DNA of 64,000 nt from Pseudomonadota bacterium. GTDB lineage: Bacteria > Pseudomonadota > Gammaproteobacteria > Burkholderiales > Burkholderiaceae_C. Each line of letters opens with the position of its first letter. The first letter of the stretch is position 1. The notes beneath the pieces are model-generated. The model worked only from the letters and a program-made list of their open reading frames with translations, was not told the origin of the DNA and ran no database searches. The DNA is taken from positions 41,998-105,997 of the forward strand of contig JAFEEH010000224.1 in the NCBI GenBank assembly GCA_018241185.1, read 5' to 3'. A program made the position numbers and the translations under genes. This document shows positions 1 to 64,000 of this stretch, one piece after another.

Positions 1-19
1 CCGCCGCGCGCCGTGCGCC

Positions 20-1135
20 TCAGGCGGCCAGCGAGAGGATGTGGCCGTCGCGCGGATCGCCGCGGCCGGCGAGCACGGTCTGCCAGGCCTGGGCCACGGC
101 CTCGGGGCCGCGGTGCTGCTGCACGCGCAGCCAGGGCGTGTCGCCCTGCGTGGCACGGGCGATGAAGGCATGCCAGGCCTGCGCCAGCTTCTGGCCGAAG
201 ATGTCGGCCCCCCATTCGCCGGTGCGCTTCTTGATCTGGGCCGGGGCGAAGAAGAAGGTCGCGCGCGGGCCGGGCAGGGCCTTGGCGCTGCCTTCGGGCG
301 CACGCTGGTCGACGTGCGTGTTGCCGATCACCATGCTGTAGCGCAGGTTCGCGAAGCGCTCGTGGATGGTGCGGCGCAGCTCGCCGTTGCCCGCGAAGTC
401 CACGTACACGCAGGGCGTGGCTGCGTCCAGCCGGTCGAGTTCGTCGTAGCCCAGCACCTGCGTGTAGCAGCCCAGGCCTTCGCAGAAGGCGCGGTTGGCG
501 GCCGAGGTGAGGCCGATCACGCGCACACCGGGCCGCTGGGCCAGCTGGAAGGCGGTGCCGTACGCGGTCTTGCTCGATGCGCTCGACAGGATCACCGTCG
601 CCGCACCCTCGGCCCCGGCGCCGAAGAAATCGTTGTCGCCCAGGAAATCGTCGATGAGCCACGACGTGATGAACAGCGGGCGCAGCAGGGCCTGCACGTC
701 CTCGGTGTCGGCGGTGTAGAGCGGATCGCGGTTGCAGCGGAAGTAGACGTTGTAGACGGCCGGCAGTTCAGCCCGGTGGGCGGCCGCGTCGGTGAAGCGC
801 TCGGGCGAGAGGCGGTCCGGCGTCAGCACCAGCTGCGAGGCCATGGGGAAATAGCCGTAGAGCCGCTCGCCCACCGCCACGCCCGGGTGCAGCGACTGCA
901 CGACACGCCCGAAGCCCCACACCGGCACCTGGCCCCAGCCGTCTTCCGGCGTGGGGAAGAACTGCCAGTAGCTCATCGCGTCGCCGAAGGCGGCGTAGGT
1001 GATGTTGTTGGACGTGAGGGCGAAGGCGTCGATGCCGACCCGCACCTGGCCGGGCGCGAGCGGCGTGTCCTCCCGGGTGTGCAGGCGGGCTTCCGGCAGC
1101 GAAGACTTGCGGACGATGAATTCGGTGGTGGACAT
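20..1135 (-). CDS. DUF2855 family protein
   Basis: The 371-residue product matches the DUF2855 family. The N-terminal part resembles the GroES-like domain of medium-chain dehydrogenase/reductases (a segment near residues 70-75 reads PVWGFGRV) and a later stretch (ILSSASSKTAYG, about residues 181-192) looks like the cofactor-binding part of that superfamily. No enzymatic activity is established for the family to my knowledge. The gene is complete, ending 20 bp from the window edge. It lies on the same strand as the CoA-transferase upstream but about 100 bp away, so membership of that operon is uncertain. The Shine-Dalgarno sequence is weak. Assignment to the family is firm, function is unknown. 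Confidence 0.85.
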   Translation of the reverse strand: MSTTEFIVRKSSLPEARLHTREDTPLAPGQVRVGIDAFALTSNNITYAAFGDAMSYWQFFPTPEDGWGQVPVWGFGRVVQSLHPGVAVGERLYGYFPMASQLVLTPDRLSPERFTDAAAHRAELPAVYNVYFRCNRDPLYTADTEDVQALLRPLFITSWLIDDFLGDNDFFGAGAEGAATVILSSASSKTAYGTAFQLAQRPGVRVIGLTSAANRAFCEGLGCYTQVLGYDELDRLDAATPCVYVDFAGNGELRRTIHERFANLRYSMVIGNTHVDQRAPEGSAKALPGPRATFFFAPAQIKKRTGEWGADIFGQKLAQAWHAFIARATQGDTPWLRVQQHRGPEAVAQAWQTVLAGRGDPRDGHILSLAA

Positions 1136-1233
1136 TGGGGCGCTCGCAGTGGCTGGAATGCGCGCACCTTAGCGCCGCCGCATGACCACCGCCAGCGCGG
1201 CCGGTGTCGGTTCGTCGCCTGGGCGACGCGCGC

Positions 1234-2376
1234 TCAGCCCAGCGGCTCGAAGTGCTCGCCCGGCGTCAGCGGCGGATGCCGGTAGGTGGCCGGCGTGCGG
1301 CCGAGCTTGACCGGTGCGCCCAGGCCGCGGTAGCCGCCTTCCATCTCGACCACCATGCCGCGGTGCAGCGTGTGCGGGTGCTGCAGCGCGGCGTCGACCG
1401 GCAGCACCGGCGCGGCGGGCACGCCGGCCGCCATCAGGTCGTCGACCAGCGTGCGGCCGTCGAAGGCCGCGAGCTGCGCCTCCAGCGTCTGCTTCAGACC
1501 TTCGCGGTGCACCGAGCGGGCACCCGCGGTCGCATAGTTCGGGTCCTGCGCCAGGTCGGGCAGGCCGATCACGCGGCAGAAGGCGGCGAACTGCCGGTCG
1601 TTGCCCACCGCGACGAAGACCGGGTCGGTGCCGGTGTGCAGCGCGTCGTAGGGGTAGATGTTGGGGTGCGCGTTCCCGGTGCGCTCGGGGTTGCGGCCGT
1701 CCATGAACCAGTTGGCCGCGTGCGGGTGCAGCAGCGACAGGCCGCTGTCGTAGAGCGCCGCTTCCACGAACTGGCCGCGGCCGCTGCGCTGCCGTTCCTG
1801 CAGCGCGAGCAGCACGCCGATCACCGCGTTCAGGCCCGTCACCATGTCCACCACCGGCAGGCCCACGCGCAGCGGGCCGCCCTCGGCCTCGCCGTTGATG
1901 CTCATGATGCCGGTCATCGCCTGCACCGCGGCGTCGTAGCCGGGCAGGGCGCCCAGCGGCCCGTCGCTGCCGAAGCCCGACACGCGGCACCACACCAGCC
2001 GCGGAAAGCGTTGCGACAGCGTGTCGTGGCCGATGCCCCACCGCTCCATGGTGCCGGTCTTGAAGTTCTCGATCAGCACGTCGGCCTGGGCCACCAGTTC
2101 CAGCAGCGTTTCGCGGTCGGCCGGCAGCGTCAGGTCCAGGTGCTGGATGCGCTTGTTGCGGTTCAGGCCGTGGTAGTACGAGGCCACGCCGTCGCGAAAG
2201 GGCGGCCCCCAGGTGCGGGTGTCGTCGCCGCCGGGCGGCTCGACCTTGAGCACGTCGGCGCCGTGGTCGCCCAGGATCTGGCCGCAGTAGGGGCCGCCCA
2301 GGATGCGCGACAGGTCGAGCACGCGGATGCCGGCGAGCGCGCCGGCGCTGGGGGAAGAGGCTTCGGTGGCGTTCAT
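1234..2376 (-). CDS. CaiB/BaiF family CoA-transferase
   Basis: The 380-residue protein is a class III CoA-transferase, which moves CoA between carboxylic acids in the cytoplasm. The N-terminus has the family hallmark VLDLSRILGGPYCGQILGDHG (in part, about residues 19-38), followed by GADVLKVEPPGGDDTR, and the length is typical. It stands downstream of an acyl-CoA dehydrogenase and a Bug binding protein on the same strand, which suggests import of a carboxylate, activation by CoA transfer and oxidation. The substrate cannot be read from the sequence. No strong Shine-Dalgarno is visible in front of the ATG; the start was chosen because it places the conserved motif near the N-terminus. Confidence 0.93.
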   Translation of the reverse strand: MNATEASSPSAGALAGIRVLDLSRILGGPYCGQILGDHGADVLKVEPPGGDDTRTWGPPFRDGVASYYHGLNRNKRIQHLDLTLPADRETLLELVAQADVLIENFKTGTMERWGIGHDTLSQRFPRLVWCRVSGFGSDGPLGALPGYDAAVQAMTGIMSINGEAEGGPLRVGLPVVDMVTGLNAVIGVLLALQERQRSGRGQFVEAALYDSGLSLLHPHAANWFMDGRNPERTGNAHPNIYPYDALHTGTDPVFVAVGNDRQFAAFCRVIGLPDLAQDPNYATAGARSVHREGLKQTLEAQLAAFDGRTLVDDLMAAGVPAAPVLPVDAALQHPHTLHRGMVVEMEGGYRGLGAPVKLGRTPATYRHPPLTPGEHFEPLG

Positions 2377-2460
2377 CGTTCGGAGGGCATCGACTGCGGG
2401 TCAACGGGGGTGAAGGGGCATGCGGGCAGCGGCTGTCTCACCGCGCGAAGGCCGAATCGC

Positions 2461-2510
2461 GCATTTCGCAATCGGCCTGCAGCGCCCGCCCAGTCTGCGC
2501 CAATGCGAAA
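2461..2510 (+). repeat. Dispersed GC-hairpin repeat (family 2), copy 1, partial
   Basis: This segment carries AATCGGCCTGCAGCGCCCG, the core shared with seven other intergenic sites in the window, including 60452-60502 where the same string occurs on the other strand. The AT-rich palindromic end seen in complete copies is missing. The copy is bounded by a 7-bp inverted repeat, TTTCGCA (2464-2470) and TGCGAAA (2504-2510). It lies between the Bug gene and the CoA-transferase gene of the same operon. Confidence 0.6.
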
Positions 2511-2548
2511 CTCGTCACATTCGTTACGATCTGCGGCGGCAGCGGTTT

Positions 2549-3553
2549 TCAATCGAGCCGCGCGCCGGACTGCGCGACCACACCTTTCCACTTGGCCGTC
2601 TCCGACACGATGAAGCGTGCCAGCTGTTCCGGCGAACTGTCGGGTGCGGGCTCCAAGCCCTGGGCGGCGAACAGCGCCTTGACCTTGGGCGAGGCGAGCA
2701 CCTCGACGAAGGTCTTGTTGAGCTTCGCAATGCGGTCGGCCGGCGTGCCCGCGGGCGCGACGATGCCGAAGAAGACGCTCACGTCGTAGCCCTTGTAGCC
2801 CTGCTCGGCGATGGTGGGCACGTCGGGCAGCGCCTGCGAGCGGGTGGCCGTGGCCACGCCCAGCGCACGCAGCTTGCCGGCCTTGACGTAGGGCAGCGCG
2901 GTGAGGATGTCGGTGAAGGTCATGCCCACTTGGCCGCCCAGCAGGTCGTTGAGCGCCGGGCCCGTGCCCTTGTAGGGGATGTGCTGGATGTCGGTGCCCG
3001 CCACCGAGTTGAACAGCACGCCCGCCAGGTGCGAGGACGCGCCGTTGCCCGAGGAGGCGTAGCTCAGCTTGCCCGGGTTGGCCTTGGCGTAGGCGACCAG
3101 TTCCTTCACGTTCTTCACCGGCAGCGACGGGTTGACCACCAGGATGTTCGGCAGGTGGCCGATCTGGATCACCGGTGCGAAGCTCTTGCTCGGGTCGTAG
3201 GTGATCTTGCTGTAGAGGCTGCTGTTGATGGCCAGCGGCCCCGAAGTGCCGAAGAGCAGCGTGTGGCCGTCGGCCTCGGCGCGGGCCACGTAGTCGGCCC
3301 CGATGTTGCCGCCCGCGCCGGCGCGGTTCTCCACCACCATGGGCTGGCCCAGGCGGGTCGACATCTCGGCGGCCAGGGTGCGCGCCATGGCGTCGGTGGG
3401 GCCGCCCGGCGGGAAGGGCACGACCAGCATGATGGGCTTGGACGGGAAGGCATCGGCGGCAAAAGCGGCCGGCATGCCGGCTGCCGAGGCCAGCAGGGCG
3501 GCGCCGGCCAGCACGAGCGCGCGGCGCGAAGGCGAGAAGAAGTGGGGGCGCAT
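2549..3553 (-). CDS. Bug-type tripartite tricarboxylate transporter substrate-binding protein
   Basis: The 334-residue product is a periplasmic binding protein of the Bug (TctC) family. It has an N-terminal signal sequence (about residues 1-32, ending AAFA), then the family start FPSKPIMLVVPFPPGGPTD and the GAGGNIGADYVARA segment that forms the ligand pocket. A strong Shine-Dalgarno (GGAGA) lies 7-8 bp before the ATG. No TctA/TctB genes are adjacent, as is usual for the many orphan Bug proteins of beta-proteobacteria. It sits between an acyl-CoA dehydrogenase and a CoA-transferase and probably captures the carboxylate those enzymes handle; the ligand is unknown. Confidence 0.95.
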   Translation of the reverse strand: MRPHFFSPSRRALVLAGAALLASAAGMPAAFAADAFPSKPIMLVVPFPPGGPTDAMARTLAAEMSTRLGQPMVVENRAGAGGNIGADYVARAEADGHTLLFGTSGPLAINSSLYSKITYDPSKSFAPVIQIGHLPNILVVNPSLPVKNVKELVAYAKANPGKLSYASSGNGASSHLAGVLFNSVAGTDIQHIPYKGTGPALNDLLGGQVGMTFTDILTALPYVKAGKLRALGVATATRSQALPDVPTIAEQGYKGYDVSVFFGIVAPAGTPADRIAKLNKTFVEVLASPKVKALFAAQGLEPAPDSSPEQLARFIVSETAKWKGVVAQSGARLD

Positions 3554-3617
3554 GGTGTGTCTCCTGGGGTCGTTGTGGCTGGCAGGGCGGAGGCCGTGGC
3601 CTCCGCGGGTGAAGGGG

Positions 3618-5321
3618 TCAGGCGGCGACGGCCGCCGGTGCGGCCTGCCACGCGGCCGGCAGCACGTCGGGGCTCAGCGGGTCGCGCGGCAGTGCGCGGT
3701 GCAGCAGCGCCAGCTGGGCCCAGCGCATGCGATCGGCCGAGCCGGTGCGCGCGGCCTCCCAGGCCATGGCGGCGGCGCTGGTGCAGTGGTACAGGGCCGA
3801 GGCGGCCTGGCGGGCCAGCACCTCGCCGCCCGCTTGCGCGGCGGTCTCGGCCAGCGCGGCGGCACGGTCGAAGGTCTCGCGCAGCGCCTGTGCGAAGGCC
3901 GGCGCCACCGCCGCGGCGGCCGGCTCGGCGAGCAGGCCCTCGAGGTGCGCGCGCAGCACCGGCAGCGAGCCTTCGCGCTGGATGGCGCGGACCACGTCCA
4001 GCGCCACGATGTTGCTGGTGCCTTCCCAGATCGAACCCAGGTGCGCGTCGCGCACCAGGCGCGGGTCGCTCCATTCCTCGATGTAGCCGCAGCCGCCGCG
4101 CACTTCCATCGCATCGCCGGTCACCTTGCGCGCATCGCGGCAGGCGCGGAACTTGATGAGCGGCGTGAGGATGCGCAGCAGCGCATAGGCACCGTCCTCG
4201 CCCGCATCGGCACGCTGCAGCGCTTGCGCGGTCTGGAAGACCATCGTGCGGGCCTGCTCGGCCGGCACGCGCAGCTTGTCGAGCTGGCGCTGCATCAGCG
4301 GCATGTCGGCCAGGCGCTTGCCGAAGGCGCGGCGCTCGGCGGCGATGTACTCGGCCTCGGCCACGGCGCGGCGCATCAGGCCGGCCGCACGCACGCCGTT
4401 CGACAGGCGGGAGTTGTTCACCATGTCGGCCATCTGCACGAAGCCGCGGCCCTGCTCGCCGACGAGGTACGCCACCGCGCCCTCGAGCCGGATCTCGCCG
4501 CTGGCCATCGAGCGCGTGCCCATCTTGTCCTTCAGGCGCACGATGCGGTAGTGGTTGAGGCTGCCGTCCTCGAGCCGGCGCGGCAGCAGGAAGAGCGACA
4601 CGCCCTTGAGCCCCGGCGGCCCGCCGTCGACGCGCGCCAGCACCATCGCGAAGTCGGCGTCGGGGTTGGAGCAGAACCACTTGTCGCCCGTGAGCAGCCA
4701 GTGGTCTTCGTTGCTGCGGCGCGCGAGCGTGGTGGTGGCGGCGATGTCGGAGCCGGCGGCCTGCTCGGTCATGAACATGGCACCCTGGGCGAGCGCGTCG
4801 AAATCCAGCGACACCAGGCGCGGCAGGTAGCGCGCCACCAGCGCCGGATCACCGAACTTCTTGAGCGTGCGGGTGAGCGAGTCGGTCATCGAGACCGGGC
4901 AGCACAGCCCGAACTCGGCCTGCACGAAGAGGTAGAACAGCACGTACTTGACGGCCGGCGGCATCTTGCCGCGCCAGCCGAAGGTCTCGTCGCGGTGCGA
5001 GATCGCGCCCATCGCGAACTCGGACAGGGCCAGCCGTTCCATCTCCACGTAGGCCGGGTGCTTGACGATGCGCTGCACGTCCAGCCCCGTGCGGGTGCGG
5101 CTCTCGAGCTCCGGCGGGTGGTGGTCGGCGATGCCGGCCAGTTCGTCGAGCAGGCCGCCGGCCAGGCCACCGAGGCGCTCGAAGTGCGGTGCCATGTGGC
5201 GGCGCAGGTCGTCCGGCAGGTAGAGCTGCAACAGGCGGTGCAGCTCGGCGTCGACGGTGTAGAGGTTCTGGCCGTGGCGGTCCGGGATCGGGTGGGTGAC
5301 AGCAGCAGTGGATTCGGTCAT
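3618..5321 (-). CDS. Acyl-CoA dehydrogenase, AidB-like
   Basis: The 567-residue flavoprotein is longer than ordinary acyl-CoA dehydrogenases (about 380) because of an extra C-terminal region, as in AidB and the long bacterial relatives. Recognisable features are the FAD-contacting MTEQAAGSDI segment, WFCSNPDADF, and the RGGCGYIEEW and GSIWEGTSNIVALD motifs of the C-terminal helical domain. The chosen ATG has GGAG 7-8 bp upstream; an in-frame ATG eight codons earlier lacks a site. It is the first gene of a minus-strand operon with the Bug and CaiB genes and is divergent from the LysR gene, its likely regulator. A role in oxidation of a branched or cyclic acyl-CoA is inferred. Confidence 0.93.
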   Translation of the reverse strand: MTESTAAVTHPIPDRHGQNLYTVDAELHRLLQLYLPDDLRRHMAPHFERLGGLAGGLLDELAGIADHHPPELESRTRTGLDVQRIVKHPAYVEMERLALSEFAMGAISHRDETFGWRGKMPPAVKYVLFYLFVQAEFGLCCPVSMTDSLTRTLKKFGDPALVARYLPRLVSLDFDALAQGAMFMTEQAAGSDIAATTTLARRSNEDHWLLTGDKWFCSNPDADFAMVLARVDGGPPGLKGVSLFLLPRRLEDGSLNHYRIVRLKDKMGTRSMASGEIRLEGAVAYLVGEQGRGFVQMADMVNNSRLSNGVRAAGLMRRAVAEAEYIAAERRAFGKRLADMPLMQRQLDKLRVPAEQARTMVFQTAQALQRADAGEDGAYALLRILTPLIKFRACRDARKVTGDAMEVRGGCGYIEEWSDPRLVRDAHLGSIWEGTSNIVALDVVRAIQREGSLPVLRAHLEGLLAEPAAAAVAPAFAQALRETFDRAAALAETAAQAGGEVLARQAASALYHCTSAAAMAWEAARTGSADRMRWAQLALLHRALPRDPLSPDVLPAAWQAAPAAVAA

Positions 5322-5347
5322 GGCGTGTCTCCGTGTTTGCGCCATTG

Positions 5348-5407
5348 TTCGAATCGCGTCGATCCGTGTCCAATATCGTTTGGGTCTTCTTCGATAGGCG
5401 ATTCGAA
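5348..5407. promoter_or_regulatory. Inverted repeat in the LysR / acyl-CoA dehydrogenase divergent region
   Basis: TTCGAATCGC (5348-5357) is matched exactly by its reverse complement GCGATTCGAA (5398-5407), with 40 bp between. The right arm runs into the ATG of the LysR gene and the left arm lies about 27 bp before the acyl-CoA dehydrogenase ATG. LysR regulators typically bind such paired sites in the shared region between their own gene and the target operon. The repeat is seen directly; its use as an operator is inferred. Confidence 0.5.
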
Positions 5408-6300
5408 TGATGGAATTACGCCACCTGCGCTACTTCTCGGTACTGGCCGACGAACTGCACTTCGGGCGCGCCGCGCAGCGCCTCGCGATCTCGCAGCCGC
5501 CGCTGTCGGTGGCGATCCGGCAGCTCGAGGAGTCGATCGGCGCGCGCCTGTTCGAGCGCAACAGCAAGGAGGTGCGGCTCACTGCCGCGGGCGCTGCGCT
5601 GCGCGATTCGGCGCGACAGCTGCTGCATCGCAGTGAGGAGATCGTGCGCGAGGCGCGGGATGTCGCCTCCGGGTCGGCCGGGCACCTGCGCATCGGCTTC
5701 GTCGGTGCGATGCTCTACCGCGGCCTGCCGCAGGCGCTGCGCGCCTTTCGCAAACGCCATGCGGGCGTGCGCATCTCGCTGACGGAGATGAACTCCGCCG
5801 AGCAGATGGCGGAGCTGCTGCACGACCGGCTCGACCTGGGCTTCGTCCACACGCACCGCATGCCGCAGGGCCTGCAGCAGCGCCTGCTGCTCACCGAGCC
5901 CTTCGTGTGCTGCCTGCCGGCGCGCCACGCGCTCGCGCGTCGGCGCGTGGTGGCGCTCGCCGATCTGCAGGAGCAACCCTTCATCCTGTTCGCGCGTTCG
6001 GCCTCGCCCGACTACCACGAGCGCATCCTGTCGATCTGCGGCGGTGCCGGCTACCAGCCCGAGGTGCGCCACGAGGTGCGGCACTGGCTGGCCGTGGTGT
6101 CGCTGGTGTCGCAGGACATGGGGGTGGCACTCGTGCCCGAAGCGCTGAAGCGCAGCGCGCTCAAGGGCGCGGTGTTCCGCCCGCTGCAGGAAGCGGTCGC
6201 GCAGTCCGAGGCCTACGGCGTCTGGCGTTCGGCGCCGCGCAACCTGCTGGTCGAACGGCTGCTCGAAGAAATGCCCCGCGCGTTGCCGCCGGGGCATTGA
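5407..6300 (+). CDS. LysR family transcriptional regulator
   Basis: A 297-residue LysR-type regulator. The N-terminal winged helix-turn-helix (residues 2-60) reads MELRHLRYFSVLADELHFGRA and LAISQPPLSVAIRQLEESIG (partly), followed by a type 2 periplasmic-binding-like effector domain. It is divergent from the acyl-CoA dehydrogenase-Bug-CaiB operon with a 10-bp inverted repeat between them, so it probably controls that operon in response to the substrate or a CoA intermediate. Two ATG codons stand in tandem at the start; no good Shine-Dalgarno separates them. Confidence 0.95.
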   Translation: MMELRHLRYFSVLADELHFGRAAQRLAISQPPLSVAIRQLEESIGARLFERNSKEVRLTAAGAALRDSARQLLHRSEEIVREARDVASGSAGHLRIGFVGAMLYRGLPQALRAFRKRHAGVRISLTEMNSAEQMAELLHDRLDLGFVHTHRMPQGLQQRLLLTEPFVCCLPARHALARRRVVALADLQEQPFILFARSASPDYHERILSICGGAGYQPEVRHEVRHWLAVVSLVSQDMGVALVPEALKRSALKGAVFRPLQEAVAQSEAYGVWRSAPRNLLVERLLEEMPRALPPGH

Positions 6301-6302
6301 GG

Positions 6303-6324
6303 CGCCGCACGCGGGGGTGCGGCG
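6303..6324. terminator. GC hairpin between convergent genes
   Basis: CGCCGCAC (6303-6310) pairs exactly with GTGCGGCG (6317-6324) around a 6-base loop. It lies 2 bp after the LysR stop codon and before the 3' end of the convergent ohr gene. There is no T run on either side, so it may act as a hairpin barrier rather than a classical intrinsic terminator. Confidence 0.35.
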
Positions 6325-6352
6325 AACGACGGCCTGCGAGGGCCGGTGCCGG

Positions 6353-6781
6353 TCAGGCGATGACGATGTCGACCGGGATGTTGCCGCGCGTCGCGTTCGA
6401 GTACGGGCAGACCTGGTGGGCGGTGTCGACCAGCTTCTTCTTGGCGTCGGCGTCCAGGCCAGGCAGGGTGATGTTCAGCACGACGGCGACGCCGTAGGCC
6501 GCGCCACCGTTGGTCGGGCCCAGGGAGACCTTGGCGTCGACGGCGACGTCTTCCGGCACCTTCACGCCGACCTTGGGCGCGACGGCCTTCATGGCGCCGA
6601 TGAAGCAGGCCGAGTAGCCGACCGCGAAGAGCTGTTCCGGGTTCGTGCCGGCCTTGCCCGAGCCGGGCGGGTTGAGCTTCACGTCGAGCGCGCTGTCGCT
6701 GGACTTGCCGGCGCCGCCGTCGCGGCCGCCCGTGGTGTGGGCTTCGGCGGTGTAGAGAACCTTGTCGAGTTGCGTGGTCAT
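6353..6781 (-). CDS. ohr: Organic hydroperoxide resistance protein Ohr
   Basis: The 142-residue protein is the thiol-dependent peroxidase Ohr of the OsmC superfamily, which reduces organic and fatty-acid hydroperoxides in the cytoplasm. The two redox cysteines are Cys59 (GYSACF) and Cys125 (QVCPYSNATRGN), and the Arg20/Glu49 positions expected near the active site are present. The ATG is preceded by GAAGGAAAG. The upstream in-frame extension to 6979 has no family similarity and was rejected. It follows ohrR on the same strand with a 228-bp gap holding a hairpin repeat and no second OhrR box, so it may rely on the ohrR promoter or on an unseen one. Confidence 0.97.
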   Translation of the reverse strand: MTTQLDKVLYTAEAHTTGGRDGGAGKSSDSALDVKLNPPGSGKAGTNPEQLFAVGYSACFIGAMKAVAPKVGVKVPEDVAVDAKVSLGPTNGGAAYGVAVVLNITLPGLDADAKKKLVDTAHQVCPYSNATRGNIPVDIVIA

Positions 6782-6941
6782 GGTCTTTCCTTCGGTGGTG
6801 GTTGAGAAGTGCCGGTTGGCGGGAGAAATCTTCAAATGCCCGAGTCGCAGTGCCTCGCCGTCGGCGTCGATGCCGCCTCGAGGCCGAAGGCCGCGGAGCA
6901 GGCCATGCATGGACGCGCGCGGAACCGGCTTTGCCCGGCCG

Positions 6942-7008
6942 CTGCGTGTGCCCCCTGGAGGGGGTTGGCGGAGCGACACGCAGTGCGCGAAGACTGGGGG
7001 TGCTTCAT
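6942..7008 (-). repeat. Hairpin element between ohrR and ohr
   Basis: CTGCGTGT (6942-6949) and ACACGCAG (6976-6983) are exact inverted repeats, and a second hairpin, CCCCC/GGGGG around TGGA (6951-6964), sits inside. The sequence runs on with GTGCGCGAAGACTGGGGGTGC. From memory, similar strings are common between genes in Comamonadaceae genomes. Only one copy is in this window, so calling it a dispersed repeat is inference. Confidence 0.45.
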
Positions 7009-7009
7009 A

Positions 7010-7462
7010 TCACGCTGCTGCGCGCACCCGGTCGCGCAGCGACTGCAACTGGCGCGTGAGCGCCACCAGTTCGTCGATGGAGCATTCGCTGGCCGCGAGC
7101 AGGCAGGCCGGCACGCCGGCGGCGCGACCCTTGAGCCGCCGGCCCGCGGCCGTCAGTGTGATGTGGACGCGACGCTCGTCGGCCACGTCGCGCACCCGGG
7201 CCACGAGGCCGTTGGCCTCCAGCCGCTTGAGCAGCGGAGTGAGCGTGCCCGAGTCGAGCGACAGCCGCTCGCCCAGTGCCGAGACCATGAGGCCGTCTTC
7301 TTCCCACAGCGCCAGCATGACGAGGTACTGCGGGTAGGTGAGGCCCAGCTTGTCGAGCTGCGGCTTGTAGAGCCGGGTCATGGCCAGCGATGCGGAATAC
7401 ACCGCGAAGCACAGCTGGTTGTCCAGCTTGAGCAGTTCGGCGGTGTCCGGATTGGAGTGCAT
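7010..7462 (-). CDS. ohrR: MarR family organic-peroxide sensor OhrR
   Basis: The 150-residue MarR protein represses ohr and itself until oxidised by organic peroxides. Cys18 in DNQLCFAVYSAS is the sensing cysteine, and C-terminal Cys120 and Cys127 place it in the two-cysteine class that locks by a disulphide. The winged helix has the expected SALGERLSLDSGTLTPLLKRLE and DERRVHITLT (in part) segments. The ATG at 7462 was chosen over one seven codons upstream because the promoter -10 lies just 7 bp ahead, making an almost leaderless message; no Shine-Dalgarno is present. A perfect operator overlaps the promoter. Confidence 0.96.
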   Translation of the reverse strand: MHSNPDTAELLKLDNQLCFAVYSASLAMTRLYKPQLDKLGLTYPQYLVMLALWEEDGLMVSALGERLSLDSGTLTPLLKRLEANGLVARVRDVADERRVHITLTAAGRRLKGRAAGVPACLLAASECSIDELVALTRQLQSLRDRVRAAA

Positions 7463-7469
7463 GGCTTGA

Positions 7470-7498
7470 ATTCTATCGAGCAATTAAATTGTGTGCAA
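7470..7498 (-). promoter_or_regulatory. ohrR promoter, probably leaderless
   Basis: On the minus strand TTGCAC (7498-7493) and TAGAAT (7475-7470) are separated by exactly 17 bp, close to the sigma-70 consensus. The ohrR ATG begins 7 bp after the -10 box, so transcription should start at or next to the A of the ATG. The -35 box and most of the spacer are covered by the OhrR operator, explaining repression by occlusion. Confidence 0.7.
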
Positions 7499-7506
7499 TT
7501 TAATTG
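7481..7506. promoter_or_regulatory. OhrR operator
   Basis: CAATTAAATTG (7481-7491) and CAATTTAATTG (7496-7506) are perfect reverse complements around TGTG. The sequence closely follows the known OhrR box of Bacillus and proteobacteria (CAATT-AATTG half-sites). It stands out as an AT-rich island in DNA of about 70% GC and overlaps the ohrR promoter. Confidence 0.9.
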
Positions 7507-7581
7507 GAGCAGCCAATGGCAAGCATTCGTAACGGCGAGGACTGCCAGCGATGGAGCCGACCTGCGCCGGCCCGCGCCTTC

Positions 7582-8916
7582 TCAGCGTGCCATCAAGGCG
7601 GTGGCCATCGCATGAAAGGCCGGCAGCGTCAGCGGGTCATTCCCGGCGTTGGCAGCGATCGGATGGGCGGCGTAGCGCACGATCACCGTCTCGGCCTTCG
7701 GATCGATGTAGATGCTCTGGCCGTGGATGCCGCGGGCCATGTAGGCGCCGTGGTCGTTGTGCGTGACCCACCACATGTCCTTGTACGACCAGCCGGGCAG
7801 CAGCGCGTAGCCCGCCTTGGCGAAGGCACTGCGCTCGCCGCCCCGCGCGATCTCGGCCACTGCGGCGGCCGGGATCGCCTGCTGCCCGTTCACCCGGCCC
7901 CCATTGCGCATGGCCTCGCCGAAGCGCGCCAGGTCGCGCAAGGTGGTGTTGAGCCCGCCGCCGCCGGATTCGGTGCCCACGCGGTCGACCATGAAGTACG
8001 CATCCTGCTCGGCACCGATGCGCTGCCAGACCTTCTGGCTCAGCAGCTCGGCCAGCGACTGGTTGCTCGCGCGGCGCAGGATCCACGCCAGCACCTCGGC
8101 GTTGACCGTCTTGTAGGCAAAGGCATCGCCATGCGCGCCTTCCTTCTGGAGGGTCTTGAGGAAGTCGTAGAAGGTCTTCGGGCCGGCGTAGTTGGCGCCC
8201 TGCGGCAGCATGCCCCCGGCGCGGGCGTAGTCCCAGATCTCGGCCTTCGGGTCGGCATAGTTCTCGGAGTACTTCACGCCGATGGTCATGTCCATCACCT
8301 GGCGCACCGTGGCGTCGCCATAGGCGGTGCCGGCCATCTCGGGCAGGTATCGCGTCACGGGCGCGGCCGGGTCGAGCTGCCCTTCGGCCACCAGGATGGC
8401 GGCCAGCGTGCCGACGAAGGACTTGGTGACCGACATCGCAAGGTGGGGCCGCTCCGGCGTCAGCGCGCCTGCATAGCGTTCGAGCACCACCTGACCGCGA
8501 TGCAGCACGAGGATCCCGTCGGTGTAGGTGCGTGCGAGCATCTGCTCGAAGTCCAGGTCCTCGCCGCTGCCCAGGGCCTTGAAGCGCACCTGCTGCGGAT
8601 CGATGGGTCGGGCAGCCGCCGGCAACGGCAGCGCGGCGCCCGGGCCACGCCACACGTTGGCGGTGGGCACCAGCTCGCGCACGTGCGAAAAGGTCCAGCG
8701 CGTGCGCGGGTACACGTTGCCGCGCGGGTCCTCGAAGGTGATGACCTTGTCCGGCGGCGGCGGGAAGCCCTGCATCCAGCCCAGTGCCTGGACCGAGGTA
8801 ACGGCCGGGTCGGGCAGCGCAGGGGGCGGCGTGCCGGTGGTCTGGGCGATGGTGGCGTTCATGAAGATGGCGCAGAGCGCGGCCACGGCAGTGGTGGCGA
8901 GGCGAGGGGCAGGCAT
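7582..8916 (-). CDS. Serine hydrolase, beta-lactamase / 6-aminohexanoate-dimer hydrolase (NylB) family
   Basis: The 444-residue protein begins with a signal peptide (about residues 1-24, ending ATIAQ) and is probably periplasmic. It has the penicillin-recognising fold: S162-V-T-K165 is the SxxK nucleophile motif and Tyr216 in GVKYSENY matches the catalytic tyrosine of NylB-type esterases/amidases. A real beta-lactamase role is unlikely; family members hydrolyse esters or short amides. The open frame continues upstream into the crotonase region, but the ATG at 8916 is right because it starts the signal peptide. It follows the crotonase gene on the same strand at 95 bp. The substrate is unknown. 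Confidence 0.92.
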   Translation of the reverse strand: MPAPRLATTAVAALCAIFMNATIAQTTGTPPPALPDPAVTSVQALGWMQGFPPPPDKVITFEDPRGNVYPRTRWTFSHVRELVPTANVWRGPGAALPLPAAARPIDPQQVRFKALGSGEDLDFEQMLARTYTDGILVLHRGQVVLERYAGALTPERPHLAMSVTKSFVGTLAAILVAEGQLDPAAPVTRYLPEMAGTAYGDATVRQVMDMTIGVKYSENYADPKAEIWDYARAGGMLPQGANYAGPKTFYDFLKTLQKEGAHGDAFAYKTVNAEVLAWILRRASNQSLAELLSQKVWQRIGAEQDAYFMVDRVGTESGGGGLNTTLRDLARFGEAMRNGGRVNGQQAIPAAAVAEIARGGERSAFAKAGYALLPGWSYKDMWWVTHNDHGAYMARGIHGQSIYIDPKAETVIVRYAAHPIAANAGNDPLTLPAFHAMATALMAR

Positions 8917-9011
8917 CGGGCGCGATTCTTGGTTGTTGTCGGAGCGCCCATTACAGCCATCCGCACGGGCGCGCGGGGAGCGGACAACCCCGAGGGTGGA
9001 TTGCCCGGCGC

Positions 9012-9833
9012 TCAGCGGCCCGTGAAGCGCGCCGGCCGTTTCTCGATGAAGGCGCGCACACCTTCGGCCGCATCCTCGCTGAAGATCAGCTTCTGCTTCA
9101 CGGGCTCGAAATCCTCCGTCGCGGCCACCGGCCCCTGCTCGATGGCCTTGATGACGTTCAGGCGCGTGGCCACCACGGCGAGCGGCGCCTGCGCAGCGAT
9201 GCGTTCGGCGATGGCGAAGGCCGCGTCGAGCTGCTGGCCGGCCGGTACCACCTTCTGCACGAAGTTCAGGCGATAGGCCTCGGCGCTGTCGAACTCGTCG
9301 GCCGTGAGCAGGTGCAGCATCGCATTGCCCATGCCGGCGCGCTCGGCCATGCGCAGCGTGGCGCCGCCCGAGGCCATGATGTTGCGCGCCACTTCCAGCT
9401 GCGAGAAGCGGCAGTTGTCCGCCGCGACCGTGATGTCGGCCGCCAGCATGAGCTCGATACCCACGGTGAAGCAGATGCCTTGCACGGCCGCCACCATCGG
9501 CTTGGTCCGGCGTCGGTAGCCAGGCTGGCCCATGTTGTGCGGCTCCACCAGCGTGCCGTCGGCCGGGATGGCCACGCCGCCCGCCTTCATGAATTCCGAG
9601 ATCACCGGCAGGTCCAGGCCCGCGGTGAAATGGTCGCCGAAGGCATGCAGCACGCCGACGCGCAGGGCGTCGTCGTCGTCCAGCCGCGTATACGCCTCGG
9701 CCAGCTGCCGGAACATGGCCGGCGTCCAGCCGTTGCGCTTGGCCGGCCGGTTGATGCCGATCAGCAGCACATGGCCGCGCACCTCGGTGCTGATGCAGCC
9801 TTCGGCCGGTGGGGTGGGGGTCTGGATGTCCAT
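9012..9833 (-). CDS. Enoyl-CoA hydratase/isomerase (crotonase) family protein
   Basis: A 273-residue crotonase superfamily member. It has the N-terminal strand GHVLLIGINRPAKRNGW, an oxyanion-hole region around HAFGDHFTAGLDLPVI and the second oxyanion element near ICFTVGIELMLAADITVAA. Such proteins hydrate or isomerise acyl-CoA thioesters in the cytoplasm. The usual Glu of hydratases in the second loop cannot be placed with confidence, so isomerase or another crotonase activity is possible. Its neighbours are the serine hydrolase downstream and a LysR gene upstream on the same strand, separated by 77 bp. Confidence 0.92.
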   Translation of the reverse strand: MDIQTPTPPAEGCISTEVRGHVLLIGINRPAKRNGWTPAMFRQLAEAYTRLDDDDALRVGVLHAFGDHFTAGLDLPVISEFMKAGGVAIPADGTLVEPHNMGQPGYRRRTKPMVAAVQGICFTVGIELMLAADITVAADNCRFSQLEVARNIMASGGATLRMAERAGMGNAMLHLLTADEFDSAEAYRLNFVQKVVPAGQQLDAAFAIAERIAAQAPLAVVATRLNVIKAIEQGPVAATEDFEPVKQKLIFSEDAAEGVRAFIEKRPARFTGR

Positions 9834-9910
9834 GGGTGTCGAGTCTCCTGGTCCGAACCATAGTGGAACGCGGCCTCCCCGCCAGTCGCGTAGAGGACGG
9901 TCATGCGGTG

Positions 9911-10882
9911 TCAGGCCGGCCGGTGCTTCATGCGGCGGGCGGTGGCCACCACCACCTCGCGCAAGGCCTGTACGGTTGGGTGCCCGTCGAGTTCCTTCAG
10001 CGTGAAGAAGCTCACCGGCGGCAGGTTCCAGTTGAGGCGGTAGGGCAGCGCCGCCCAGCCGCTGGCGCGCTCCATCTCCTCCATCACGTCGCGCGCGAAG
10101 ATCGTGATGGCATTCGGTTCCTGGCGCAGCACCATCTCGATGCCGCGCAGCGAGGTGGTCTCCAGGATCGGCATCGGCGGCTGCACGCCGGCACCGACGA
10201 AGACCGCGTTGTAGGTGCGGCGCATGGGCGTGTTGGGCGGCGGCAGGATCCAGTCGAGCTGTGCGAGCCGGGCCCAGTCCAGCGGGCCCCGCGAGAGCCG
10301 CTTCACGTTGCGCGCGCCGACGATCAGGCAGGGCTCCTGCTCGTAGATCGCCTGCTGCACGAGCCCGCTCGCATCGCCGTCGTAGGAGCGGCCGATGGCG
10401 CAGTCGATCTCGCGCGCCAGCAGGTTCGCCACCAGCTCGTCGGTGGTGCCCTCGCGCACCATCACCGAGATGCGCGGCGAGCGGTCGAGCAGGTGCGTGA
10501 GCGCGGCCGACATCAGCTGCTGCGGCACCTGCTGCGTCAGGCCCAGCCGCAGGCGGCCGCTGCGGCCCGCCTCGATCGAGGTCAGCACGCGGGTCGTGGC
10601 CTCCAGCTCCGCGAGCCAGCGGCGCGCGTAGTGCAGCACCGCGTCGCCGGCCGGCGTGGGCACCAGTCCGCGGCTGCTGCGCGTGAACAGGATGCTGCCG
10701 AAGATGTCCTCCACCTCGTGCAGCGCCTTCGTGATCGCAGGCTGGCTCAGTTGCATCTCGGCTGCGACCCGGCCCAGCGAGCGGTGGCGGTCGATGGTCT
10801 GCAGCAGCGCCAGCTGCCGCAGCTTCAGCCGCGACAGCAGTGCGTGCTGGAGCTCGGTGGCGGGGTCTTTCGCGTTCGGCAT
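9911..10882 (-). CDS. LysR family transcriptional regulator
   Basis: A 323-residue LysR regulator. The helix-turn-helix lies at about residues 18-75 (LKLRQLALLQTIDRHRSLGR, MQLSQPAITKALHEVEDIFG), in the style of the GbpR/PcaQ branch, with a C-terminal effector domain. Two ATGs are 6 bp apart; the second (10882) is preferred because AAGGAG lies 8 bp before it and only 2 bp before the first. It is divergent from the eight-gene GAF-to-hydratase run starting at 10957, with palindromes in the short region between, and is its likely regulator. Confidence 0.95.
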   Translation of the reverse strand: MPNAKDPATELQHALLSRLKLRQLALLQTIDRHRSLGRVAAEMQLSQPAITKALHEVEDIFGSILFTRSSRGLVPTPAGDAVLHYARRWLAELEATTRVLTSIEAGRSGRLRLGLTQQVPQQLMSAALTHLLDRSPRISVMVREGTTDELVANLLAREIDCAIGRSYDGDASGLVQQAIYEQEPCLIVGARNVKRLSRGPLDWARLAQLDWILPPPNTPMRRTYNAVFVGAGVQPPMPILETTSLRGIEMVLRQEPNAITIFARDVMEEMERASGWAALPYRLNWNLPPVSFFTLKELDGHPTVQALREVVVATARRMKHRPA

Positions 10883-10885
10883 GCC

Positions 10886-10950
10886 CATAACTCCTTGGTT
10901 ATCGGTCCATCAGAAATTATTTCATTTTGGTGAATCCGCAGTCCTAGACT
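10886..10950. promoter_or_regulatory. Divergent regulatory region with short palindromes
   Basis: The 74 bp between the LysR gene and the GAF gene are AT-rich for this genome. They contain ATAAC/GTTAT around TCCTTG at 10887-10902 and GAAAT-T-ATTTC at 10912-10922, plus a possible -10 hexamer TAGACT shortly before the GAF gene. This is the expected place for a LysR binding site controlling both directions. The pairing is seen; function is inferred. Confidence 0.4.
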
Positions 10951-10956
10951 TTTTGC

Positions 10957-11520
10957 ATGGACCTGCAACAACCGATCGCCGCCTCCGCCGTCACGGCCGA
11001 GTTTCTGGACACGCTGGCGGGCGCCGCCGACGCCGCGCAGGCGCTGGCGCTGATCGATGCCTGCCGTGCCCGGGTCGCCGGTGGTGGCATCTTCAGCATC
11101 CAGCAGAACGTCACCCGTGCCGACGACGCGCCAGGCCAGGTGCTGCTGCGCCGCTTTTACTCGTCCGCGGCGGGCACCTTCCCCGTCAACGGCACCAAGC
11201 GCAAGACCCTCACGCGCTGGACGCAGCGCCTGTTCGTCGAGGGCCGGCTCTTCCTGGGCGAGGGCGAGGCGGCGCTGGCCGAGCACTTCGACGACTTCGA
11301 CCAGATGCGCGCCTTCGGCCTGCGCAGCGTGGTCAACGTGCCGCTCATGCAAGGGCCGCTCTGCTACGCGACCTTCAACGTCTTCGGCACCGCGACGCGG
11401 TGGCAGCCGGAGCAGGTCTTCGCGTTCCGGCTGCTGGCGCTGGCGGCGGCGCGGTGGGTGCCGGTCGCACCGGCGCTGAGCTACCGCTTCGAGCCGGCCG
11501 GCGCCGGTGTTGCTGCGTGA
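10957..11520 (+). CDS. GAF-like domain protein
   Basis: The 187-residue protein has features of a GAF domain: an N-terminal helix with TLAGAADAAQALALIDACR and a core ending in LRSVVNVPLMQGPLCYATFNVFG, a typical GAF strand-loop. No output domain (kinase, GGDEF, helix-turn-helix) is attached. It is the first gene of a plus-strand operon with a VOC protein, hydrolase, ABC importer and monooxygenase, so it may bind the operon's substrate or act as a small accessory sensor or catalyst. The biochemical role is unknown; only the fold is claimed. Confidence 0.8.
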   Translation: MDLQQPIAASAVTAEFLDTLAGAADAAQALALIDACRARVAGGGIFSIQQNVTRADDAPGQVLLRRFYSSAAGTFPVNGTKRKTLTRWTQRLFVEGRLFLGEGEAALAEHFDDFDQMRAFGLRSVVNVPLMQGPLCYATFNVFGTATRWQPEQVFAFRLLALAAARWVPVAPALSYRFEPAGAGVAA

Positions 11521-11549
11521 AGACACATCACGATCGAAGGAGCCACGCC

Positions 11550-11957
11550 ATGCCCGTCCACGCACTGCATCACTTCACGATCCGCTGCACGCCCGAGGAG
11601 CTGCCGCCGCTGGTGGACTTCTACACCCGCGTCATGCGTCTGGAGGTCGGGGCTCGGCCAGACATCCCGGCGCCCGGCGCCTGGCTCTATGCCGACGGCC
11701 AGCCCATCGTGCACCTGTACGCCCACCTGGCGAGCGCCGACAGGCCGGCCGAGCCCGCCACCGGCCACGTGGACCACATCTCGTTCCGGGCGCACGGCCT
11801 CGAGGAGATGCGCGCCCATCTGGGCGCGGCAGGCGTCGCCTTCGCCGAGGCGCCGATCCCCGGCTGGGCGATCCACCAGCTCTTCCTGCACGACCCGCGG
11901 GGCCTGCGCATCGAGATGACCTTCTGGATGGACCAGGAAGACGGGGCAGCGGAATGA
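11550..11957 (+). CDS. VOC family (glyoxalase/dioxygenase-like) protein
   Basis: A 135-residue single-chain vicinal oxygen chelate protein. It has paired beta-alpha-beta-beta-beta modules: ALHHFTIRCTPEELPPLVDF at the start and VDHISFRAHGLEEMRAHL in the middle, with His in the first strand (HHFTI), His in VDHISF and Glu in LRIEMTFW as plausible metal ligands. VOC members include dioxygenases, isomerases and glyoxalases. The start is set by AAGGAG about 6-7 bp upstream. It overlaps the next gene by ATGA, so the two are translationally coupled. Substrate unknown. Confidence 0.9.
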   Translation: MPVHALHHFTIRCTPEELPPLVDFYTRVMRLEVGARPDIPAPGAWLYADGQPIVHLYAHLASADRPAEPATGHVDHISFRAHGLEEMRAHLGAAGVAFAEAPIPGWAIHQLFLHDPRGLRIEMTFWMDQEDGAAE

Positions 11958-12741
11958 CGCGCTTCGTCCAGGCCGGCGAGGTGCGCATCGCCTTCGACAT
12001 CCAGGGCGAGGGCGATCCGCTGCTCCTGATCCACGGAGCCGAGGCCTCGCGGCAGATGTTCGCCGCGCTGGTGCCGCTGCTCGCGCCGCACTTCACCGTG
12101 GTTGCCTACGACCAGCGCGATTGCGGAGAGACCGAGGCACCCGAGCGCGCCGCCACACTGGCCGACCTGGCCCGCGACGCGCAGCAGCTCATCCAGGCGC
12201 TGGGTTTCCGGCGCGCCCACGTGTTGGGCTCGTCCTTTGGCGGCCGCGTGGCGCAGGCGCTGGCGCTGCTGCATCCGCGCTCGGTCGACCACCTTGTGCT
12301 CGGCAGCACCTGGCCATTGCCGCGGCCCTACGAGGAGCTGTGCCCGGACGCGCGCCACCTGGCCGGGCTGCGTGCCGGACTGCCGGCCACGGCCGAGGAA
12401 CTGGCGACCTGGTTCTTTCCCGAGGATTTCCTGTGCACGCGGCCCGAGCTGCGCGGCCTGTTTGCCGCCGCGCGGCCGGCTTCGGCGCGCTCGACCCGGC
12501 GCGGTGAGACGGTGCGCACCACGCTCGAGCGGGGCGTGGCCGACATCGCCGCGCCGACGCTGGTGCTGGCCGGCGAGCTCGACCGCGTGGTGCCGCCCAG
12601 CGTCACCCTGTCGATGGCCGGGCGCATCCGCAGCGCCGACGCCGTGCTCTTGCCCGGCGTCGGCCATGTCACCGCGCTGCAGGCGCCGCAGATGCTGGCG
12701 CAGCACATCCTCCGTTTCCTGCGGCCCGAAGGAGCCAAGCC

Positions 12742-12745
<4 letters not shown>
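11954..12745 (+). CDS. Alpha/beta hydrolase
   Basis: A 263-residue alpha/beta-hydrolase fold enzyme. The oxyanion segment LLLIHGAEASRQMF, the nucleophile elbow GSSFGG, an acid in GELDRVVPP and a histidine in LPGVGHVTALQ make a full catalytic triad. The family includes 3-oxoadipate enol-lactonases and C-C bond hydrolases of aromatic degradation. It starts by ATGA overlap with the VOC gene and ends by ATGA overlap with the ABC ATPase gene, so it belongs firmly to this operon and probably acts on a ring-cleavage product or lactone (inference). Confidence 0.93.
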
Positions 12746-13542
<797 letters not shown>

Positions 13543-13555
13543 CCGAGGACCCGCC

Positions 13556-14452
13556 ATGAGCACCGCCATGCTGACCCAAGACGACGCCCGCGCGCCCGCC
13601 GCTGCGTCCGCCCCCGCCGTCGCGCCGCGCCCGGCGCCGCGCGTGAGACGGACCCGCTTCCTCGCCTCCACCCGCGTGCAGTCGATGCTGCTGCTCGCCG
13701 CGTTGCTCGGCGCGTGGGAGGCGGCCGTCAGGGTGTTCAAGGTGCCCGGGCACCTGGTGCCGCCGGTCAGCGACGTCGCCATCGCGCTCTGGCGCGGGCT
13801 GGCCACCAGCCCGATGGCCAAGGACGGCTTCTGGTACCACGGCGGTGTGACCGTGGCCGAGATCCTCCTGGGCTTCCTCATCGGCAGCGGCGTCGGTCTG
13901 GCCATCGGCATCGTGGTGTCGCAGATGCCCAGGCTGGAGGCCTTGCTGGAGCCCTACGTGGCGGCGCTGCAGAGCGTGCCCAAGGTGGCCATCGCGCCCA
14001 TCATCGTGGTGTGGCTGGGCTTCGGCATCGGCTCCAAGGTGATGATCATCTGCCTGCTCACCTTCTTCCCGGTGCTGGTGACCAGCATCGCCGGCTTCAA
14101 GGCCGTGGATGCCGACCGCATCGACCTGCTGCGCTCGCTGTCGGCCACACGCTGGCAGATCTTCCGCAAGGCCAAGTTCCCCAGCGCGCTGCCCTACGTC
14201 TTCGCAGGGCTCAACATGGCGGCCGCCTTCAGCGTGGTGGGGGCCGTGGTCGGCGAATTCGTGGGCGCGCAGGCCGGGCTGGGCGTGCTCATCCTGCAGA
14301 TGGAAGCCCAGGCCGACACCGGCGGCAGCTTCGCGGTCTGCGTGGTGCTGTCGGTCATCGGCATCGTCATGACCGACGTGCTGCGCCGCATCCAGCGCCG
14401 CGTGCTGCACTGGATGCCGGCCGACAGCTCGCAACGCACGGTCAGCGTCTGA
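13556..14452 (+). CDS. ABC transporter permease (SsuC/TauC type)
   Basis: A 298-residue inner-membrane permease with about six transmembrane segments after a Pro/Ala-rich cytoplasmic N-terminus of about 40 residues. The EAA-loop that contacts the ATPase is seen in SATRWQIFRKAKFPSALPYV (about residues 200-220). It lies 13 bp after the ATPase gene and before the binding protein, forming a complete importer. The substrate is not known, but the family takes up nitrate, sulfonates, taurine, aromatic acids and thiamine precursors. Confidence 0.95.
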   Translation: MSTAMLTQDDARAPAAASAPAVAPRPAPRVRRTRFLASTRVQSMLLLAALLGAWEAAVRVFKVPGHLVPPVSDVAIALWRGLATSPMAKDGFWYHGGVTVAEILLGFLIGSGVGLAIGIVVSQMPRLEALLEPYVAALQSVPKVAIAPIIVVWLGFGIGSKVMIICLLTFFPVLVTSIAGFKAVDADRIDLLRSLSATRWQIFRKAKFPSALPYVFAGLNMAAAFSVVGAVVGEFVGAQAGLGVLILQMEAQADTGGSFAVCVVLSVIGIVMTDVLRRIQRRVLHWMPADSSQRTVSV

Positions 14453-14505
14453 CGCGCAGCACCTCCTTTTCGTGATTCGCAACTTCCTTCCTGAAGGACC
14501 TCATC

Positions 14506-15603
14506 ATGTTGAATCGTCGTGACTTCGGACTCGGCCTGGGGGCCCTGGGCCTGGCCGCCGGCCTGCCTGCGCCGGCCCAGAACGTGCGCGTGATGCGGCT
14601 GGCGAATACCGCCGCCGTCAACGACCCGCAGCAGTGCTTCGTCACCGCCGGGCAGCACCCGCGGCTCAATTTCTACAAGCCCAACGGGGTGGATCCCGAG
14701 TACGTGAACATGTCCAGCATGACCCAGGCCCTGCAGAGCCTGCGCGCCGGCCACGTGGAGTTCGGCCCGGCCGTGCCCGGCCTGCTGCTGCCGGCCATGG
14801 CCAAGGATCCGTCGCTCGACCTGGTCAGCGTGTACAAGTGGCTTCCGCGCAATGCCAACGTCATCGTGGTCAAGCCCGACAGCCCGATCAAGTCGGCGGC
14901 CGACCTGGCCGGCAAGCGCATCGGCGTGCGCAGCCAGGGCGACACCGGCATCGTTCTCACCCGCACCATGCTGGCCGAACTGGGCCTGAAGGACGACAAG
15001 TGCGAGTACATCGCCATCGGCGACGGTGCGCCGGCCGGCGCGGCCATCGACAACGACCGGGTGGACGCGATGGTCGCCTTCGACACCGCGACCGCGCGCA
15101 TCGAACTGGTCGGCACGAAGCTGCGCTACGTGCCGCTCACGCCGAAATTCGCGCAACTGGGTTCGGGGTGGCTGTGCGTGCCGCGCAAGCTGCTCAAGGA
15201 GGACCGCAAGGCCGTGGTGGCGCTGTTCCAGGGCATCGCCAAATCGACGATCTTCTCCAGCGCCAACCTCGATGCGGCCATCGACCTGCACTGGGCCGTC
15301 TACCCCGAGAGCAAGCCCAAGGGCCGCAGCCTGGACGAGGCGCGCAAGGAACTGAACTTCATCCTCAAGGACCGCAAGAACAGCTGGATGCGGCGGCCCG
15401 ACGACCCGGACCAGCGCATGGGCGCGTCCTCCCTGGCGGAGTGGAAGTCCAACATCGAGATCGCCGCCGAGAGCAGCCGCAACCCGAAGCTCGCCGACGA
15501 GCTGGGCGATCCGAATCGCCTGTTCACCAACGAGTTGATCGACGACATCAACGCCTTCGACAAGCAGGCGGTGGTCGACATGGCCCGGTCGTTCAAGCTC
15601 TAG
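14506..15603 (+). CDS. ABC transporter substrate-binding protein (NMT1/SsuA-like)
   Basis: A 365-residue periplasmic binding protein. The N-terminus MLNRRDFGLGLGALGLAAG has a twin-arginine type signal, suggesting Tat export. The body contains NVIVVKPDSPIKSAADLAGK and KRIGVRSQGDTGI, the conserved two-domain hinge region of NMT1/SsuA proteins. A good Shine-Dalgarno (AAGGA) precedes the ATG. It completes the importer encoded with the ATPase and permease just upstream. The ligand is probably the substrate of the monooxygenase encoded next. Confidence 0.93.
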   Translation: MLNRRDFGLGLGALGLAAGLPAPAQNVRVMRLANTAAVNDPQQCFVTAGQHPRLNFYKPNGVDPEYVNMSSMTQALQSLRAGHVEFGPAVPGLLLPAMAKDPSLDLVSVYKWLPRNANVIVVKPDSPIKSAADLAGKRIGVRSQGDTGIVLTRTMLAELGLKDDKCEYIAIGDGAPAGAAIDNDRVDAMVAFDTATARIELVGTKLRYVPLTPKFAQLGSGWLCVPRKLLKEDRKAVVALFQGIAKSTIFSSANLDAAIDLHWAVYPESKPKGRSLDEARKELNFILKDRKNSWMRRPDDPDQRMGASSLAEWKSNIEIAAESSRNPKLADELGDPNRLFTNELIDDINAFDKQAVVDMARSFKL

Positions 15604-15622
15604 ACGCCCGGGGAGCCCGATC

Positions 15623-16741
15623 ATGGATGTTCTCGTTTCCGGTGCCAGCATGGCAGGCCTCTCGGCCGCGTACTGGTTCGCGCGGCTGGGCCACCGGGTC
15701 CGCGTGGTCGAGCGCGCCGAGGGGCTGCGTCCCGGCGGCGCGCCCATCGACGTGCGCGGCAAGGCGCTCGGCACGGCGCAGCGCATGGGCATCCTCGGCA
15801 CGATCCAGGACCAGAAGGTGAGCCTGATCGAGCCCGGCCCCGTGCTCGACGGCACCGGGCGCCAGGTCGCCACGCTCGACTTGCGCTGGTTCGCCAACGA
15901 GACCGACGAGGACGTCGAGATCACGCGCGATCGGCTCAACCGCATCCTGCTCGACGCCATTCCCGAGGGGGTCGAGTTCCGCTTCAAGGTGTCGATCGCA
16001 TCGCTGGCCGACGGCCCCGCGGGCGTGGAGGTCGCGTTCAGCGATGGCGAGCGCGGCCGCTACGACCTGGTGGTGGGCGCCGACGGCCTGCATTCCAACG
16101 TGCGCAAGCTCGCCTTCGGCCCTGAGACGGATTACGTGCGGCACTTCGGCCACTATGTGGCGCTGGTCGACCTGCCGCCCGGCAGAGACTGGCAGCGCGC
16201 GATGCTGAACGTGCCCGGCCTCACGGTCGCGGTGCGCGATGCGGGCGATGGCCCCCAGGCCATGATGCTCGCGGCCAGCCCGCCGATCGACTACGACTGG
16301 CGCGATGCCGATGCGCAGAGACGCCTGATTGCGCAATTCCTGTCGCGCGTCGATGCCTGGCAGGTGCCTGCCTTGCGCGCGGCCTTCGCCGACCCCGCGG
16401 CACGCGGCTTCTACTTCGATTCTGTGAGCCAGACCCACATGCCGAGCTGGACGCGCGGCAACGTTGCGGTCATTGGCGACGCCGGGCACTGCGCGGCGCT
16501 GCTGTCGGGCATGGGCACCACCCTGGCCATGGTGTCGGCCGAACTGCTGGCGACCACATGGACCGCGCATGGTGGCGACATGGCCGCCGCGTCGCCGGCC
16601 TACCACGCGCAGCTGCGTCCCTACGTGCAGCAGTGCCAGGCCTTCGCCCACGAGGGCGCACCGATCATGGTGCCGCCCACGCAGGAGGCGCTGGACCGGC
16701 GCAATGCGGAGTTCCGGGCCTACGCCGCCCGGTACGCCTGA
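15623..16741 (+). CDS. FAD-dependent monooxygenase (group A hydroxylase-like)
   Basis: A 372-residue flavoprotein. The Rossmann GxGxxG-like start VSGASMAGLSAAYWFARLG (residues 4-22), the DG motif VVGADGLHSNVRKL and the GD motif VIGDAGHCAALLSGMGTTL identify it as a PHBH/TetX-type NAD(P)H-dependent hydroxylase. It inserts one oxygen atom into a small, often aromatic, molecule. It is 20 bp after the binding-protein gene with GGGAG before the ATG, so import and hydroxylation are co-expressed. The product could be passed to the VOC protein and hydrolase of the same operon (inference). Confidence 0.94.
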   Translation: MDVLVSGASMAGLSAAYWFARLGHRVRVVERAEGLRPGGAPIDVRGKALGTAQRMGILGTIQDQKVSLIEPGPVLDGTGRQVATLDLRWFANETDEDVEITRDRLNRILLDAIPEGVEFRFKVSIASLADGPAGVEVAFSDGERGRYDLVVGADGLHSNVRKLAFGPETDYVRHFGHYVALVDLPPGRDWQRAMLNVPGLTVAVRDAGDGPQAMMLAASPPIDYDWRDADAQRRLIAQFLSRVDAWQVPALRAAFADPAARGFYFDSVSQTHMPSWTRGNVAVIGDAGHCAALLSGMGTTLAMVSAELLATTWTAHGGDMAAASPAYHAQLRPYVQQCQAFAHEGAPIMVPPTQEALDRRNAEFRAYAARYA

Positions 16742-16787
16742 CGGCACCCTGGGCGCGGCTGCGGCGCGCCCTCGGCACAATGCCCGC

Positions 16788-17510
16788 ATGACCCAAGCAC
16801 CCCTGCTGACGGCCGTGGACGACGGTGTGATGACGATCACGCTCCACCGGCCCCAGAAGCTCAACGCCATCGACAACCCCCTGGCCGAGGCGCTGCTCGA
16901 CGCGATCGGGGCGGCCGCGGGCGACGAGGCGGTGCGGGCCGTGCGCGTGCGCGGCGAGGGCCGCGCCTTCTGCGCCGGCCGCGACGTGGGCGCGCCGCCG
17001 AGCGAACGCGACCTGGTGCTCGTGCAGGCGGTGGCGTCCGCGCTGGTGCGCCTGGACAAGCCGGTGCTCTTCGCCGTCCACGGCTGGACGCTGGGCGTCG
17101 GACTGGAGTGGATGCTCGACGCCGACATCGTCATCGCGGCGAGCGACGCGCGTTTCCGGCTGCCGGAGGCCTCGCTCGGCGTGTTCGTCACCGGCGGCCT
17201 CAGTGCCACGCTGGCCGCCTGCGCGGGCGTGGCCCGCGCGAAGGCCCTGACGCTGCTGGGCGAAACGTTCGGCGCCGACGAGGCCCGGGCCTGGGGCCTG
17301 GTCTGGCGCGTGGTAGCGCCCGAGGACCTGGACGACGCATCGATGCAGATGGCGCGGCAACTGGCGGCGCTGGCGCCGGAGGTGGCGCGCCAGTTCAAGC
17401 GCGTCCTCCACGAGGTCGGGCTGGCGAACTTTGATGCCGCCATCGCGCGGGAGAACGCCGCGCATGCGGCGCTCGCCGGCATCGCGGATGCTGCGGAAGG
17501 CGGCCCCTGA
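16788..17510 (+). CDS. Enoyl-CoA hydratase/isomerase family protein
   Basis: A 240-residue crotonase. LHRPQKLNAID, the oxyanion region GEGRAFCAGRDVG and the second loop GWTLGVGLEWMLDADIVIAA are characteristic. It closes the plus-strand operon (46 bp after the monooxygenase gene) and is convergent with the 3-hydroxyacyl-CoA dehydrogenase gene at 17535. The start was taken at 16788 where the family N-terminus begins; the open frame runs further upstream without similarity. Its specific substrate is unknown. Confidence 0.92.
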   Translation: MTQAPLLTAVDDGVMTITLHRPQKLNAIDNPLAEALLDAIGAAAGDEAVRAVRVRGEGRAFCAGRDVGAPPSERDLVLVQAVASALVRLDKPVLFAVHGWTLGVGLEWMLDADIVIAASDARFRLPEASLGVFVTGGLSATLAACAGVARAKALTLLGETFGADEARAWGLVWRVVAPEDLDDASMQMARQLAALAPEVARQFKRVLHEVGLANFDAAIARENAAHAALAGIADAAEGGP

Positions 17511-17534
17511 GCGCGCGGCCTCCCGCAGCGTTGC

Positions 17535-18383
17535 TCAGTAGGTGTACACGCCCCGCCCGGTCTTGCGGCCCAATTGGCCGGCGGCCACCATCTCCTTGAG
17601 CAGCGGGCAGGGACGGTACTTGGAGTCGCCGAACTCCTCCAGGTACACCTCCATCACGGCCAGGCACACGTCCAGCCCGATCATGTCGGCCAGCGCCAGT
17701 GGGCCGATGGGCTGGTTGCAGCCGAGCTTCATGCCGGCGTCGATGTCCTCGGCCGTGGCCAGGCCTTCGGCCAGGACGAAGAAAGCCTCGTTGATCATCG
17801 GCACCAGGATGCGGTTGACCACGAAGCCCGGCGCGTTCTTCACCGTGATGGGCGACTTGCCCAGCTTGAGCGCCAGCGCCTTCACCGCGTCGTGCGTGGC
17901 GTCGCTGGTGAGGTAGCCGCGGATCAGCTCCACCAGCGCCATCATCGGCACCGGGTTGAAGAAGTGCATGCCGATGAAGCGGTCGGGCCGCTTCGTGTCG
18001 GCGGCCAGCTGGGTGATCGAGATCGACGAGGTGTTCGACGCGATGATCACCTCGGGCGCCAGCATCGCATCGACCTGCCGCAGGATCTTGGTCTTCAGGC
18101 CGTGGTTCTCGGTCGCGGCCTCGATCACGAGCTGCGCGGACTTGAGGTCCTCGTAGTTCGTCGAGCCCTGGATCAGCTGCAGCGCGTCGGCCTTCTGGGC
18201 TTCGGTGAGCTTGTCCTTCTTGATCAGTCGGTCGAGGCTGCCCGAGATGGTGGCCACGCCCTTGTCCACGGCCGCCTGGGCGATGTCGACCATCACGACG
18301 CGGATGCCCGACACGGCGCAGGCCTGCGCGATGCCGTTGCCCATGGTGCCGGCGCCGATGATGCCGACGGTCTGGATGTCCAT
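17535..18383 (-). CDS. 3-hydroxyacyl-CoA dehydrogenase (3-hydroxybutyryl-CoA dehydrogenase)
   Basis: A 282-residue NAD(P)-dependent dehydrogenase that interconverts 3-hydroxyacyl-CoA and 3-oxoacyl-CoA in beta-oxidation or polyhydroxybutyrate metabolism. The dinucleotide site is GIIGAGTMGNGIAQACA (residues 7-23), and HFFNPVPMMALVELIRG holds the catalytic His-Glu pair region. Length and layout match the short, single-function enzyme (Hbd/PaaH) rather than the fused FadB. It is monocistronic or first of a pair with the convergent operon ending 25 bp away. Confidence 0.96.
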   Translation of the reverse strand: MDIQTVGIIGAGTMGNGIAQACAVSGIRVVMVDIAQAAVDKGVATISGSLDRLIKKDKLTEAQKADALQLIQGSTNYEDLKSAQLVIEAATENHGLKTKILRQVDAMLAPEVIIASNTSSISITQLAADTKRPDRFIGMHFFNPVPMMALVELIRGYLTSDATHDAVKALALKLGKSPITVKNAPGFVVNRILVPMINEAFFVLAEGLATAEDIDAGMKLGCNQPIGPLALADMIGLDVCLAVMEVYLEEFGDSKYRPCPLLKEMVAAGQLGRKTGRGVYTY

Positions 18384-18471
18384 TGAATGCTCCTCAAAGA
18401 AGTGGGAAAGAACGCAATGGACGAATGCTAACGGCCCACCTTGCAGCGGGCCGTCGCCAGTTCAACAAGGC

Positions 18472-20124
18472 TCAGCGCGCCGGTCGGATGCGGTAGATCG
18501 CGTTGTTCAGGTCGGCCGACACGTACACGCTGCCATCGGCGCCCACGGCCACGCCGGTGGGCACGTAGGGCGGCGGCAGGCCGGGGCCGGCGGCCAGTCC
18601 GATCGGCAGGTTTTCGGCCACCGTGCGCTTGCTGCCGTCGGCCGGGTTGATCTCCACCAGCCGCTTGGCGGCCGATTCGGCCACGATGAAGCTGCCCCAC
18701 GGCGTTTGCGCCAGCCCTTCGGGCATCGCCAGGCCCTGGGCCACGGCCACGGGCGCGCCACCGGCGAGCGGCACGCGCAGCAGGCGGCCGGCCGCTTCGG
18801 TGACGTAGATCGCCCCATCGGCGCCCAGCACCATCTGCACCGGGCCCTGGATGCCGCTGGCCAGCACCTGCCGCGTGGCGTACTTGTCGCCGCTGGCGCG
18901 CGTGATGCTGCCGGTCGCGATCTCGGCGACGACCACGCTGCCGTCCTCCAGCGGGATCGCATCGTAGGGCGCCTTCAGCCCGTGGATCACCGCCGTGGTC
19001 TTGCGGGTCGCGCGGTCCACCAGTTGCGCCGTGCCGGTGAACCAGGACGACAGCGCGAAGCGCGTCTTCGACAGGCCCACCGCGAAGGGGTACTCGAGCT
19101 CGGGTTCGCGCTGCATGCGGAAGATGTCGCTCACGGCGCCGGTCTTCAGGTCGACCTCGCGAAAGCCGAACACGTCGGCCACCCAGAGTTTGTCGCCCTC
19201 GGTCTTCATGCCCGCCGGCACGGCCACCGCGCCGCCCGTCAGGCGCCGTAGCTCGCCGGTGGCCGGGTTGAAGGCGTCCACCGCGTTGTTGGCCATGTTC
19301 GACACGTAGATCGTGCCGTCGGGCGCGATCGCCAGGTTGTCGAGCGAGGGCGTGAGCTGCTTCGCCACCGTCTTGCGACCGGTGGCGAGTTCGACACGCA
19401 CCAGCTCGCCCGAGCGCGCGTCGACCACCCACAGGTTGCCCTTGCCGTCGAGGTTGGCGGCGGCCGGGATCTGGAAGCCGTCGGCAATCACCGTCATCGC
19501 GCCGTTGGCCGGGTTGATCTTTACCACCTGGCCCTTGAACCAGAGCGGGCCATAGAGCCAGCCATCGGGCCCGACCTCGAAGCCGTTGAAGCCGCCCATG
19601 TCCTTCTTGATCAGGCGCGGCGGCTGCTGGCCCGTGCGGTCGATCTTCCACAGCGCGTCGCCCAGGAAGACCTGCGAGGCGTAGAGCTTGCCGTTGCGGC
19701 GGTCGAAGTCCAGCGAGTTCAGACCGGGCAGGTCCTTGGCCAGCACGCGCATCGGGGCGCCGTCGCTCTCGCGGTAGCGCAGCATGCCCATGAGGTAATT
19801 GGTCCAGGCCAGCTCGCCGCGCGGGCCGACGGCGATGTCGTCGGCCTGGCCTTCGGGGGCGGCGATGAACACGCGCGCCTGGCCGGTGCGGCGGTCGACT
19901 TCCCACATGCTGTTGCCGACGACCGAGCCGGCCAGCAGGCGGCCCTGCCGGTCCACGGCCAGGCCATGCACGCCGGCGAAGGCGGACGGCTGCACCAGGG
20001 CCTCGGGCGCGGACCAGGCGGCGGGCCGCGTCGGCGGCGCCGTGCTGCAGCCGGCCAGCGCGGCGAGGAGGGCGGGAACGGCGAGCGCGAACGCGGCCGT
20101 GCGGCGGCGCAGTGAGATGGGCAT
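18472..20124 (-). CDS. SMP-30/gluconolactonase-like beta-propeller lipoprotein
   Basis: A 550-residue protein. It starts with a lipoprotein signal (cleavage before Cys in LAALAGCSTAPP, about residue 26), so it should be anchored to a membrane facing the periplasm. The rest is a series of about 40-50-residue blades (GLAVDRQGRLLAGS, NLAIAPDGTIYVSN, GVAVGADGSVYVSADL) as in SMP-30/gluconolactonase/strictosidine-synthase-like propellers, long enough for two propeller domains. Such proteins often hydrolyse lactones, but catalytic metal ligands were not traced. It is divergent from the AtuA gene. The upstream in-frame extension to 20274 was rejected because it precedes the signal sequence. Confidence 0.85.
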   Translation of the reverse strand: MPISLRRRTAAFALAVPALLAALAGCSTAPPTRPAAWSAPEALVQPSAFAGVHGLAVDRQGRLLAGSVVGNSMWEVDRRTGQARVFIAAPEGQADDIAVGPRGELAWTNYLMGMLRYRESDGAPMRVLAKDLPGLNSLDFDRRNGKLYASQVFLGDALWKIDRTGQQPPRLIKKDMGGFNGFEVGPDGWLYGPLWFKGQVVKINPANGAMTVIADGFQIPAAANLDGKGNLWVVDARSGELVRVELATGRKTVAKQLTPSLDNLAIAPDGTIYVSNMANNAVDAFNPATGELRRLTGGAVAVPAGMKTEGDKLWVADVFGFREVDLKTGAVSDIFRMQREPELEYPFAVGLSKTRFALSSWFTGTAQLVDRATRKTTAVIHGLKAPYDAIPLEDGSVVVAEIATGSITRASGDKYATRQVLASGIQGPVQMVLGADGAIYVTEAAGRLLRVPLAGGAPVAVAQGLAMPEGLAQTPWGSFIVAESAAKRLVEINPADGSKRTVAENLPIGLAAGPGLPPPYVPTGVAVGADGSVYVSADLNNAIYRIRPAR

Positions 20125-20240
20125 ACCAGGTGTCTCCGAATGGTTGTTGTGGTGCTTGGCCGTTGCTGCCCGCGGGTGGCGTCGGCCAGGCGGAGTCTTC
20201 GCAGGCGTCGCCTGCCGCGCAGTCACGCAGGGGACAAATC

Positions 20241-20304
20241 CTTGAAACAAATCGGCTTGCGGCGCCCGTGCCACCTGCGCGGATAGCTATGAAAACCATA
20301 GCAA
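20241..20304 (+). repeat. Dispersed GC-hairpin repeat (family 2), copy 2
   Basis: The element runs TTGAAACAAATCGGC, then a GC-rich block, then GCTATGAAAACCATAGC, an AT palindrome with GCTAT/ATAGC arms. It shares this order with copies at 40401, 53449 and others. It sits in the divergent region between the SMP-30-like and AtuA genes. Confidence 0.6.
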
Positions 20305-20398
20305 CCGGGCGCTTTCCCGGGCAGCAGCCAGTTGGCGCAAGCCGCGCCGCCGCGGCGCTGCGTACGCTCCGGCGCAGCCTGCCACCGCATCGCCGCCC

Positions 20399-22252
20399 AT
20401 GACCGCCGACACCTCCCCGCCAACCGCCCGTCGCACCGTGCGCATCGGCGGCGCCTCGGGCTTCTGGGGCGACAGCAGCGTGGCGGTGGGGCAGCTGGTG
20501 CGCGGCGGCGCACCCATCGACTACCTGGTCTTCGACTACCTCGCGGAAACCACCATGGCCGTGCTGGCCGGCGCGCGCCTGCGCCAACCCGAGATGGGCT
20601 GGGCCACCGATTTCGTCGAGATCGCCATGCGCGATGTGCTGGCCGACTGCGTGGCGCGGCGCATCCGCGTGGTGAGCAACGCCGGCGGCGTGCACCCTGA
20701 AGCCTGCGCCGAGGCATTGCGTGCGCTGGCGCGGGAGCAGGGCGTGGACGTGCGCGTGGCCGTGGTGCTGGGCGACGACGTGAGCGTGCAGATGCCGGCA
20801 CTGCATGCGGCCGGCACAGTAGACATGGCGAGCGGTGACCCCGTACCGGCACGTGTGCTCAGTGCCAATGCGTACTTGGGCGCACAGGGCATCCGCGCGG
20901 CGCTCGCGGCCGGGGCCGACGTCGTCGTCACCGGCCGCTGCGTCGACAGCGCCGTGACGCTCGGGCCGCTGCTGCACGAATTCGGCTGGGCGCCCGACGA
21001 CTGGGACCGCCTCGCGGGCGGCAGCCTGGCGGGCCACATCATCGAATGCGGCTGCCAGGCGACAGGTGGGCTGCACACCGACTGGCAGGCGATCCCCGAC
21101 TGGCCGACCATCGGCTACCCCATCGTCGAGGTGGCGGAAGACGGCAGCTTCACGCTGACCAAGCCGCCTGGCACCGGCGGCGCCGTCCTGCGCGCGGCGG
21201 TGGCCGAGCAACTGCTCTACGAGATCGGCGACCCCGCCGCCTATCTGCTGCCCGACGTGCGCTGCGACTTCACGCAGGTGCGCATCGAGCAGGTCGACGA
21301 GGGGACAGTGCGCGTGAGCGGCGCGCGCGGCGGCCCGCCGCCCAGCGGCTACAAGGTGTCGGCCACCGTGCTGGACGGCTGGCGCTGCGCGGGCTCGATG
21401 GTGATCGTCGGCCGCGAGGCCCCGGCCAAGGCGCGCCGCACGGCCGAGGCGATCCTGGCGCGCACGCGGTCGCTGTTCCAGGCGCGCGGCCTGGCCGACT
21501 ACACGGCCACGTACGTCGAGGTGCTGGGCACCGAATCCATCTATGGCCCGCATGCGCGCCCTGGCGCTGCGGACGCGCGCGAGGTGCTGATGCGCGTGGT
21601 GGTCGACCATGCCGACAGGAAGGCGCTCGAACTCTTCGCACGCGAGATCGCGCCGGCCGGCACCTCTTGGTCGCCCGGCACCACCGCGCCCGGCTCGATG
21701 GCGGGGCGGCCGCCGGTGGTGCCGCTGATCAAGCCCTTCGCCTTCGTGCTGCTCCGGGAAGCGGTCGCTGTGCGTGTGCTCCTGGAGGGCGACCAACTGC
21801 CGCTGGCCGCTGCGCCCGGCCTGCAGGCGCCCACCGCTGCGGCACCGGTGCCGCCGCCCGAGGCGGTGGCGCTGCCGGCCGATGCCGTCGAACTGCCCCT
21901 CATCGCCCTGGCCTGGGCGCGCAGCGGCGACAAGGGCGACCTCGCCAACATCGGCGTCGTCGCGCGGCGGCCCGAGTGGCTGCCCTGGCTGTGGGCCGCG
22001 CTCAGGCCCGAGGCCGTCGCCGGCTGGTTCGGCCACCTCATGACCACCCGGCACGTCGAACGCTTCCATCTCCCCGGCATCCACGCGCTGAACCTGCTGC
22101 TGCACGGCGCCCTGGCCGGCGGCGGCCCGCGCTCGCCGCGGCTGGACCCGCTGGGCAAGGGCATGGCGCAGATGCTGCTGGACATGCCCGTGAAAGTCCC
22201 GCCCCGCGTGGCGGCGCAGGCGGCGCAAGATGCCGACCTTGCCAACCATTGA
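20399..22252 (+). CDS. Acyclic terpene utilization AtuA family protein (DUF1446)
   Basis: A 617-residue protein with an N-terminal DUF1446 domain (about residues 12-460; VRIGGASGFWGDSS, VVTGRCVDSAVTLGPL, HIIECGCQATGG) and the C-terminal AtuA-like domain carrying ARSGDKGDLANIGV (about residues 500-610). AtuA is required for growth on citronellol and related terpenes in Pseudomonas, but its reaction is unknown. Here it is followed at 9 bp by an HSL-type esterase and is separated by about 15 kb from an Atu-like carboxylase cluster. The ATG has no obvious Shine-Dalgarno. Family assignment is firm; whether the substrate is a terpenoid is not. Confidence 0.92.
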   Translation: MTADTSPPTARRTVRIGGASGFWGDSSVAVGQLVRGGAPIDYLVFDYLAETTMAVLAGARLRQPEMGWATDFVEIAMRDVLADCVARRIRVVSNAGGVHPEACAEALRALAREQGVDVRVAVVLGDDVSVQMPALHAAGTVDMASGDPVPARVLSANAYLGAQGIRAALAAGADVVVTGRCVDSAVTLGPLLHEFGWAPDDWDRLAGGSLAGHIIECGCQATGGLHTDWQAIPDWPTIGYPIVEVAEDGSFTLTKPPGTGGAVLRAAVAEQLLYEIGDPAAYLLPDVRCDFTQVRIEQVDEGTVRVSGARGGPPPSGYKVSATVLDGWRCAGSMVIVGREAPAKARRTAEAILARTRSLFQARGLADYTATYVEVLGTESIYGPHARPGAADAREVLMRVVVDHADRKALELFAREIAPAGTSWSPGTTAPGSMAGRPPVVPLIKPFAFVLLREAVAVRVLLEGDQLPLAAAPGLQAPTAAAPVPPPEAVALPADAVELPLIALAWARSGDKGDLANIGVVARRPEWLPWLWAALRPEAVAGWFGHLMTTRHVERFHLPGIHALNLLLHGALAGGGPRSPRLDPLGKGMAQMLLDMPVKVPPRVAAQAAQDADLANH

Positions 22253-22261
22253 CGCCACGCC

Positions 22262-23227
22262 ATGCTGCATCCCCAAGCCCGAGCCCTGATCGATCTCATC
22301 GAATCGCGCGGCCTGCCACCCACCCACACGCTGCCGCCCGTCGAGGCACGCGCCTTCTACCGCGAGCGCCGGGGCTTCACGCAGCCCGATGCGCCCGAGG
22401 TCGGCGAAGTGCGCGAGCTGCGCGCGCCCGGCCCGCTGGGCGACATCCCGCTGCGCGCCTACCGCCCCTTCGGCGCCGCGCCCGAGGCCGTGCTGCCCGT
22501 GCTGGTGTACTACCACGGCGGCGGCTGGGTCATCGGCGACCTGGACACGCACGACGTGCTGTGCCGCGAGCTGTGCAACGGCAGCGGCTGCGCCGTCGTC
22601 GCGGTCGACTACCGCATGGGGCCCGAGGTGCGCTTTCCTGGCGCGGTGAACGACGTGCTGGCCGCCACGCGCTGGGTCGCGTCGCAGGCGAAGGAGCTGC
22701 GCATCGACCCGGCGCGCCTCGCGGTGGGCGGCGACAGCGCCGGAGGCAACCTCGCGGCCGTGGTGTCGATCGCCGCGCGAGACGACGCCGACGGGCAGGG
22801 GCGGCTGCCCATCGCCTTCCAGTTGCTCATCTACCCCGGCACCGACATGCGCCGCGGCCACGCCTCGCACACCACCAACGGCCAGGGCTACGTGCTGACG
22901 GCGGACACCATCACCTACTTCCACGACCACTACATCGACGACGCGAAGCACGACCTGGACTGGCGCGCCTCGCCCTTGCTGGCTGCGAGCCACGCCGGGC
23001 TGCCGCCCGCCCTGGTGATCACGGCCGGCTACGACCCGCTGCGCGACGAAGGGCTGGACTACGCGCGGGCGCTCAGCGCCGCCGGCACGCGGGTGAGCTA
23101 CGTCTGCTTCGAGCGGCAGATCCACGGCTTCATCACCATGGGCCGCGTGCTCGACGAGGCGAACACCGCGGTGGCGCTGTGTGCGGCCGAGCTGCGCCGC
23201 GCGCTGACCGCGCCGATGCGGGGCTGA
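22262..23227 (+). CDS. Alpha/beta hydrolase, hormone-sensitive-lipase family esterase
   Basis: A 321-residue esterase of the HSL (family IV) type. The HGGGWVIGDLDTHD oxyanion motif (about residues 84-97), the nucleophile GGDSAGGN, and the late Asp/His (AGYDPLRDEG and QIHGF) form the expected triad. Members hydrolyse short-chain esters, including terpenyl and lactone-type substrates. It is 9 bp downstream of the AtuA gene, so the two are surely co-transcribed, and an AraC regulator follows. Confidence 0.95.
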   Translation: MLHPQARALIDLIESRGLPPTHTLPPVEARAFYRERRGFTQPDAPEVGEVRELRAPGPLGDIPLRAYRPFGAAPEAVLPVLVYYHGGGWVIGDLDTHDVLCRELCNGSGCAVVAVDYRMGPEVRFPGAVNDVLAATRWVASQAKELRIDPARLAVGGDSAGGNLAAVVSIAARDDADGQGRLPIAFQLLIYPGTDMRRGHASHTTNGQGYVLTADTITYFHDHYIDDAKHDLDWRASPLLAASHAGLPPALVITAGYDPLRDEGLDYARALSAAGTRVSYVCFERQIHGFITMGRVLDEANTAVALCAAELRRALTAPMRG

Positions 23228-23469
23228 GGCGCATGCCGCGTCGCACGGGCGGTCCAAAAATCGTCCGTTTCGACGACGCCGTGCCGCACACGGGCCTGAA
23301 CAATCGCGGCGCGCCGGGGCTGTTGGCCGAGCCCACTAGGGAAAGCACCGGCGTGCGGAAGCCCCACATGGCAGGGGCCGCCGATACGATCCGCCGGACC
23401 GCGCCGGCGTGCCGGTGCGGGACGCGGTGGGCCGAGTGTCTTGAGAAGAACCCGAGGAGACCGAGCAGC

Positions 23470-24282
23470 ATGCAGACGACGAGGGTGGTGCAGGCCGACG
23501 GCGGCGAGCGCCTGATGTGGCTGACGACGACGCGCGTGTTCTATGCCGGCCTGCTCGGCGCGGCGAGCGAACGCAACTTCGGCGGCTACGGCATCTACGT
23601 GTCGCCGCGCGGCCTGCCCAACCGCATCCGCATCGGCGGCGGGGCGTGGCAGTCGGGCGAGCTGTTCGTGGTGCCGCCGCAGGTGCCGCACCGGGTGGAG
23701 AGCGCCGAGCCGCTGATCCTCAACCTGCTGGTCGAGGCCGATGCAGCCGACCCCGATGCGCTGCCTGCCGTGCTGCGCCACTGTGGCCCGGTCGACGACA
23801 CGGCGTTCGTGCGCCGCGTGCGGGCGGCCCACGCGCACCTGCTGCATGCGTCCGGCCGCGAATGCTTCGACGGCTTCGACTTCGACCACCTGTTCTTCGG
23901 CGAGGCGCTGGCACCGCGGCCCATGGACGCGCGCATCCGCCGCGTCGTCGAACGCGTCAACGCCGACCCGGCCGCGGCCCGTTCGGCCGAGCAGTGCGCC
24001 GAGGACGTGCACCTGTCCTTCTCGCGCTTCCTGCACCTGTTCAAGGCGCAGACCGGCATGACCTACCGCGCCTTTCGCGCCTGGAAGCGGGCGCGTAGCC
24101 TGCTGCGCTACGTGCGCGAGTCGGCCAGCCTGACAGACATTGCGCTCGATGCGGGCTACCCCGACTCGACGCACTTCAGCCACTCGATCCGGCAGATCTA
24201 CGGCCTCAGGCCCAGCGACATCGTGGCCGGCTCGCGGCGCCTGGCGCTGCACGACGCGGCAGGCAGGGTGCTATGCAATTGA
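23470..24282 (+). CDS. AraC family transcriptional regulator
   Basis: A 270-residue regulator with an N-terminal cupin-like effector domain (about residues 1-130) and a C-terminal double helix-turn-helix (about residues 165-258: EQCAEDVHLSFSRFLHLFKA, SLTDIALDAGYPDSTHFSHS). The ATG is preceded by GAGGAGA. It lies between the AtuA-esterase pair and the liv operon, so it may control either or both. Its last two codons and stop lie within a dispersed repeat (24270-24333), so the C-terminus may have been altered by that element. Confidence 0.93.
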   Translation: MQTTRVVQADGGERLMWLTTTRVFYAGLLGAASERNFGGYGIYVSPRGLPNRIRIGGGAWQSGELFVVPPQVPHRVESAEPLILNLLVEADAADPDALPAVLRHCGPVDDTAFVRRVRAAHAHLLHASGRECFDGFDFDHLFFGEALAPRPMDARIRRVVERVNADPAAARSAEQCAEDVHLSFSRFLHLFKAQTGMTYRAFRAWKRARSLLRYVRESASLTDIALDAGYPDSTHFSHSIRQIYGLRPSDIVAGSRRLALHDAAGRVLCN

Positions 24283-24333
24283 TAGCTGGTCGCGCCCGCC
24301 CCATGGGCGTTGCAGGCCGATTTGGTTTGAAAC
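24270..24333 (-). repeat. Dispersed GC-hairpin repeat (family 2), copy 3, overlapping a stop codon
   Basis: Read on the minus strand it gives GTTTCAAACCAAATCGGCC, a GC block and GCTATCAATTGCATAGC. The AT palindrome lies at 24270-24286 and contains the TGA stop (24280-24282) of the AraC gene, so the repeat extends into the coding end. The rest fills the gap up to the livH Shine-Dalgarno. Confidence 0.65.
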
Positions 24334-24354
24334 TCTGAGCGGAGGGCCGGCGCC

Positions 24355-25230
24355 GTGCAAGTCCTCCAACTGCTGCTCTCGGGCATCGCGCAAGGCTGCA
24401 TCTACGGCCTGATCGCGCTGGGCTTCGTGCTGATCTACAAGGCGACCGAGACGGTGAGCTTCGCGCAGGGCGACCTGATGATGCTCGGCGCCTTCACCGC
24501 CTTCGCCGGCATGACGCTCTTCGGCCTGCCGTTCTGGCTGGCGGCCATCCTGGCGGTGGTCGCGATGGCGGCCTTCGGCATGCTGGTCGAGCTGGCGGTG
24601 ATCCGGCCGATCCTGGGCCAGCCGCAGTTCTCGATCGTGATGCTCACCATCGGCATCGGGTATGTGCTGCGCGGGCTCATCACCATGGTGCCCGGCATCG
24701 GCACCGAGACGCACACGCTGCCCGTGCCCTACAAGGACCAGGTCTGGAAGCTCGGCGGCCTGGTGGTGAACGTGGAGCAGGCCGTGGTGATCGGCGCCAC
24801 GGCGGTGCTGTGTGTGCTGCTGTTCGCGATGTTCCGCTACAGCAAGCTGGGCATCGCGATGCAGGCCAGCTCGCAGAACCAGCTGGCGGCCTACTACATG
24901 GGCATCCCGGTCAAGCGGCTCAACGGGCTGGTGTGGGGGCTGGCCGCGGCGGTGGCGACGGTGGCCGGCATGCTGCTGGCGCCCATCACCTTCGTGCACG
25001 CCAACATGGGGCTCATCGGGCTGAAGGCCTTTCCGGCCGCGGTGGTGGGCGGCTTCGGCAGCCTGCCGGGCGCGATCGTCGGCGGTCTGGTGATCGGCGT
25101 GGTCGAGTCCTTCGCCGGCTTCTACCTGCCGGACGGCTTCAAGGACACGGCGCCCTACATCGTGGTGCTGGCGATGCTGATGCTCAAGCCGAACGGGCTG
25201 TTCGGCGAGAAGCTGCGCAAGAAAGTTTGA
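24355..25230 (+). CDS. livH: Branched-chain amino acid type ABC transporter permease LivH
   Basis: A 291-residue inner-membrane permease with about eight transmembrane helices. IAQGCIYGLIALGFVLIYKA (first 25 residues) and FSIVMLTIGIGYVLRG are typical of LivH. It begins with GTG, supported by GGAGGG 8-9 bp upstream. It opens a livHMGF operon that also includes an acyl-CoA ligase and the binding protein, an arrangement that in beta-proteobacteria often serves aromatic or fatty acids rather than leucine. Symbols are given for family membership, not proven substrate. Confidence 0.93.
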   Translation: MQVLQLLLSGIAQGCIYGLIALGFVLIYKATETVSFAQGDLMMLGAFTAFAGMTLFGLPFWLAAILAVVAMAAFGMLVELAVIRPILGQPQFSIVMLTIGIGYVLRGLITMVPGIGTETHTLPVPYKDQVWKLGGLVVNVEQAVVIGATAVLCVLLFAMFRYSKLGIAMQASSQNQLAAYYMGIPVKRLNGLVWGLAAAVATVAGMLLAPITFVHANMGLIGLKAFPAAVVGGFGSLPGAIVGGLVIGVVESFAGFYLPDGFKDTAPYIVVLAMLMLKPNGLFGEKLRKKV

Positions 25231-25242
25231 AGGCAGGTCTCG

Positions 25243-26319
25243 ATGCGCTACATCTTCAAGACCAGCTACGCGCAGGACATCGCGCTCGCCAAGCATGGCG
25301 GGCACCGCTTCTGGTATTCGGTGCTCGGCGTCGTGCTGCTGGCCGCACCCTGGCTGCTCGACGAATACTGGCTCGCGCAGTTGAACTTCGTGCTCATCTA
25401 TTCGGTCGTCGGCCTGGGGCTGATGCTGCTGGCGGGATTCACGGGACAGTTCTCCATCGGCCACGCGGCCTTCCTCGGCACGGGGGCGTACACGCAGGGG
25501 GTGCTGACCAACCTGGGCGTGCCCTTTCCGATCGCGATGGTGGCCGCCGCACTGCTGTCGGCCGCGGTGGGCGTCGTGGTCGCGATGCCAGCACTGCGCG
25601 TCAAGGGCATCTATCTGGGCATCGCCACCCTCGCCTTCGGCTTCATCGTCGAGGAGGTGTTCGCGCGCTGGGAGAGCGTCACGGGCGGCAATGCCGGGTT
25701 GCACGTGAAGTCGCCGAAGCTCTTCGGCCTCGACTTCGGCAGCGGCGAGGCCTTCTACTTCGTGTGCCTCGTCACCACGGTGCTGTGCACGCTGGGCGTG
25801 TTGAACCTCCTGCGCGCGCCGACGGGGCGCGCCTTCGTCGCCATTCGCGATTCGGAGATCTCGGCGCAGAGCATGGGCATCCACCTGGCGCGCTACAAGA
25901 CGCTGTCCTTCGCGATCTCCGCCGCGCTGGCCGGCCTCGGTGGTGCGTTGTACGCACACAAGATCAGCTTCCTCTCGCCCGACCAGTTCAGCATCCTGCA
26001 GTCCATCGACCTGTTGCTGCTGGTGGTGATCGGCGGGCTGGGTTCGGTGCACGGCGTGTTCCTCGGCGCGATCTTCCTGATCTCGATGCCGCAGCTGATC
26101 TCGCTGTCCAAGGACTGGCTGCCACCGGTCATCGGGCAGGCGCCCGGACTGCAGGGCCTGGTGTACGGCGTGGTGCTGATCGCCTTCGTGCTCTTCGAGC
26201 CGATGGGCCTGTACGGGCGCTGGCTGAAGGTGCGCACCTACCTGCAGCTGTTTCCGTTCTACCGCCGCGGCATGTTCAAGCGGCAGAAGTCGTTCACCAA
26301 GTCGGATCGCCTGAAATGA
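25243..26319 (+). CDS. livM: Branched-chain amino acid type ABC transporter permease LivM
   Basis: A 358-residue permease with about nine or ten transmembrane segments. [20 protein letters not shown] (about residues 57-76) and the EAA-like [20 protein letters not shown] (about residues 202-221) are hallmarks of LivM. It partners LivH in the inner-membrane channel and overlaps the livG start by ATGA. Confidence 0.95.
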
Positions 26320-27137
26320 CCGAGGACGTTCTTCTGTCGGCCCGGGACCTGAGCGTGCGCTTCGGCGGCGTGCTGGCTGTGAACAAGGTGAGCTTCGACG
26401 TGCGGCGCGGCGAGGTGTTCACGCTGATCGGGCCCAACGGCGCGGGCAAGACGACGGTGTTCAACCTCATCAGCCGCATCTACCAGCCGACCACGGGGCA
26501 GATCACCTGGCATGGCGGCCAGGCATCCGGTGGGCCGCTGAAGCTCACGGACCAGCCGCCGCACGCCATTGCAGCACTGGGCATCGCGCGCACCTTCCAG
26601 AACATCGAGCTGTTCGAGCATGCGACGGTGCTGCACAACCTGCTGATCGGCCGCCACACGCACCGCGCAACGGGCTTCTTCGGCGAGCTGTTCTTCACGG
26701 CCGCCACGCGGCGCGCCGAGATTGCCGCGCGCGAGAAGGCCGAGCAGGTGATCGAGCTGCTGGACCTGCAGCACCACCGCGATTCGCTGGTGGCGGGGCT
26801 GCCCTACGGCGTGCGCAAGGTGGTGGAGCTGGCGCGGGCGCTGTGCACCGAGCCCAAGCTGCTGCTGCTCGATGAGCCCTCGTCGGGCCTGAACGTGGAG
26901 GAGACGGCCGACATGGCCTTCTGGATCCAGGACATCCAGCACGAACTGGGCATTTCGGTGCTGATGGTGGAGCACGACATGACGCTGGTGTCGAAGGTGT
27001 CGGACCGGGTACTGGCGATGAACCAGGGGGAGGTTCTGGCGACAGGGTCATCGCGCGAGGTGCAGTCGGACCCGAAGGTGGTCGAGGCGTACCTGGGGAC
27101 GATCGAGGATGTGAGCAGCTTGCGGAGGGCAGCATGA
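26316..27137 (+). CDS. livG: ABC transporter ATP-binding protein LivG
   Basis: A 273-residue ATPase. Walker [10 protein letters not shown] (residues 39-47), the long LivG-specific insert with [20 protein letters not shown], and Walker [14 protein letters not shown] are intact; the signature segment is degenerate ([15 protein letters not shown] instead of LSGGQ), as is common in LivG. The ATG overlaps the livM stop. Normally livF follows directly; here 466 bp of repeat DNA intervene. Confidence 0.95.
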
Positions 27138-27603
27138 GAACGGGCTTGCGACCGAGCGTTGGAAGGGCCGCCCGGTGCACGGTGCAGGCTGGGCGCGCCC
27201 CGGTGCGTCGGTCCCCTGCGGGGACTTCCCTGCGATGCTCGGCCGGGGCTCGCGTCGCAGAACTCGCTGCGTTCACTTCGTTCACTCCGCTCAGACAGCT
27301 GCGACGAGCCAGTGCACGAAGCACGCCTGTCCTTCGGCAGGCGTGCCTCGCCCCGGCCTGCGCTTCTCGGCGACGCACAGGGGCGCGCCCAGCCCGCACC
27401 GCGCGCCGGGCTCCGTCGGCAAGTGGGCCGCGCATGTTTGAGCGAAGCGAGTTTGCGCGGACCCCGCCTGTCGCGAGCAGCGCAGGGGAGTCGCGCAGCG
27501 ACCCGCGGCGTCTGAGCGAGCCGGTGCCCGCCCCTCGCCATCGGCGCGCATGGCCACGTCTGGCCGGTCCCGCGATGCAACGTGGCGCACAAGGGGCGAC
27601 CTG
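27138..27603. other. Repeat-filled gap inside the liv operon
   Basis: These 466 bp between livG and livF hold no gene with recognisable similarity. They contain the 90-bp hairpin repeat at 27257-27346 and a second piece (around 27430-27520, TTTGAGCGAAGCGAGTTTGC) of the kind also scattered in related genomes. An open frame of 156 codons (27134-27604) spans the whole gap, starting by ATGA overlap with the livG stop and ending by a one-base overlap with the livF ATG. Its composition (Arg/Ala/Ser-rich) is that of translated repeat. Confidence 0.7.
27257..27346 (+). repeat. 90-bp hairpin repeat (family 1), copy 1
   Basis: It starts GCAGAACTCGCTGCGTTC, has GCTCAGACAGCTGCG in the middle and CACGAAGC before the terminal hairpin. 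The hairpin is GCACGCCTG (27321-27329), loop TCCTTCGG, CAGGCGTGC (27338-27346), a perfect 9-bp stem. Copies at 31628, 32001 and 63777 share the layout and length but have different stems. Confidence 0.85.
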
Positions 27604-28377
27604 ATGACCGCCGAAGTCCTCCAACTCCTCAACGTCGAGAGCGCCTACGGCCCCATCAAGGCCATCCGCGGCGTGAGCCTGAAGGTGCGCCAGGGCGAGA
27701 TCGCCACCGTGCTGGGCAGCAACGGCGCGGGCAAGACGACGATCCTCAAGACCATCTCCGGCATCATCGATCCGCGCAAGGGGTCGATCCACTTCAAGGG
27801 CCTGGACATCACCGCCAAGGACCCGGCCTTCATCGTGCAGCAGGGCCTGTCGCACGTACCCGAGGGCCGCGAGGTGTTCCCGCTGCTCTCGGTGAAGGAC
27901 AACCTGCTCATGGGCGCCTACACCCGTCGCGACCGCGATGGCGTCGTGCGGGACATCGAGACGGTGTTCGGCTACTTCCCCATCCTGCGCGAGCGCGCCG
28001 CGCAGGACGCGGGCCTGCTTTCGGGCGGGCAGCAGCAGATGCTCGCCATCTCGCGCGCCATCATGGCCGCGCCGCAGCTCATCCTGCTCGACGAACCTTC
28101 GCTTGGCCTCTCGCCCAAGCTCACCAAGGAGATTTTCGAGATCGTCGTGCGCATCAACCGCGAGCGCGGCACCACCATCCTGCTGGTCGAGCAGAACGCC
28201 AACATGGCGCTCAATGCCGCCGACTACGGCTACGTGCTCGAGAACGGCCGCATCGTCATGGAAGACACCTGCGAGCGCCTGCGCGAGAAGGACGACATCA
28301 AGGAGTTCTACCTCGGCCTGCAGGACGAGGGCGTTCGCGGCGAGCGCCGCTGGAAAAAGAAGAAGACCTGGCGATGA
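27604..28377 (+). CDS. livF: ABC transporter ATP-binding protein LivF
   Basis: A 257-residue ATPase. Walker A GSNGAGKTT (residues 39-47), LSGGQQQMLAISRA signature and ILLDEPSLGLSPKL Walker B are intact. The C-terminus ends in a Lys/Arg/Trp tail (ERRWKKKKTWR). The ATG overlaps the next gene's coupling pattern downstream (ATGA with the acyl-CoA ligase). The start at 27604 follows the repeat-filled gap after livG; no strong Shine-Dalgarno is seen, which suggests reliance on coupling. Confidence 0.95.
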   Translation: MTAEVLQLLNVESAYGPIKAIRGVSLKVRQGEIATVLGSNGAGKTTILKTISGIIDPRKGSIHFKGLDITAKDPAFIVQQGLSHVPEGREVFPLLSVKDNLLMGAYTRRDRDGVVRDIETVFGYFPILRERAAQDAGLLSGGQQQMLAISRAIMAAPQLILLDEPSLGLSPKLTKEIFEIVVRINRERGTTILLVEQNANMALNAADYGYVLENGRIVMEDTCERLREKDDIKEFYLGLQDEGVRGERRWKKKKTWR

Positions 28378-30266
28378 GCGCATCCACCTCCGCCCCCCTG
28401 CACACCCCCGCCGGCCTGTGGGACCTGGGACACCTCCAGCCGCGTACCGACATTGCCGTGCCGGGCGACACCATCCCCGCCGTGTTCTGGAACGCGGTGG
28501 AACTGCGCAACGATGCCGTGTGGATGCGCCAGAAGGAACTGGGCATCTGGCGCACCTGGACCTGGCGCCAGACCGCGGAGGCGGTGCAGGAGATCGCCGC
28601 CGGCCAGCTGGCGCTGGGCTTCGCCCGTGGCGAGTGCGCATCGATCCTCTCGAACACTGTCGTCGAATGGGTGCTGTGCGACCTGGCCGTGCTCAGTTGC
28701 AACGGCGTGGCCAACGGCATCTACCCGACCGATGCCGCCTCGCAGGTGCACTACCTGTGCGAGGACTCCCGGACCACGCTGCTCTTCGTGGAGGATGACG
28801 AGCAACTCGACAAAGCGCTGGAGGTGCGCGAGCGCCTGCCGGCGCTTCGCAAGATCGTCGTGTTCGACATGGAAGGCCTGCGCGATCTCGACGACCCGGG
28901 CGTCATGAGCCTCGACGCCCTGCGCGCCCTCGGCCGCGAGCACCTGCAGGCCCACCCGCAGGCGGTGCGCGAGCGCGCCGACGGCTGCCGGCCGGAAGAC
29001 CTGGCCATCCTCATCTACACCTCGGGCACGACCGGCAAGCCCAAGGGCGCGATGCACTCGCACCATGGCCTGGTCTACACCATGCGCGGCTACAACACCC
29101 TGGTGGCGCAGGACGAGCGCGACGAGCGCATGTGCTTCCTGCCGCTGTGCCACGTGGCCGAGCGCATGGGCGGTGAATACTTCGCGATGTACACCGGCTC
29201 GGTGCTCAACTTCGTCGAGAACCCCGAGACCGTGCCCGAGAACGTGCGCGAGATCGCGCCCACGGTTTTCACCGCCGTGCCGCGCGTGTGGGAGAAGTTC
29301 TATTCCGGCGTGATGATCGCGCTCAAGGAGGCCAGCGGCGTGCAGCAGGCCGCCTACGCCTGGGCCATCGGGGTCGGCCGTCAGATCGCCGACAAGGTGC
29401 TGGCCGGCGAGGCGGTCGGCGGTGGCCTGAAGCTGCGCTTTCGCATCGCGCGCTGGCTGGTGCTGGACAACGTGCGCAAGCTCATCGGCATTCACAGGGC
29501 GCGCTTCCTCGTCACCGGCGCGGCGCCGATCTCGCCGGAGCTGGTCAGGTGGTATCTCTCGCTGGGCGTGCCCATGCTCGAGGTGTGGGGCATGACCGAG
29601 AGTTGCGGCGCCTCCACCGGCGTGCCTGCGGCGCGCATCAAGCCCGGCTCCATCGGCCCGGCCGCCGGCTACAACGAGGTGCGCCTCGACCCCGCCACCG
29701 GCGAGATTCTGGTGCGCGGCCCGAACGTCTTCATGGGCTACCTCAACCAGCCCGAGAAGACGGCCGAAACCATCGACGCCGAAGGCTGGCTGCACACCGG
29801 CGACGTCGGCCTGATGGAGGAGGACGGGTATTTCCGCATCACCGACCGCATGAAGGACATCATCATCACGGCGGGCGGCAAGAACATCACGCCCAGCGAG
29901 TGGGAGAACGAGCTCAAGTTCAGTCCCTATGTGACCGATGCGGTGGTCATCGGCGATGCGAAGCCCTACCTGACGGTGATCATCATGATCGACCAGGAGA
30001 ACGTCGAGAAATTCGCGCAGGACCACGACGTGCCCTTCAGCAACTACGCCAGCCTCACGCGTGCCCAGGAGGTGCAGGACCTGATTCAGGGCGAGATCGA
30101 CCGCGTGAACGCGAAGTTCGCGCGGGTCGAGCAGATCAAGAAGTTCTTCCTGCTCGACACGCAACTCAGCGCCGAGGATGAGGAGCTGACGCCGACGATG
30201 AAGCTCAAGCGCAAGCTGGTGCAGGCGAAGTACGCGACGCAGATCGAGGCCATGTACCGAGGTTAG
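28374..30266 (+). CDS. AMP-dependent synthetase/ligase (long-chain acyl-CoA synthetase type)
   Basis: A 630-residue adenylate-forming ligase. The AMP-binding signature LIYTSGTTGKPKGAMHSHHG (about residues 212-231), EVWGMTESCG, the GWLHTGDVG motif and the ITDRMKDIIITAGGKNITPS hinge are complete. It is of the FAA1-like class that activates long-chain or branched carboxylic acids to CoA thioesters. Its start overlaps livF by ATGA and a binding-protein gene follows, so the transporter and the activating enzyme are one operon and presumably share a carboxylate substrate. Confidence 0.95.
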   Translation: MSASTSAPLHTPAGLWDLGHLQPRTDIAVPGDTIPAVFWNAVELRNDAVWMRQKELGIWRTWTWRQTAEAVQEIAAGQLALGFARGECASILSNTVVEWVLCDLAVLSCNGVANGIYPTDAASQVHYLCEDSRTTLLFVEDDEQLDKALEVRERLPALRKIVVFDMEGLRDLDDPGVMSLDALRALGREHLQAHPQAVRERADGCRPEDLAILIYTSGTTGKPKGAMHSHHGLVYTMRGYNTLVAQDERDERMCFLPLCHVAERMGGEYFAMYTGSVLNFVENPETVPENVREIAPTVFTAVPRVWEKFYSGVMIALKEASGVQQAAYAWAIGVGRQIADKVLAGEAVGGGLKLRFRIARWLVLDNVRKLIGIHRARFLVTGAAPISPELVRWYLSLGVPMLEVWGMTESCGASTGVPAARIKPGSIGPAAGYNEVRLDPATGEILVRGPNVFMGYLNQPEKTAETIDAEGWLHTGDVGLMEEDGYFRITDRMKDIIITAGGKNITPSEWENELKFSPYVTDAVVIGDAKPYLTVIIMIDQENVEKFAQDHDVPFSNYASLTRAQEVQDLIQGEIDRVNAKFARVEQIKKFFLLDTQLSAEDEELTPTMKLKRKLVQAKYATQIEAMYRG

Positions 30267-30303
30267 ACAAACCGGTTCCCATCAACGAGAGGAGACAACC
30301 GCC

Positions 30304-31470
30304 ATGAAGACCTTCCGCCCCGCCGCCGTCGCGATCGCCGTCCTGGCGCTCGGCGCGTCCTTCGCCCACGCCCAACAGGGCGTGAGCAAGGACGAGATCC
30401 GCATCGGCACCATCCAGGACCTGTCGGGCCCGCTCGCCGGTTTCGGCAAGCAGTCGCGCAACGGCATGCAGTTGCGCGTGGACGAGATCAACGAGCAGGG
30501 CGGCATCAACGGCCGCAAGCTCAAGCTCTACGTGGAGGATTCGGGCTACGACCCGAAGAAGGCCGTGCTGGCGGCGCAGAAGCTGGTCAACCAGGACAAG
30601 ATCTTCATCATGGCCGGCCACATCGGCACCGCACAGAACATGGCGGCCATGCCGGTGCAGTTCGACAAGAACGTCATCAACTTCCTGCCGATCACCGCCG
30701 CGCGCGAGATGTACGAGCCGCTGAATCGGCTCAAGTACTCCTTCGCCGCCACCTACTACGACCAGATCCGCCTGGCGTTGCCCAAGATGGTGAAGGACAA
30801 GGGTGCGAAGAAGGTCTGCACCATCTACCAGGACGACGAGTTCGGCCTGGAGGTGCAGCGCGGGGCCGAGGCGGGCCTGAAGGCCGCGGGCATGGAACTG
30901 GCCGAGAAGACCTCGTTCAAGCGCGGCGCCACCGACTTCAGCTCCCAGGTCGCGAAGATGAAGGCCGCCGGCTGCGACCTGGTGGTGCTGGGCACCATCA
31001 TCCGCGAGACCATCGGCACCATCGGCGAAGCGCGCAAGACCGGCTTCAACCCGACCTTCCTCGGCTCCAGCGCCGCCTACACCGACCTGATCCATAAGCT
31101 CGGTGGCAAGGCCATGGACGGCATGTACGCAACCATGACGGTGCAGAACCCCTACACCGACGAGGCCGACCCCAAGATCCGCTTCTGGGCCAACAAGTAC
31201 AAGACCAAGTTCAATGAGGACCCGACGGTGTTCTCGGTCTACGGCTACATGATCATCGACACCTTCGCGCAGGTGGCGCAGAAGGCCGGTGCCAACCTGA
31301 GCACCGACTCCTTCATCAAGGTCATGGACGCGAGCACCTTCCCGCCCGACATGTTCGGCGCGCCGAAGATGACCTACACCGCCACCAAGCGGCTGGGCAA
31401 CGACCAGTCGCGCCTGTCGCAGATCGTCGACGGCAAGTGGAAGGTGGTGTCGGACTACGTGGCGCAGTGA
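30304..31470 (+). CDS. Branched-chain amino acid type ABC transporter substrate-binding protein
   Basis: A 388-residue periplasmic binding protein of the LivK type. A signal peptide (about residues 1-23, ending SFAHA) precedes IRIGTIQDLSGPLAGFGKQ and RNGMQLRVDEINEQGGINGR, the conserved start of the family. AGAGGAGA stands before the ATG. It closes the liv operon 37 bp after the ligase gene. The ligand is not known; the coupling to an acyl-CoA ligase favours a carboxylic acid without an amino group. Confidence 0.94.
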   Translation: MKTFRPAAVAIAVLALGASFAHAQQGVSKDEIRIGTIQDLSGPLAGFGKQSRNGMQLRVDEINEQGGINGRKLKLYVEDSGYDPKKAVLAAQKLVNQDKIFIMAGHIGTAQNMAAMPVQFDKNVINFLPITAAREMYEPLNRLKYSFAATYYDQIRLALPKMVKDKGAKKVCTIYQDDEFGLEVQRGAEAGLKAAGMELAEKTSFKRGATDFSSQVAKMKAAGCDLVVLGTIIRETIGTIGEARKTGFNPTFLGSSAAYTDLIHKLGGKAMDGMYATMTVQNPYTDEADPKIRFWANKYKTKFNEDPTVFSVYGYMIIDTFAQVAQKAGANLSTDSFIKVMDASTFPPDMFGAPKMTYTATKRLGNDQSRLSQIVDGKWKVVSDYVAQ

Positions 31471-31627
31471 CGGCGGCTCTGCGGGTCTGAGGCAGGCGCT
31501 GGATCGTTCGTCGCATTGGTCCGGCCGGGGCGCGCGCCGGCGCCGGGCCCAGGGGGCGCAGGCTCCTGCGGGGTCGGTCGGCCCTGCGGGCCGACTGCGC
31601 TGCGGTGCTCGGGCGCGGGGCGGTGCC

Positions 31628-31717
31628 GCAGAACTCGCTGCGTTCGCTTCGCTCACTCCGCTCAGACAGCTGCGGCAAGCCAGATCACGAAGCCTGTGTG
31701 TCCTTCGGCACACAGGC
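31628..31717 (+). repeat. 90-bp hairpin repeat (family 1), copy 2
   Basis: Nearly identical to copy 1 up to CACGAAGC. The terminal hairpin is GCCTGTGTG (31692-31700), loop TCCTTCGG, CACACAGGC (31709-31717), again a perfect 9-bp stem but with four changed base pairs relative to copy 1. Confidence 0.85.
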
Positions 31718-32000
31718 CCGCCCCACGCCCTGCGCGCCTCGCCGACCCCGAAGTCGCCTGCACCCCCTGGGCCCGGTGCCGTCGCGTCGAGACGGTCGTT
31801 GTGCACCAGGCGCATCTGGCGTCGCCAAGTGTGCCGACTTGCGCTCGCTCCCTTGCCCTAAATCCACCATGAGGGCCTGAGCCGGGCGCAACAGGGGGCG
31901 CGCGGCCGCTGCCGGTCGATCATCCCGACGCAGGTCCTGGTGCCGGTGAGGGCGCGGCGGTGCGCCTGTGGGGTGCCGAGGAGCGCAGCACGGACGGGCT

Positions 32001-32090
32001 GCGGGCCTGCCGAAGGACAGGCCCGCTTCGTGATCTGACTCGCGGCAGCTGTCCGAGCGCAGTGAACGCAGTGAACGAAGCGAGTTCTGC
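32001..32090 (-). repeat. 90-bp hairpin repeat (family 1), copy 3
   Basis: In reverse orientation to copy 2. On the minus strand it begins GCAGAACTCGCTTCGTTC and ends in the hairpin GCGGGCCTG, loop TCCTTCGG, CAGGCCCGC (32026-32001), a perfect 9-bp stem with a third sequence. Confidence 0.85.
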
Positions 32091-32246
32091 CGCGGCCCGT
32101 TCGCGCGAGCACCGCAGGGCAGTCGGCGGAGCCGACCACCCCACCGAAGCGCCGCCGCGCCCTCACCGGTGCCAGGGCCGGCCCATCGTCCCGAACGTGC
32201 CGTCGCCAGCCACGAACCATGGGCTCAGCCTTCATGCGAGCCCCAG

Positions 32247-32270
32247 AAAAAGGGCCCCCGCAAGGGCCCC
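32247..32270 (-). terminator. Intrinsic terminator of the tctBA operon
   Basis: On the minus strand GGGCCC (32269-32264), a 6-base loop and GGGCCC (32257-32252) form a stem, extended by a G-T pair, followed directly by five T (32251-32247). It lies 47 bp after the tctA stop codon. Confidence 0.75.
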
Positions 32271-32316
32271 GGTGCAACGAACAGGCGGGCCACACGCCCA
32301 CCTGCGCAATGCAACC

Positions 32317-33834
32317 TCACTCCTCGACGAAAGCCTCTTCGCGCTTGGACTTCACCGAGGGCAGCAGCACGATCACCAGCAGCGCCAGCGCAGCCACCAG
32401 CAGGCCGGCCGAGATCGGCCGCGTGACCAGCACGCTCCAGCTGCCACGCGACAGCAGCAGTGCGCGGCGCAGGTTCTCTTCCATCATCGGCCCCAGGATG
32501 AAGCCCAGCAGCAGCGGCGCCGGTTCCACGCGCAGCTTGATGAAGCAGTACCCGATGAAGCCGAAGATCGCGACCATCCACACGTCGAAGGTGTTGTTGT
32601 TGGTCGAGTACACGCCGATCGCGCAGAACAGCACGATGGCCGGGAACAGCAGGCGGTAGGGCACCTTCAGCAGCTTGATCCACATGCCGATGAGCGGCAG
32701 GTTCAGCACGATCAGCATCAGGTTGCCCAGCCACATCGAGGCGATCAGGCCCCAGAACAGCTCGGGGTTGCTGGTCATCACCTGCGGGCCGGGCTGGATG
32801 TTGTGGATGGTCATCGCGCCGACCATCAGCGCCATCACCGGGTTGGGCGGGATGCCCAGCGTCAGCAGCGGGATGAACGACGTTTGCGCGCCGGCGTTGT
32901 TGGCCGACTCCGGGCCCGCCACGCCGCGGATGTTGCCGCGGCCGAAGGCGACCTCGTTCGGGCCCATCTTGAGCTTCTTTTCCAGCGCGTAGGACGCGAA
33001 GGACGCCAGCAGCGCCCCGCCGCCGGGCAGGATGCCCAGGGCCGAGCCCAGCGTCGTGCCGCGCAGCACGGCCGGCGCCATCTTCTTGAAGTCTTCCTTG
33101 GTGGGCCACAGGCCCGTCACCTTGCTGGTGAACACCTCGCGGTCCTCGTCGGGCTGCGACAGGTTGCCGATGATTTCGCCGTAGCCGAACACGCCCATCG
33201 AGATCACGATGAAGCCGATGCCGTCGGTCAGTTCGGGGATGTCGAAGGAAAAGCGCGCCACGCCCGAGTTCACGTCGGTGCCCACCAGGCCCAGCAGCAG
33301 GCCCAGCACCACCATCGCAATCGCCTTGAGCAGGGAGCCCGAGGCCAGCACGACGGCACCGATCAGGCCCAGCACCATCAGGCTGAAATACTCGGCCGGG
33401 CCGAACTTGAAGGCCAGCTCCGTGAGCGGCGGCGCGAAGGCGGCCAGGATGATGGTGCCCACGCAGCCGGCGAAGAAGGAGCCGAGGCCGGCCGCCGCGA
33501 GCGCCGGGCCTGCGCGCCCCTGCCGCGCCATCTGGTAGCCGTCGATGCACGTCACCACCGAGGACGACTCGCCCGGCAGGTTGACCAGGATGGCCGTGGT
33601 GGAGCCGCCGTATTGCGCGCCGTAGTAGATGCCGGCCAGCATGATCAGTGCCGAAACGGGCGGCAGTGCGTAGGTGGCCGGCAGCAGCATCGCGATGGTC
33701 GCGACGGGGCCGATGCCCGGCAGCACGCCGATCAGCGTGCCCAGGATGCAGCCGATCAGGCAGTACAGCAGGTTGGTCCAGGTGACCGCGACGCCGAAGC
33801 CCGTGGCCAGGTTGGCGAAAAGATTGAAGTCCAT
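32317..33834 (-). CDS. tctA: Tripartite tricarboxylate transporter permease TctA
   Basis: A 505-residue large permease with about twelve transmembrane segments. GTLIGVLPGIGPVATIAMLL (about residues 34-53) and the paired later copy LGILPGGGALLASF are the conserved TctA loops, and GGSTTAILVNLPGESSSVVT is the family signature near residue 80. It forms the inner-membrane channel with TctB, whose gene ends 16 bp upstream. A TctC-type binding protein is encoded divergently at 34669, giving a full TTT system for a di/tricarboxylate or similar acid. Confidence 0.96.
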   Translation of the reverse strand: MDFNLFANLATGFGVAVTWTNLLYCLIGCILGTLIGVLPGIGPVATIAMLLPATYALPPVSALIMLAGIYYGAQYGGSTTAILVNLPGESSSVVTCIDGYQMARQGRAGPALAAAGLGSFFAGCVGTIILAAFAPPLTELAFKFGPAEYFSLMVLGLIGAVVLASGSLLKAIAMVVLGLLLGLVGTDVNSGVARFSFDIPELTDGIGFIVISMGVFGYGEIIGNLSQPDEDREVFTSKVTGLWPTKEDFKKMAPAVLRGTTLGSALGILPGGGALLASFASYALEKKLKMGPNEVAFGRGNIRGVAGPESANNAGAQTSFIPLLTLGIPPNPVMALMVGAMTIHNIQPGPQVMTSNPELFWGLIASMWLGNLMLIVLNLPLIGMWIKLLKVPYRLLFPAIVLFCAIGVYSTNNNTFDVWMVAIFGFIGYCFIKLRVEPAPLLLGFILGPMMEENLRRALLLSRGSWSVLVTRPISAGLLVAALALLVIVLLPSVKSKREEAFVEE

Positions 33835-33850
33835 GGTCGTGCCTTCGCCT

Positions 33851-34339
33851 TCAACCCGAAATGAAGGTCGGCCAGACCTGGATCTGGAGCTTGAGCGCCA
33901 GGATGAAGGCGACGTAGCTGCCCGCGGCCAGCACGATGGCCAGGATCAGCGTGTCCTTGAAGCGGAACTGGGCGCCCGCCATGCTCGCGATGAAGGTCAG
34001 CGCGAAGATCGCGATGATCAGGCCCATCGCCGGCAGCCCGATGCTGGGCAGTCCGCCCAGCAGCACGCCGAAGGCCAGGTTGGCCCCGAGCACGAAAGCC
34101 AGCGGCTTCCACGCCCAACGGCCGATCTTGCCGCCGTCGGTCGTCTCGACGACCAGCGACTGGAAGATGATCGCTGCCCCGATGAGTGCGAGCAGGATGC
34201 CCAGCATCAACGGGAAGTAGCCCGGGCCCATGCGGGCCCCGTCACCGACGTTGTAGTTGGTCGCGCCGATGGCGAACACGCCGCCGACGACCACGAACAT
34301 CGCGCCCGAAAAAAAGTCTGCCTGGCTTTTGATTGCCAT
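33851..34339 (-). CDS. tctB: Tripartite tricarboxylate transporter small permease TctB
   Basis: A 162-residue membrane protein with about four or five transmembrane helices and the DUF1468/TctB layout: FFSGAMFVVVGGVFAIGATN and GPGYFPLMLGILLALIGAAI (in the first 60 residues). It is the first gene of the tctBA operon. The divergent 329-bp region upstream contains the promoter and a dispersed repeat. Confidence 0.92.
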   Translation of the reverse strand: MAIKSQADFFSGAMFVVVGGVFAIGATNYNVGDGARMGPGYFPLMLGILLALIGAAIIFQSLVVETTDGGKIGRWAWKPLAFVLGANLAFGVLLGGLPSIGLPAMGLIIAIFALTFIASMAGAQFRFKDTLILAIVLAAGSYVAFILALKLQIQVWPTFISG

Positions 34340-34668
34340 ATGTCTCCACCTCTGACTAGGAACTGACGAGCGTCGTCGCCCGTGGCTGACTCCGGGCTGA
34401 CCATGTGCTACGGACTAATGCGTAGAACCGATCAAAAGAAATCAGCGAAATCGGGCTTCAACGCCCGTCCTGTTTGCGCGAAACGCTATTGAATTGATAG
34501 CAATGAAAGGTGTGTCCGGGCGACGCGCGCGCCCATCGGCGCGCGGCAGCAGGGGCATCGTGAAGCGGCACCGCCCGGGGCGCGGCGCTGGGGCACACTC
34601 CGGCCTCCCGCGCGCGCCCACGGGGCACGCGGCATCCCACCACGAGACAAGCCATCGGATTCCTCCCC
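34340..34668. other. Divergent intergenic region between tctB and the Bug gene
   Basis: No gene is seen. The left half is moderately AT-rich and should hold promoters for both directions. A family 2 repeat occupies 34441-34503. No specific operator could be recognised. Confidence 0.5.
34441..34503 (+). repeat. Dispersed GC-hairpin repeat (family 2), copy 4
   Basis: Contains GAAATCGGGCTTCAACGCCC and, at its end, GCTATTGAATTGATAGCAA, a palindrome with GCTATtgaattgATAGC pairing. It is in the tctB/Bug divergent region. Confidence 0.65.
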
Positions 34669-35667
34669 ATGACCCTGACCCGACGCTCCCTCCTCGCCCG
34701 CCTCGCCGCCAGCGGCGGCGGCCTGGCCCTGGCCGCCACGGCCGGCCCCGCGCTGGCCCAGGCCGCCTGGCCCGCCAAGCCGATCCGGCTGATCGTCCCG
34801 TTCCCACCGGGCGGCGGCACCGACATCCTGTCGCGTCTGATCGCGACCAAGCTCACCGAAGTGAGCCACTGGACCGTGGTGCCCGACAACCGCGGCGGCG
34901 CTGGCGGCACCATCGGCATCGCCGAGGCGGCGCGGGCGCAGCCCACCGGCTACGACATCGTGATGGGCCAGAAGGACAACATGGTCGTCGCGCCCTGGCT
35001 CTACAAGAACCTGAGCTACGACCCGGTGAAGGACCTCACGGCCGTGGCGCATGTGGCCTACACGCCGGTGGTCATCGTCACGCGCGCCGAATCGAAGTTC
35101 AAGACGCTCAAGGACGTGGTGGACGCCGCCCGCGCGCAGCCTGACGTCGTGACTTTCGGCTCGCCCGGCAACGGCACCACCATCCACCTGGCCGGCGAGA
35201 TCTTCAAGACCGCTGCCAACATCAAGATCCGCCACGTGCCCTACAAGGGCAGCAACGCGGCCATGATGGACGTGCTGGCCGGCAATGTGGACCTGATGGT
35301 GTCCTCGCTGCCCTCGGCCATCGCGCAACTCAAGTCGGGCAAGCTGCGGCCGCTGGCCGTGACCTCGGCGAAGCGCAGCAGTTCGATGCCCGACATCCCC
35401 ACCGTGGCCGAACTGGGCTACGGCAAGGACTTCGACGTCAGCACCTGGTACGGCCTCTTCGCGCCCGCCGGCACGCCCAAGGACGTGGTGACCAAGCTCA
35501 ACGCCGAGGTGAACAAATTGCTGGCGCGCCCCGACGTGCAGGCCGCCATCCACGAGCAGGGCGCCGAGTACCAGGCGATGACGCCCGAGCAGTTCGGCAC
35601 GCTGCTCAAGACCGACTACCAGAAGTGGAAGGGCATCGTGCAGGCGTCGGGGGCCACCATCGAGTGA
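34669..35667 (+). CDS. Bug-type substrate-binding protein (TctC family)
   Basis: A 332-residue binding protein. The N-terminus MTLTRRSLLARLAASGGG has a twin-arginine-like signal, with the mature part beginning near residue 31 (AAWPAKPIRLIVPFPPGGGTD). RGGAGGTIGIAEAARA is the ligand-pocket segment. It is divergent from tctBA and is the natural partner of those permeases. No clear Shine-Dalgarno is visible before the ATG. Confidence 0.95.
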   Translation: MTLTRRSLLARLAASGGGLALAATAGPALAQAAWPAKPIRLIVPFPPGGGTDILSRLIATKLTEVSHWTVVPDNRGGAGGTIGIAEAARAQPTGYDIVMGQKDNMVVAPWLYKNLSYDPVKDLTAVAHVAYTPVVIVTRAESKFKTLKDVVDAARAQPDVVTFGSPGNGTTIHLAGEIFKTAANIKIRHVPYKGSNAAMMDVLAGNVDLMVSSLPSAIAQLKSGKLRPLAVTSAKRSSSMPDIPTVAELGYGKDFDVSTWYGLFAPAGTPKDVVTKLNAEVNKLLARPDVQAAIHEQGAEYQAMTPEQFGTLLKTDYQKWKGIVQASGATIE

Positions 35668-35688
35668 GCCCGCGCCGCCGCGCCGCGC

Positions 35689-36165
35689 TCAGCGCTTGAC
35701 CAGGTCGGCCAGCGGGGCCTGCGTCGCGCGCAGCAGTTCGTCGGCGTGGATCTCGAGCGTCGCGTCGTTGCGGCCACTGCCGCAGAAGATCGCGCCCAGG
35801 CCCGCCACCGCCTGGTCGACGAGCAGGCGTGCGTCGCCCACGGGCACGGGCGCCACGCCGCCGGGCACCATGCCGAGCTGCGCGGCGATGTCCTCGGGCG
35901 TCGCGAGTTGCAGGTCGCCGCGCCGCACGCCCAGCGCATCGGCGATCTTGCGGTAATCCGCGCGGTCGGCGGCCCGCAGCGCCACGATCGCGCAGGCGCC
36001 GCCGGGCAAGCAAAAGGCCAGGCCCTTGACCATCGCGGCCGGGTCGAAGGGCAGCAGTGCCTTCGCGCTTTCGTAGCCGCCGATGGGCGCATGCGCATGC
36101 ACCCGGTGCGGCACCTGCCGCGCGCGCAGCCAGGCCAGCGCCAGGCTGTCGGGCGCGTCGCTCAC
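35689..36165 (-). CDS. YbaK/EbsC family aminoacyl-tRNA deacylase-like protein
   Basis: A 158-residue protein of the YbaK/ProX editing-domain fold, which removes wrongly attached amino acids from tRNA. The segments AMVKGLAFCLPGGACAIVAL (with the Lys important in this family) and VPGGVAPVPV, GSGRNDATLEI fit the family. It starts with GTG at 36165, supported by AAGGAGG 7 bp upstream, and the GTG overlaps the stop of the DUF3820 gene (GTGA). Homologues are sometimes named after Cys-tRNA(Pro) or Ala-tRNA(Pro) deacylases; specificity here is unknown. Confidence 0.9.
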   Translation of the reverse strand: MSDAPDSLALAWLRARQVPHRVHAHAPIGGYESAKALLPFDPAAMVKGLAFCLPGGACAIVALRAADRADYRKIADALGVRRGDLQLATPEDIAAQLGMVPGGVAPVPVGDARLLVDQAVAGLGAIFCGSGRNDATLEIHADELLRATQAPLADLVKR

Positions 36166-36386
36166 CGCGGAGCCTCCTTGTTGCGCAGCGGCGCCAGCAG
36201 CGGCTTGAGGCCGTTGTGGTCGATTTCCAGCATCAGCGCCAGCAGGCGGCCGATCTCGCCCTTGGGAAAGCCCTCGCGCGCGAACCACGCCAGGTAGTTG
36301 CCGGGCAGGTCGGCGATCACCGTGCCCTTGTGCTTGCCGAAGGGCATGGGCAGGGTCACCAGGCGTTGCAGGTCCTCGGGGTTCAT
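36162..36386 (-). CDS. DUF3820 family protein
   Basis: A 74-residue small protein. LPMPFGKHKGTVIADLPGNY and LAWFAREGFPKGEIGRLLAL match DUF3820, a family of unknown function. It overlaps the lipoprotein gene upstream by ATGA and the YbaK gene downstream by GTGA, so the three are translationally coupled. Confidence 0.9.
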   Translation of the reverse strand: MNPEDLQRLVTLPMPFGKHKGTVIADLPGNYLAWFAREGFPKGEIGRLLALMLEIDHNGLKPLLAPLRNKEAPR

Positions 36387-36781
36387 CGCGCCTTCGTCCA
36401 GGTGATGCCGTCGCGCGAGCGCCAGGTGCCGCCGGTGGCGCAGCAGCCGCCGGCGCCGAAGGCCATGCGGCCCAGCGTCGCCGTCACGCTGCCGCCCGCC
36501 TCGGCGACCAGCGACTGGCGGTCGCAGCTCGTGAAAAAGGGGTACGGCTCGGGCGCCAGCACACGCTCCCAGTCGACCTGCGTGCCGTGGACGGCGCGGA
36601 TGCGGAACACCTCGCAGTCGTGCGTCACCAGGTGCACCGGCTGGCCGGCCAGCGTGCCGCGGAACATGTGCGCGGGCGAGGCGTCCCGCATGGCGATGAA
36701 TGCTTCGTTCGGTGCTTCTGCCGTGGGGCCTTCGCAGCCCGCAGCGAGCAGCCCGGCCAGCACGGCCGCGGCGATGCGCAT
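36383..36781 (-). CDS. Small lipoprotein of unknown function
   Basis: A 132-residue protein with a lipoprotein signal MRIAAAVLAGLLAAGC (cleavage before Cys16). Besides the lipidated Cys, the mature part has Cys residues in HDCEVFR, TSCDRQS and a GGCCATGG pair that could form disulphides, which fits a periplasmic location. I do not recognise a family. The start was placed at the signal sequence; an upstream in-frame ATG at 36829 adds 16 residues without a signal-like character. It is translationally coupled to the DUF3820 gene. Confidence 0.75.
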   Translation of the reverse strand: MRIAAAVLAGLLAAGCEGPTAEAPNEAFIAMRDASPAHMFRGTLAGQPVHLVTHDCEVFRIRAVHGTQVDWERVLAPEPYPFFTSCDRQSLVAEAGGSVTATLGRMAFGAGGCCATGGTWRSRDGITWTKAR

Positions 36782-36860
36782 GCGGTTTCGCACGCAGCAG
36801 AGTTCCAGCGAAGAGGGGAGCGGGCGCACCGCCGCACTGTACCCAAGGCGGCCAAGGCCC

Positions 36861-38036
36861 CTACATCCACCCCAGCTGCTTCGCCGCCAGCTCCTTCATG
36901 ATCTCCTCGGCGCCGCCGCCGATCATCATCACCTTCACCTCACGGTAGATGCGTTCGCTCGCCATGCCGCGCATGTAGCCCATGCCGCCGAGGATCTGCA
37001 CGGCGGCGTCGGCGCAGAACTGCATCGTCTGGGTGGCCTGGTTCTTGAGCAGGCACACGTCGGCGACCCAGGCCGGGGCGTTGACCTGGCCCTCGGCCTC
37101 GAGCGCATCGCCCTGCGCGGCCACGGCGTCGAGCCAGGCCTCGGTCGCGGCGATGCGCATCTGCATGTCGGCCAGCCGGTGGCGCACGGCCTGGTGGCCG
37201 ATGAGCGCGTGGCCGAAGGCCTGACGTTGCCGCGCCCAGGCCAGCGCCTCGTCCAGGCAGGCCTGCGCGAAGCCCAGCGCGCTCGCCGCCAGGCCGAGCC
37301 GCTCGCCGTTGAAGTTGCCCATGACCATGCGAAAGCCCGCGCCTTCGTCGCCGAGCAGGTAGCGCGCGGGCACGCGCACGCCGTCGAAGTGCAACTGCGC
37401 CGTGTCGGAGCACCACCAACCCATCTTGCGCAAGGGCGTGCGCGTGAGGCCCGGGCTGTCGCCGGGCACCAGCAGCAGCGAGATGCCGCGCGCGCCCTTT
37501 TCGTCGCTGCTGCCGGTGCGCACGGCCACGGTCAGCCAGTCGGCCCGCATGCCCGAGGTGATGTAGATCTTTTCGCCGTCGACCACGTAGTCGTCGCCGT
37601 CGCGTCGCGCACGGGTGCGGATCGCCGCCACATCCGAGCCGCCGCCCGGCTCGGTGATCGCCAGGGCCGCGATGCGCTCGCCGCGCAGCACCGGCGGCAC
37701 GACGTCCTGCTGCAGCGCGCCGCTGCCGTGCAGCACCACCGGCGGCAGGCCGATGTTGTGCGAGAAAAGGCTGGCCAGCACGCCGCCGCTGGTCCCGTAA
37801 CGCGCGAAGGCGACCCACAGCGCGACCTTGAGCGCATGCGGCGCCGGTGTGCCGCCGAGCGATTCCGGGTAGCCGATGCCCAGCAGCCCCAGCTCGCCCG
37901 CACGCCGGTACAGCGCCCGCGGGAACTCGCCCGCCTCGTCCCACGCGGCGGCGTGCGGCGCGACTTCGTCCTGTGCGAAGCGGCGCACCGTGTCGGCGAG
38001 GGCGGTGCGTTCGACTTGATCAGCGTTGAAGGTCAT
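36861..38036 (-). CDS. Acyl-CoA dehydrogenase family protein
   Basis: A 391-residue acyl-CoA dehydrogenase of normal length. ALAITEPGGGSDVAAIRTRA and YITSGMRADWLTVAVRTG (FAD contacts) and QILGGMGYMRGMASERIYRE (C-terminal motif) are intact. It lies after another acyl-CoA dehydrogenase gene, an SDR and the carboxylase genes on the same strand. The ATG has no clear Shine-Dalgarno; a long inverted repeat ends 16 bp upstream. The substrate is likely a branched acyl-CoA of the same pathway. Confidence 0.93.
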   Translation of the reverse strand: MTFNADQVERTALADTVRRFAQDEVAPHAAAWDEAGEFPRALYRRAGELGLLGIGYPESLGGTPAPHALKVALWVAFARYGTSGGVLASLFSHNIGLPPVVLHGSGALQQDVVPPVLRGERIAALAITEPGGGSDVAAIRTRARRDGDDYVVDGEKIYITSGMRADWLTVAVRTGSSDEKGARGISLLLVPGDSPGLTRTPLRKMGWWCSDTAQLHFDGVRVPARYLLGDEGAGFRMVMGNFNGERLGLAASALGFAQACLDEALAWARQRQAFGHALIGHQAVRHRLADMQMRIAATEAWLDAVAAQGDALEAEGQVNAPAWVADVCLLKNQATQTMQFCADAAVQILGGMGYMRGMASERIYREVKVMMIGGGAEEIMKELAAKQLGWM

Positions 38037-38052
38037 GGAAGGGTCTTGAATG

Positions 38053-38156
38053 CGGACTTCCGGACGCAGAGGACGCAGAAGTTCCGCAGAAGGCGCAGAA
38101 GAAACCAAGAATCTTCTTGAATGAATTCTTTTGCGTCCTCTGCGTCCGGAAGTCCG
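38053..38156. repeat. Long inverted repeat (family 3), copy 1
   Basis: The 25-bp arm at 38053-38077 (CGGACTTCCGGACGCAGAGG and on) is exactly repeated in reverse complement at 38132-38156, extended by two more A-T pairs inward. The middle 50 bp contain GCAGAAGGCGCAGAAG and GAATGAATTC. A nearly identical copy is at 39352-39476. Each copy lies just upstream of an acyl-CoA dehydrogenase gene. Confidence 0.85.
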
Positions 38157-38169
38157 ATTTCCGACAGCC

Positions 38170-39327
38170 TCACCGCGGCGCCCGCTTCGCGATGCCCATG
38201 GTCTTGGCCAGGATGCCCAGCATCACCTCGTCGGCGCCGCCGCCGATGGAGCCCAGGCGGCCGTCGCGGTACAGGCGCGAAACGCGGTTCTCCAGCGTGA
38301 AGCCCATGCCGCCCCAGAACTGCAGGCAGGTGTCGGCCACCTGGCGCGTGAGCCGGCCGGCCTTGAGCTTGGCCATGGACGCGAGCTCCAGCACGTCCTG
38401 CCCCTCGAGGTACAGGTCGCAGGCGCGATACGTCAGCGCGCGCAGGGCCTCGACCTCGGTCTTGAGTTCGGCCAGCTTGAACTGCACCCACTGCTGGTCG
38501 GCCAGCGTGGCGCCGAACATGCGGCGCTGCTGCGCCCACTCGATGGTTTCGGCAATGCATTCCTCCATCGGCACCAGCGCGCTCGCGGCGGCCCACAGGC
38601 GCTCCTCCTGGAACTGCTGCATCTGGTAGACGAAGCCCTGGCCTTCCTCGCCGATCAGGAAGCGCCGCGGCACGCGCACCTCGTCGAAGTGGATCAGGCC
38701 GGTGTCGCTGCTGTGCATGCCGATCTTGCGGATCTTCTTGGCCTTCTCGATGCCCGGCCGGTCCATCGGCACCACGACCAGCGACTTGTTGCGATGCACC
38801 GGCCCGTCGCTGGTGTTGACCAGCATGCACATCCAGTCGGCCTGCAGGCTGTTGGTGATCCACATCTTCTGGCCGCTGATGACGTAGTCGTCGCCGTCCT
38901 TGCGCGCATGGCTCTTCACGCCGGCCACGTCGCTGCCGGCACCGGGCTCGCTCACGCCGATGCAGCCCACCGTGTCGCCCGCGATGGCCGGCGCGAGGAA
39001 TTCGCGCTTGAGTTCGTCGCTGCCGAAGCGCGCCAGCGCCGGCGTGCACATGTCGGTCTGCACGCCGATGGCCATCGGCACGCCGCCGCAGCGCACGTGG
39101 CCCAGCGCCTCGGCCAGGGCCATGGCGTAGGAGTAGTCGAGCCCGCCGCCGCCGTAGTCCTCGGGCTTGTTCAGGCCCAGCAGGCCCAGTTCGCCCAGGC
39201 CCTTGAAGATCCGGTGCAGCGGGGCGATCTCCGCCTCCTCCCACTCGTCCACGTGCGGGTTGATGTGCGCGTCGATGTAGCGGCGCAGCGTCTTCTGGAT
39301 CTCGAGGTGTTCGTGGGTGTAGTGCAT
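38170..39327 (-). CDS. Acyl-CoA dehydrogenase, citronellyl-CoA dehydrogenase (AtuD)-like
   Basis: A 385-residue flavoprotein. VSEPGAGSDVAGVKSHARKD and WITNSLQADWMCMLVNTSDG are the FAD-binding segments and FWGGMGFTLENRVSRLYRDG the C-terminal motif. The N-terminus (MHYTHEHLEIQKTLRRYIDA, GLLGLNKPEDYGGGGLDYSY) resembles AtuD-like dehydrogenases of acyclic terpene breakdown, judged from memory. AAGGA lies before the ATG. Family 3 inverted repeats lie on both sides of the gene. Exact substrate is inferred, not shown. Confidence 0.92.
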   Translation of the reverse strand: MHYTHEHLEIQKTLRRYIDAHINPHVDEWEEAEIAPLHRIFKGLGELGLLGLNKPEDYGGGGLDYSYAMALAEALGHVRCGGVPMAIGVQTDMCTPALARFGSDELKREFLAPAIAGDTVGCIGVSEPGAGSDVAGVKSHARKDGDDYVISGQKMWITNSLQADWMCMLVNTSDGPVHRNKSLVVVPMDRPGIEKAKKIRKIGMHSSDTGLIHFDEVRVPRRFLIGEEGQGFVYQMQQFQEERLWAAASALVPMEECIAETIEWAQQRRMFGATLADQQWVQFKLAELKTEVEALRALTYRACDLYLEGQDVLELASMAKLKAGRLTRQVADTCLQFWGGMGFTLENRVSRLYRDGRLGSIGGGADEVMLGILAKTMGIAKRAPR

Positions 39328-39351
39328 GGGGTCCTTGGAGTGCTCCGAATA

Positions 39352-39476
39352 CGGACTTCCGGACGCAGAGGACGCAGAAGTTCCGCAGAAGGCGCAGAAG
39401 AAGCCAAGAATCTTTTCTGAATGAATTCTTTTGCGTCCTCTGCGAAACCTTTGCGTCCTCTGCGTCCGGAAGTCCG
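39352..39476. repeat. Long inverted repeat (family 3), copy 2
   Basis: The arms at 39352-39376 and 39452-39476 match each other over 25 bp and match copy 1. This copy has a roughly 20-bp tandem duplication in the right arm (TGCGTCCTCTGCGAAACCTT before the final arm). It lies 24 bp before the acyl-CoA dehydrogenase ATG and ends 3 bp from the stop of the SDR gene. Confidence 0.85.
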
Positions 39477-39479
39477 CTT

Positions 39480-40394
39480 TCAGGACGCGTCGAACACGCG
39501 CGGCGTCACCGCGCGGTGGAAACCGTTGAATGGCGCGACGGCCGCCCGCTGCTGCGCGGCGGCGTCGGGGATTTGCATGGGCCAGCCCATGCGCACCTGC
39601 GGGCGCGCGCCGTCGACGCGCAGCACGGTGCCGCTGATGAAGGCGGCGGCGGGGCCGAGCAGGAAGCAGATGGCGGCGGAGGTCTCGGCCTCGGTGCCGA
39701 AGCGGCCGGCCGGCACGGTGCGGCGCATCGCACGCAGCATGTCGCCGGCCTCGGGCGGGTAGTGGTCCATGCCGCTGGAGGCGATGTAGCCCGGCGCCAC
39801 GGCGTTCACGCGCACGCCGCTCACGGCCCATTCGGCGGCCGCCGTCTCGGTGAAGCTCACCATGCCCGCGCGCGCCGCGCCGCTGTGGCCCATGTTGGGC
39901 ATCGAGCCCCACATGTCGGCCACGATGTTGACGATGGCGCCGCCGGCCGCCTTCATGGCCTGCAGGTAGCACTCGCGCGCGAACAGGAAGCCGCCCGTGA
40001 GGTTGGTGTGGATCACCGCGTCCCAGCCCTTGGCCGAGATGCTCTCCAGCGGCGCGATGTACTGCCCGCCGGCGTTGTTGACGAGCGCGTCGATGCGCCC
40101 GTGCGCGGCCATCACTGCCGCCACCGTGGCCTTGACCGGGCCCTCCTGCCGGATGTCGCAGGCCTGCACCTCGGCCCGGCCGCCGCTCGCCGCGCAGTCG
40201 TGTGCGATCTCGGCCTGTACGGCCGCCAGCTTGTCGCGGTTGCGGCCCACCAGCACCACGTGCGCCCCGAGCGCCGCCAGCTCGTGCGCCGTGCAGCGGC
40301 CGATGCCGGAACCGCCGCCGGTGACGACGACCACCCGCCCCGAAAAGAGGCTGGGCGCGAACACGGAGCGGTACGAAGAGGACGGCGTGGTCAT
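39480..40394 (-). CDS. SDR family oxidoreductase (AtuB/AtuG or dienoyl-CoA reductase-like)
   Basis: A 304-residue short-chain dehydrogenase. The cofactor site [20 protein letters not shown] (about residues 21-40) and [10 protein letters not shown] are normal. The catalytic YxxxK is not found: the aligned segment reads [10 protein letters not shown], with Ser and Arg at the Tyr and Lys positions. Dienoyl-CoA reductases also lack the canonical Tyr there, so a CoA-linked reductase is plausible. It sits between the biotin carboxylase gene and acyl-CoA dehydrogenase genes on one strand, comparable to atuB/atuG in Pseudomonas. Confidence 0.9.
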
Positions 40395-40400
40395 GCGCGA

Positions 40401-40467
40401 TTTTTCAAGAAAAAAGTGGCTGTAACGCCCGCTGCGCGGGCGTGAGCAGCTATCAATTCAATAGCAA
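40401..40467 (+). repeat. Dispersed GC-hairpin repeat (family 2), copy 5
   Basis: Complete copy: TTTTTCAAGAAAAAAGTGGC, a GC hairpin ACGCCCGCTGCGCGGGCGT and the AT palindrome AGCTATCAATTCAATAGCAA. It starts 6 bp upstream of the SDR ATG and fills the gap to the end of the biotin carboxylase gene. Confidence 0.75.
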
Positions 40468-40495
40468 AGATGAGCCGCATCCGTGGTCGTCCGCC

Positions 40496-42466
40496 TCAAG
40501 CTTCCGCGGGCGGTGTGTTGGCCACCTCCGCCAGCACCTGCCGCGCCGCGACCTGGTCGCCCACGCGCACCTGCAACGCGCGCAGCCGGCCGGCCCGTGG
40601 GGCGCCGTGCACATGTTCCATCTTCATCGCCTCCAGGGTGATCAGGGCTTGCCCGGCCGCCACGGTGTCGCCCTCGGCCGCCAGCACCGCGACGACGCGG
40701 CCGGTGGTGCCGGCGCGCAGCAGGCCGTCGCCGGCATTCGCGCCGGCGGGAGCGGCGCTTCGGCGGCTGTGGTCTTCCACGCGCCAGGCGCGGCCGCGGG
40801 CATGCAGCAGCAGCGCGCTGGTCGCGGGTTCGCGTGCGAAGTGAATCGTCTCCTGCTGCGTCGTGCCGCCGGCCTCGTCCTCCCAGGCCAGGCGCAGTTC
40901 GTCATCGTGGCTCGCCAGCAGGGCGATGGACCCACGCCGGTCGCCGACCTGCACGCTCCAGCGCGCGTCGCGCTGTGGCGTCAACCGCGCCTCGTGGACC
41001 TGGCCATCGAGCTGGAATCGCAGCGGGCAGCCGAGCCCGTGCACAAGCTGCGAAGGCATGCCCCGACCCGCGACCTGCAGCGCGATGGCGGCCAGCGCCA
41101 CCGCGTCGGGGTCGCCCTCTGGCGCCAGCAGGGTGTCGAGGTGTTCGGCCACGAAGGCGGTGCTCGCCTCGCCGCGCACGAAGGCCGGCTGCGCCAGGCA
41201 GCGCTGGAGGAATCGTTGGTTGGTGCGGATGCCCAGCGCCTGCGTGGCCTGCAGCCCGCGCAGCAGGCGCCGGCGCGCTTCCTCGCGCGTGGCGCCGTGG
41301 GCGATGAGCTTGGCGACCATGGGGTCGTAGTAGGGCGGCACGGCGATGCCCGGACGCAGCGCGTGCTCGGTGCGCAGGTCGGGCGCAGGGCGCCACTGCA
41401 CCAGCGTGCCGCTGTCGGGCACGAAGCCGGCGCCCGGGTCTTCGGCGCACAGGCGCACCTCGATGGCGTGGCCATCGAAGCGCACGTCCTCCTGTGCCAG
41501 CGGCAGGCGCTCGCCGGCGGCGATGCGCAGCTGCAGCGCCACCAGGTCCAGGCCGGTGATCGCCTCTGTCACCGGGTGCTCGACCTGCAGCCGCGTGTTC
41601 ATCTCCATGAAGAAGAAGTCGCCGCGCGCGTCGAGCAGGAATTCGAGCGTGCCCGCGCCTTCGTAGCCGATGGCGCGCGCTGCTGCCACGGCAGTGGCGC
41701 CCATGCGCTCGCGCAGCGCGGCGTCCACGGCCGGCGAGGGCGCTTCCTCGATCACCTTCTGGTGGCGACGCTGCACCGAACAGTCGCGCTCGCCCAGGTG
41801 GACGACCTGGCCGTGGCGGTCGGCCATCACCTGGATCTCGATGTGGCGCGGCGCCGGCAGCGCGCGCTCGAGGATCACCGTGCCGTCGCCGAAGGCATGC
41901 AGCGCCTCGGACCGTGCGCTGGCCAGCAGCGTCGCGAAGTCCTCCGCCGCCTCGACGCGCCGCATGCCGCGCCCGCCGCCGCCGGCCGTGGCCTTGATCA
42001 TCACCGGCCAGCCGATGCGTGCCGCCTCGTCGGCCAGGCGCGCATCGCCCTGGTCCTCGCCTTCGTAGCCAGGGATGCAGGGCACGCCCGCGGCTTGCAT
42101 GCGCCGCTTGGCGCCGGCTTTGTCGCCCATGGCGCGGATGGCCTCGGGCGAGGGGCCGACGAAAACCAGACCAGCCGCGGCGCAGGCGGCAGCGAAGTCC
42201 GCGTTCTCGGCCAGGAAGCCGTAGCCCGGGTGCACGGCCTGGGCACCGCTGGTCTGCGCGGCCTCGACGATGGCGTCGATGCGCAGGTAGCTCTGCGCCG
42301 GCAGCGGGCCGCCGATGCGCACCGCCGCGTCGGCGTGACGCACGTGCTCGGCGTCGACATCGGCGTCGGAGTAGACGGCCACGGTGCGCAGGCCCAGCGC
42401 CTTCGCCGAACGCATGACGCGCAGTGCGACCTCGCCGCGGTTGGCGATCAGCAACGAATCAAACAT
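40496..42466 (-). CDS. Acyl-CoA carboxylase alpha subunit, biotin carboxylase plus biotin carrier (AtuF/MCC-alpha-like)
   Basis: A 656-residue subunit. The N-terminal biotin carboxylase ([20 protein letters not shown], the glycine-rich ATP loop [12 protein letters not shown] near residue 160, and [15 protein letters not shown] near 290) is followed by a linker and a C-terminal carrier domain with the biotinyl lysine Lys615 in LEAMKMEH. It uses ATP and bicarbonate to charge biotin for the beta subunit encoded upstream at 42608. Size and setting fit geranyl-CoA or methylcrotonyl-CoA carboxylase; the SDR and AtuD-like neighbours favour the first. Its Shine-Dalgarno (GGGAG) is supplied by a REP-like repeat. 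Confidence 0.94.
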
Positions 42467-42472
42467 GTGTTG

Positions 42473-42584
42473 CTCCCTCTCCCTCTGGGAGAGGGTTGGG
42501 GTGAGGGCATGTGGCGATGGCGAGGGTGCGCAGGTGCAGCTGCCGCGCCTCCCTCACCCCCGCCCTCTCCCCGGGGGAGAGGGC
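42473..42584. repeat. REP-like hairpin pair
   Basis: Two related units in opposite orientation: CTCCCTCTCCCTCTGGGAGA running on to GAGGG (42473-42507) and CCCTCACCCCCGCCCTCTCC running on to GGGCG (42551-42584). Each has a CCCTCTCCC/GGGAGAGGG type stem. The same unit begins at 63972 and is cut by the window end. The minus-strand end of the first unit gives the AGGGAG before the biotin carboxylase ATG. Confidence 0.75.
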
Positions 42585-42607
42585 GTCAATTCGGAAACCA
42601 CGCCCCT

Positions 42608-44227
42608 TCATGGCCGCGCCACCCCGAACTGCATGGCGCGCGGCGTGTGCGCCTGCGCGGCGCGGCAGATCGCCAGCGTCTCGGTCAGCACCGCCCGGGT
42701 ATCGCGCGGGTCGATCACGCCGTCATCGAGCAGCAGCGCGCTGGTGGTGAACACGCTGGTCTGCCGTTCGAAGCGTTCGAGGACCTGAGCGCGCATGGCC
42801 TCGATCTTCGCGTGATCCACGGCGCCGCGTCGCGCCATGCCGGCTTCCATCACGGTGGCCATGGTGCCCGCGGCCTGCTCGCCGCCCATGACGGCGGTGC
42901 GCGCGTTGGGCCACGAGAAGCAGAAACGCGGCGCGAAGCCGCGCCCGCACATGCCGTAGTTGCCGGCGCCGAAGGAGGCGCCGCAGTGCAGGGTGATCTG
43001 CGGCACCGTCGCGTTGGTCACGGCCTGGATCATCTTGCTGCCGTGCTTGATGATGCCGCCCTGCTCGTGGGCCTTGCCCACCATGTAGCCGGTGATGTTC
43101 TGCAGGTAGACGATGGGTGTGCCGTTCTGGCAGCACGCCTGGATGAAGTGCGTGGCCTTGTTGGCACCGTCGCTGTCGATCGGGCCGTTGTTGGTGATCA
43201 GGCCCACCGCGTGGCCACCGATGCGGGCATGGCCGCACACGGTGGCGGCGCCGTAATTCGGGCTGAAGTCGAGGAAGCGCGAGCCGTCGACGATGCGCGC
43301 GATCAGCTCGCGCATGTCCACCGGCCGGCGGGGGTCGGCCGGCATCACGCCCAGCAGTTCTTCGGGCGCGTGCCTCGGCGCCTCGACCCCTGTCATGGCC
43401 CCGGGCACGCGCGGCCAGTCCATACCGCCGACGATGGCGCGCGCGATGCCGATGGCCTCGCGGTCGTCCGCGGCCAGGTGGTCGCCCAGGCCGGAGATGT
43501 GCGTGTGCATCTCGGCACCGCCCAGCTCTTCCTCGGTCGCGATCTCGCCCGTCGCGGCCTTGAGCAGCGGCGGCCCGGCGAGGAAGGCGCGCGTGCGGCC
43601 CTTCACCATCACGATGTGGTCCGACAGGCCCGTCTGGTAGGCGCCGCCCGCGGTGGACGAGCCGTGCGTCACCGTCACCACCGGCAGCCCCGCGGCCGAC
43701 AGGCGTGCGAGGTTGGCGAAGATCTGGCCGCCGCGCACGAAGTCCTGTACGCGGTATTGCATCAGGTTGGCGCCGGCGCTTTCCACCAGCTGCACGTAGG
43801 GCAGCCGGTTCTGCAGCGCGAGTTCCTGCACGCGCAACTGCTTGTCCAGGCCCATCGGCTGCAGCGCGCCGGCGTCGATGCCCGAGTCGGACGCGATCAC
43901 CATGCAGCGCACGCCCTCGACGACGCCAATGCCCGCGATCAGACCGCCGCCGGGCACGCTCTTCGCCAGGTCGGGGGTGTCGTGGCCCAGCCCCGCGAGC
44001 GTGGCCAGCGGCAGGAAGGGGGCGCCGGCATCCAGCAGCAGGGCCAGGCGCTCGCGCGGCAGCAGCTGGCCGCGCTTGGCAAAGCGCTCGGCGCTGGCCT
44101 GCGAGGCCGCCGCGGCGCGCGCCTCGTGCGTGCGCACCTGGCCGAGCAGTTCCAGCATCGCGTGCCGGTTGGCGGCGAAGTCCTCGCCCGAGGGGACGAG
44201 GCGCGATTCGATGGGGGGGGCGGGCAT
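42608..44227 (-). CDS. Acyl-CoA carboxylase beta subunit, carboxyltransferase (AtuC/MCC-beta-like)
   Basis: A 539-residue carboxyltransferase with the two crotonase-like halves. [55 protein letters not shown] and the second-half [20 protein letters not shown] are conserved. The first half differs from standard methylcrotonyl-CoA carboxylase as I recall it (MGSCTAGGAYVPAMSD there), which together with neighbours points to a geranyl-CoA or related carboxylase. It transfers CO2 from biotin to an unsaturated acyl-CoA. First gene of the group; purT is divergent upstream. Confidence 0.94.
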
Positions 44228-44353
44228 GTGCCGACGAATTTAGGTGCGGCCCCGGCGGCGGGCTTGCGCCAACCTGCTGGACGCACGCGGGGCGTGGCTA
44301 CCATCGGCGCTTCGTTCCCATCCACTTTTCCTTCACGCAGCGAGCCCGCCACC

Positions 44354-45571
44354 ATGACCCGCCTCGGCACCCCCCTGTCCCCCAACGCCACCCGTGTGAT
44401 GCTCCTGGGCTCCGGCGAGCTCGGCAAGGAGGTGCTGATCGCGCTGCAGCGCCTGGGCGTGGAAACCATCGCCGTCGACCGCTACGAGAACGCGCCCGGT
44501 CAGCAGGTGGCGCACCATGCACGCACCATCACCATGAGCGACCCGGCGCAGCTTCGGGCGCTGATCGAGGCCGAAAAGCCCGACCTGGTGGTGCCGGAGA
44601 TCGAGGCCATTGCGACGCCCCTGCTCGAGGAGCTGGAAGCCGCCGGCGTCGTTCGCGTCATCCCCACCGCCCGTGCCGCGCGCCTGACCATGGACCGCGA
44701 AGGCATCCGTCGCCTGGCGGCCGAGACGCTGGGCCTGCCGACCAGCCCCTACAGGTTCTGCGACTCGCTGGACGAACTGCAGGCCGCGATCGACGGCGAG
44801 AACGGTGGCGCGATCGGCTACCCCTGCATCGTCAAGCCCGTGATGAGCAGCTCCGGCAAGGGCCAGAGCAAGATCGATGGCCCGGCGGACGTGAAGAAGG
44901 CCTGGGACTACGCCATGGCCGGCGGCCGCGTGAGCCACGGCCGCGTGATCGTCGAAGGCTTCATCGACTTCGACTACGAGATCACCCTGCTCACGGTGCG
45001 TGCGCGTACCGCCGACGGCAGCATCCAGACCCAGTTCTGCCAGCCCGTGGGCCACATCCAGGTCAGCGGCGACTATGTCGAGAGCTGGCAGCCGCACCCC
45101 ATGCACCCGGCGGCGCTCGAGAAGGCGCAGGACATCGCGCACAAGGTCACGGCGGATCTCGGTGGCCAGGGCCTCTTCGGTGTCGAGCTCTTCGTCAAGG
45201 GCGAGCAGGTGTGGTTCAGCGAGGTGAGCCCGCGCCCGCACGACACCGGCCTGGTGACGCTTGCCACGCAGTGGCAGAGCGAGTTCGAGCTGCATGCGCG
45301 CGCCATCCTCGGCCTGCCCGTCGACACCACGCTCAAGAGCGCGGGCGCCAGCGCGGTGATCTACGGCGGTGCCGACGCGGTGGGCCTCGTGTTCGACGGC
45401 GTCGACGAGGCGCTGGCCGTGCCCGGCACCGACCTGCGTCTGTTCGGCAAGCCCGAGAGCTTCGTCAAGCGGCGCATGGGCGTGGCGCTGGCACATGCCG
45501 ACGACGTGGAGACCGCACGGCGCAACGCCAAGGAGGCGGCCTCGCGCGTCAAGCCCCGGCGCGTCGACTGA
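44354..45571 (+). CDS. purT: Formate-dependent phosphoribosylglycinamide formyltransferase PurT
   Basis: A 405-residue ATP-grasp enzyme that makes formyl-GAR from GAR, formate and ATP in purine synthesis, an alternative to the folate-dependent Pur[21 protein letters not shown] (residues 16-35), the [15 protein letters not shown] segment, [12 protein letters not shown] (ATP loop) and [18 protein letters not shown] are diagnostic. The ATG is the one that begins the family N-terminus; the very long frame upstream is the reverse of the carboxylase genes. Monocistronic, convergent with the MHYT gene. Confidence 0.98.
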
Positions 45572-45580
45572 CGCCGGTGC

Positions 45581-46378
45581 TCAGGCCCAGCGCGTGCGCG
45601 GGAAGCGCGTGGGCGGGTCGTCCTGCGCGTGTGCGGCGTCGTCGATGCTGCGCTCCGAGATGATCCAGCCGATGCCGATGAGCACCACCCCGGCCACACC
45701 GAACACCACCAGGCCGATCAGGCGCCCGCTGATCGTGAAGTCGTTGGCCGGAGCGGCGGCGGTGCACACCATGGTGGCGGCCGCCATGCCCACGTAGTGC
45801 ATGGTGCACACGGCCAGGCCCATCACCACGGCGGCCGCGATCTGGTGCGCCAGGCGCCGCAGGTTGAAGGCCAGCCAGAGCGCCGCAGCGGCTGCCGTCA
45901 CCGCGATGGCGACCGACAGCGCCACGATGGTGGGGTCGAAGTCCATCGACGCCCGCATGTTCATCGCGAACATGCCCATGTAGTGCATCACGCACACGCC
46001 CAGGCCGGCCAGGATGCTGCCGGCGAGCCAGCCCATCTTGTTGAACTGCCGACGTCCGCTGCCCGCCAGGTACAGCGCCAGGCCCGAGATGCCGATGGCC
46101 GCCAGCAGCGAAATGGCGGTGAGCGGAATGTCGTACGCAATGCGCACCGGCAGGTTGTACGCGACCATCCCGATGAAATGCATCGACCAGATGCCGATGC
46201 CGCCCAGCGCCACGGCGGCACCGCCGGCCACGGCGAAGTCCAAGGTGCCGTCGCGGCGAAACATGCGCTGCGCGCACAGCAGCGCCACCAGCGAGCCGGC
46301 GCATGCGATCAGGAAGGAGAGGAGCACCATGCCCCAGCCGTAGCTGGGGTGGAGGATCTGGCCGATCTGGAGGTCCAT
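45581..46378 (-). CDS. MHYT domain integral membrane sensor protein
   Basis: A 265-residue protein with seven predicted transmembrane helices and the three MHYT-type motifs MHFIGM, MHYMGM and MHYVGM, which are thought to bind copper and sense diatomic gases. No GGDEF/EAL or other output domain is attached; the short C-terminal tail is cytoplasmic. The ATG at 46378 was chosen because the protein then starts just before the first helix; an upstream in-frame ATG at 46447 adds an Arg/Cys-rich stretch with no helix. The 189-bp upstream region is AT-rich and likely holds its promoter. Confidence 0.93.
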   Translation of the reverse strand: MDLQIGQILHPSYGWGMVLLSFLIACAGSLVALLCAQRMFRRDGTLDFAVAGGAAVALGGIGIWSMHFIGMVAYNLPVRIAYDIPLTAISLLAAIGISGLALYLAGSGRRQFNKMGWLAGSILAGLGVCVMHYMGMFAMNMRASMDFDPTIVALSVAIAVTAAAAALWLAFNLRRLAHQIAAAVVMGLAVCTMHYVGMAAATMVCTAAAPANDFTISGRLIGLVVFGVAGVVLIGIGWIISERSIDDAAHAQDDPPTRFPRTRWA

Positions 46379-46567
46379 GTCTGCACCCTTTCTGGAGCGG
46401 GCCGGCCGGAAGCGGCGGCACCACGCAGACACAATTTGATAACTCATGTAACCGCGGCGGCAATACGCGGAAAGTGCGCACGTACGACGGATGTGAAGAC
46501 CAAAGTCCTCTTGACCAGCAATCTCTGCAGGAACTATTTCACGAAATAAGAACTTGGATGGCTGGCC

Positions 46568-47380
46568 TCATGCGCGGAAGCGCCGGCGCGTGAACGCCAG
46601 GGCGACCCAGAACGCCGCCACCGCATAGATCGCCAGCACCGCCAGGTGCCGCCAGGGCGTCGCCGGCCACTGGTCCATGAACAGCGGGCGCACCAGCGCC
46701 ACGGCGTTGGCCAGCGGCAGCCAGTGCGCGATCGCGCGCACCACGTCGGGCAACTGCTCCAGCGGAAAGAACACGCCCGACAGGAACATCATGGGCGTCA
46801 TGAACAGCGTGAAGTAGTAGGTGAAGAAGTCGTAGCTCTTGGCGAGCGCGTTGAAGATCAGCGCGATGCTCGAGAACACGACGCCGCAGCCGGCGAGCAC
46901 GCACCAGGCCACGACGAGCTTGGGGCTGTGGCTGATGCCCAGCGCCAGCATCACCACCATGATGGCCGTCACGGTGAAGAGCGACTTGAAGGCCGCCCAC
47001 AGCATCTCGGCGAAGACCACGTCGTCCAGCCCCACGGGCGCGTTCATGATGCCGTCCCAGGTCTTCTGCACGTGCATGCGCGAAAAGGCCGAGTACAGCG
47101 CCTCGAAGCTGGCGGCGTTCATCGCGCTCATGCAGATCGACCCGCTGGCCAGGAAGAGGATGTAGGGCACTGCGGTGCCGTTCACCTGCACGCTGCCCAC
47201 CAGCGCGCCCATGCCGTAGCCGAATGCGACCAGCCAGATCAGCGGCTCGGCGATGTTGCCGATCAGGCTGGGCACGGCGAGCTTGCGCCACACGAGCAGG
47301 TTGCGCAGGAACACCGGCCACCACCGGGCCGAGAGCTCCGGCGGGCGCCAGACCGAGGGCGCGTCGTCAGCCGTCTTCAC
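46568..47380 (-). CDS. ABC-2 type transporter permease (NodJ-like)
   Basis: A 270-residue export permease with six transmembrane helices. [20 protein letters not shown] (about residues 46-65) and [20 protein letters not shown] (about residues 193-212) are typical of the NodJ/DrrB group. It starts with GTG (GGGAGA 7 bp upstream) inside the end of the ATPase gene, overlapping by 14 bp, so the two proteins are made together. The complex should export a lipid-like or glycolipid-like molecule; nodulation is not implied. Confidence 0.93.
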
Positions 47381-48299
47381 GGATCTGTCTCCCGGTGAGC
47401 TTGAGGAAGAGGTCTTCCAGGTTGGCGGGCCGGTGGAAGGTGCGCAGGCCGCCGTGCGCGGCCATCAGCGCATCCAGCAGCCGGCGCGCGTCCTGCGTGT
47501 AGAAGAAGACGGTCTCGCCGCTGACCTCCACCCGCGCCGCGAGGCCGCGCAGCGCCGCATCGTCGGCCAGGGCCAGTGCGCCGGCACCGTACACCTCCAC
47601 CACGTCGGGCTCCAGGTGCTGCGCGATGAGTTCGCGCGGCTTGCCCTCGGCGATCTTGCGGCCGTGGTCGATCACCAGCAGGCGCGAGCACAGACGCTCC
47701 GCCTCGTCCATGAAGTGCGTGGTCAGCAGGATCGACTTGCCCTGCTGCAGCAGGGTCTGCAGGCGTTCCCACATCAGGTGGCGCGCCTGCGGGTCCAGGC
47801 CGGTGGTGGGCTCGTCGAGGATCAGCAGGTCGGGGTCGTTCACGAGGGCGCGGGCCAGCGACAGGCGCCGGCGCATGCCGCCGGAGAGCTCGCCGGGCTT
47901 GGCATCGGCCTTGTGCGACAGTGCCGCGAACTCCAGCAGCTTCGGCACGCGCTCGGCGAACGTGCGGCCGCCGAGGCCGAAGTAGCGCGCGTAGACGACC
48001 AGGTTCTCGGCGCAGGTGAAGTCGGGGTCGAGCGAATCGAACTGCGACACCACGCCCAGCCGCGCCTTGATGGCGCGCGCATCGCGCGGCATGCGCAGGC
48101 CGCCGAGCGCCTCGATCTCGCCCTCGTCCGGCGCGGTGAGGCCCAGGCCCATGCGGATGGTGGTGGTCTTGCCCGCGCCGTTGGGGCCGATCACGCCGAG
48201 GCATTCGCCAGCGGCGATCTCGAACGAGAGGTCGTCGACGACGGTGTGGTCGCCGTAGCGCTTGCGCAGGTGTCGCGCCTGGAAGAGGGGGGCTTGCAC
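47367..48299 (-). CDS. ABC transporter ATP-binding protein (NodI/DrrA-like)
   Basis: A 310-residue ATPase. Walker [11 protein letters not shown] (about residues 38-47), signature [15 protein letters not shown] and Walker [21 protein letters not shown] are intact, and the C-terminal 90-residue extension is typical of NodI/DrrA exporters. The start is taken as GTG at 48299 where the family N-terminus begins; the same frame stays open upstream through the LysR region with no similarity. It pairs with the overlapping permease gene. Confidence 0.94.
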
Positions 48300-48346
48300 G
48301 GGGCGATTGTGGCAAAGCGGCCGGGGCCGCCCCGTCGGACGGTGCC

Positions 48347-49240
48347 TCACAGCCGCAGACCGCTGAACTCGCGCCGCATCCAGTCGACGAAGGCGCGCGT
48401 GCGTGCCGGCAGCAGCCGGGCATGCGGGTAGATCACGCTCACCGGTCGCGGCGGCGGCTCGAAGTCCTCCAGCATTTTCTGCAGCCGCCCGTCGGCCACG
48501 TGCCCCTGCACCTGGTACGAGAAGAACATGCCCAGCCCCATGCCGTCGGCGCAGGCCTCGATGGCCGGCGCCAGGTGGTTGAAGGCGAGGCGGCTGGTCA
48601 CCGGCACGTTGAAGGCCTTGCCGCCTTCGTGAAAGGTCCAGTGCGAGGGGCCGTCCACCCGACCCTGCACCACGGTTTCGTGTGCCAGTTCGCGGGGATG
48701 TTCGGGCGCGGCGCCGCGCGCGCGCAGCCAGGCGGGGCTGGCCACCACCACGCGCCGGATCGTGCCCAGCCGCTGGGCCACCAGCGACGAGTCCTCCAGC
48801 GGGCTGATGCGGATGCCCACGTCGATGCCTTCCTCCAGCAGGTTGACGCTGCGGTCGTGCAGCAGCACGGTGCAGCGGATCTGCGGGTGCTGCTGCATGA
48901 AGCGCACGATGGCCGGCGCCACGTACATGTGGCCGAAGAGCACCGGCGCCGTGACCGTGAGGTGGCCTGCAAGCTCGCGCGCCTCGTCGCTCAGCGCGCG
49001 GTCCGCGGCATCGGCCGCGAGCAGCACCTCGCGTGCGCTGGCGAGGTAGCGCCGCCCTTCGTCCGTCAGCGCGATGCGGCGCGTGGTGCGCTGGAAAAGG
49101 CGGGCACCCAGGTGCGCCTCCAGCGCGGCGAGCGAGCGCACCACGGCGGGCAGCGAGCTGCCCATGGCGTCGGCCGCACGCGTGAGGCTGCCGTGGTCGG
49201 CGATCTGCACGAAGGTGTGCATGGCTTTCAGTCGGTCCAT
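48347..49240 (-). CDS. LysR family transcriptional regulator
   Basis: A 297-residue LysR regulator of the GcvA/DmlR-like group. [20 protein letters not shown] and [20 protein letters not shown] give the helix-turn-helix; the C-terminal part is the effector domain. It is divergent from the GST-PNPOx pair (110 bp between) and is their likely regulator. Confidence 0.95.
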
Positions 49241-49350
49241 GCGCCATTAAACCGAAAAGTGGAGCAGTGTTGTCCGTCCAGACCCATTCATCCAAGTGAC
49301 GAATCAAAGAACAATGGCTTCATTCCCACCCGATCCCCCGAGGAGCCACC

Positions 49351-49995
49351 ATGTCCCATCCGCACCCCACCGCCCCGCTGCGCCTGTACGGCGCGCCCGT
49401 CTCGGGCCACGTGCACCGCGTTCGACTGTTCCTGTCGATCCTCGGCCTGCCCTTCGAGGAGCAGGCGCTGGACCTGCGCGCCGGGGAGCACAAGACGCCC
49501 GACTTCCTCGCGCTCAACGCCTTCGGGCAGGTGCCCGTGCTGCGCGACGGCGACACCGTGGTGGCCGATTCCAACGCCATCCTCGTGTACCTCAACGCGC
49601 GCTACGCCGCCGATCCCGCGCGCTGGCTGCCGGCGGATGCCTTCTGCGCGGCGCAGGTGCAGCGCTGGCTGTCGGTGGCGGCCGGGCCGCTCGCCTACGG
49701 ACCGGCGGCCGCGCGCGTGGTCGCGCTGTTCGGCCTGCCGACCGATCCGGCCGAACTGGTCGCGCGCTCGCAGCGCCTGCTGACCGTGATGGATGCCCAC
49801 CTGGCGCAGCAGCCCTTCCTGGCGGCCGGCCATGCCACGCTGGCCGACCTTGCCAACTACGCCTACGTGGCGCGCGCGCCGGAGGGCGGCGTGTCGCTTC
49901 AGACGCATGCGGCGTTGCGCGACTGGCTGGCCCGCATCGAGGCGCTGCCGGGCTTCGTGCCCATGCCGCAGACGACAGCGGCACGCCCCGCCTGA
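49351..49995 (+). CDS. Glutathione S-transferase family protein
   Basis: A 214-residue GST. The thioredoxin-like N-terminal domain has LYGAPVSGHVHRVRLFLSIL (residues 12-31; Ser at the position of the catalytic residue) and the cis-proline/G-site segment GQVPVLRDGDTVVADSNAIL; the C-terminal helical domain includes ATLADLANYAYV. It conjugates or reduces with glutathione. GAGGAG stands before the ATG and the PNPOx-type gene follows at 17 bp. Confidence 0.95.
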   Translation: MSHPHPTAPLRLYGAPVSGHVHRVRLFLSILGLPFEEQALDLRAGEHKTPDFLALNAFGQVPVLRDGDTVVADSNAILVYLNARYAADPARWLPADAFCAAQVQRWLSVAAGPLAYGPAAARVVALFGLPTDPAELVARSQRLLTVMDAHLAQQPFLAAGHATLADLANYAYVARAPEGGVSLQTHAALRDWLARIEALPGFVPMPQTTAARPA

Positions 49996-50012
49996 CACCG
50001 AGGAGCAAGACC

Positions 50013-50954
50013 ATGAACACCCAGCCGCCCCCCGGCGAGGCCTTCCACGCCGGCGAGCGCGCCCTGCAGGCCGAGGACGGCGTGCGCGAGCAGCTCGCGA
50101 TGGTGGGCACGCGGGTGATCCGCGACCACATGCCGCAGCAGCACCGCGACTTCTTCGCGCAATTGCCCTTCCTCGTGCTGGGCAGCGTCGATGCCGAAGG
50201 CCAGCCGTGGGCCAGCGTGCTGGCGGGGCCGCCGGGCTTCGTGCAGGCGCCCGATGCGCGCGCCTTGCGTGTCGATGCCTTGCCCGCGGCCGACGATCCG
50301 CTCGCCGCGGCGCTGTCGCCCGGCGCGCCGCTGGGTGTGCTCGGCATCGAACTGCCCACGCGCCGCCGCAACCGCATGAACGGCACGGTGTCGTCCCTGG
50401 ACGCGGCGGGCTTCACGATCGCCGTGCAGCAGAGCTTCGGCAACTGCCCGCGCTACATCCAGACGCGGACGCCGGTCGCCATGCCGGCCGGCACGCGGCC
50501 TGCGGGCGAACGGCTGGCACGGCTCGACGACGAGGCGCACCGCCTGATCGCCGGAGCCGATACCTTCTTCATTGCGACCGCGCATCCGGCCGCAGGCCAC
50601 GGTGGCTCGCGCGACCAAGGGGTGGACGTGTCGCACCGCGGCGGCGCGCCCGGCTTCGTGCTGGCGCTGGGCGAGAACGAACTGGCAGTGCCCGACTTCG
50701 ACGGCAACCGCTTCTTCAACACCCTGGGCAACCTGCTGCTTCAGCCGGCGGCCGGGCTGCTGTTCATCGACTTCGACCGTGGCGACCTGCTCCACGTCGG
50801 GGTGCGGGGACGCATCGAAACCGAAGGCGCCGTGATGGCGCGCATGCCGCCCGTCGAGCGCTGGCTGCGCTTCGAGGTGACCGGTGCACTGCGCCGCCGC
50901 GCCGCCCTGCCACTGCGCTGGGGACCGGCGACGCTTTCGCCCTACCTGCCCTGA
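50013..50954 (+). CDS. Pyridoxamine 5'-phosphate oxidase family (FMN-binding split barrel) protein
   Basis: A 313-residue protein with a split-barrel flavin-binding fold. FLVLGSVDAEGQPWASVLAG (about residues 52-71) and a second, similar half DTFFIATAHPAAGHGGSRDQ with VSHRGGAPGFV show an internal duplication typical of this larger group. It is not the true PdxH. Such proteins are flavin- or F420-like reductases or sensors. It is co-transcribed with the GST gene and may handle electrophiles or hydroperoxides (inference). It is convergent with the P450 gene. Confidence 0.88.
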   Translation: MNTQPPPGEAFHAGERALQAEDGVREQLAMVGTRVIRDHMPQQHRDFFAQLPFLVLGSVDAEGQPWASVLAGPPGFVQAPDARALRVDALPAADDPLAAALSPGAPLGVLGIELPTRRRNRMNGTVSSLDAAGFTIAVQQSFGNCPRYIQTRTPVAMPAGTRPAGERLARLDDEAHRLIAGADTFFIATAHPAAGHGGSRDQGVDVSHRGGAPGFVLALGENELAVPDFDGNRFFNTLGNLLLQPAAGLLFIDFDRGDLLHVGVRGRIETEGAVMARMPPVERWLRFEVTGALRRRAALPLRWGPATLSPYLP

Positions 50955-50970
50955 AGCACCGACCTGGGCC

Positions 50971-52128
50971 TCACAGCCCCCACACCGGTATTCGGGCGTT
51001 GACCGAGGCGCGGTAGCGGCCCGCGTGACACGCCACCCTGTCGCGGTCGAGCCCGTGCTCGCGCAGCGCCTGCACGGCGGCACCGGCCAGGGTGGTCGCA
51101 AGCGCCTGGCCGGGGCAGGCATGCGGCCCGTGCCCGAAGCCCAGCAGGCGTCGCCCCGGGCGTCCGGGGTCGAAGCGATCGGGCGCGGGATTCAAGGCCG
51201 GATCGCGTTGGGCGGCCGCCAGCACCAGCAGCACGGCATCGCCCGCGCGCAGCAGCTGGCCGTCGAGCACCGTGTCCTCGGCCACGAAGCGCCGCGTGTT
51301 CTGCACCGGGGCGTCATGGCGAGCCACCTCCTCGATCCAGGCGGACGGCGTGTCGGCGGGCGCTGGTGCCCCATGTCGCACCCAGGCGAGCAGGCTGTTG
51401 CCGACCAACCCCGCGGTCGCATCGCAGGTCTGCGAGAGCAGGCCGACGAGGTTGGCGATCAGCGGCCGGGCGTGGCGTGACTGCGCGCCGGCGGCCGCTT
51501 GCACGGCCTGCAGCAGCGAGGCGTCGCGCGGCGCCGATTCGGCCACGAGGCGCGTCATGCGCGCCATCAGCGTCTCGGCCGCGCGGTGGGCGTTGACCAG
51601 TTCGTCCGTGCCGGCCAGTGGCGACAGGCAGGCGGCGAACTCGCGCACCCAGGCGGCGACGTGCGGCAGCTCGGCTGCGGCGAAGCCCAGGGCCTGGGCG
51701 ACTGCCTGCACGGGCCATTCGAACAAGGCGTTGTCGAGCGTGCTGCGGCCCGCCTGCGCGCGGCCCAGCGCGAGGGCCTGAGCGCGCACCTGCCGCAGCG
51801 GCAGGCCGGCCAGCGTCCGCTGGATGGCGGGGCGTTGCGTGGTGTGCGCCGGCCCGTCGTTCATGCGGATCAGCAGGCCGAAGAGTTCACCCGCGGGCTG
51901 GCCGACCAGCGCCGCGGGCACGGGTTCGGCCGCGGGGCGCACGCGCAGCGCCGGCGTCGCCAGGAGGTGCTGGACCGCGTCGGCGCGTGTGACGACCCAC
52001 AGACACCGCCGCGCCTCCCAGGTCAGTGCCGGGCCGTCGCGCCAGCGCGCGTAGTGCGGGTAGGGGTCGGGGTGGGTGACGGCAGCAATCGGGTCCATGA
52101 GGCCGTCGGTGGCGAGCAATGCATCCAT
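50971..52128 (-). CDS. Cytochrome P450
   Basis: A 385-residue soluble bacterial P450. The heme loop FGHGPHACPG has the ligand Cys338; the K-helix ExxR is in EEVARHDAPVQNTRR; the I-helix reads LLSQTCDATAGLVGN, where the usual A/G-G-x-D/E-T is replaced by TCDAT. It oxidises an unknown substrate with electrons from a ferredoxin system not encoded here. The start at 52128 was chosen among in-frame ATGs at 52191, 52128 and 52098. Divergent from an ArsR-like regulator. Confidence 0.9.
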   Translation of the reverse strand: MDALLATDGLMDPIAAVTHPDPYPHYARWRDGPALTWEARRCLWVVTRADAVQHLLATPALRVRPAAEPVPAALVGQPAGELFGLLIRMNDGPAHTTQRPAIQRTLAGLPLRQVRAQALALGRAQAGRSTLDNALFEWPVQAVAQALGFAAAELPHVAAWVREFAACLSPLAGTDELVNAHRAAETLMARMTRLVAESAPRDASLLQAVQAAAGAQSRHARPLIANLVGLLSQTCDATAGLVGNSLLAWVRHGAPAPADTPSAWIEEVARHDAPVQNTRRFVAEDTVLDGQLLRAGDAVLLVLAAAQRDPALNPAPDRFDPGRPGRRLLGFGHGPHACPGQALATTLAGAAVQALREHGLDRDRVACHAGRYRASVNARIPVWGL

Positions 52129-52210
52129 GCGCCCACTGTGCGTGGCAGGCGCCCGCCATGCTTCGGCAGCCGCCGAAACGTTGCAGGCCACACGCGCCTA
52201 CGATGGCCGC

Positions 52211-52924
52211 ATGCCCGATCCCGACCCCGCCGACCTCCAGCTCGCCCGGCTTGCCGGCGCCATCGCCGAGCCCGCGCGCGCCCGCATGCTGTGCAGCCTG
52301 CTCGATGGCCATGCGCGCACCGCGACCGAGCTCGCAGCCGCGGCGGAAGTGGCGGCCTCCACGGCGAGTGGCCACCTGGCGCGGCTGCGTGAGGAAGGCC
52401 TGGTGGTCATGTTCGCGCAGGGCCGGCATCGTTACTTCGCGCTGGCGGGCGACGAGGTGGCCGGCACGCTCGAAGGCCTGCTGGTGCTGGCCGGCCGCCG
52501 AACGGCCACGGCACCCTTCCGTCCGAACACGCCGAGCCGCCTGCGGGCCGCCCGCACCTGCTATGACCACCTGGCGGGCGTCGCAGGCGTGGCGCTGCAC
52601 GACCGCCTGCATGCGCAGGGCTGGCTCACCGGCCTGGCGAGCGGCGCCTACGAGCTCAGCGAGGCGGGCACCGCCGCACTCGAGGACATGGGCCTGGACG
52701 TGCAGGCCGCGCGGCGCGCACGCCGGCGCTTCGCCTGCGCCTGCCTCGACTGGAGCGAACGCCGCCCGCACCTGGGCGGCGCGCTGGGCGCGGCGCTGCT
52801 GCAGCTCGCGCTGCGCCGCGGCTGGCTGCGGCAGGACCTGGATGGTCGGGCGCTGGCGCTAACCCCGCGCGCGCAGCGCGAGGCTGCGGCGCTGTTCGGC
52901 GGGGCTGACGCACTGGCCGCCTGA
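52211..52924 (+). CDS. ArsR-like winged-helix transcriptional regulator
   Basis: A 237-residue regulator. An ArsR-type winged helix (residues 10-90: AIAEPARARMLCSLLDGHAR, ELAAAAEVAASTASGHLARL, HRYFALAG) is followed by a C-terminal extension rich in Arg/Ala/Leu of about 140 residues. The extension has CACLDWSERRPHLGG, a feature of this larger subfamily. It is divergent from the P450 gene with 82 bp between and probably regulates it. Confidence 0.9.
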   Translation: MPDPDPADLQLARLAGAIAEPARARMLCSLLDGHARTATELAAAAEVAASTASGHLARLREEGLVVMFAQGRHRYFALAGDEVAGTLEGLLVLAGRRTATAPFRPNTPSRLRAARTCYDHLAGVAGVALHDRLHAQGWLTGLASGAYELSEAGTAALEDMGLDVQAARRARRRFACACLDWSERRPHLGGALGAALLQLALRRGWLRQDLDGRALALTPRAQREAAALFGGADALAA

Positions 52925-53035
52925 ACGCCGCGGTAACCCTCGGCCATCCGCGCTATGGACCGGTGCAGCTGCCGGCCCTAGGCTGGCCGGGTCGCATCGC
53001 TGCGGCCATCGCCACGCCAACCCCAAGGTCCTCCC

Positions 53036-53440
53036 ATGGCTCTTCCCTTGCCCGGCCGCGCGCTGCGCGGCACCGTCCTGCCCCTGGTGCTCGCGTTCGG
53101 CGGCGTGCAGGCCCATGCCCAGGCCTTCGATGGCGAGTGGATTGCGAGCTACACCTCGGGCAGCGGGAACGCCCGCGAGGCGGACGTGCGGATCGCCGGC
53201 CGCGAAGGCTCCTGGGCGCTGCGCCCGCGGCCTGGCAAGGACAAGAAGGACCCCTGCGTGGGCCGGCCCTTTCCGCTGGTCCTCAGCGACAGCGGCGCGG
53301 GCACCGCGGTGCTGCGCGTCGAGGCGTCCGCCACGGTGAGCGGCTGCGACGACCGCACGCTGAACCTGCAGGCGCTGGACGCGAAGACGCTGGCGGGCCA
53401 GTTCAGCAACGGCACGGCGGTCACGCTCACGCGCCGCTGA
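53036..53440 (+). CDS. Small secreted protein of unknown function
   Basis: A 134-residue protein with a signal peptide (about residues 1-29, ending AHAQA) followed by FDGEWIASYTSGSGNAREAD and a predicted all-beta body. Two cysteines (DPCVGR and SGCDDR) could form a disulphide in the periplasm. I do not recognise a family. It stands alone after the ArsR-like gene, 111 bp downstream, with a dispersed repeat after it. Confidence 0.75.
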   Translation: MALPLPGRALRGTVLPLVLAFGGVQAHAQAFDGEWIASYTSGSGNAREADVRIAGREGSWALRPRPGKDKKDPCVGRPFPLVLSDSGAGTAVLRVEASATVSGCDDRTLNLQALDAKTLAGQFSNGTAVTLTRR

Positions 53441-53448
53441 GCGCCAGG

Positions 53449-53514
53449 TTTTCAAGAGAAATCGGCCGCCAGCGCCCGTCCGGCGGGCGCGAGCAGCTAT
53501 CGAATCGATAGCAA
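53449..53514 (+). repeat. Dispersed GC-hairpin repeat (family 2), copy 6
   Basis: Complete copy: TTTTCAAGAGAAATCGGCC, a GC hairpin around GCGCCCGTCCGGCGGGCGC and the palindrome GCTATCGAATCGATAGC. It ends 37 bp before the helicase gene. Confidence 0.75.
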
Positions 53515-53550
53515 GTCGGCTGCCCGTGGCGCCGCATCGACAATCCTCCG

Positions 53551-54798
53551 ATGCCTTTCGCCTCCCTGGGCCTCGCGCCCGCCCTGGCCCGCGCGGCCGC
53601 CGACCACGGCTATGCCGAGCCCACCCCGATCCAGCAGGCCGCCCTTCCTGCCCTCCTCGCAGGGCGCGACCTGCGCGGGCAGGCCCACACCGGCTCGGGC
53701 AAGACGGCGGCCTTCGTGCTGCCGCTGCTGCAGCGCTGGGCGCAGGCGCCGCACCGCGATGGCCACGGCCGCGCGCTGCACACGCTGGTGGTGGTGCCCA
53801 CGCGCGAGCTCGCCACCCAGGTGGCCGAGGCCTTCGCACGCTTCGGCGCGGCGCTGGCCGTGCAACCGAAGATCGTGCGCGGCATCGGCGGCGTGTCGAT
53901 CAACCCGCAGCTCATGGCCCTGCGCGGCGGCGCCGACATCGTGGTCGGCACGCCGGGGCGGCTGCTCGACCTGGTGCAGCACAACGCGCTGCGGCTCGGG
54001 GCGGTGCAGGCCCTGGTGCTCGACGAGGCGGACCGCCTGCTCGACCTGGGCTTCGCCGACGAGCTGGCGCGGCTGCTCGACCTGCTGCCGGCGCAGCGCC
54101 AGACGGTGTTGCTGTCCGCCACCTTCCCTGCCGGCACGGCCGCCCTGGCCGACCGGCTGCTGCGCGACCCGCTGACCGTGGAAGGTGCCGCGTTGCCGAC
54201 CGACGCGCCCGACATCGCGCAGCGCGCCATCGCCGTCGATGCGGGTCGGCGCACGCAGTTGCTGCGCCACTTGCTGGCCACCGAGGGCTGGTCGCGTGCG
54301 CTGGTCTTCGTCGCCACCAAGCACGCCTGCGAAACGGTGGCCGACAAGCTGCGCAAGGCGGGCCTCGCGGCCGAGCCCCTGCACGGCGTGCTGGGCCAGG
54401 GCAAGCGCGAGCAGGTGCTGGCGGACTTCAAGGCCGGGCGCGTGCAGGTGGTGGTGGCGACCGACCTGGCGGCGCGCGGCATCGACATCGCCGAGTTGCC
54501 GGTGGTGGTGAACTACGACCTCGCGCGCGCGGCGGCCGACCACGTGCACCGCATCGGCCGCACCGGCAGGGCGGGCGCGAGCGGCCTGGCCGTGAGCTTC
54601 GTGCCCGCTGCGGCCGAGGCGCACTTTCGCCTCATCGAGAAGCGCCAGGGCCGGCGCGTGCCGCGCGAGCAGGTGGTGGGGTTCGAGCCGGTGGAGCAGG
54701 CGCCCGAGGCGGCGCCGGGCGGTGGCGGGGTCAAGGGACGGCGGCCGAACAAGAAGGACAAGCTGCGCGCCGCAACTGCGGCGCAGGGCCCCCGATGA
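53551..54798 (+). CDS. DEAD-box RNA helicase (RhlE-like)
   Basis: A 415-residue ATP-dependent RNA helicase. The Q motif (PTPIQQAALP, Gln28), Walker A AHTGSGKT (45-52), PTRELA, TPGRLLD, DEAD (158-161), SATF and HRIGRTGRAG are all in order. The C-terminal tail after the helicase core is short and basic (KGRRPNKKDKLR). It acts in RNA remodelling, ribosome assembly or decay. It overlaps the following small gene by ATGA. Confidence 0.96.
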   Translation: MPFASLGLAPALARAAADHGYAEPTPIQQAALPALLAGRDLRGQAHTGSGKTAAFVLPLLQRWAQAPHRDGHGRALHTLVVVPTRELATQVAEAFARFGAALAVQPKIVRGIGGVSINPQLMALRGGADIVVGTPGRLLDLVQHNALRLGAVQALVLDEADRLLDLGFADELARLLDLLPAQRQTVLLSATFPAGTAALADRLLRDPLTVEGAALPTDAPDIAQRAIAVDAGRRTQLLRHLLATEGWSRALVFVATKHACETVADKLRKAGLAAEPLHGVLGQGKREQVLADFKAGRVQVVVATDLAARGIDIAELPVVVNYDLARAAADHVHRIGRTGRAGASGLAVSFVPAAAEAHFRLIEKRQGRRVPREQVVGFEPVEQAPEAAPGGGGVKGRRPNKKDKLRAATAAQGPR

Positions 54799-55103
54799 CC
54801 CTCGAGTACCTCGTCTTCGACTACAGCGAGGGCGACGACGACACCGGCCTGTTCGATGCGCTGGCCGTGGTGGCGCCCGAGCGCGCCGCTGCGGTGCAGG
54901 CCGAGATCGACGCGGTACTCGACTGGGCGGCGCGCTTTCCCGGCCCGCGCGGACCGGTGGAGGAGGGTGGGGCCTGGGAGGCGGACCTGCTGGTGAGCGA
55001 CGATCGGGGTACGACGCCGCGGCGCAGCTTCACACTCTCGATCGGCGGCGTGGCCGCCTTCTGCGAGGCCTTTCGCGAGCGATTCGGCGACGCCGTGGTC
55101 TGA
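54795..55103 (+). CDS. Small acidic protein of unknown function, coupled to the helicase gene
   Basis: A 102-residue, acidic, soluble protein (EYLVFDYSEGDDDTGLFDAL at the start; IGGVAAFCEAFRERFGDAVV at the end). No signal peptide or membrane segment. I do not recognise a family. Codon-position GC and the ATGA overlap with the helicase gene support it as real. Confidence 0.78.
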   Translation: MTLEYLVFDYSEGDDDTGLFDALAVVAPERAAAVQAEIDAVLDWAARFPGPRGPVEEGGAWEADLLVSDDRGTTPRRSFTLSIGGVAAFCEAFRERFGDAVV

Positions 55104-55119
55104 GGGCAGCTCGGCGCCT

Positions 55120-55917
55120 TCAGCGCAGCAACGCGCGCTGTTGTGCGATGACCAGCAGCCCGTCCATGATGAGCGACTCGACCAGTTCGAACTCGACCGA
55201 CATCGACGGCGCCATCTTCCAGCCCGCGCCGCCGGTCATGTAGCAGGCCGGCTCGGCGCCGCAGTGCTTGCGCACGTGCTGCACCATGCGCTCGACGGCA
55301 CCGGCGATGGCATAGGTGCCGCCGCTGGTCAGCGCATCGCTGGTGTTGGTGGGGAACTCGCGCACCTCGCCGGTGGGCACGTGCAGCCCCGCGGTGCCCG
55401 ACTCGAGCGCGCGCAGCATGATGCCGTGGCCCGGCAGGATCAGGCCGCCGAGGAAGGTGCCTTCGGCGTCGATGGCCTCCACTGTCACGGCCGTGCCTAC
55501 CATCACCACCACCATCGGGCGCGGTGCCGCGCCATGCGCCGCCTGGGCGGCCAGCATGCGGTGGCGCGCACCGATCATCGCCACCCAGCGGTCGGCGCCC
55601 AGGCGCGTGGGGTGGTCGTAGCCGTTGGTCATCCCCGCCTCGGCGGCGCTGGAGACCACCCAGCGCGGCGAGAAGTCGAAGGCCTCGCCGACCTGCTCCT
55701 CGGCACGCCTGCGCACCGCATCGCCGGCCACCACGCAGCCGAGCATGGCGGTCGGCGTGGCCGGCAGTTCGGCCCAGGGGCCCTCGCTCAGCCGCTCGAT
55801 GTGGTCGAGGAACTCGGCGCCCTGCGCCAGCACGGCGGCCCCGGGTTCGCCCTGGGCGTAGAGCGCCCACTTCAGGCGCGTGTTGCCGATGTCGATGGCG
55901 AGGAAGGCGGGCTGCAT
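55120..55917 (-). CDS. coaX: Type III pantothenate kinase CoaX
   Basis: A 265-residue kinase for the first step of CoA synthesis. The phosphate-binding start [15 protein letters not shown] (residues 6-20), [10 protein letters not shown] (pantothenate-binding region) and [20 protein letters not shown] are diagnostic of the ASKHA-fold CoaX. An alternative ATG three codons upstream (55926) is closer to an AGGA; the choice is uncertain. It is convergent with the helicase-linked gene and follows the rhodanese gene on the same strand. Confidence 0.96.
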
Positions 55918-55960
55918 GGGCGGCATTATTCCTGTGGAGCGGCGGCGCGATGCGCGCCGC

Positions 55961-56389
55961 TCAGTTCTGCTTCCACGGCAGGCCTCGCCGCCGCCAGCCG
56001 CCCTGGTTGCCGCGGTGGCCGTCGGCATCGGCGTCGCCCTCGAAGCCCTCGAGGATGTTGTAGGCCGTCACCCCCAGCTCGGCGGCGCGTTTCGCGGCGG
56101 CGACCGAGCGCACGCCGCTGCGGCACAGCAGCACGGCCTTGCCGCCCGCAGGCACCGCGGCGCGGAGGCCGGCGTCGAAGTCCGGGTTGAGCGCCATGCC
56201 CGGCCACTGCTTCCAGGCCAGCGGCACGGCGCCGGGCACGAAGCCCACCCATTCGCGCTCGGCGTCGGTGCGCACGTCCACCATCACGGCCTCGCCGCTG
56301 GCAAGCCAGCGCGCGGCGGTCTCGGGCGTTACGTCGCCGGCGTAGCCCTCGGCAGGGCGGATGTCGTCGGGGGAGTTCGGTTGGCTCAT
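55961..56389 (-). CDS. Rhodanese-like sulfurtransferase
   Basis: A 142-residue single-domain rhodanese. [20 protein letters not shown] opens the domain and the active-site loop is [13 protein letters not shown] with the persulphide-forming Cys. [20 protein letters not shown] is typical of a common beta-proteobacterial branch. Soluble and cytoplasmic, with possible roles in sulfur transfer or cyanide detoxification. It lies 44 bp upstream of coaX on the same strand. Confidence 0.94.
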
Positions 56390-56594
56390 GGTGTCGATTC
56401 GTCCTTCGAGTCCGTGCGGTCTTTGCCGCAATGTTGCGCTGCAACCCACAGGGTAGCGCGCCTCCGTGCGGCCGTGCTCTTCACCAGGCAGTGAAAACCC
56501 TGTTGGCCCGCACCGCCTGCGACCCAACAGTGTGCGCGCCGGTGCGCCGGCGACGGAAGAGAAAGACGCAACCAACCAGACGGAGACAAGACGG

Positions 56595-57713
56595 ATGACA
56601 GACAGCAAGACCTCGACCCGCCGGCGCGGGTTGCTCAAGGGTGCGGCAGTGGCCGCCGGCGCCATGTCGGCGCCCATGGTGAGCATGGCGCAGACCACCA
56701 ACCTGCGCTTCCAGAGCACGTGGCCGGCCAAGGACATCTTCCACGAGTACGCGCAGGACTTCGCCAAGAAGGTCAACGACATGGCCGGCAACCGGCTGAA
56801 GATCGAGGTGCTGCCGGCCGGCTCGGTGGTGCCCGCGTTCCAGTTGCTCGACGCGGTGGCCAAGGGCACGCTCGACGGCGGCCACGGCGTGATCGCCTAC
56901 TGGTACGGCAAGAACTCGGCGCTGGCGCTGTGGGGCTCGGGCCCGGCCTTCGGCATGGACGCCAACATGATCCTCTCCTGGCACAAGTACGGTGGCGGCA
57001 AGGCGCTGCTGGAAGAGGTCTACAAGAGCCTGAACCTCGACGTGGTGTCCTACCTCTACGGCCCGATGCCTACGCAGCCGCTGGGCTGGTTCAAGAAGCC
57101 GGTGGCCAAGGCCGACGACATGAAGGGCCTGAAGTTCCGCACCGTGGGCCTGGCGGTGGACGTGTTCACCGACATGGGCGCGGCCGTGAACCCGCTGCCC
57201 GGCGGCGAGATCGTGCCGGCGCTGGACCGCGGGCTGATCGACGCGGCCGAATTCAACAACGCCTCCAGCGACAAGGTGCTGGGCTTTCCCGACGTGGCCA
57301 AGAACTGCATGCTGCAGAGCTTCCACCAGAGCGGCGAGCAGTTCGAGATCCTGTTCAACGGCCCGAAGGTCAAGGCGCTGCCGGCCGAGCTGCGCGCGGT
57401 GATCGAGTACGCGGCCGAGGCGTCGAGCGCCGACATGAGCTGGAAGGCGATCGACCGCAACTCCAGGGACTACGAGGACCTGAAGAAGAGCGGCATCAAG
57501 TTCTACAAGACCCCCGATGCGATCCTGCGCGCGCAGCTCGCGTCCTGGGACAAGACCATCGCCAAGAAGTCGGCCGAGAACCCGATGTTCAAGAAGGTGC
57601 TCGACTCGCAGCGCGCCTTTGCCGAGCGCGCCGGCCAGTGGCAGAACGACTACTCGGTCGACTTCAAGATGGCCTACAACCACTACTTCTCGCGGCAGAC
57701 GAAGAAGAGCTGA
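56595..57713 (+). CDS. TRAP transporter substrate-binding protein (DctP family, chloroaromatic/mannitol type)
   Basis: A 372-residue periplasmic binding protein. The N-terminus has TRRRGLLKGAAVAAGAM, a twin-arginine signal. LRFQSTWPAKDIFHEYAQDF and PLPGGEIVPALDRGLIDAAE are typical of the FcbT1-like branch (COG4663). It captures an acid, often an aromatic or hydroxy acid, for the membrane subunits encoded next. The gap to the DctQ-type gene is 105 bp and GC-rich. Confidence 0.94.
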   Translation: MTDSKTSTRRRGLLKGAAVAAGAMSAPMVSMAQTTNLRFQSTWPAKDIFHEYAQDFAKKVNDMAGNRLKIEVLPAGSVVPAFQLLDAVAKGTLDGGHGVIAYWYGKNSALALWGSGPAFGMDANMILSWHKYGGGKALLEEVYKSLNLDVVSYLYGPMPTQPLGWFKKPVAKADDMKGLKFRTVGLAVDVFTDMGAAVNPLPGGEIVPALDRGLIDAAEFNNASSDKVLGFPDVAKNCMLQSFHQSGEQFEILFNGPKVKALPAELRAVIEYAAEASSADMSWKAIDRNSRDYEDLKKSGIKFYKTPDAILRAQLASWDKTIAKKSAENPMFKKVLDSQRAFAERAGQWQNDYSVDFKMAYNHYFSRQTKKS

Positions 57714-57818
57714 GGCCCTCGGGCGCGGCGCCCAGCGCCGATCGGGGGAGGGCGCGCGCCCCGTGGCGCGGCTCTCCTGGTCGTGTCCTTCACCGGCCGC
57801 GCTTGCGGCCTGCCTGCC

Positions 57819-58442
57819 ATGCAGTCCTTTCTCCTCGGGGTCGACCGGCTCTCGACCTGGGTCGGCAAGACCTTCGCCTGGTGCGCCCTGCTGCTCACGC
57901 TGCTGATCAGCTGGGAGGTCTTCTCGCGCTACGTGCTCAACCGGCCGCACGCCTGGGTGCTCGACGCGCAGATCATGCTCTACGGCACCCTGTTCATGAC
58001 CGCGGGCGCCTACACGCTGGCCAAGAACGGCCATGTGCGCGGCGACGTGCTGTACGGCTTCTTCCAGCCGCGCACGCAGGCGATCGTCGACCTGGTGCTG
58101 TACATCGTGTTCTTCCTTCCCGGCATCGTCGCGCTGACGTGGGCGGGATGGATCTACGCCGGTGAGTCGCTGGCGATCCGCGAGACCACCTTCTCGGCCG
58201 ACCCGCTGCCGCTGTACCCGTTCAAGTACGTGATCCCGCTGGCCGGCGTCACGCTGCTGCTGCAGGGCATCGTCGAGATCATCCGCTGCGTGCAGTGCAT
58301 CCGGCACGGCGCCTGGCCCTCGCGCGAGGACGACGTGCAGGAGGTCGACGTCGACAAGCTCAAGGAGATGGTGCACGTGAACGACGCCGACATTGCCGCG
58401 CTCGACGCGGTGGTCGTGGCCCAGGAAAGGCGCGCCCCATGA
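57819..58442 (+). CDS. TRAP transporter small permease (DctQ family)
   Basis: A 207-residue membrane protein with four transmembrane segments (WCALLLTLLISWEVFSRYVL, DAQIMLYGTLFMTAGAYTLA and two later). The C-terminal 50 residues are acidic and cytoplasmic (REDDVQEVDVDKLKEMVHVN). The ATG at 57819 was chosen over a GTG twelve codons earlier. It overlaps the large permease gene by ATGA. Confidence 0.92.
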   Translation: MQSFLLGVDRLSTWVGKTFAWCALLLTLLISWEVFSRYVLNRPHAWVLDAQIMLYGTLFMTAGAYTLAKNGHVRGDVLYGFFQPRTQAIVDLVLYIVFFLPGIVALTWAGWIYAGESLAIRETTFSADPLPLYPFKYVIPLAGVTLLLQGIVEIIRCVQCIRHGAWPSREDDVQEVDVDKLKEMVHVNDADIAALDAVVVAQERRAP

Positions 58443-60433
58443 AAGTCCGCAAGGAACTCTGGTTCGGCCTGTCCTTCATGGCGCTGATCGTGGTGCTGGC
58501 CGGCACCGTGCTGCTGCGTGCCGAGACCATCACCAACGGGCACCTGGGCCTCTTGATGCTCTCGCTGGTGGTCGTGGCGATCATGCTGGGATTTCCCACC
58601 GCCTTCACGCTGATGGGCATGGGCATGCTGTTCACCTGGCTGGCCTACGAGCGCGACACCACACGCACGCTCGACCTGATGGTGCAGGCGGCCTACAAGA
58701 CGATGGCCAACGACGTGCTCATCGCGATCCCGTTGTTCGTCTTCATGGGCTACCTGGTGGAGCGGGCCAACCTGATCGAGTCGCTGTTCCGCAGCCTGCA
58801 CCTGGCGATGGCGCGGCTGCCCGGCGCGCTGGCCGTGGCCACGCTCGTGACCTGCACCATCTTCGCCACCGCGACCGGCATCGTCGGCGCGGTGGTCACC
58901 CTGATGGGGCTGCTGGCGCTGCCGGCGATGCTGCGCGGCGGCTACAGCGTGCCGCTGGCGGCCGGGTCGATCACGGCGGGCGGTTGCCTGGGCATCCTGC
59001 TGCCGCCCTCGGTGCTGCTGATCGTGTACGGCGCGACGGCCGGCGTGTCGGTGGTGCAGCTGTATGCGGGCGCCTTCTTCCCCGGCCTGATGCTGGCCAC
59101 GCTGTACATCCTCTACGTGGTCCTGATCGCCAAGCTCAAGCCGCAGTGGGCGCCGCCGCTGTCGGCCGAGGAACGGCGCGTGCCCCTGCCGCCGCTGACC
59201 GCGCGACTGGCCGACAGCCCGCAGGCGAACGCGCTGCTTCGCCTGATGAAGGGCCGGCGCAACGCCGAGGTGCCGATCGGCTACATCGCCCGCCAGACCT
59301 TCATCCTGGCGCTGCCGGCGCTGGTGTTCGTGCTGCTGGCCGGGAGCAGCTGGCGCGCGGTGACCACGGTGCCGGCGGAGGAGCACTACGAGATCCAGGA
59401 GATCGGCACCGAACGCGCCGGCAGTCCGTCCGGCAGCGGTGGCCTGGCGGAGCCGCCCCAGGCGGGCGGGCTGCAGGAGCCTCCGGCCGACGGGGGCCTG
59501 CAGGAGCCGCCGCAGGACGGCGGCCTGGCCGAACCCCCGCAGGAGGGCGGACTTCAGCCGCCGCCTTCGGAGCCCCAGGCCGGCCGGGCCCTGCCCGAGC
59601 CGCCGGGGGCCCAGCGCGCCGCGCCGGCGCCCGCCGCCGCACAGGCCGACACCGCGCCCACCGCCGAGGCAGCCGGCCGACCGGCACCGACCTGGTGGTG
59701 GGTCGTGTTCTCGGTCCTCGGCTGCCTCACCGTGCTGTTCTACCTCTTCGCCAGCTTCGCACGGCTCGAGATCTTCAAGATGCTGCTGGCCTCCTTCTTC
59801 CCGCTGATGCTGCTCATCCTCGCGGTGCTGGGCTCCATCGTGCTGGGACTGGCGACACCCACCGAGGCCGCGGCCATGGGCGCGCTGGGCGGCATGCTGC
59901 TGGCGGCGGCGTACCGGCGATTCAACCTCGCGGTGCTCAGGGAATCGGTCTTCCTCACGGCCAAGACCTCGGCCATGGTGTGCTGGCTCTTCGTCGGCTC
60001 GGCCATCTTCTCGGCGGCCTTCGCGTTGCTCGGCGGGCAGCAGCTGGTCGAGGAGTGGGTGATGTCGATGAACCTGAGCCAGCTGCAGTTCCTGCTGCTG
60101 AGCCAGGTCATCATCTTCCTGCTGGGATGGCCGCTGGAGTGGACCGAGATCATCGTGATCTTCATGCCCATCTTCATCCCGCTGCTGGACAACTTCGGCG
60201 TCGACCCGCTGTTCTTCGGCCTCCTCGTCGCGTTGAACCTGCAAACCGCGTTCCTCTCGCCGCCGGTGGCGATGGCGGCCTTCTACCTCAAGGGCGTGAG
60301 CCCGCAGCATGTCACCCTCAACCAGATCTTCCTGGGCATGCTGCCCTTCATGGGCATCCAGATCCTGGCGATTTTCCTGCTCTACGTCTGGCCGCAGATC
60401 GGCCTGTGGCTGCCGCAGCTGCTCTACAAGTGA
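58439..60433 (+). CDS. TRAP transporter large permease (DctM family) with a repeat-bearing insert
   Basis: A 664-residue permease, much longer than the usual 430. The N-terminal half (LGLLMLSLVVVAIMLGFPTA, ATGIVGAVVTLMGLLALPAM, ITAGGCLGILLPPSVLLIVY) and the C-terminal half (LGLATPTEAAAMGALGG, PPVAMAAFYLKGV) are a normal DctM. Between them, at about residues 320-430, lies a hydrophilic Pro/Gly/Ala-rich insert with five tandem 9-residue units of the type GGLxEPPQx at 334-378. Large subunits of the chloroaromatic branch (FcbT3-like) are known to be longer, but this tandem repeat is unusual. Confidence 0.94.
   Translation: MKVRKELWFGLSFMALIVVLAGTVLLRAETITNGHLGLLMLSLVVVAIMLGFPTAFTLMGMGMLFTWLAYERDTTRTLDLMVQAAYKTMANDVLIAIPLFVFMGYLVERANLIESLFRSLHLAMARLPGALAVATLVTCTIFATATGIVGAVVTLMGLLALPAMLRGGYSVPLAAGSITAGGCLGILLPPSVLLIVYGATAGVSVVQLYAGAFFPGLMLATLYILYVVLIAKLKPQWAPPLSAEERRVPLPPLTARLADSPQANALLRLMKGRRNAEVPIGYIARQTFILALPALVFVLLAGSSWRAVTTVPAEEHYEIQEIGTERAGSPSGSGGLAEPPQAGGLQEPPADGGLQEPPQDGGLAEPPQEGGLQPPPSEPQAGRALPEPPGAQRAAPAPAAAQADTAPTAEAAGRPAPTWWWVVFSVLGCLTVLFYLFASFARLEIFKMLLASFFPLMLLILAVLGSIVLGLATPTEAAAMGALGGMLLAAAYRRFNLAVLRESVFLTAKTSAMVCWLFVGSAIFSAAFALLGGQQLVEEWVMSMNLSQLQFLLLSQVIIFLLGWPLEWTEIIVIFMPIFIPLLDNFGVDPLFFGLLVALNLQTAFLSPPVAMAAFYLKGVSPQHVTLNQIFLGMLPFMGIQILAIFLLYVWPQIGLWLPQLLYK
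59438..59572 (+). repeat. Five 27-bp tandem repeats inside the TRAP large permease gene
   Basis: The DNA encodes GGLAEPPQA, GGLQEPPAD, GGLQEPPQD, GGLAEPPQE and GGLQPPPSE in direct succession. Units differ at synonymous and a few non-synonymous sites, so they are not a very recent expansion. Confidence 0.9.
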
Positions 60434-60451
60434 ATTGGTAACGGATGTGAC

Positions 60452-60502
60452 GAATTCGGCCACAACGCCCGCCCGGCGGGCGCTGCAGGCCGATTGCACT
60501 TT
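60452..60502 (-). repeat. Dispersed GC-hairpin repeat (family 2), copy 7, partial
   Basis: On the minus strand: GTGCAATCGGCCTGCAGCGC followed by a CGCCCGC/GCGGGCG hairpin. The AT palindrome is absent. It lies 19 bp after the TRAP operon and may act as its 3' hairpin, though without a T run. Confidence 0.65.
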
Positions 60503-60601
60503 GTCCGTTGCGGGCCATCCGAGGTCTTGCCACCTGCCGCGGACATGGCGCGCGCATGCCGGCTACAGTGCGCCGGCGGGCCGACCCGCGGAGACCTGGA
60601 C

Positions 60602-61960
60602 ATGCCTCAGTACGACTTCGACCTTTTCGTCATCGGGGGCGGCAGCGGCGGCGTGCGCGCCGCGCGCATGGCGGCCCAGCGCGGCGCCCGCGTCGCGCTG
60701 GCCGAGTGCGCCGAACTGGGCGGCACCTGCGTCAACGTGGGCTGCATCCCGAAGAAGCTCTACAGCTACGCGGCCGGCTATGCCGAGTCCTTCGCCGAGG
60801 CGCCCGGCTACGGCTGGACGCTGCCCGAGGCGCCGCGCTTCGACTGGCAACGGCTCAAGACCCAGCGCGCCCAGGAGATCCGTCGGCTCAACGGTGTCTA
60901 CCAGGGCCTGCTCGACAGTGCGGGCGTGCGGCTCATCCCGGCCTGGGCCGAGCTGGTGGACGGCCACACGGTGCAGGTCGATGGCCAGCGCCACACGGCG
61001 CAGCACATCCTGGTCGCCACCGGCGGCATGCCCTTCGTGCCCGAGGTCGCCGGGCGCGGGCACGCGGTGGTGTCGGACGACATGTTCGACCTGCCCGAAT
61101 TCCCGCGCCGGCTGGTGGTGGTGGGCGGCGGCTACATCGCCTGCGAGTTCGCGTCCATCTTCCGTGGCCTGGGCGCCGAGGTCACGCTGCTGCAGCGCAA
61201 CGCGCATGTGCTCGACGCCTTCGACGAGGACGTGCGCCACTTCCTCGCGCAGGAGATGGGCAAGACCGGCATCGACCTGCGGCTGAACGTGCAGGTCGAG
61301 ATGCTGCGTCGTACCGGCGATGGCGTGCTGGCCAGCCTTTCGCGCGGCCAGCAGCTCGTGGCCGACACCGTCCTCTTCGCCACCGGGCGGCGCCCCAACA
61401 CGGCCGGCATGGGGCTGGAGGCCGCAGGCGTCGCGCTCGACGAGAGCGGCGCGATCGTGGTCGATGCGCAGTACCGCAGCACCGTCCCGTCGGTGCTGGC
61501 GGTGGGCGACGTGTCCACGCGGCTGCCGCTCACGCCTGTGGCGCTCGCCGAGGCGATGGTGGTGGTCGACCGCCTGTTCGCGCACGGCGGGCGGCGCATG
61601 GACTACGAGTACGTCCCCACGGCCGTGTTCACGCACCCGAACGTCGGCACCTGCGGCTACACCGAGGCCGCGGCGCGGGCGCGCTTCGGCAAGGTGCGCA
61701 TCTTCTGCAGCGAGTTCAAGACGCTGCGCCACACCTTGTCGGGCCGCAGCGAACGCACCTTCATGAAGCTGGTGGTGGATGTGAAGACCGACCGCGTCGT
61801 GGGCCTGCACATGGTCGGCGCCGAGGCGGGCGAGATCGTGCAGGGCTTCGCCGTGGCCATGCGCGCGGGCGCGACGAAGGCGGACTTCGACGGCACGATC
61901 GGCATCCACCCCACGTCGGCGGAGGAGTTCGTGACGATGCGCGAGCCGATGCCGGGGTGA
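60602..61960 (+). CDS. gor: Glutathione-disulfide reductase
   Basis: A 452-residue flavoprotein disulphide reductase. FAD site FVIGGGSGGVRAARMAA (residues 9-25), redox pair Cys43/Cys48 in GGTCVNVGCIPKK, NAD(P)H site VVVGGGYIACEFASIFRGLG, and the C-terminal GIHPTSAEE with catalytic His436. The sequence fits glutathione reductase better than dihydrolipoamide or mercuric reductase. GGAGA stands before the ATG. It may support the GST and peroxide defence genes elsewhere in the window. Confidence 0.95.
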   Translation: MPQYDFDLFVIGGGSGGVRAARMAAQRGARVALAECAELGGTCVNVGCIPKKLYSYAAGYAESFAEAPGYGWTLPEAPRFDWQRLKTQRAQEIRRLNGVYQGLLDSAGVRLIPAWAELVDGHTVQVDGQRHTAQHILVATGGMPFVPEVAGRGHAVVSDDMFDLPEFPRRLVVVGGGYIACEFASIFRGLGAEVTLLQRNAHVLDAFDEDVRHFLAQEMGKTGIDLRLNVQVEMLRRTGDGVLASLSRGQQLVADTVLFATGRRPNTAGMGLEAAGVALDESGAIVVDAQYRSTVPSVLAVGDVSTRLPLTPVALAEAMVVVDRLFAHGGRRMDYEYVPTAVFTHPNVGTCGYTEAAARARFGKVRIFCSEFKTLRHTLSGRSERTFMKLVVDVKTDRVVGLHMVGAEAGEIVQGFAVAMRAGATKADFDGTIGIHPTSAEEFVTMREPMPG

Positions 61961-62018
61961 ACTGGCGCGGCCGTCAGGCCGTCATGGCCCGGTGGCATGC
62001 CCATTGCACAATGCCGCC

Positions 62019-63536
62019 ATGCCCTACATGCCGCCTTTCGTCGCCCCGGTCCGCTTCACCGATCCCGCCGCCGCCCTTGCGCAGGTCCAGCGCATCTATG
62101 ACAGCGGCCTGGCGCACCTGCGCGACTCGATGCAGCGCTTCGTGGCGGGCGAAACGCTGCCCGGCCGGGTGCGTGCCTGCTACCCCTTCGTGCGGGTGCA
62201 CACGCACACGGTGTCGCGCCACACCACGCCGGCCAATGCCGGCCTGAGCTACGGCTTCGTGGCCGGGCCGGGCCGCTACGAGACCACGCTCACGCGGCCC
62301 GACCTGTTCGCGCGCTACTACCTCGACCAGTTCCGCCTGCTGCTCGAGAACCACCAGATCGAGCTCGAGGTGGGCACCAGCACGCAGCCGATCCCCGTGC
62401 ACTTCTCCTTCGCCGAGAACGACCACATCGAGGGCACGATGTCGCCGCAGCGCCGCGCGCTGATGCGCGACGTGTTCGACCTGCCCGACCTCGGCGCCAT
62501 GGATGACGGTATCGCCAACGGCACCCATCAGACCCAGCCCGGCGAGGCCGAACCGCTGGCGCTGTTCACGGCCGCGCGCGTGGATTACTCGCTGCAACGC
62601 CTGCGCCACTACACCGGCACCGCGCCCGACTGGTACCAGAACTTCGTGCTGTTCACCAACTACCAGTTCTACATCGACGAGTTCGTGCGCCTGGGCCACG
62701 AGGCGATGGCCGACGAGTCGAGCGAGTACATCGCCTTCATCGAGCCCGGCAACGTGGTGACGCGGCGCCACAACCTGCAGCCCGAGGCGATGGGCAGCTT
62801 CGAGGCTGCGCTCAATGCCATGCAGGGCACGCCGCCGGGCCGCCTGCCGCAGATGCCGGCCTACCACCTGGTGCGCGCCGACTGCAGCGGCATCACCATG
62901 GTCAACATCGGCGTCGGCCCGGCCAACGCCAAGACCATCACCGACCACATCGCCGTGCTGCGCCCGCATGCCTGGATGATGCTGGGCCATTGCGCGGGCC
63001 TGCGCAACACGCAGCAGCTGGGCGACTACGTGCTGGCGCATGCCTACGTGCGCGAGGACCATGTGCTGGACGAGGAACTGCCGCTGTGGGTGCCGATCCC
63101 GGCGCTGTCGGAGATCCAGCTCGCGCTCGAGGCGGCCGTGGCCGAGGTCACGCAGTGCAAGGGCGCCGAGTTGAAGACCATCATGCGCACCGGCACCGTG
63201 GCCAGCACCGACAACCGCAACTGGGAGCTGCTGCCCAACAACGAGCCGCAGCGCCGCTTCAGCCAGAGCCGTGCCGTGGCGCTCGACATGGAGAGCGCCA
63301 CCATCGCCGCCAACGGCTTTCGCTTCCGCGTGCCGTACGGCACCTTGCTGTGCGTGAGCGACAAGCCGCTGCACGGCGAGATCAAGCTGCCCGGGATGGC
63401 GAACCACTTCTACCGGGAGCGGGTGGAGCAGCATCTGCGGATCGGGATCAAGGCGGTGGAGGTGCTGCGGTCGCAGGGGTCGGGGCGGCTGCACAGTCGG
63501 AAGCTGCGGAGTTTTGCGGAGGTGGCGTTTCAGTAG
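62019..63536 (+). CDS. amn: AMP nucleosidase
   Basis: A 505-residue enzyme that splits AMP to adenine and ribose 5-phosphate. It has the N-terminal AMP nucleosidase-specific domain (YPFVRVHTHTVSRHTTPANA, GRYETTLTRPDLFARYY) and a C-terminal nucleoside-phosphorylase-like domain (GMVNIGVGPANAKTITDH-type stretch, RAVALDMESATIAANGFRFR). The ATG at 62019 was chosen; a GTG nine codons upstream is also in frame. Together with purT it is a purine gene, but the two are far apart. Confidence 0.96.
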   Translation: MPYMPPFVAPVRFTDPAAALAQVQRIYDSGLAHLRDSMQRFVAGETLPGRVRACYPFVRVHTHTVSRHTTPANAGLSYGFVAGPGRYETTLTRPDLFARYYLDQFRLLLENHQIELEVGTSTQPIPVHFSFAENDHIEGTMSPQRRALMRDVFDLPDLGAMDDGIANGTHQTQPGEAEPLALFTAARVDYSLQRLRHYTGTAPDWYQNFVLFTNYQFYIDEFVRLGHEAMADESSEYIAFIEPGNVVTRRHNLQPEAMGSFEAALNAMQGTPPGRLPQMPAYHLVRADCSGITMVNIGVGPANAKTITDHIAVLRPHAWMMLGHCAGLRNTQQLGDYVLAHAYVREDHVLDEELPLWVPIPALSEIQLALEAAVAEVTQCKGAELKTIMRTGTVASTDNRNWELLPNNEPQRRFSQSRAVALDMESATIAANGFRFRVPYGTLLCVSDKPLHGEIKLPGMANHFYRERVEQHLRIGIKAVEVLRSQGSGRLHSRKLRSFAEVAFQ

Positions 63537-63540
63537 TCGT

Positions 63541-63600
63541 TGCTATCGAAACCATAGCTGGTGGCGCTTGCTGGGCGGGCGGTTGGGGCACTTTTTGTTT
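63541..63600 (-). repeat. Dispersed GC-hairpin repeat (family 2), copy 8
   Basis: The palindrome GCTATCGAAACCATAGC (63542-63558) is followed by a GC block with GCGCTTGCTGGGCGGGCG and CACTTTTTG. It begins 5 bp after the amn stop codon. Confidence 0.6.
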
Positions 63601-63660
63601 ATGAATTTGGGCCTTGCTCAGATGTGGATGCAGGAGCCGGGATGTCGCCCCGGCGGGCGA

Positions 63661-63694
63661 CCTACTTTTCTTTGCTTCGCCAAAGAAAAGTAGG
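63661..63694. repeat. Strong hairpin with 14-bp stem
   Basis: CCTACTTTTCTTTG (63661-63674) and CAAAGAAAAGTAGG (63681-63694) pair perfectly around the loop CTTCGC. From memory, this string is widespread between genes in many beta- and gamma-proteobacteria, often next to the type of repeat found at 63777. Confidence 0.8.
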
Positions 63695-63776
63695 CAAAAG
63701 AAAGGCGACCCTGCTGGCTGCGACCCCTTCGCTTCGCTACGGGGCAACCTGCGCCGCGACGCTGTCGGGGTGCGCT

Positions 63777-63865
63777 GCAGAACTCGCTATGCGCTGCGCG
63801 CTGCGCTCGAACAGCTGCAGCGAGTCAGATCACGAAGCAGCTGTTGCCGCACGCGGCACAGCTGC
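63777..63865 (+). repeat. 90-bp hairpin repeat (family 1), copy 4
   Basis: Begins GCAGAACTCGCTATGCGC, keeps ACAGCTGC, GAGTCAGATCACGAAGC and ends in a longer hairpin: GCAGCTG (63837-63843) with CAGCTGC (63859-63865), inside which GCCG/CGGC pair around CACG. The loop differs from the other three copies. Confidence 0.75.
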
Positions 63866-63971
63866 CACCCCGCCATCGCCACGTCGCAGGCGCATCCAGA
63901 AGGGACCCGTCAGAACGGGCCATCGCTTCGCTCGGCCCCCAAGAGCATGAGCCGCTGCGCGGCTCGGTCTT

Positions 63972-64000
63972 GCTCCCTCTCCCTCTGGGAGAGGGCAGGG
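63972..64000 (+). repeat. REP-like unit, truncated by the window end
   Basis: CTCCCTCTCCCTCTGGGAGA followed by GGGCAGGG matches the first unit at 42473-42507 over its first 25 bases. Confidence 0.75.

What the first reader, a model, noticed from the sequence alone, without database searches (positions are those of the whole stretch)
27257..63865. 90-bp dispersed repeat whose hairpin stems co-vary
Copies at 27257-27346, 31628-31717, 32001-32090 (minus) and 63777-63865 share length (90, 90, 90, 89 bp) and order. In the first three the terminal stem is GCACGCCTG, GCCTGTGTG and GCGGGCCTG, each perfectly paired to its partner around the same loop TCCTTCGG. Up to four of nine base pairs differ between two copies, always with the compensating change. 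The fourth copy has another paired stem and another loop. Conserved pairing with changing sequence means the structure itself is selected or copied by a structure-dependent process. No transposase lies nearby and no T run follows, so a plain terminator or IS end does not explain it. It could be a structured RNA, a protein-binding cruciform or a non-autonomous mobile element.
Basis: seen in the sequence. Interest (0 to 1): 0.75.

Follow-up and report, generated by a model that had tools for sequence, protein, structure and literature searches.

The report
Paired folding repeats between bacterial genes
The repeat is real: it is part of a larger intergenic element, usually two big hairpins facing each other, whose paired stems change together while their loops stay alike, and sequence signs suggest that one strand folds on its own, as in small non-autonomous mobile repeats.

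Summary
The 90-bp copies 1-3 are the inner part of modules with further copy-specific paired arms. On 34 distinct modules, stems P4+P5 pair in 95.7% of cells; 60 cells changed on both sides against 13.8 in shuffles. Modules occur in 14 of 15 genomes of the genus, in other Burkholderiales, and in Lachnospiraceae, Blautia and a CPR genome. No module of 169 lies in a predicted gene, divergent spacers are avoided, T runs are rare, orientation to genes is near random. A RAYT gene is neither adjacent nor associated. Best reading: a REPIN/BIME-like non-autonomous repeat family of unusual build, enzyme unknown.

Best explanation
The repeats are modules of a family of composite palindromic intergenic elements. 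A full module is a long branched hairpin: outer stem P1, small hairpin P2, an internal loop with CTGCGNTNCTCG-like motifs on both sides, stem P3, hairpin P4 with the near-constant loop CAGAACTCGCT...CTCRRACAGCTG, and often hairpin P5. Loops stay alike while stems change by paired substitutions. Modules are single or face each other in pairs. Inferred: that this strand folds as single-stranded DNA, with C-GNA-G triloops, when the DNA is opened (replication, repair, excision), and that a structure-reading enzyme handles it, so that stems are free to change as long as they pair. The elements would thus work like REPINs/BIMEs: non-autonomous, dispersed rarely, then inherited and kept folded. The enzyme is unknown.
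For: Covariation. P4 flank pairing in 83 distinct flank pairs: 0.96, 0.96, 0.99, 0.88, 0.78 for the five inner positions against 0.83, 0.49, 0.39, 0.48, 0.30 shuffled. Pairs head-to-head: 68 of 68 distinct pairs, orthologues included; of 112 strict modules with 800 bp on both sides 66 have a facing partner, 0 any other arrangement, 46 none; 35 of 35 in 14 genomes of other genera. 0 of 169 modules inside predicted genes; 3 divergent spacers of 128 modules classified on both sides, against 65 of 303 spacers in the same loci. Strand bias: P1 G.T 5 to A.C 33 (60 modules), P3 1 to 14 (110 modules) (contexts; binomial on 6 to 47, 5.8e-9, contexts not fully independent). Opposite strand more stable in 144 of 155 with DNA parameters, 129 of 155 with RNA parameters. 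Type B: copies in unrelated loci end in GCAGGAGCCGGGA-like inverted repeats; element seen at the cytochrome site in 5 of 14 genomes and at the dehydrogenase site in 6 of 15, all of one group. GNA DNA mini-hairpins, Tm 78 C for GCGAAGC: PMC4686876 (passages).
Against: No enzyme found: the single RAYT-like gene is not flanked by modules in six loci and its presence is not associated (element in 125 of 210 genomes with it, 5 of 10 without; p 0.74). No target-site duplication seen. The strand bias is absent in the low-GC set (9 to 9 distinct contexts, 26 modules) and in small local hairpins (20 to 19), and low-GC modules show no C-GNA-G triloop (0 of 6). Mismatches of other kinds are also common (42 and 11 distinct contexts). 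Orthologous copies look inherited rather than active. G.U tolerance is also what RNA would give, and strand-biased deamination could mimic it.
Confidence: 0.5

Rival explanations
1. A structured RNA: the strand opposite to the reader's is transcribed and folds; paired modules give a folded RNA in whichever direction transcription enters.
For: G.U-type mismatches tolerated on that strand; lower RNA energy in 129 of 155; conserved unpaired motifs.
Against: No Rfam match at gathering; no clear orientation bias to genes, 47 to 36, and among single modules 19 to 10 (p 0.14) in the direction that makes the proposed strand antisense; spacer between modules differs and is short in some genomes, little room for a shared promoter (by eye), and no sigma-70-like site at 31400-32420; C-GNA-G triloops are a DNA motif.
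Confidence: 0.22
2. Palindrome correction: template switching during replication copies one arm onto the other, so stems look compensated without selection on structure.
For: Both outer arms differ together between orthologous copies while the core stays (livG-livF site: G000/G010/G014 against G013/G008, by eye).
Against: It does not by itself predict the A.C over G.T asymmetry, the strand bias of triloops, the alike loops across phyla or the head-to-head rule.
Confidence: 0.13
3. Transcription terminator or 3' mRNA stabiliser.
For: Window modules 2 and 3 lie beyond the 3' ends of convergent genes.
Against: T runs are rare (A5 or T5 at 60-140 nt in 4 and 5 of 144); a terminator-like site already lies between tctA and module 3 (32251-32270); near-random orientation. 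In G005 a stem with a T run before the element was seen by eye only; the scan did not report it.
Confidence: 0.06
4. Member of the RAYT-mobilised REP superfamily.
For: Inverted dimers, singlets, spacer location and compensatory changes as in REPINs (PMC3116915 passages, PMC3733652 abstract and section 14); in the genus the one genome without Y1_Tnp is also the one without modules.
Against: No GTAG or CGTC tag in the conserved columns, module too long, no RAYT association in the family.
Confidence: 0.06

Closest known systems
REPINs / BIMEs (inverted doublets of REP sequences, RAYT-associated)
   Same: Two inverted palindromic units with a spacer, singlets also present, extragenic, predicted to fold as a single strand, compensatory changes common (PMC3116915 passages).
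   Different: Module core 86-146 nt, with arms about 240-255 nt in the window, instead of short REPs; no GTAG tag; 4-23 loose-pattern hits in each of the 14 genomes of the genus that have it; only one relative orientation seen; no RAYT link.
GTAG/CGTC-tagged REPs and their dimers (PMC3733652, abstract and section 14)
   Same: Heterodimers with different stems; between unidirectional and convergent genes; CGTC REPs lack a dedicated transposase.
   Different: REPs are 20-40 bp and form both HH and TT dimers; no such tag here.
Stem-loop sequence families of bacterial genomes (PMC2267715, passages only)
   Same: Dispersed families that fold.
   Different: Not read for matching families; the passages seen do not name this group.
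MITEs / Correia-like elements (recalled)
   Same: Type B has terminal inverted repeats and is too short for a normal transposase gene.
   Different: No target duplication seen; an autonomous partner was not searched for.
RF02278 Betaproteobacteria toxic small RNA
   Same: Small hairpin family of the same bacterial group (recalled; family name).
   Different: None of its 9 weak matches lies at a copy; none reaches the cut-off.

Membership tests
REP superfamily (GTAG/CGTC) | palindrome of 20-40 bp | tested here: not met
   Conserved module core 86-146 nt in 82 modules; with arms 242-254 nt in the window
REP superfamily (GTAG/CGTC) | unpaired GTAG or CGTC at one end | tested here: not met
   No such conserved motif in alignment A1 of 34 modules (judged on its consensus and invariant columns; ends of the outer arms not included)
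REPIN | two inverted units with spacer | tested here: met
   68 of 68 close pairs; but 46 of 112 modules single
REPIN | RAYT gene linked to or flanked by the repeat | tested here: not met
   Six RAYT-like loci without modules within about 1.5 kb; no association in 220 genomes
REPIN | mobilisation by the RAYT | not testable with these tools
   needs experiment
MITE | terminal inverted repeats | tested here: met
   Type B only: GCAGGAGCCGGGA-like ends
MITE | target-site duplication | tested here: inconclusive
   Type B flanks and empty sites read by eye; extra flanking sequence hides the site
MITE | autonomous element with the same ends | not tested
   -
Structured non-coding RNA of Rfam | match at gathering score | tested here: not met
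   0 in the window and in 10 loci. Below cut-off: 2 matches away from the copies and 21 microRNA-hairpin matches, best E 3e-8, in the spacer hairpin of one type B copy (L009 1232-1348)
RF02278 | match over cut-off at the copies | tested here: not met
   9 matches up to E 10, none over cut-off or at a copy
Integron attC site | integrase boxes and bottom-strand recombination by IntI | not tested
   considered only because attC is also read as a folded strand (recalled)

The most novel reading that the evidence does not exclude
A so far unnamed, cross-phylum class of two-module elements (Burkholderiales, Lachnospiraceae, CPR) whose ends are recognised purely as a folded single DNA strand: near-constant loop CAGAACTCGCT...CTCRRACAGCTG, freely changing stems, strict head-to-head order, and an unidentified structure-reading recombinase, primase or repair enzyme that is not a RAYT.
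Probability: 0.25. Interest if true: 0.8.

Novelty: new variant of a known kind. Interest (0 to 1): 0.58.

Why it matters
Here loops and order are fixed but stems are free, over very different bacteria, with a strand bias that can be measured. If it stands, the same strand test (A.C against G.T mismatches, GNA triloops) can help to tell DNA-level from RNA-level folding in other repeat families, and the family offers a handle on which enzyme reads such structures.

Tried and rejected
RAYT as driver: in the genus the only genome without the Y1_Tnp gene (G003) is also the only one without modules, which looked promising; over 220 family genomes it fell apart. RF02278: no overlap. Sense 3'-UTR element: suggested by window copies 2 and 3, not borne out over 169 modules. 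Terminator: T runs rare. A first gene finder trained on shadow ORFs was thrown away, replaced. One search printed no sequences and was repeated.

Literature: the two searches for element strings (20, 27) gave 1 and 5 papers (4 of the 5 listed), none about such repeats by title or abstract start, none opened; only open-licence papers are held, so absence from print is not shown. Seen: PMC4686876, PMC3116915, PMC2267715 in passages; PMC3733652 outline with abstract, one section and a word search; the rest search listings only.

Phages: no match of type B in 50,697 records; 3 IMG/VR contigs hold the strict pattern. Plasmids: 83 records match type B, one Variovorax replicon over 97% of it, the other 24 listed in part only (58 not listed), many of them just short spacer hairpins; one partial match of module 2.

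Limits of the counts. Loci L004-L007 (inside the window) were left out from then on in most counts; one search also left out loci L164 and up, low-GC loci and short loci; copies near contig ends or with N were dropped where flanks were needed. The spacer background comes from loci chosen for their modules. removes identical sequences only, so orthologues count separately. In one search I aligned 34 of 54 long modules, chosen by similarity below 0.93; the 27 short ones were not in that count. One search counts include chance single hits: the pattern read backwards gives 0-2 on a strand.

Full report
CHECK. Three stems are perfect and differ by paired changes. Repeat search showed that copies 1-3 are also enclosed by outer arms of 41-46 nt that differ between copies but pair within each copy; single-strand folding of 271-291 nt gave z-scores -6.7 (copy 2), -4.2 (copy 3), -6.2 (copy 1) and -2.6 for the fourth copy.

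FAMILY. The window is part of contig C138 of a 5.34-Mb draft genome. The strict pattern has 11 hits in the genome; a looser one 18 there and 4-23 in each of 14 of 15 genomes of the genus, none in G003 (the pattern read backwards gives 0-1 on a strand). In those the P4 loop is alike and the stems are different but paired. Among the loci fetched by the element, the window's genes are closest to those of Comamonadaceae bacterium ALPHA2B (L072) and Xenophilus aerolatus (L080), 95-100% protein identity. In the family 130 of 220 genomes have at least one hit of the loose pattern, single hits being possibly chance.

COVARIATION. On 34 distinct modules, P4 and P5 were counted: 95.7% paired, 11 of 16 pairs changed on both sides, 60 cells against 13.8 +/- 2.9 in shuffles, slid controls at most 8. 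The shuffles do not remove relatedness; the slid controls and the range of genera help.

UNIT. All 68 distinct pairs closer than 1 kb among the loci held face each other, including Lachnospiraceae and Blautia. With a looser partner pattern, 66 of 112 modules have a facing partner, none has any other, 46 have none. From the listed places, 35 of 35 pairs in 14 genomes face each other (the listing was cut). Partner spacers differ between genomes (by eye). Type B copies in unrelated loci share a composite bounded by GCAGGAGCCGGGA-like inverted repeats, about 580-730 bp in the loci where both ends were found.

PLACE. With a gene finder trained on the loci, 0 of 169 modules lie in genes. With genes on both sides (128 modules): tandem co-oriented 47, tandem anti 36, convergent 42, divergent 3; all spacers of 100 bp or more in these loci: tandem 194, convergent 44, divergent 65. 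T or A runs are rare. The livG-livF junction is occupied in Xenophilus-type genomes and in eight further loci, six of them named Variovorax and two not listed by name there; it lacks the element in 8 of the 14 genus genomes looked at. At that site both outer arms differ between close relatives while the core is kept. At the binding-protein site the module is absent in G013 while its partner remains. Type B was seen at the cytochrome site in 5 of 14 genomes (two cut by contig ends; in G002 the contig ends where it would begin; 8 without it) and at the dehydrogenase site in 6 of 15 (some cut by contig ends; 9 without it, the two genes abutting or overlapping).

STRAND. A.C on one strand is T.G on the other, so wobble pairs are tolerated on the opposite strand. 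C-GNA-G triloops, known from DNA mini-hairpins (PMC4686876, passages; that the RNA form is less stable is recalled), lie on that same strand 46 to 11, 73 of 130 hairpins having neither; controls are even. Energies agree (also 60 of 73). Against: low-GC modules and small local hairpins show no asymmetry, low-GC modules no such triloop (0 of 6), and deamination of an exposed strand could give the same bias as selection; that too would mean that this strand is exposed.

DRIVER. One Y1_Tnp (RAYT-like) gene lies in 14 of 15 genomes of the genus, with no module within about 1.5 kb in the six loci read. In 220 genomes modules occur in 125 of 210 with it and 5 of 10 without. It is not the driver on this evidence. 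No other candidate was tested.

VERDICT. A real, structure-conserved intergenic repeat family, single or in facing pairs, that works most like REPINs/BIMEs but fails their tag, size and RAYT tests. I give 0.5 to the single-stranded DNA reading, 0.22 to RNA, 0.13 to template switching.

Noticed in passing
   Followed up: yes
L207 and L223 against L210 and L224: The flanks of two type B copies differ in partner between the window's genome and G013 (cytochrome gene - element - lacI in G000; dehydrogenase - element - lacI in G013): recombination between copies or misassembly of a draft genome.
   Followed up: no
L195, after the binding-protein gene: The P4 loop of the orthologous copy 2 in G011 is interrupted by what looks like an insertion sequence.
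   Followed up: no
L001, L003, L010, L208, L209, L211, L226: Contigs of several draft assemblies end inside or at these elements, so copy numbers are lower bounds.
   Followed up: no
window 38031-38115, 39330-39414, 38038-39491: Another repeat: 85-nt direct copies (88%) and inverted copies of a GGACGCAGAGGACGCAGAAG sequence.
   Followed up: no
L012 (G000:C108:79907-79967): A near-cut-off match to RF02278 toxic small RNA, 44.4 bits against 50, E 2.3e-7, not at any of these repeats.
   Followed up: no
L009 1232-1348 and similar: A long near-perfect hairpin with TCCCTCTCCCTCTGGGAGAGGG in the type B spacer; parts of the spacer also match plasmids of enterobacteria (short partial matches).
   Followed up: no
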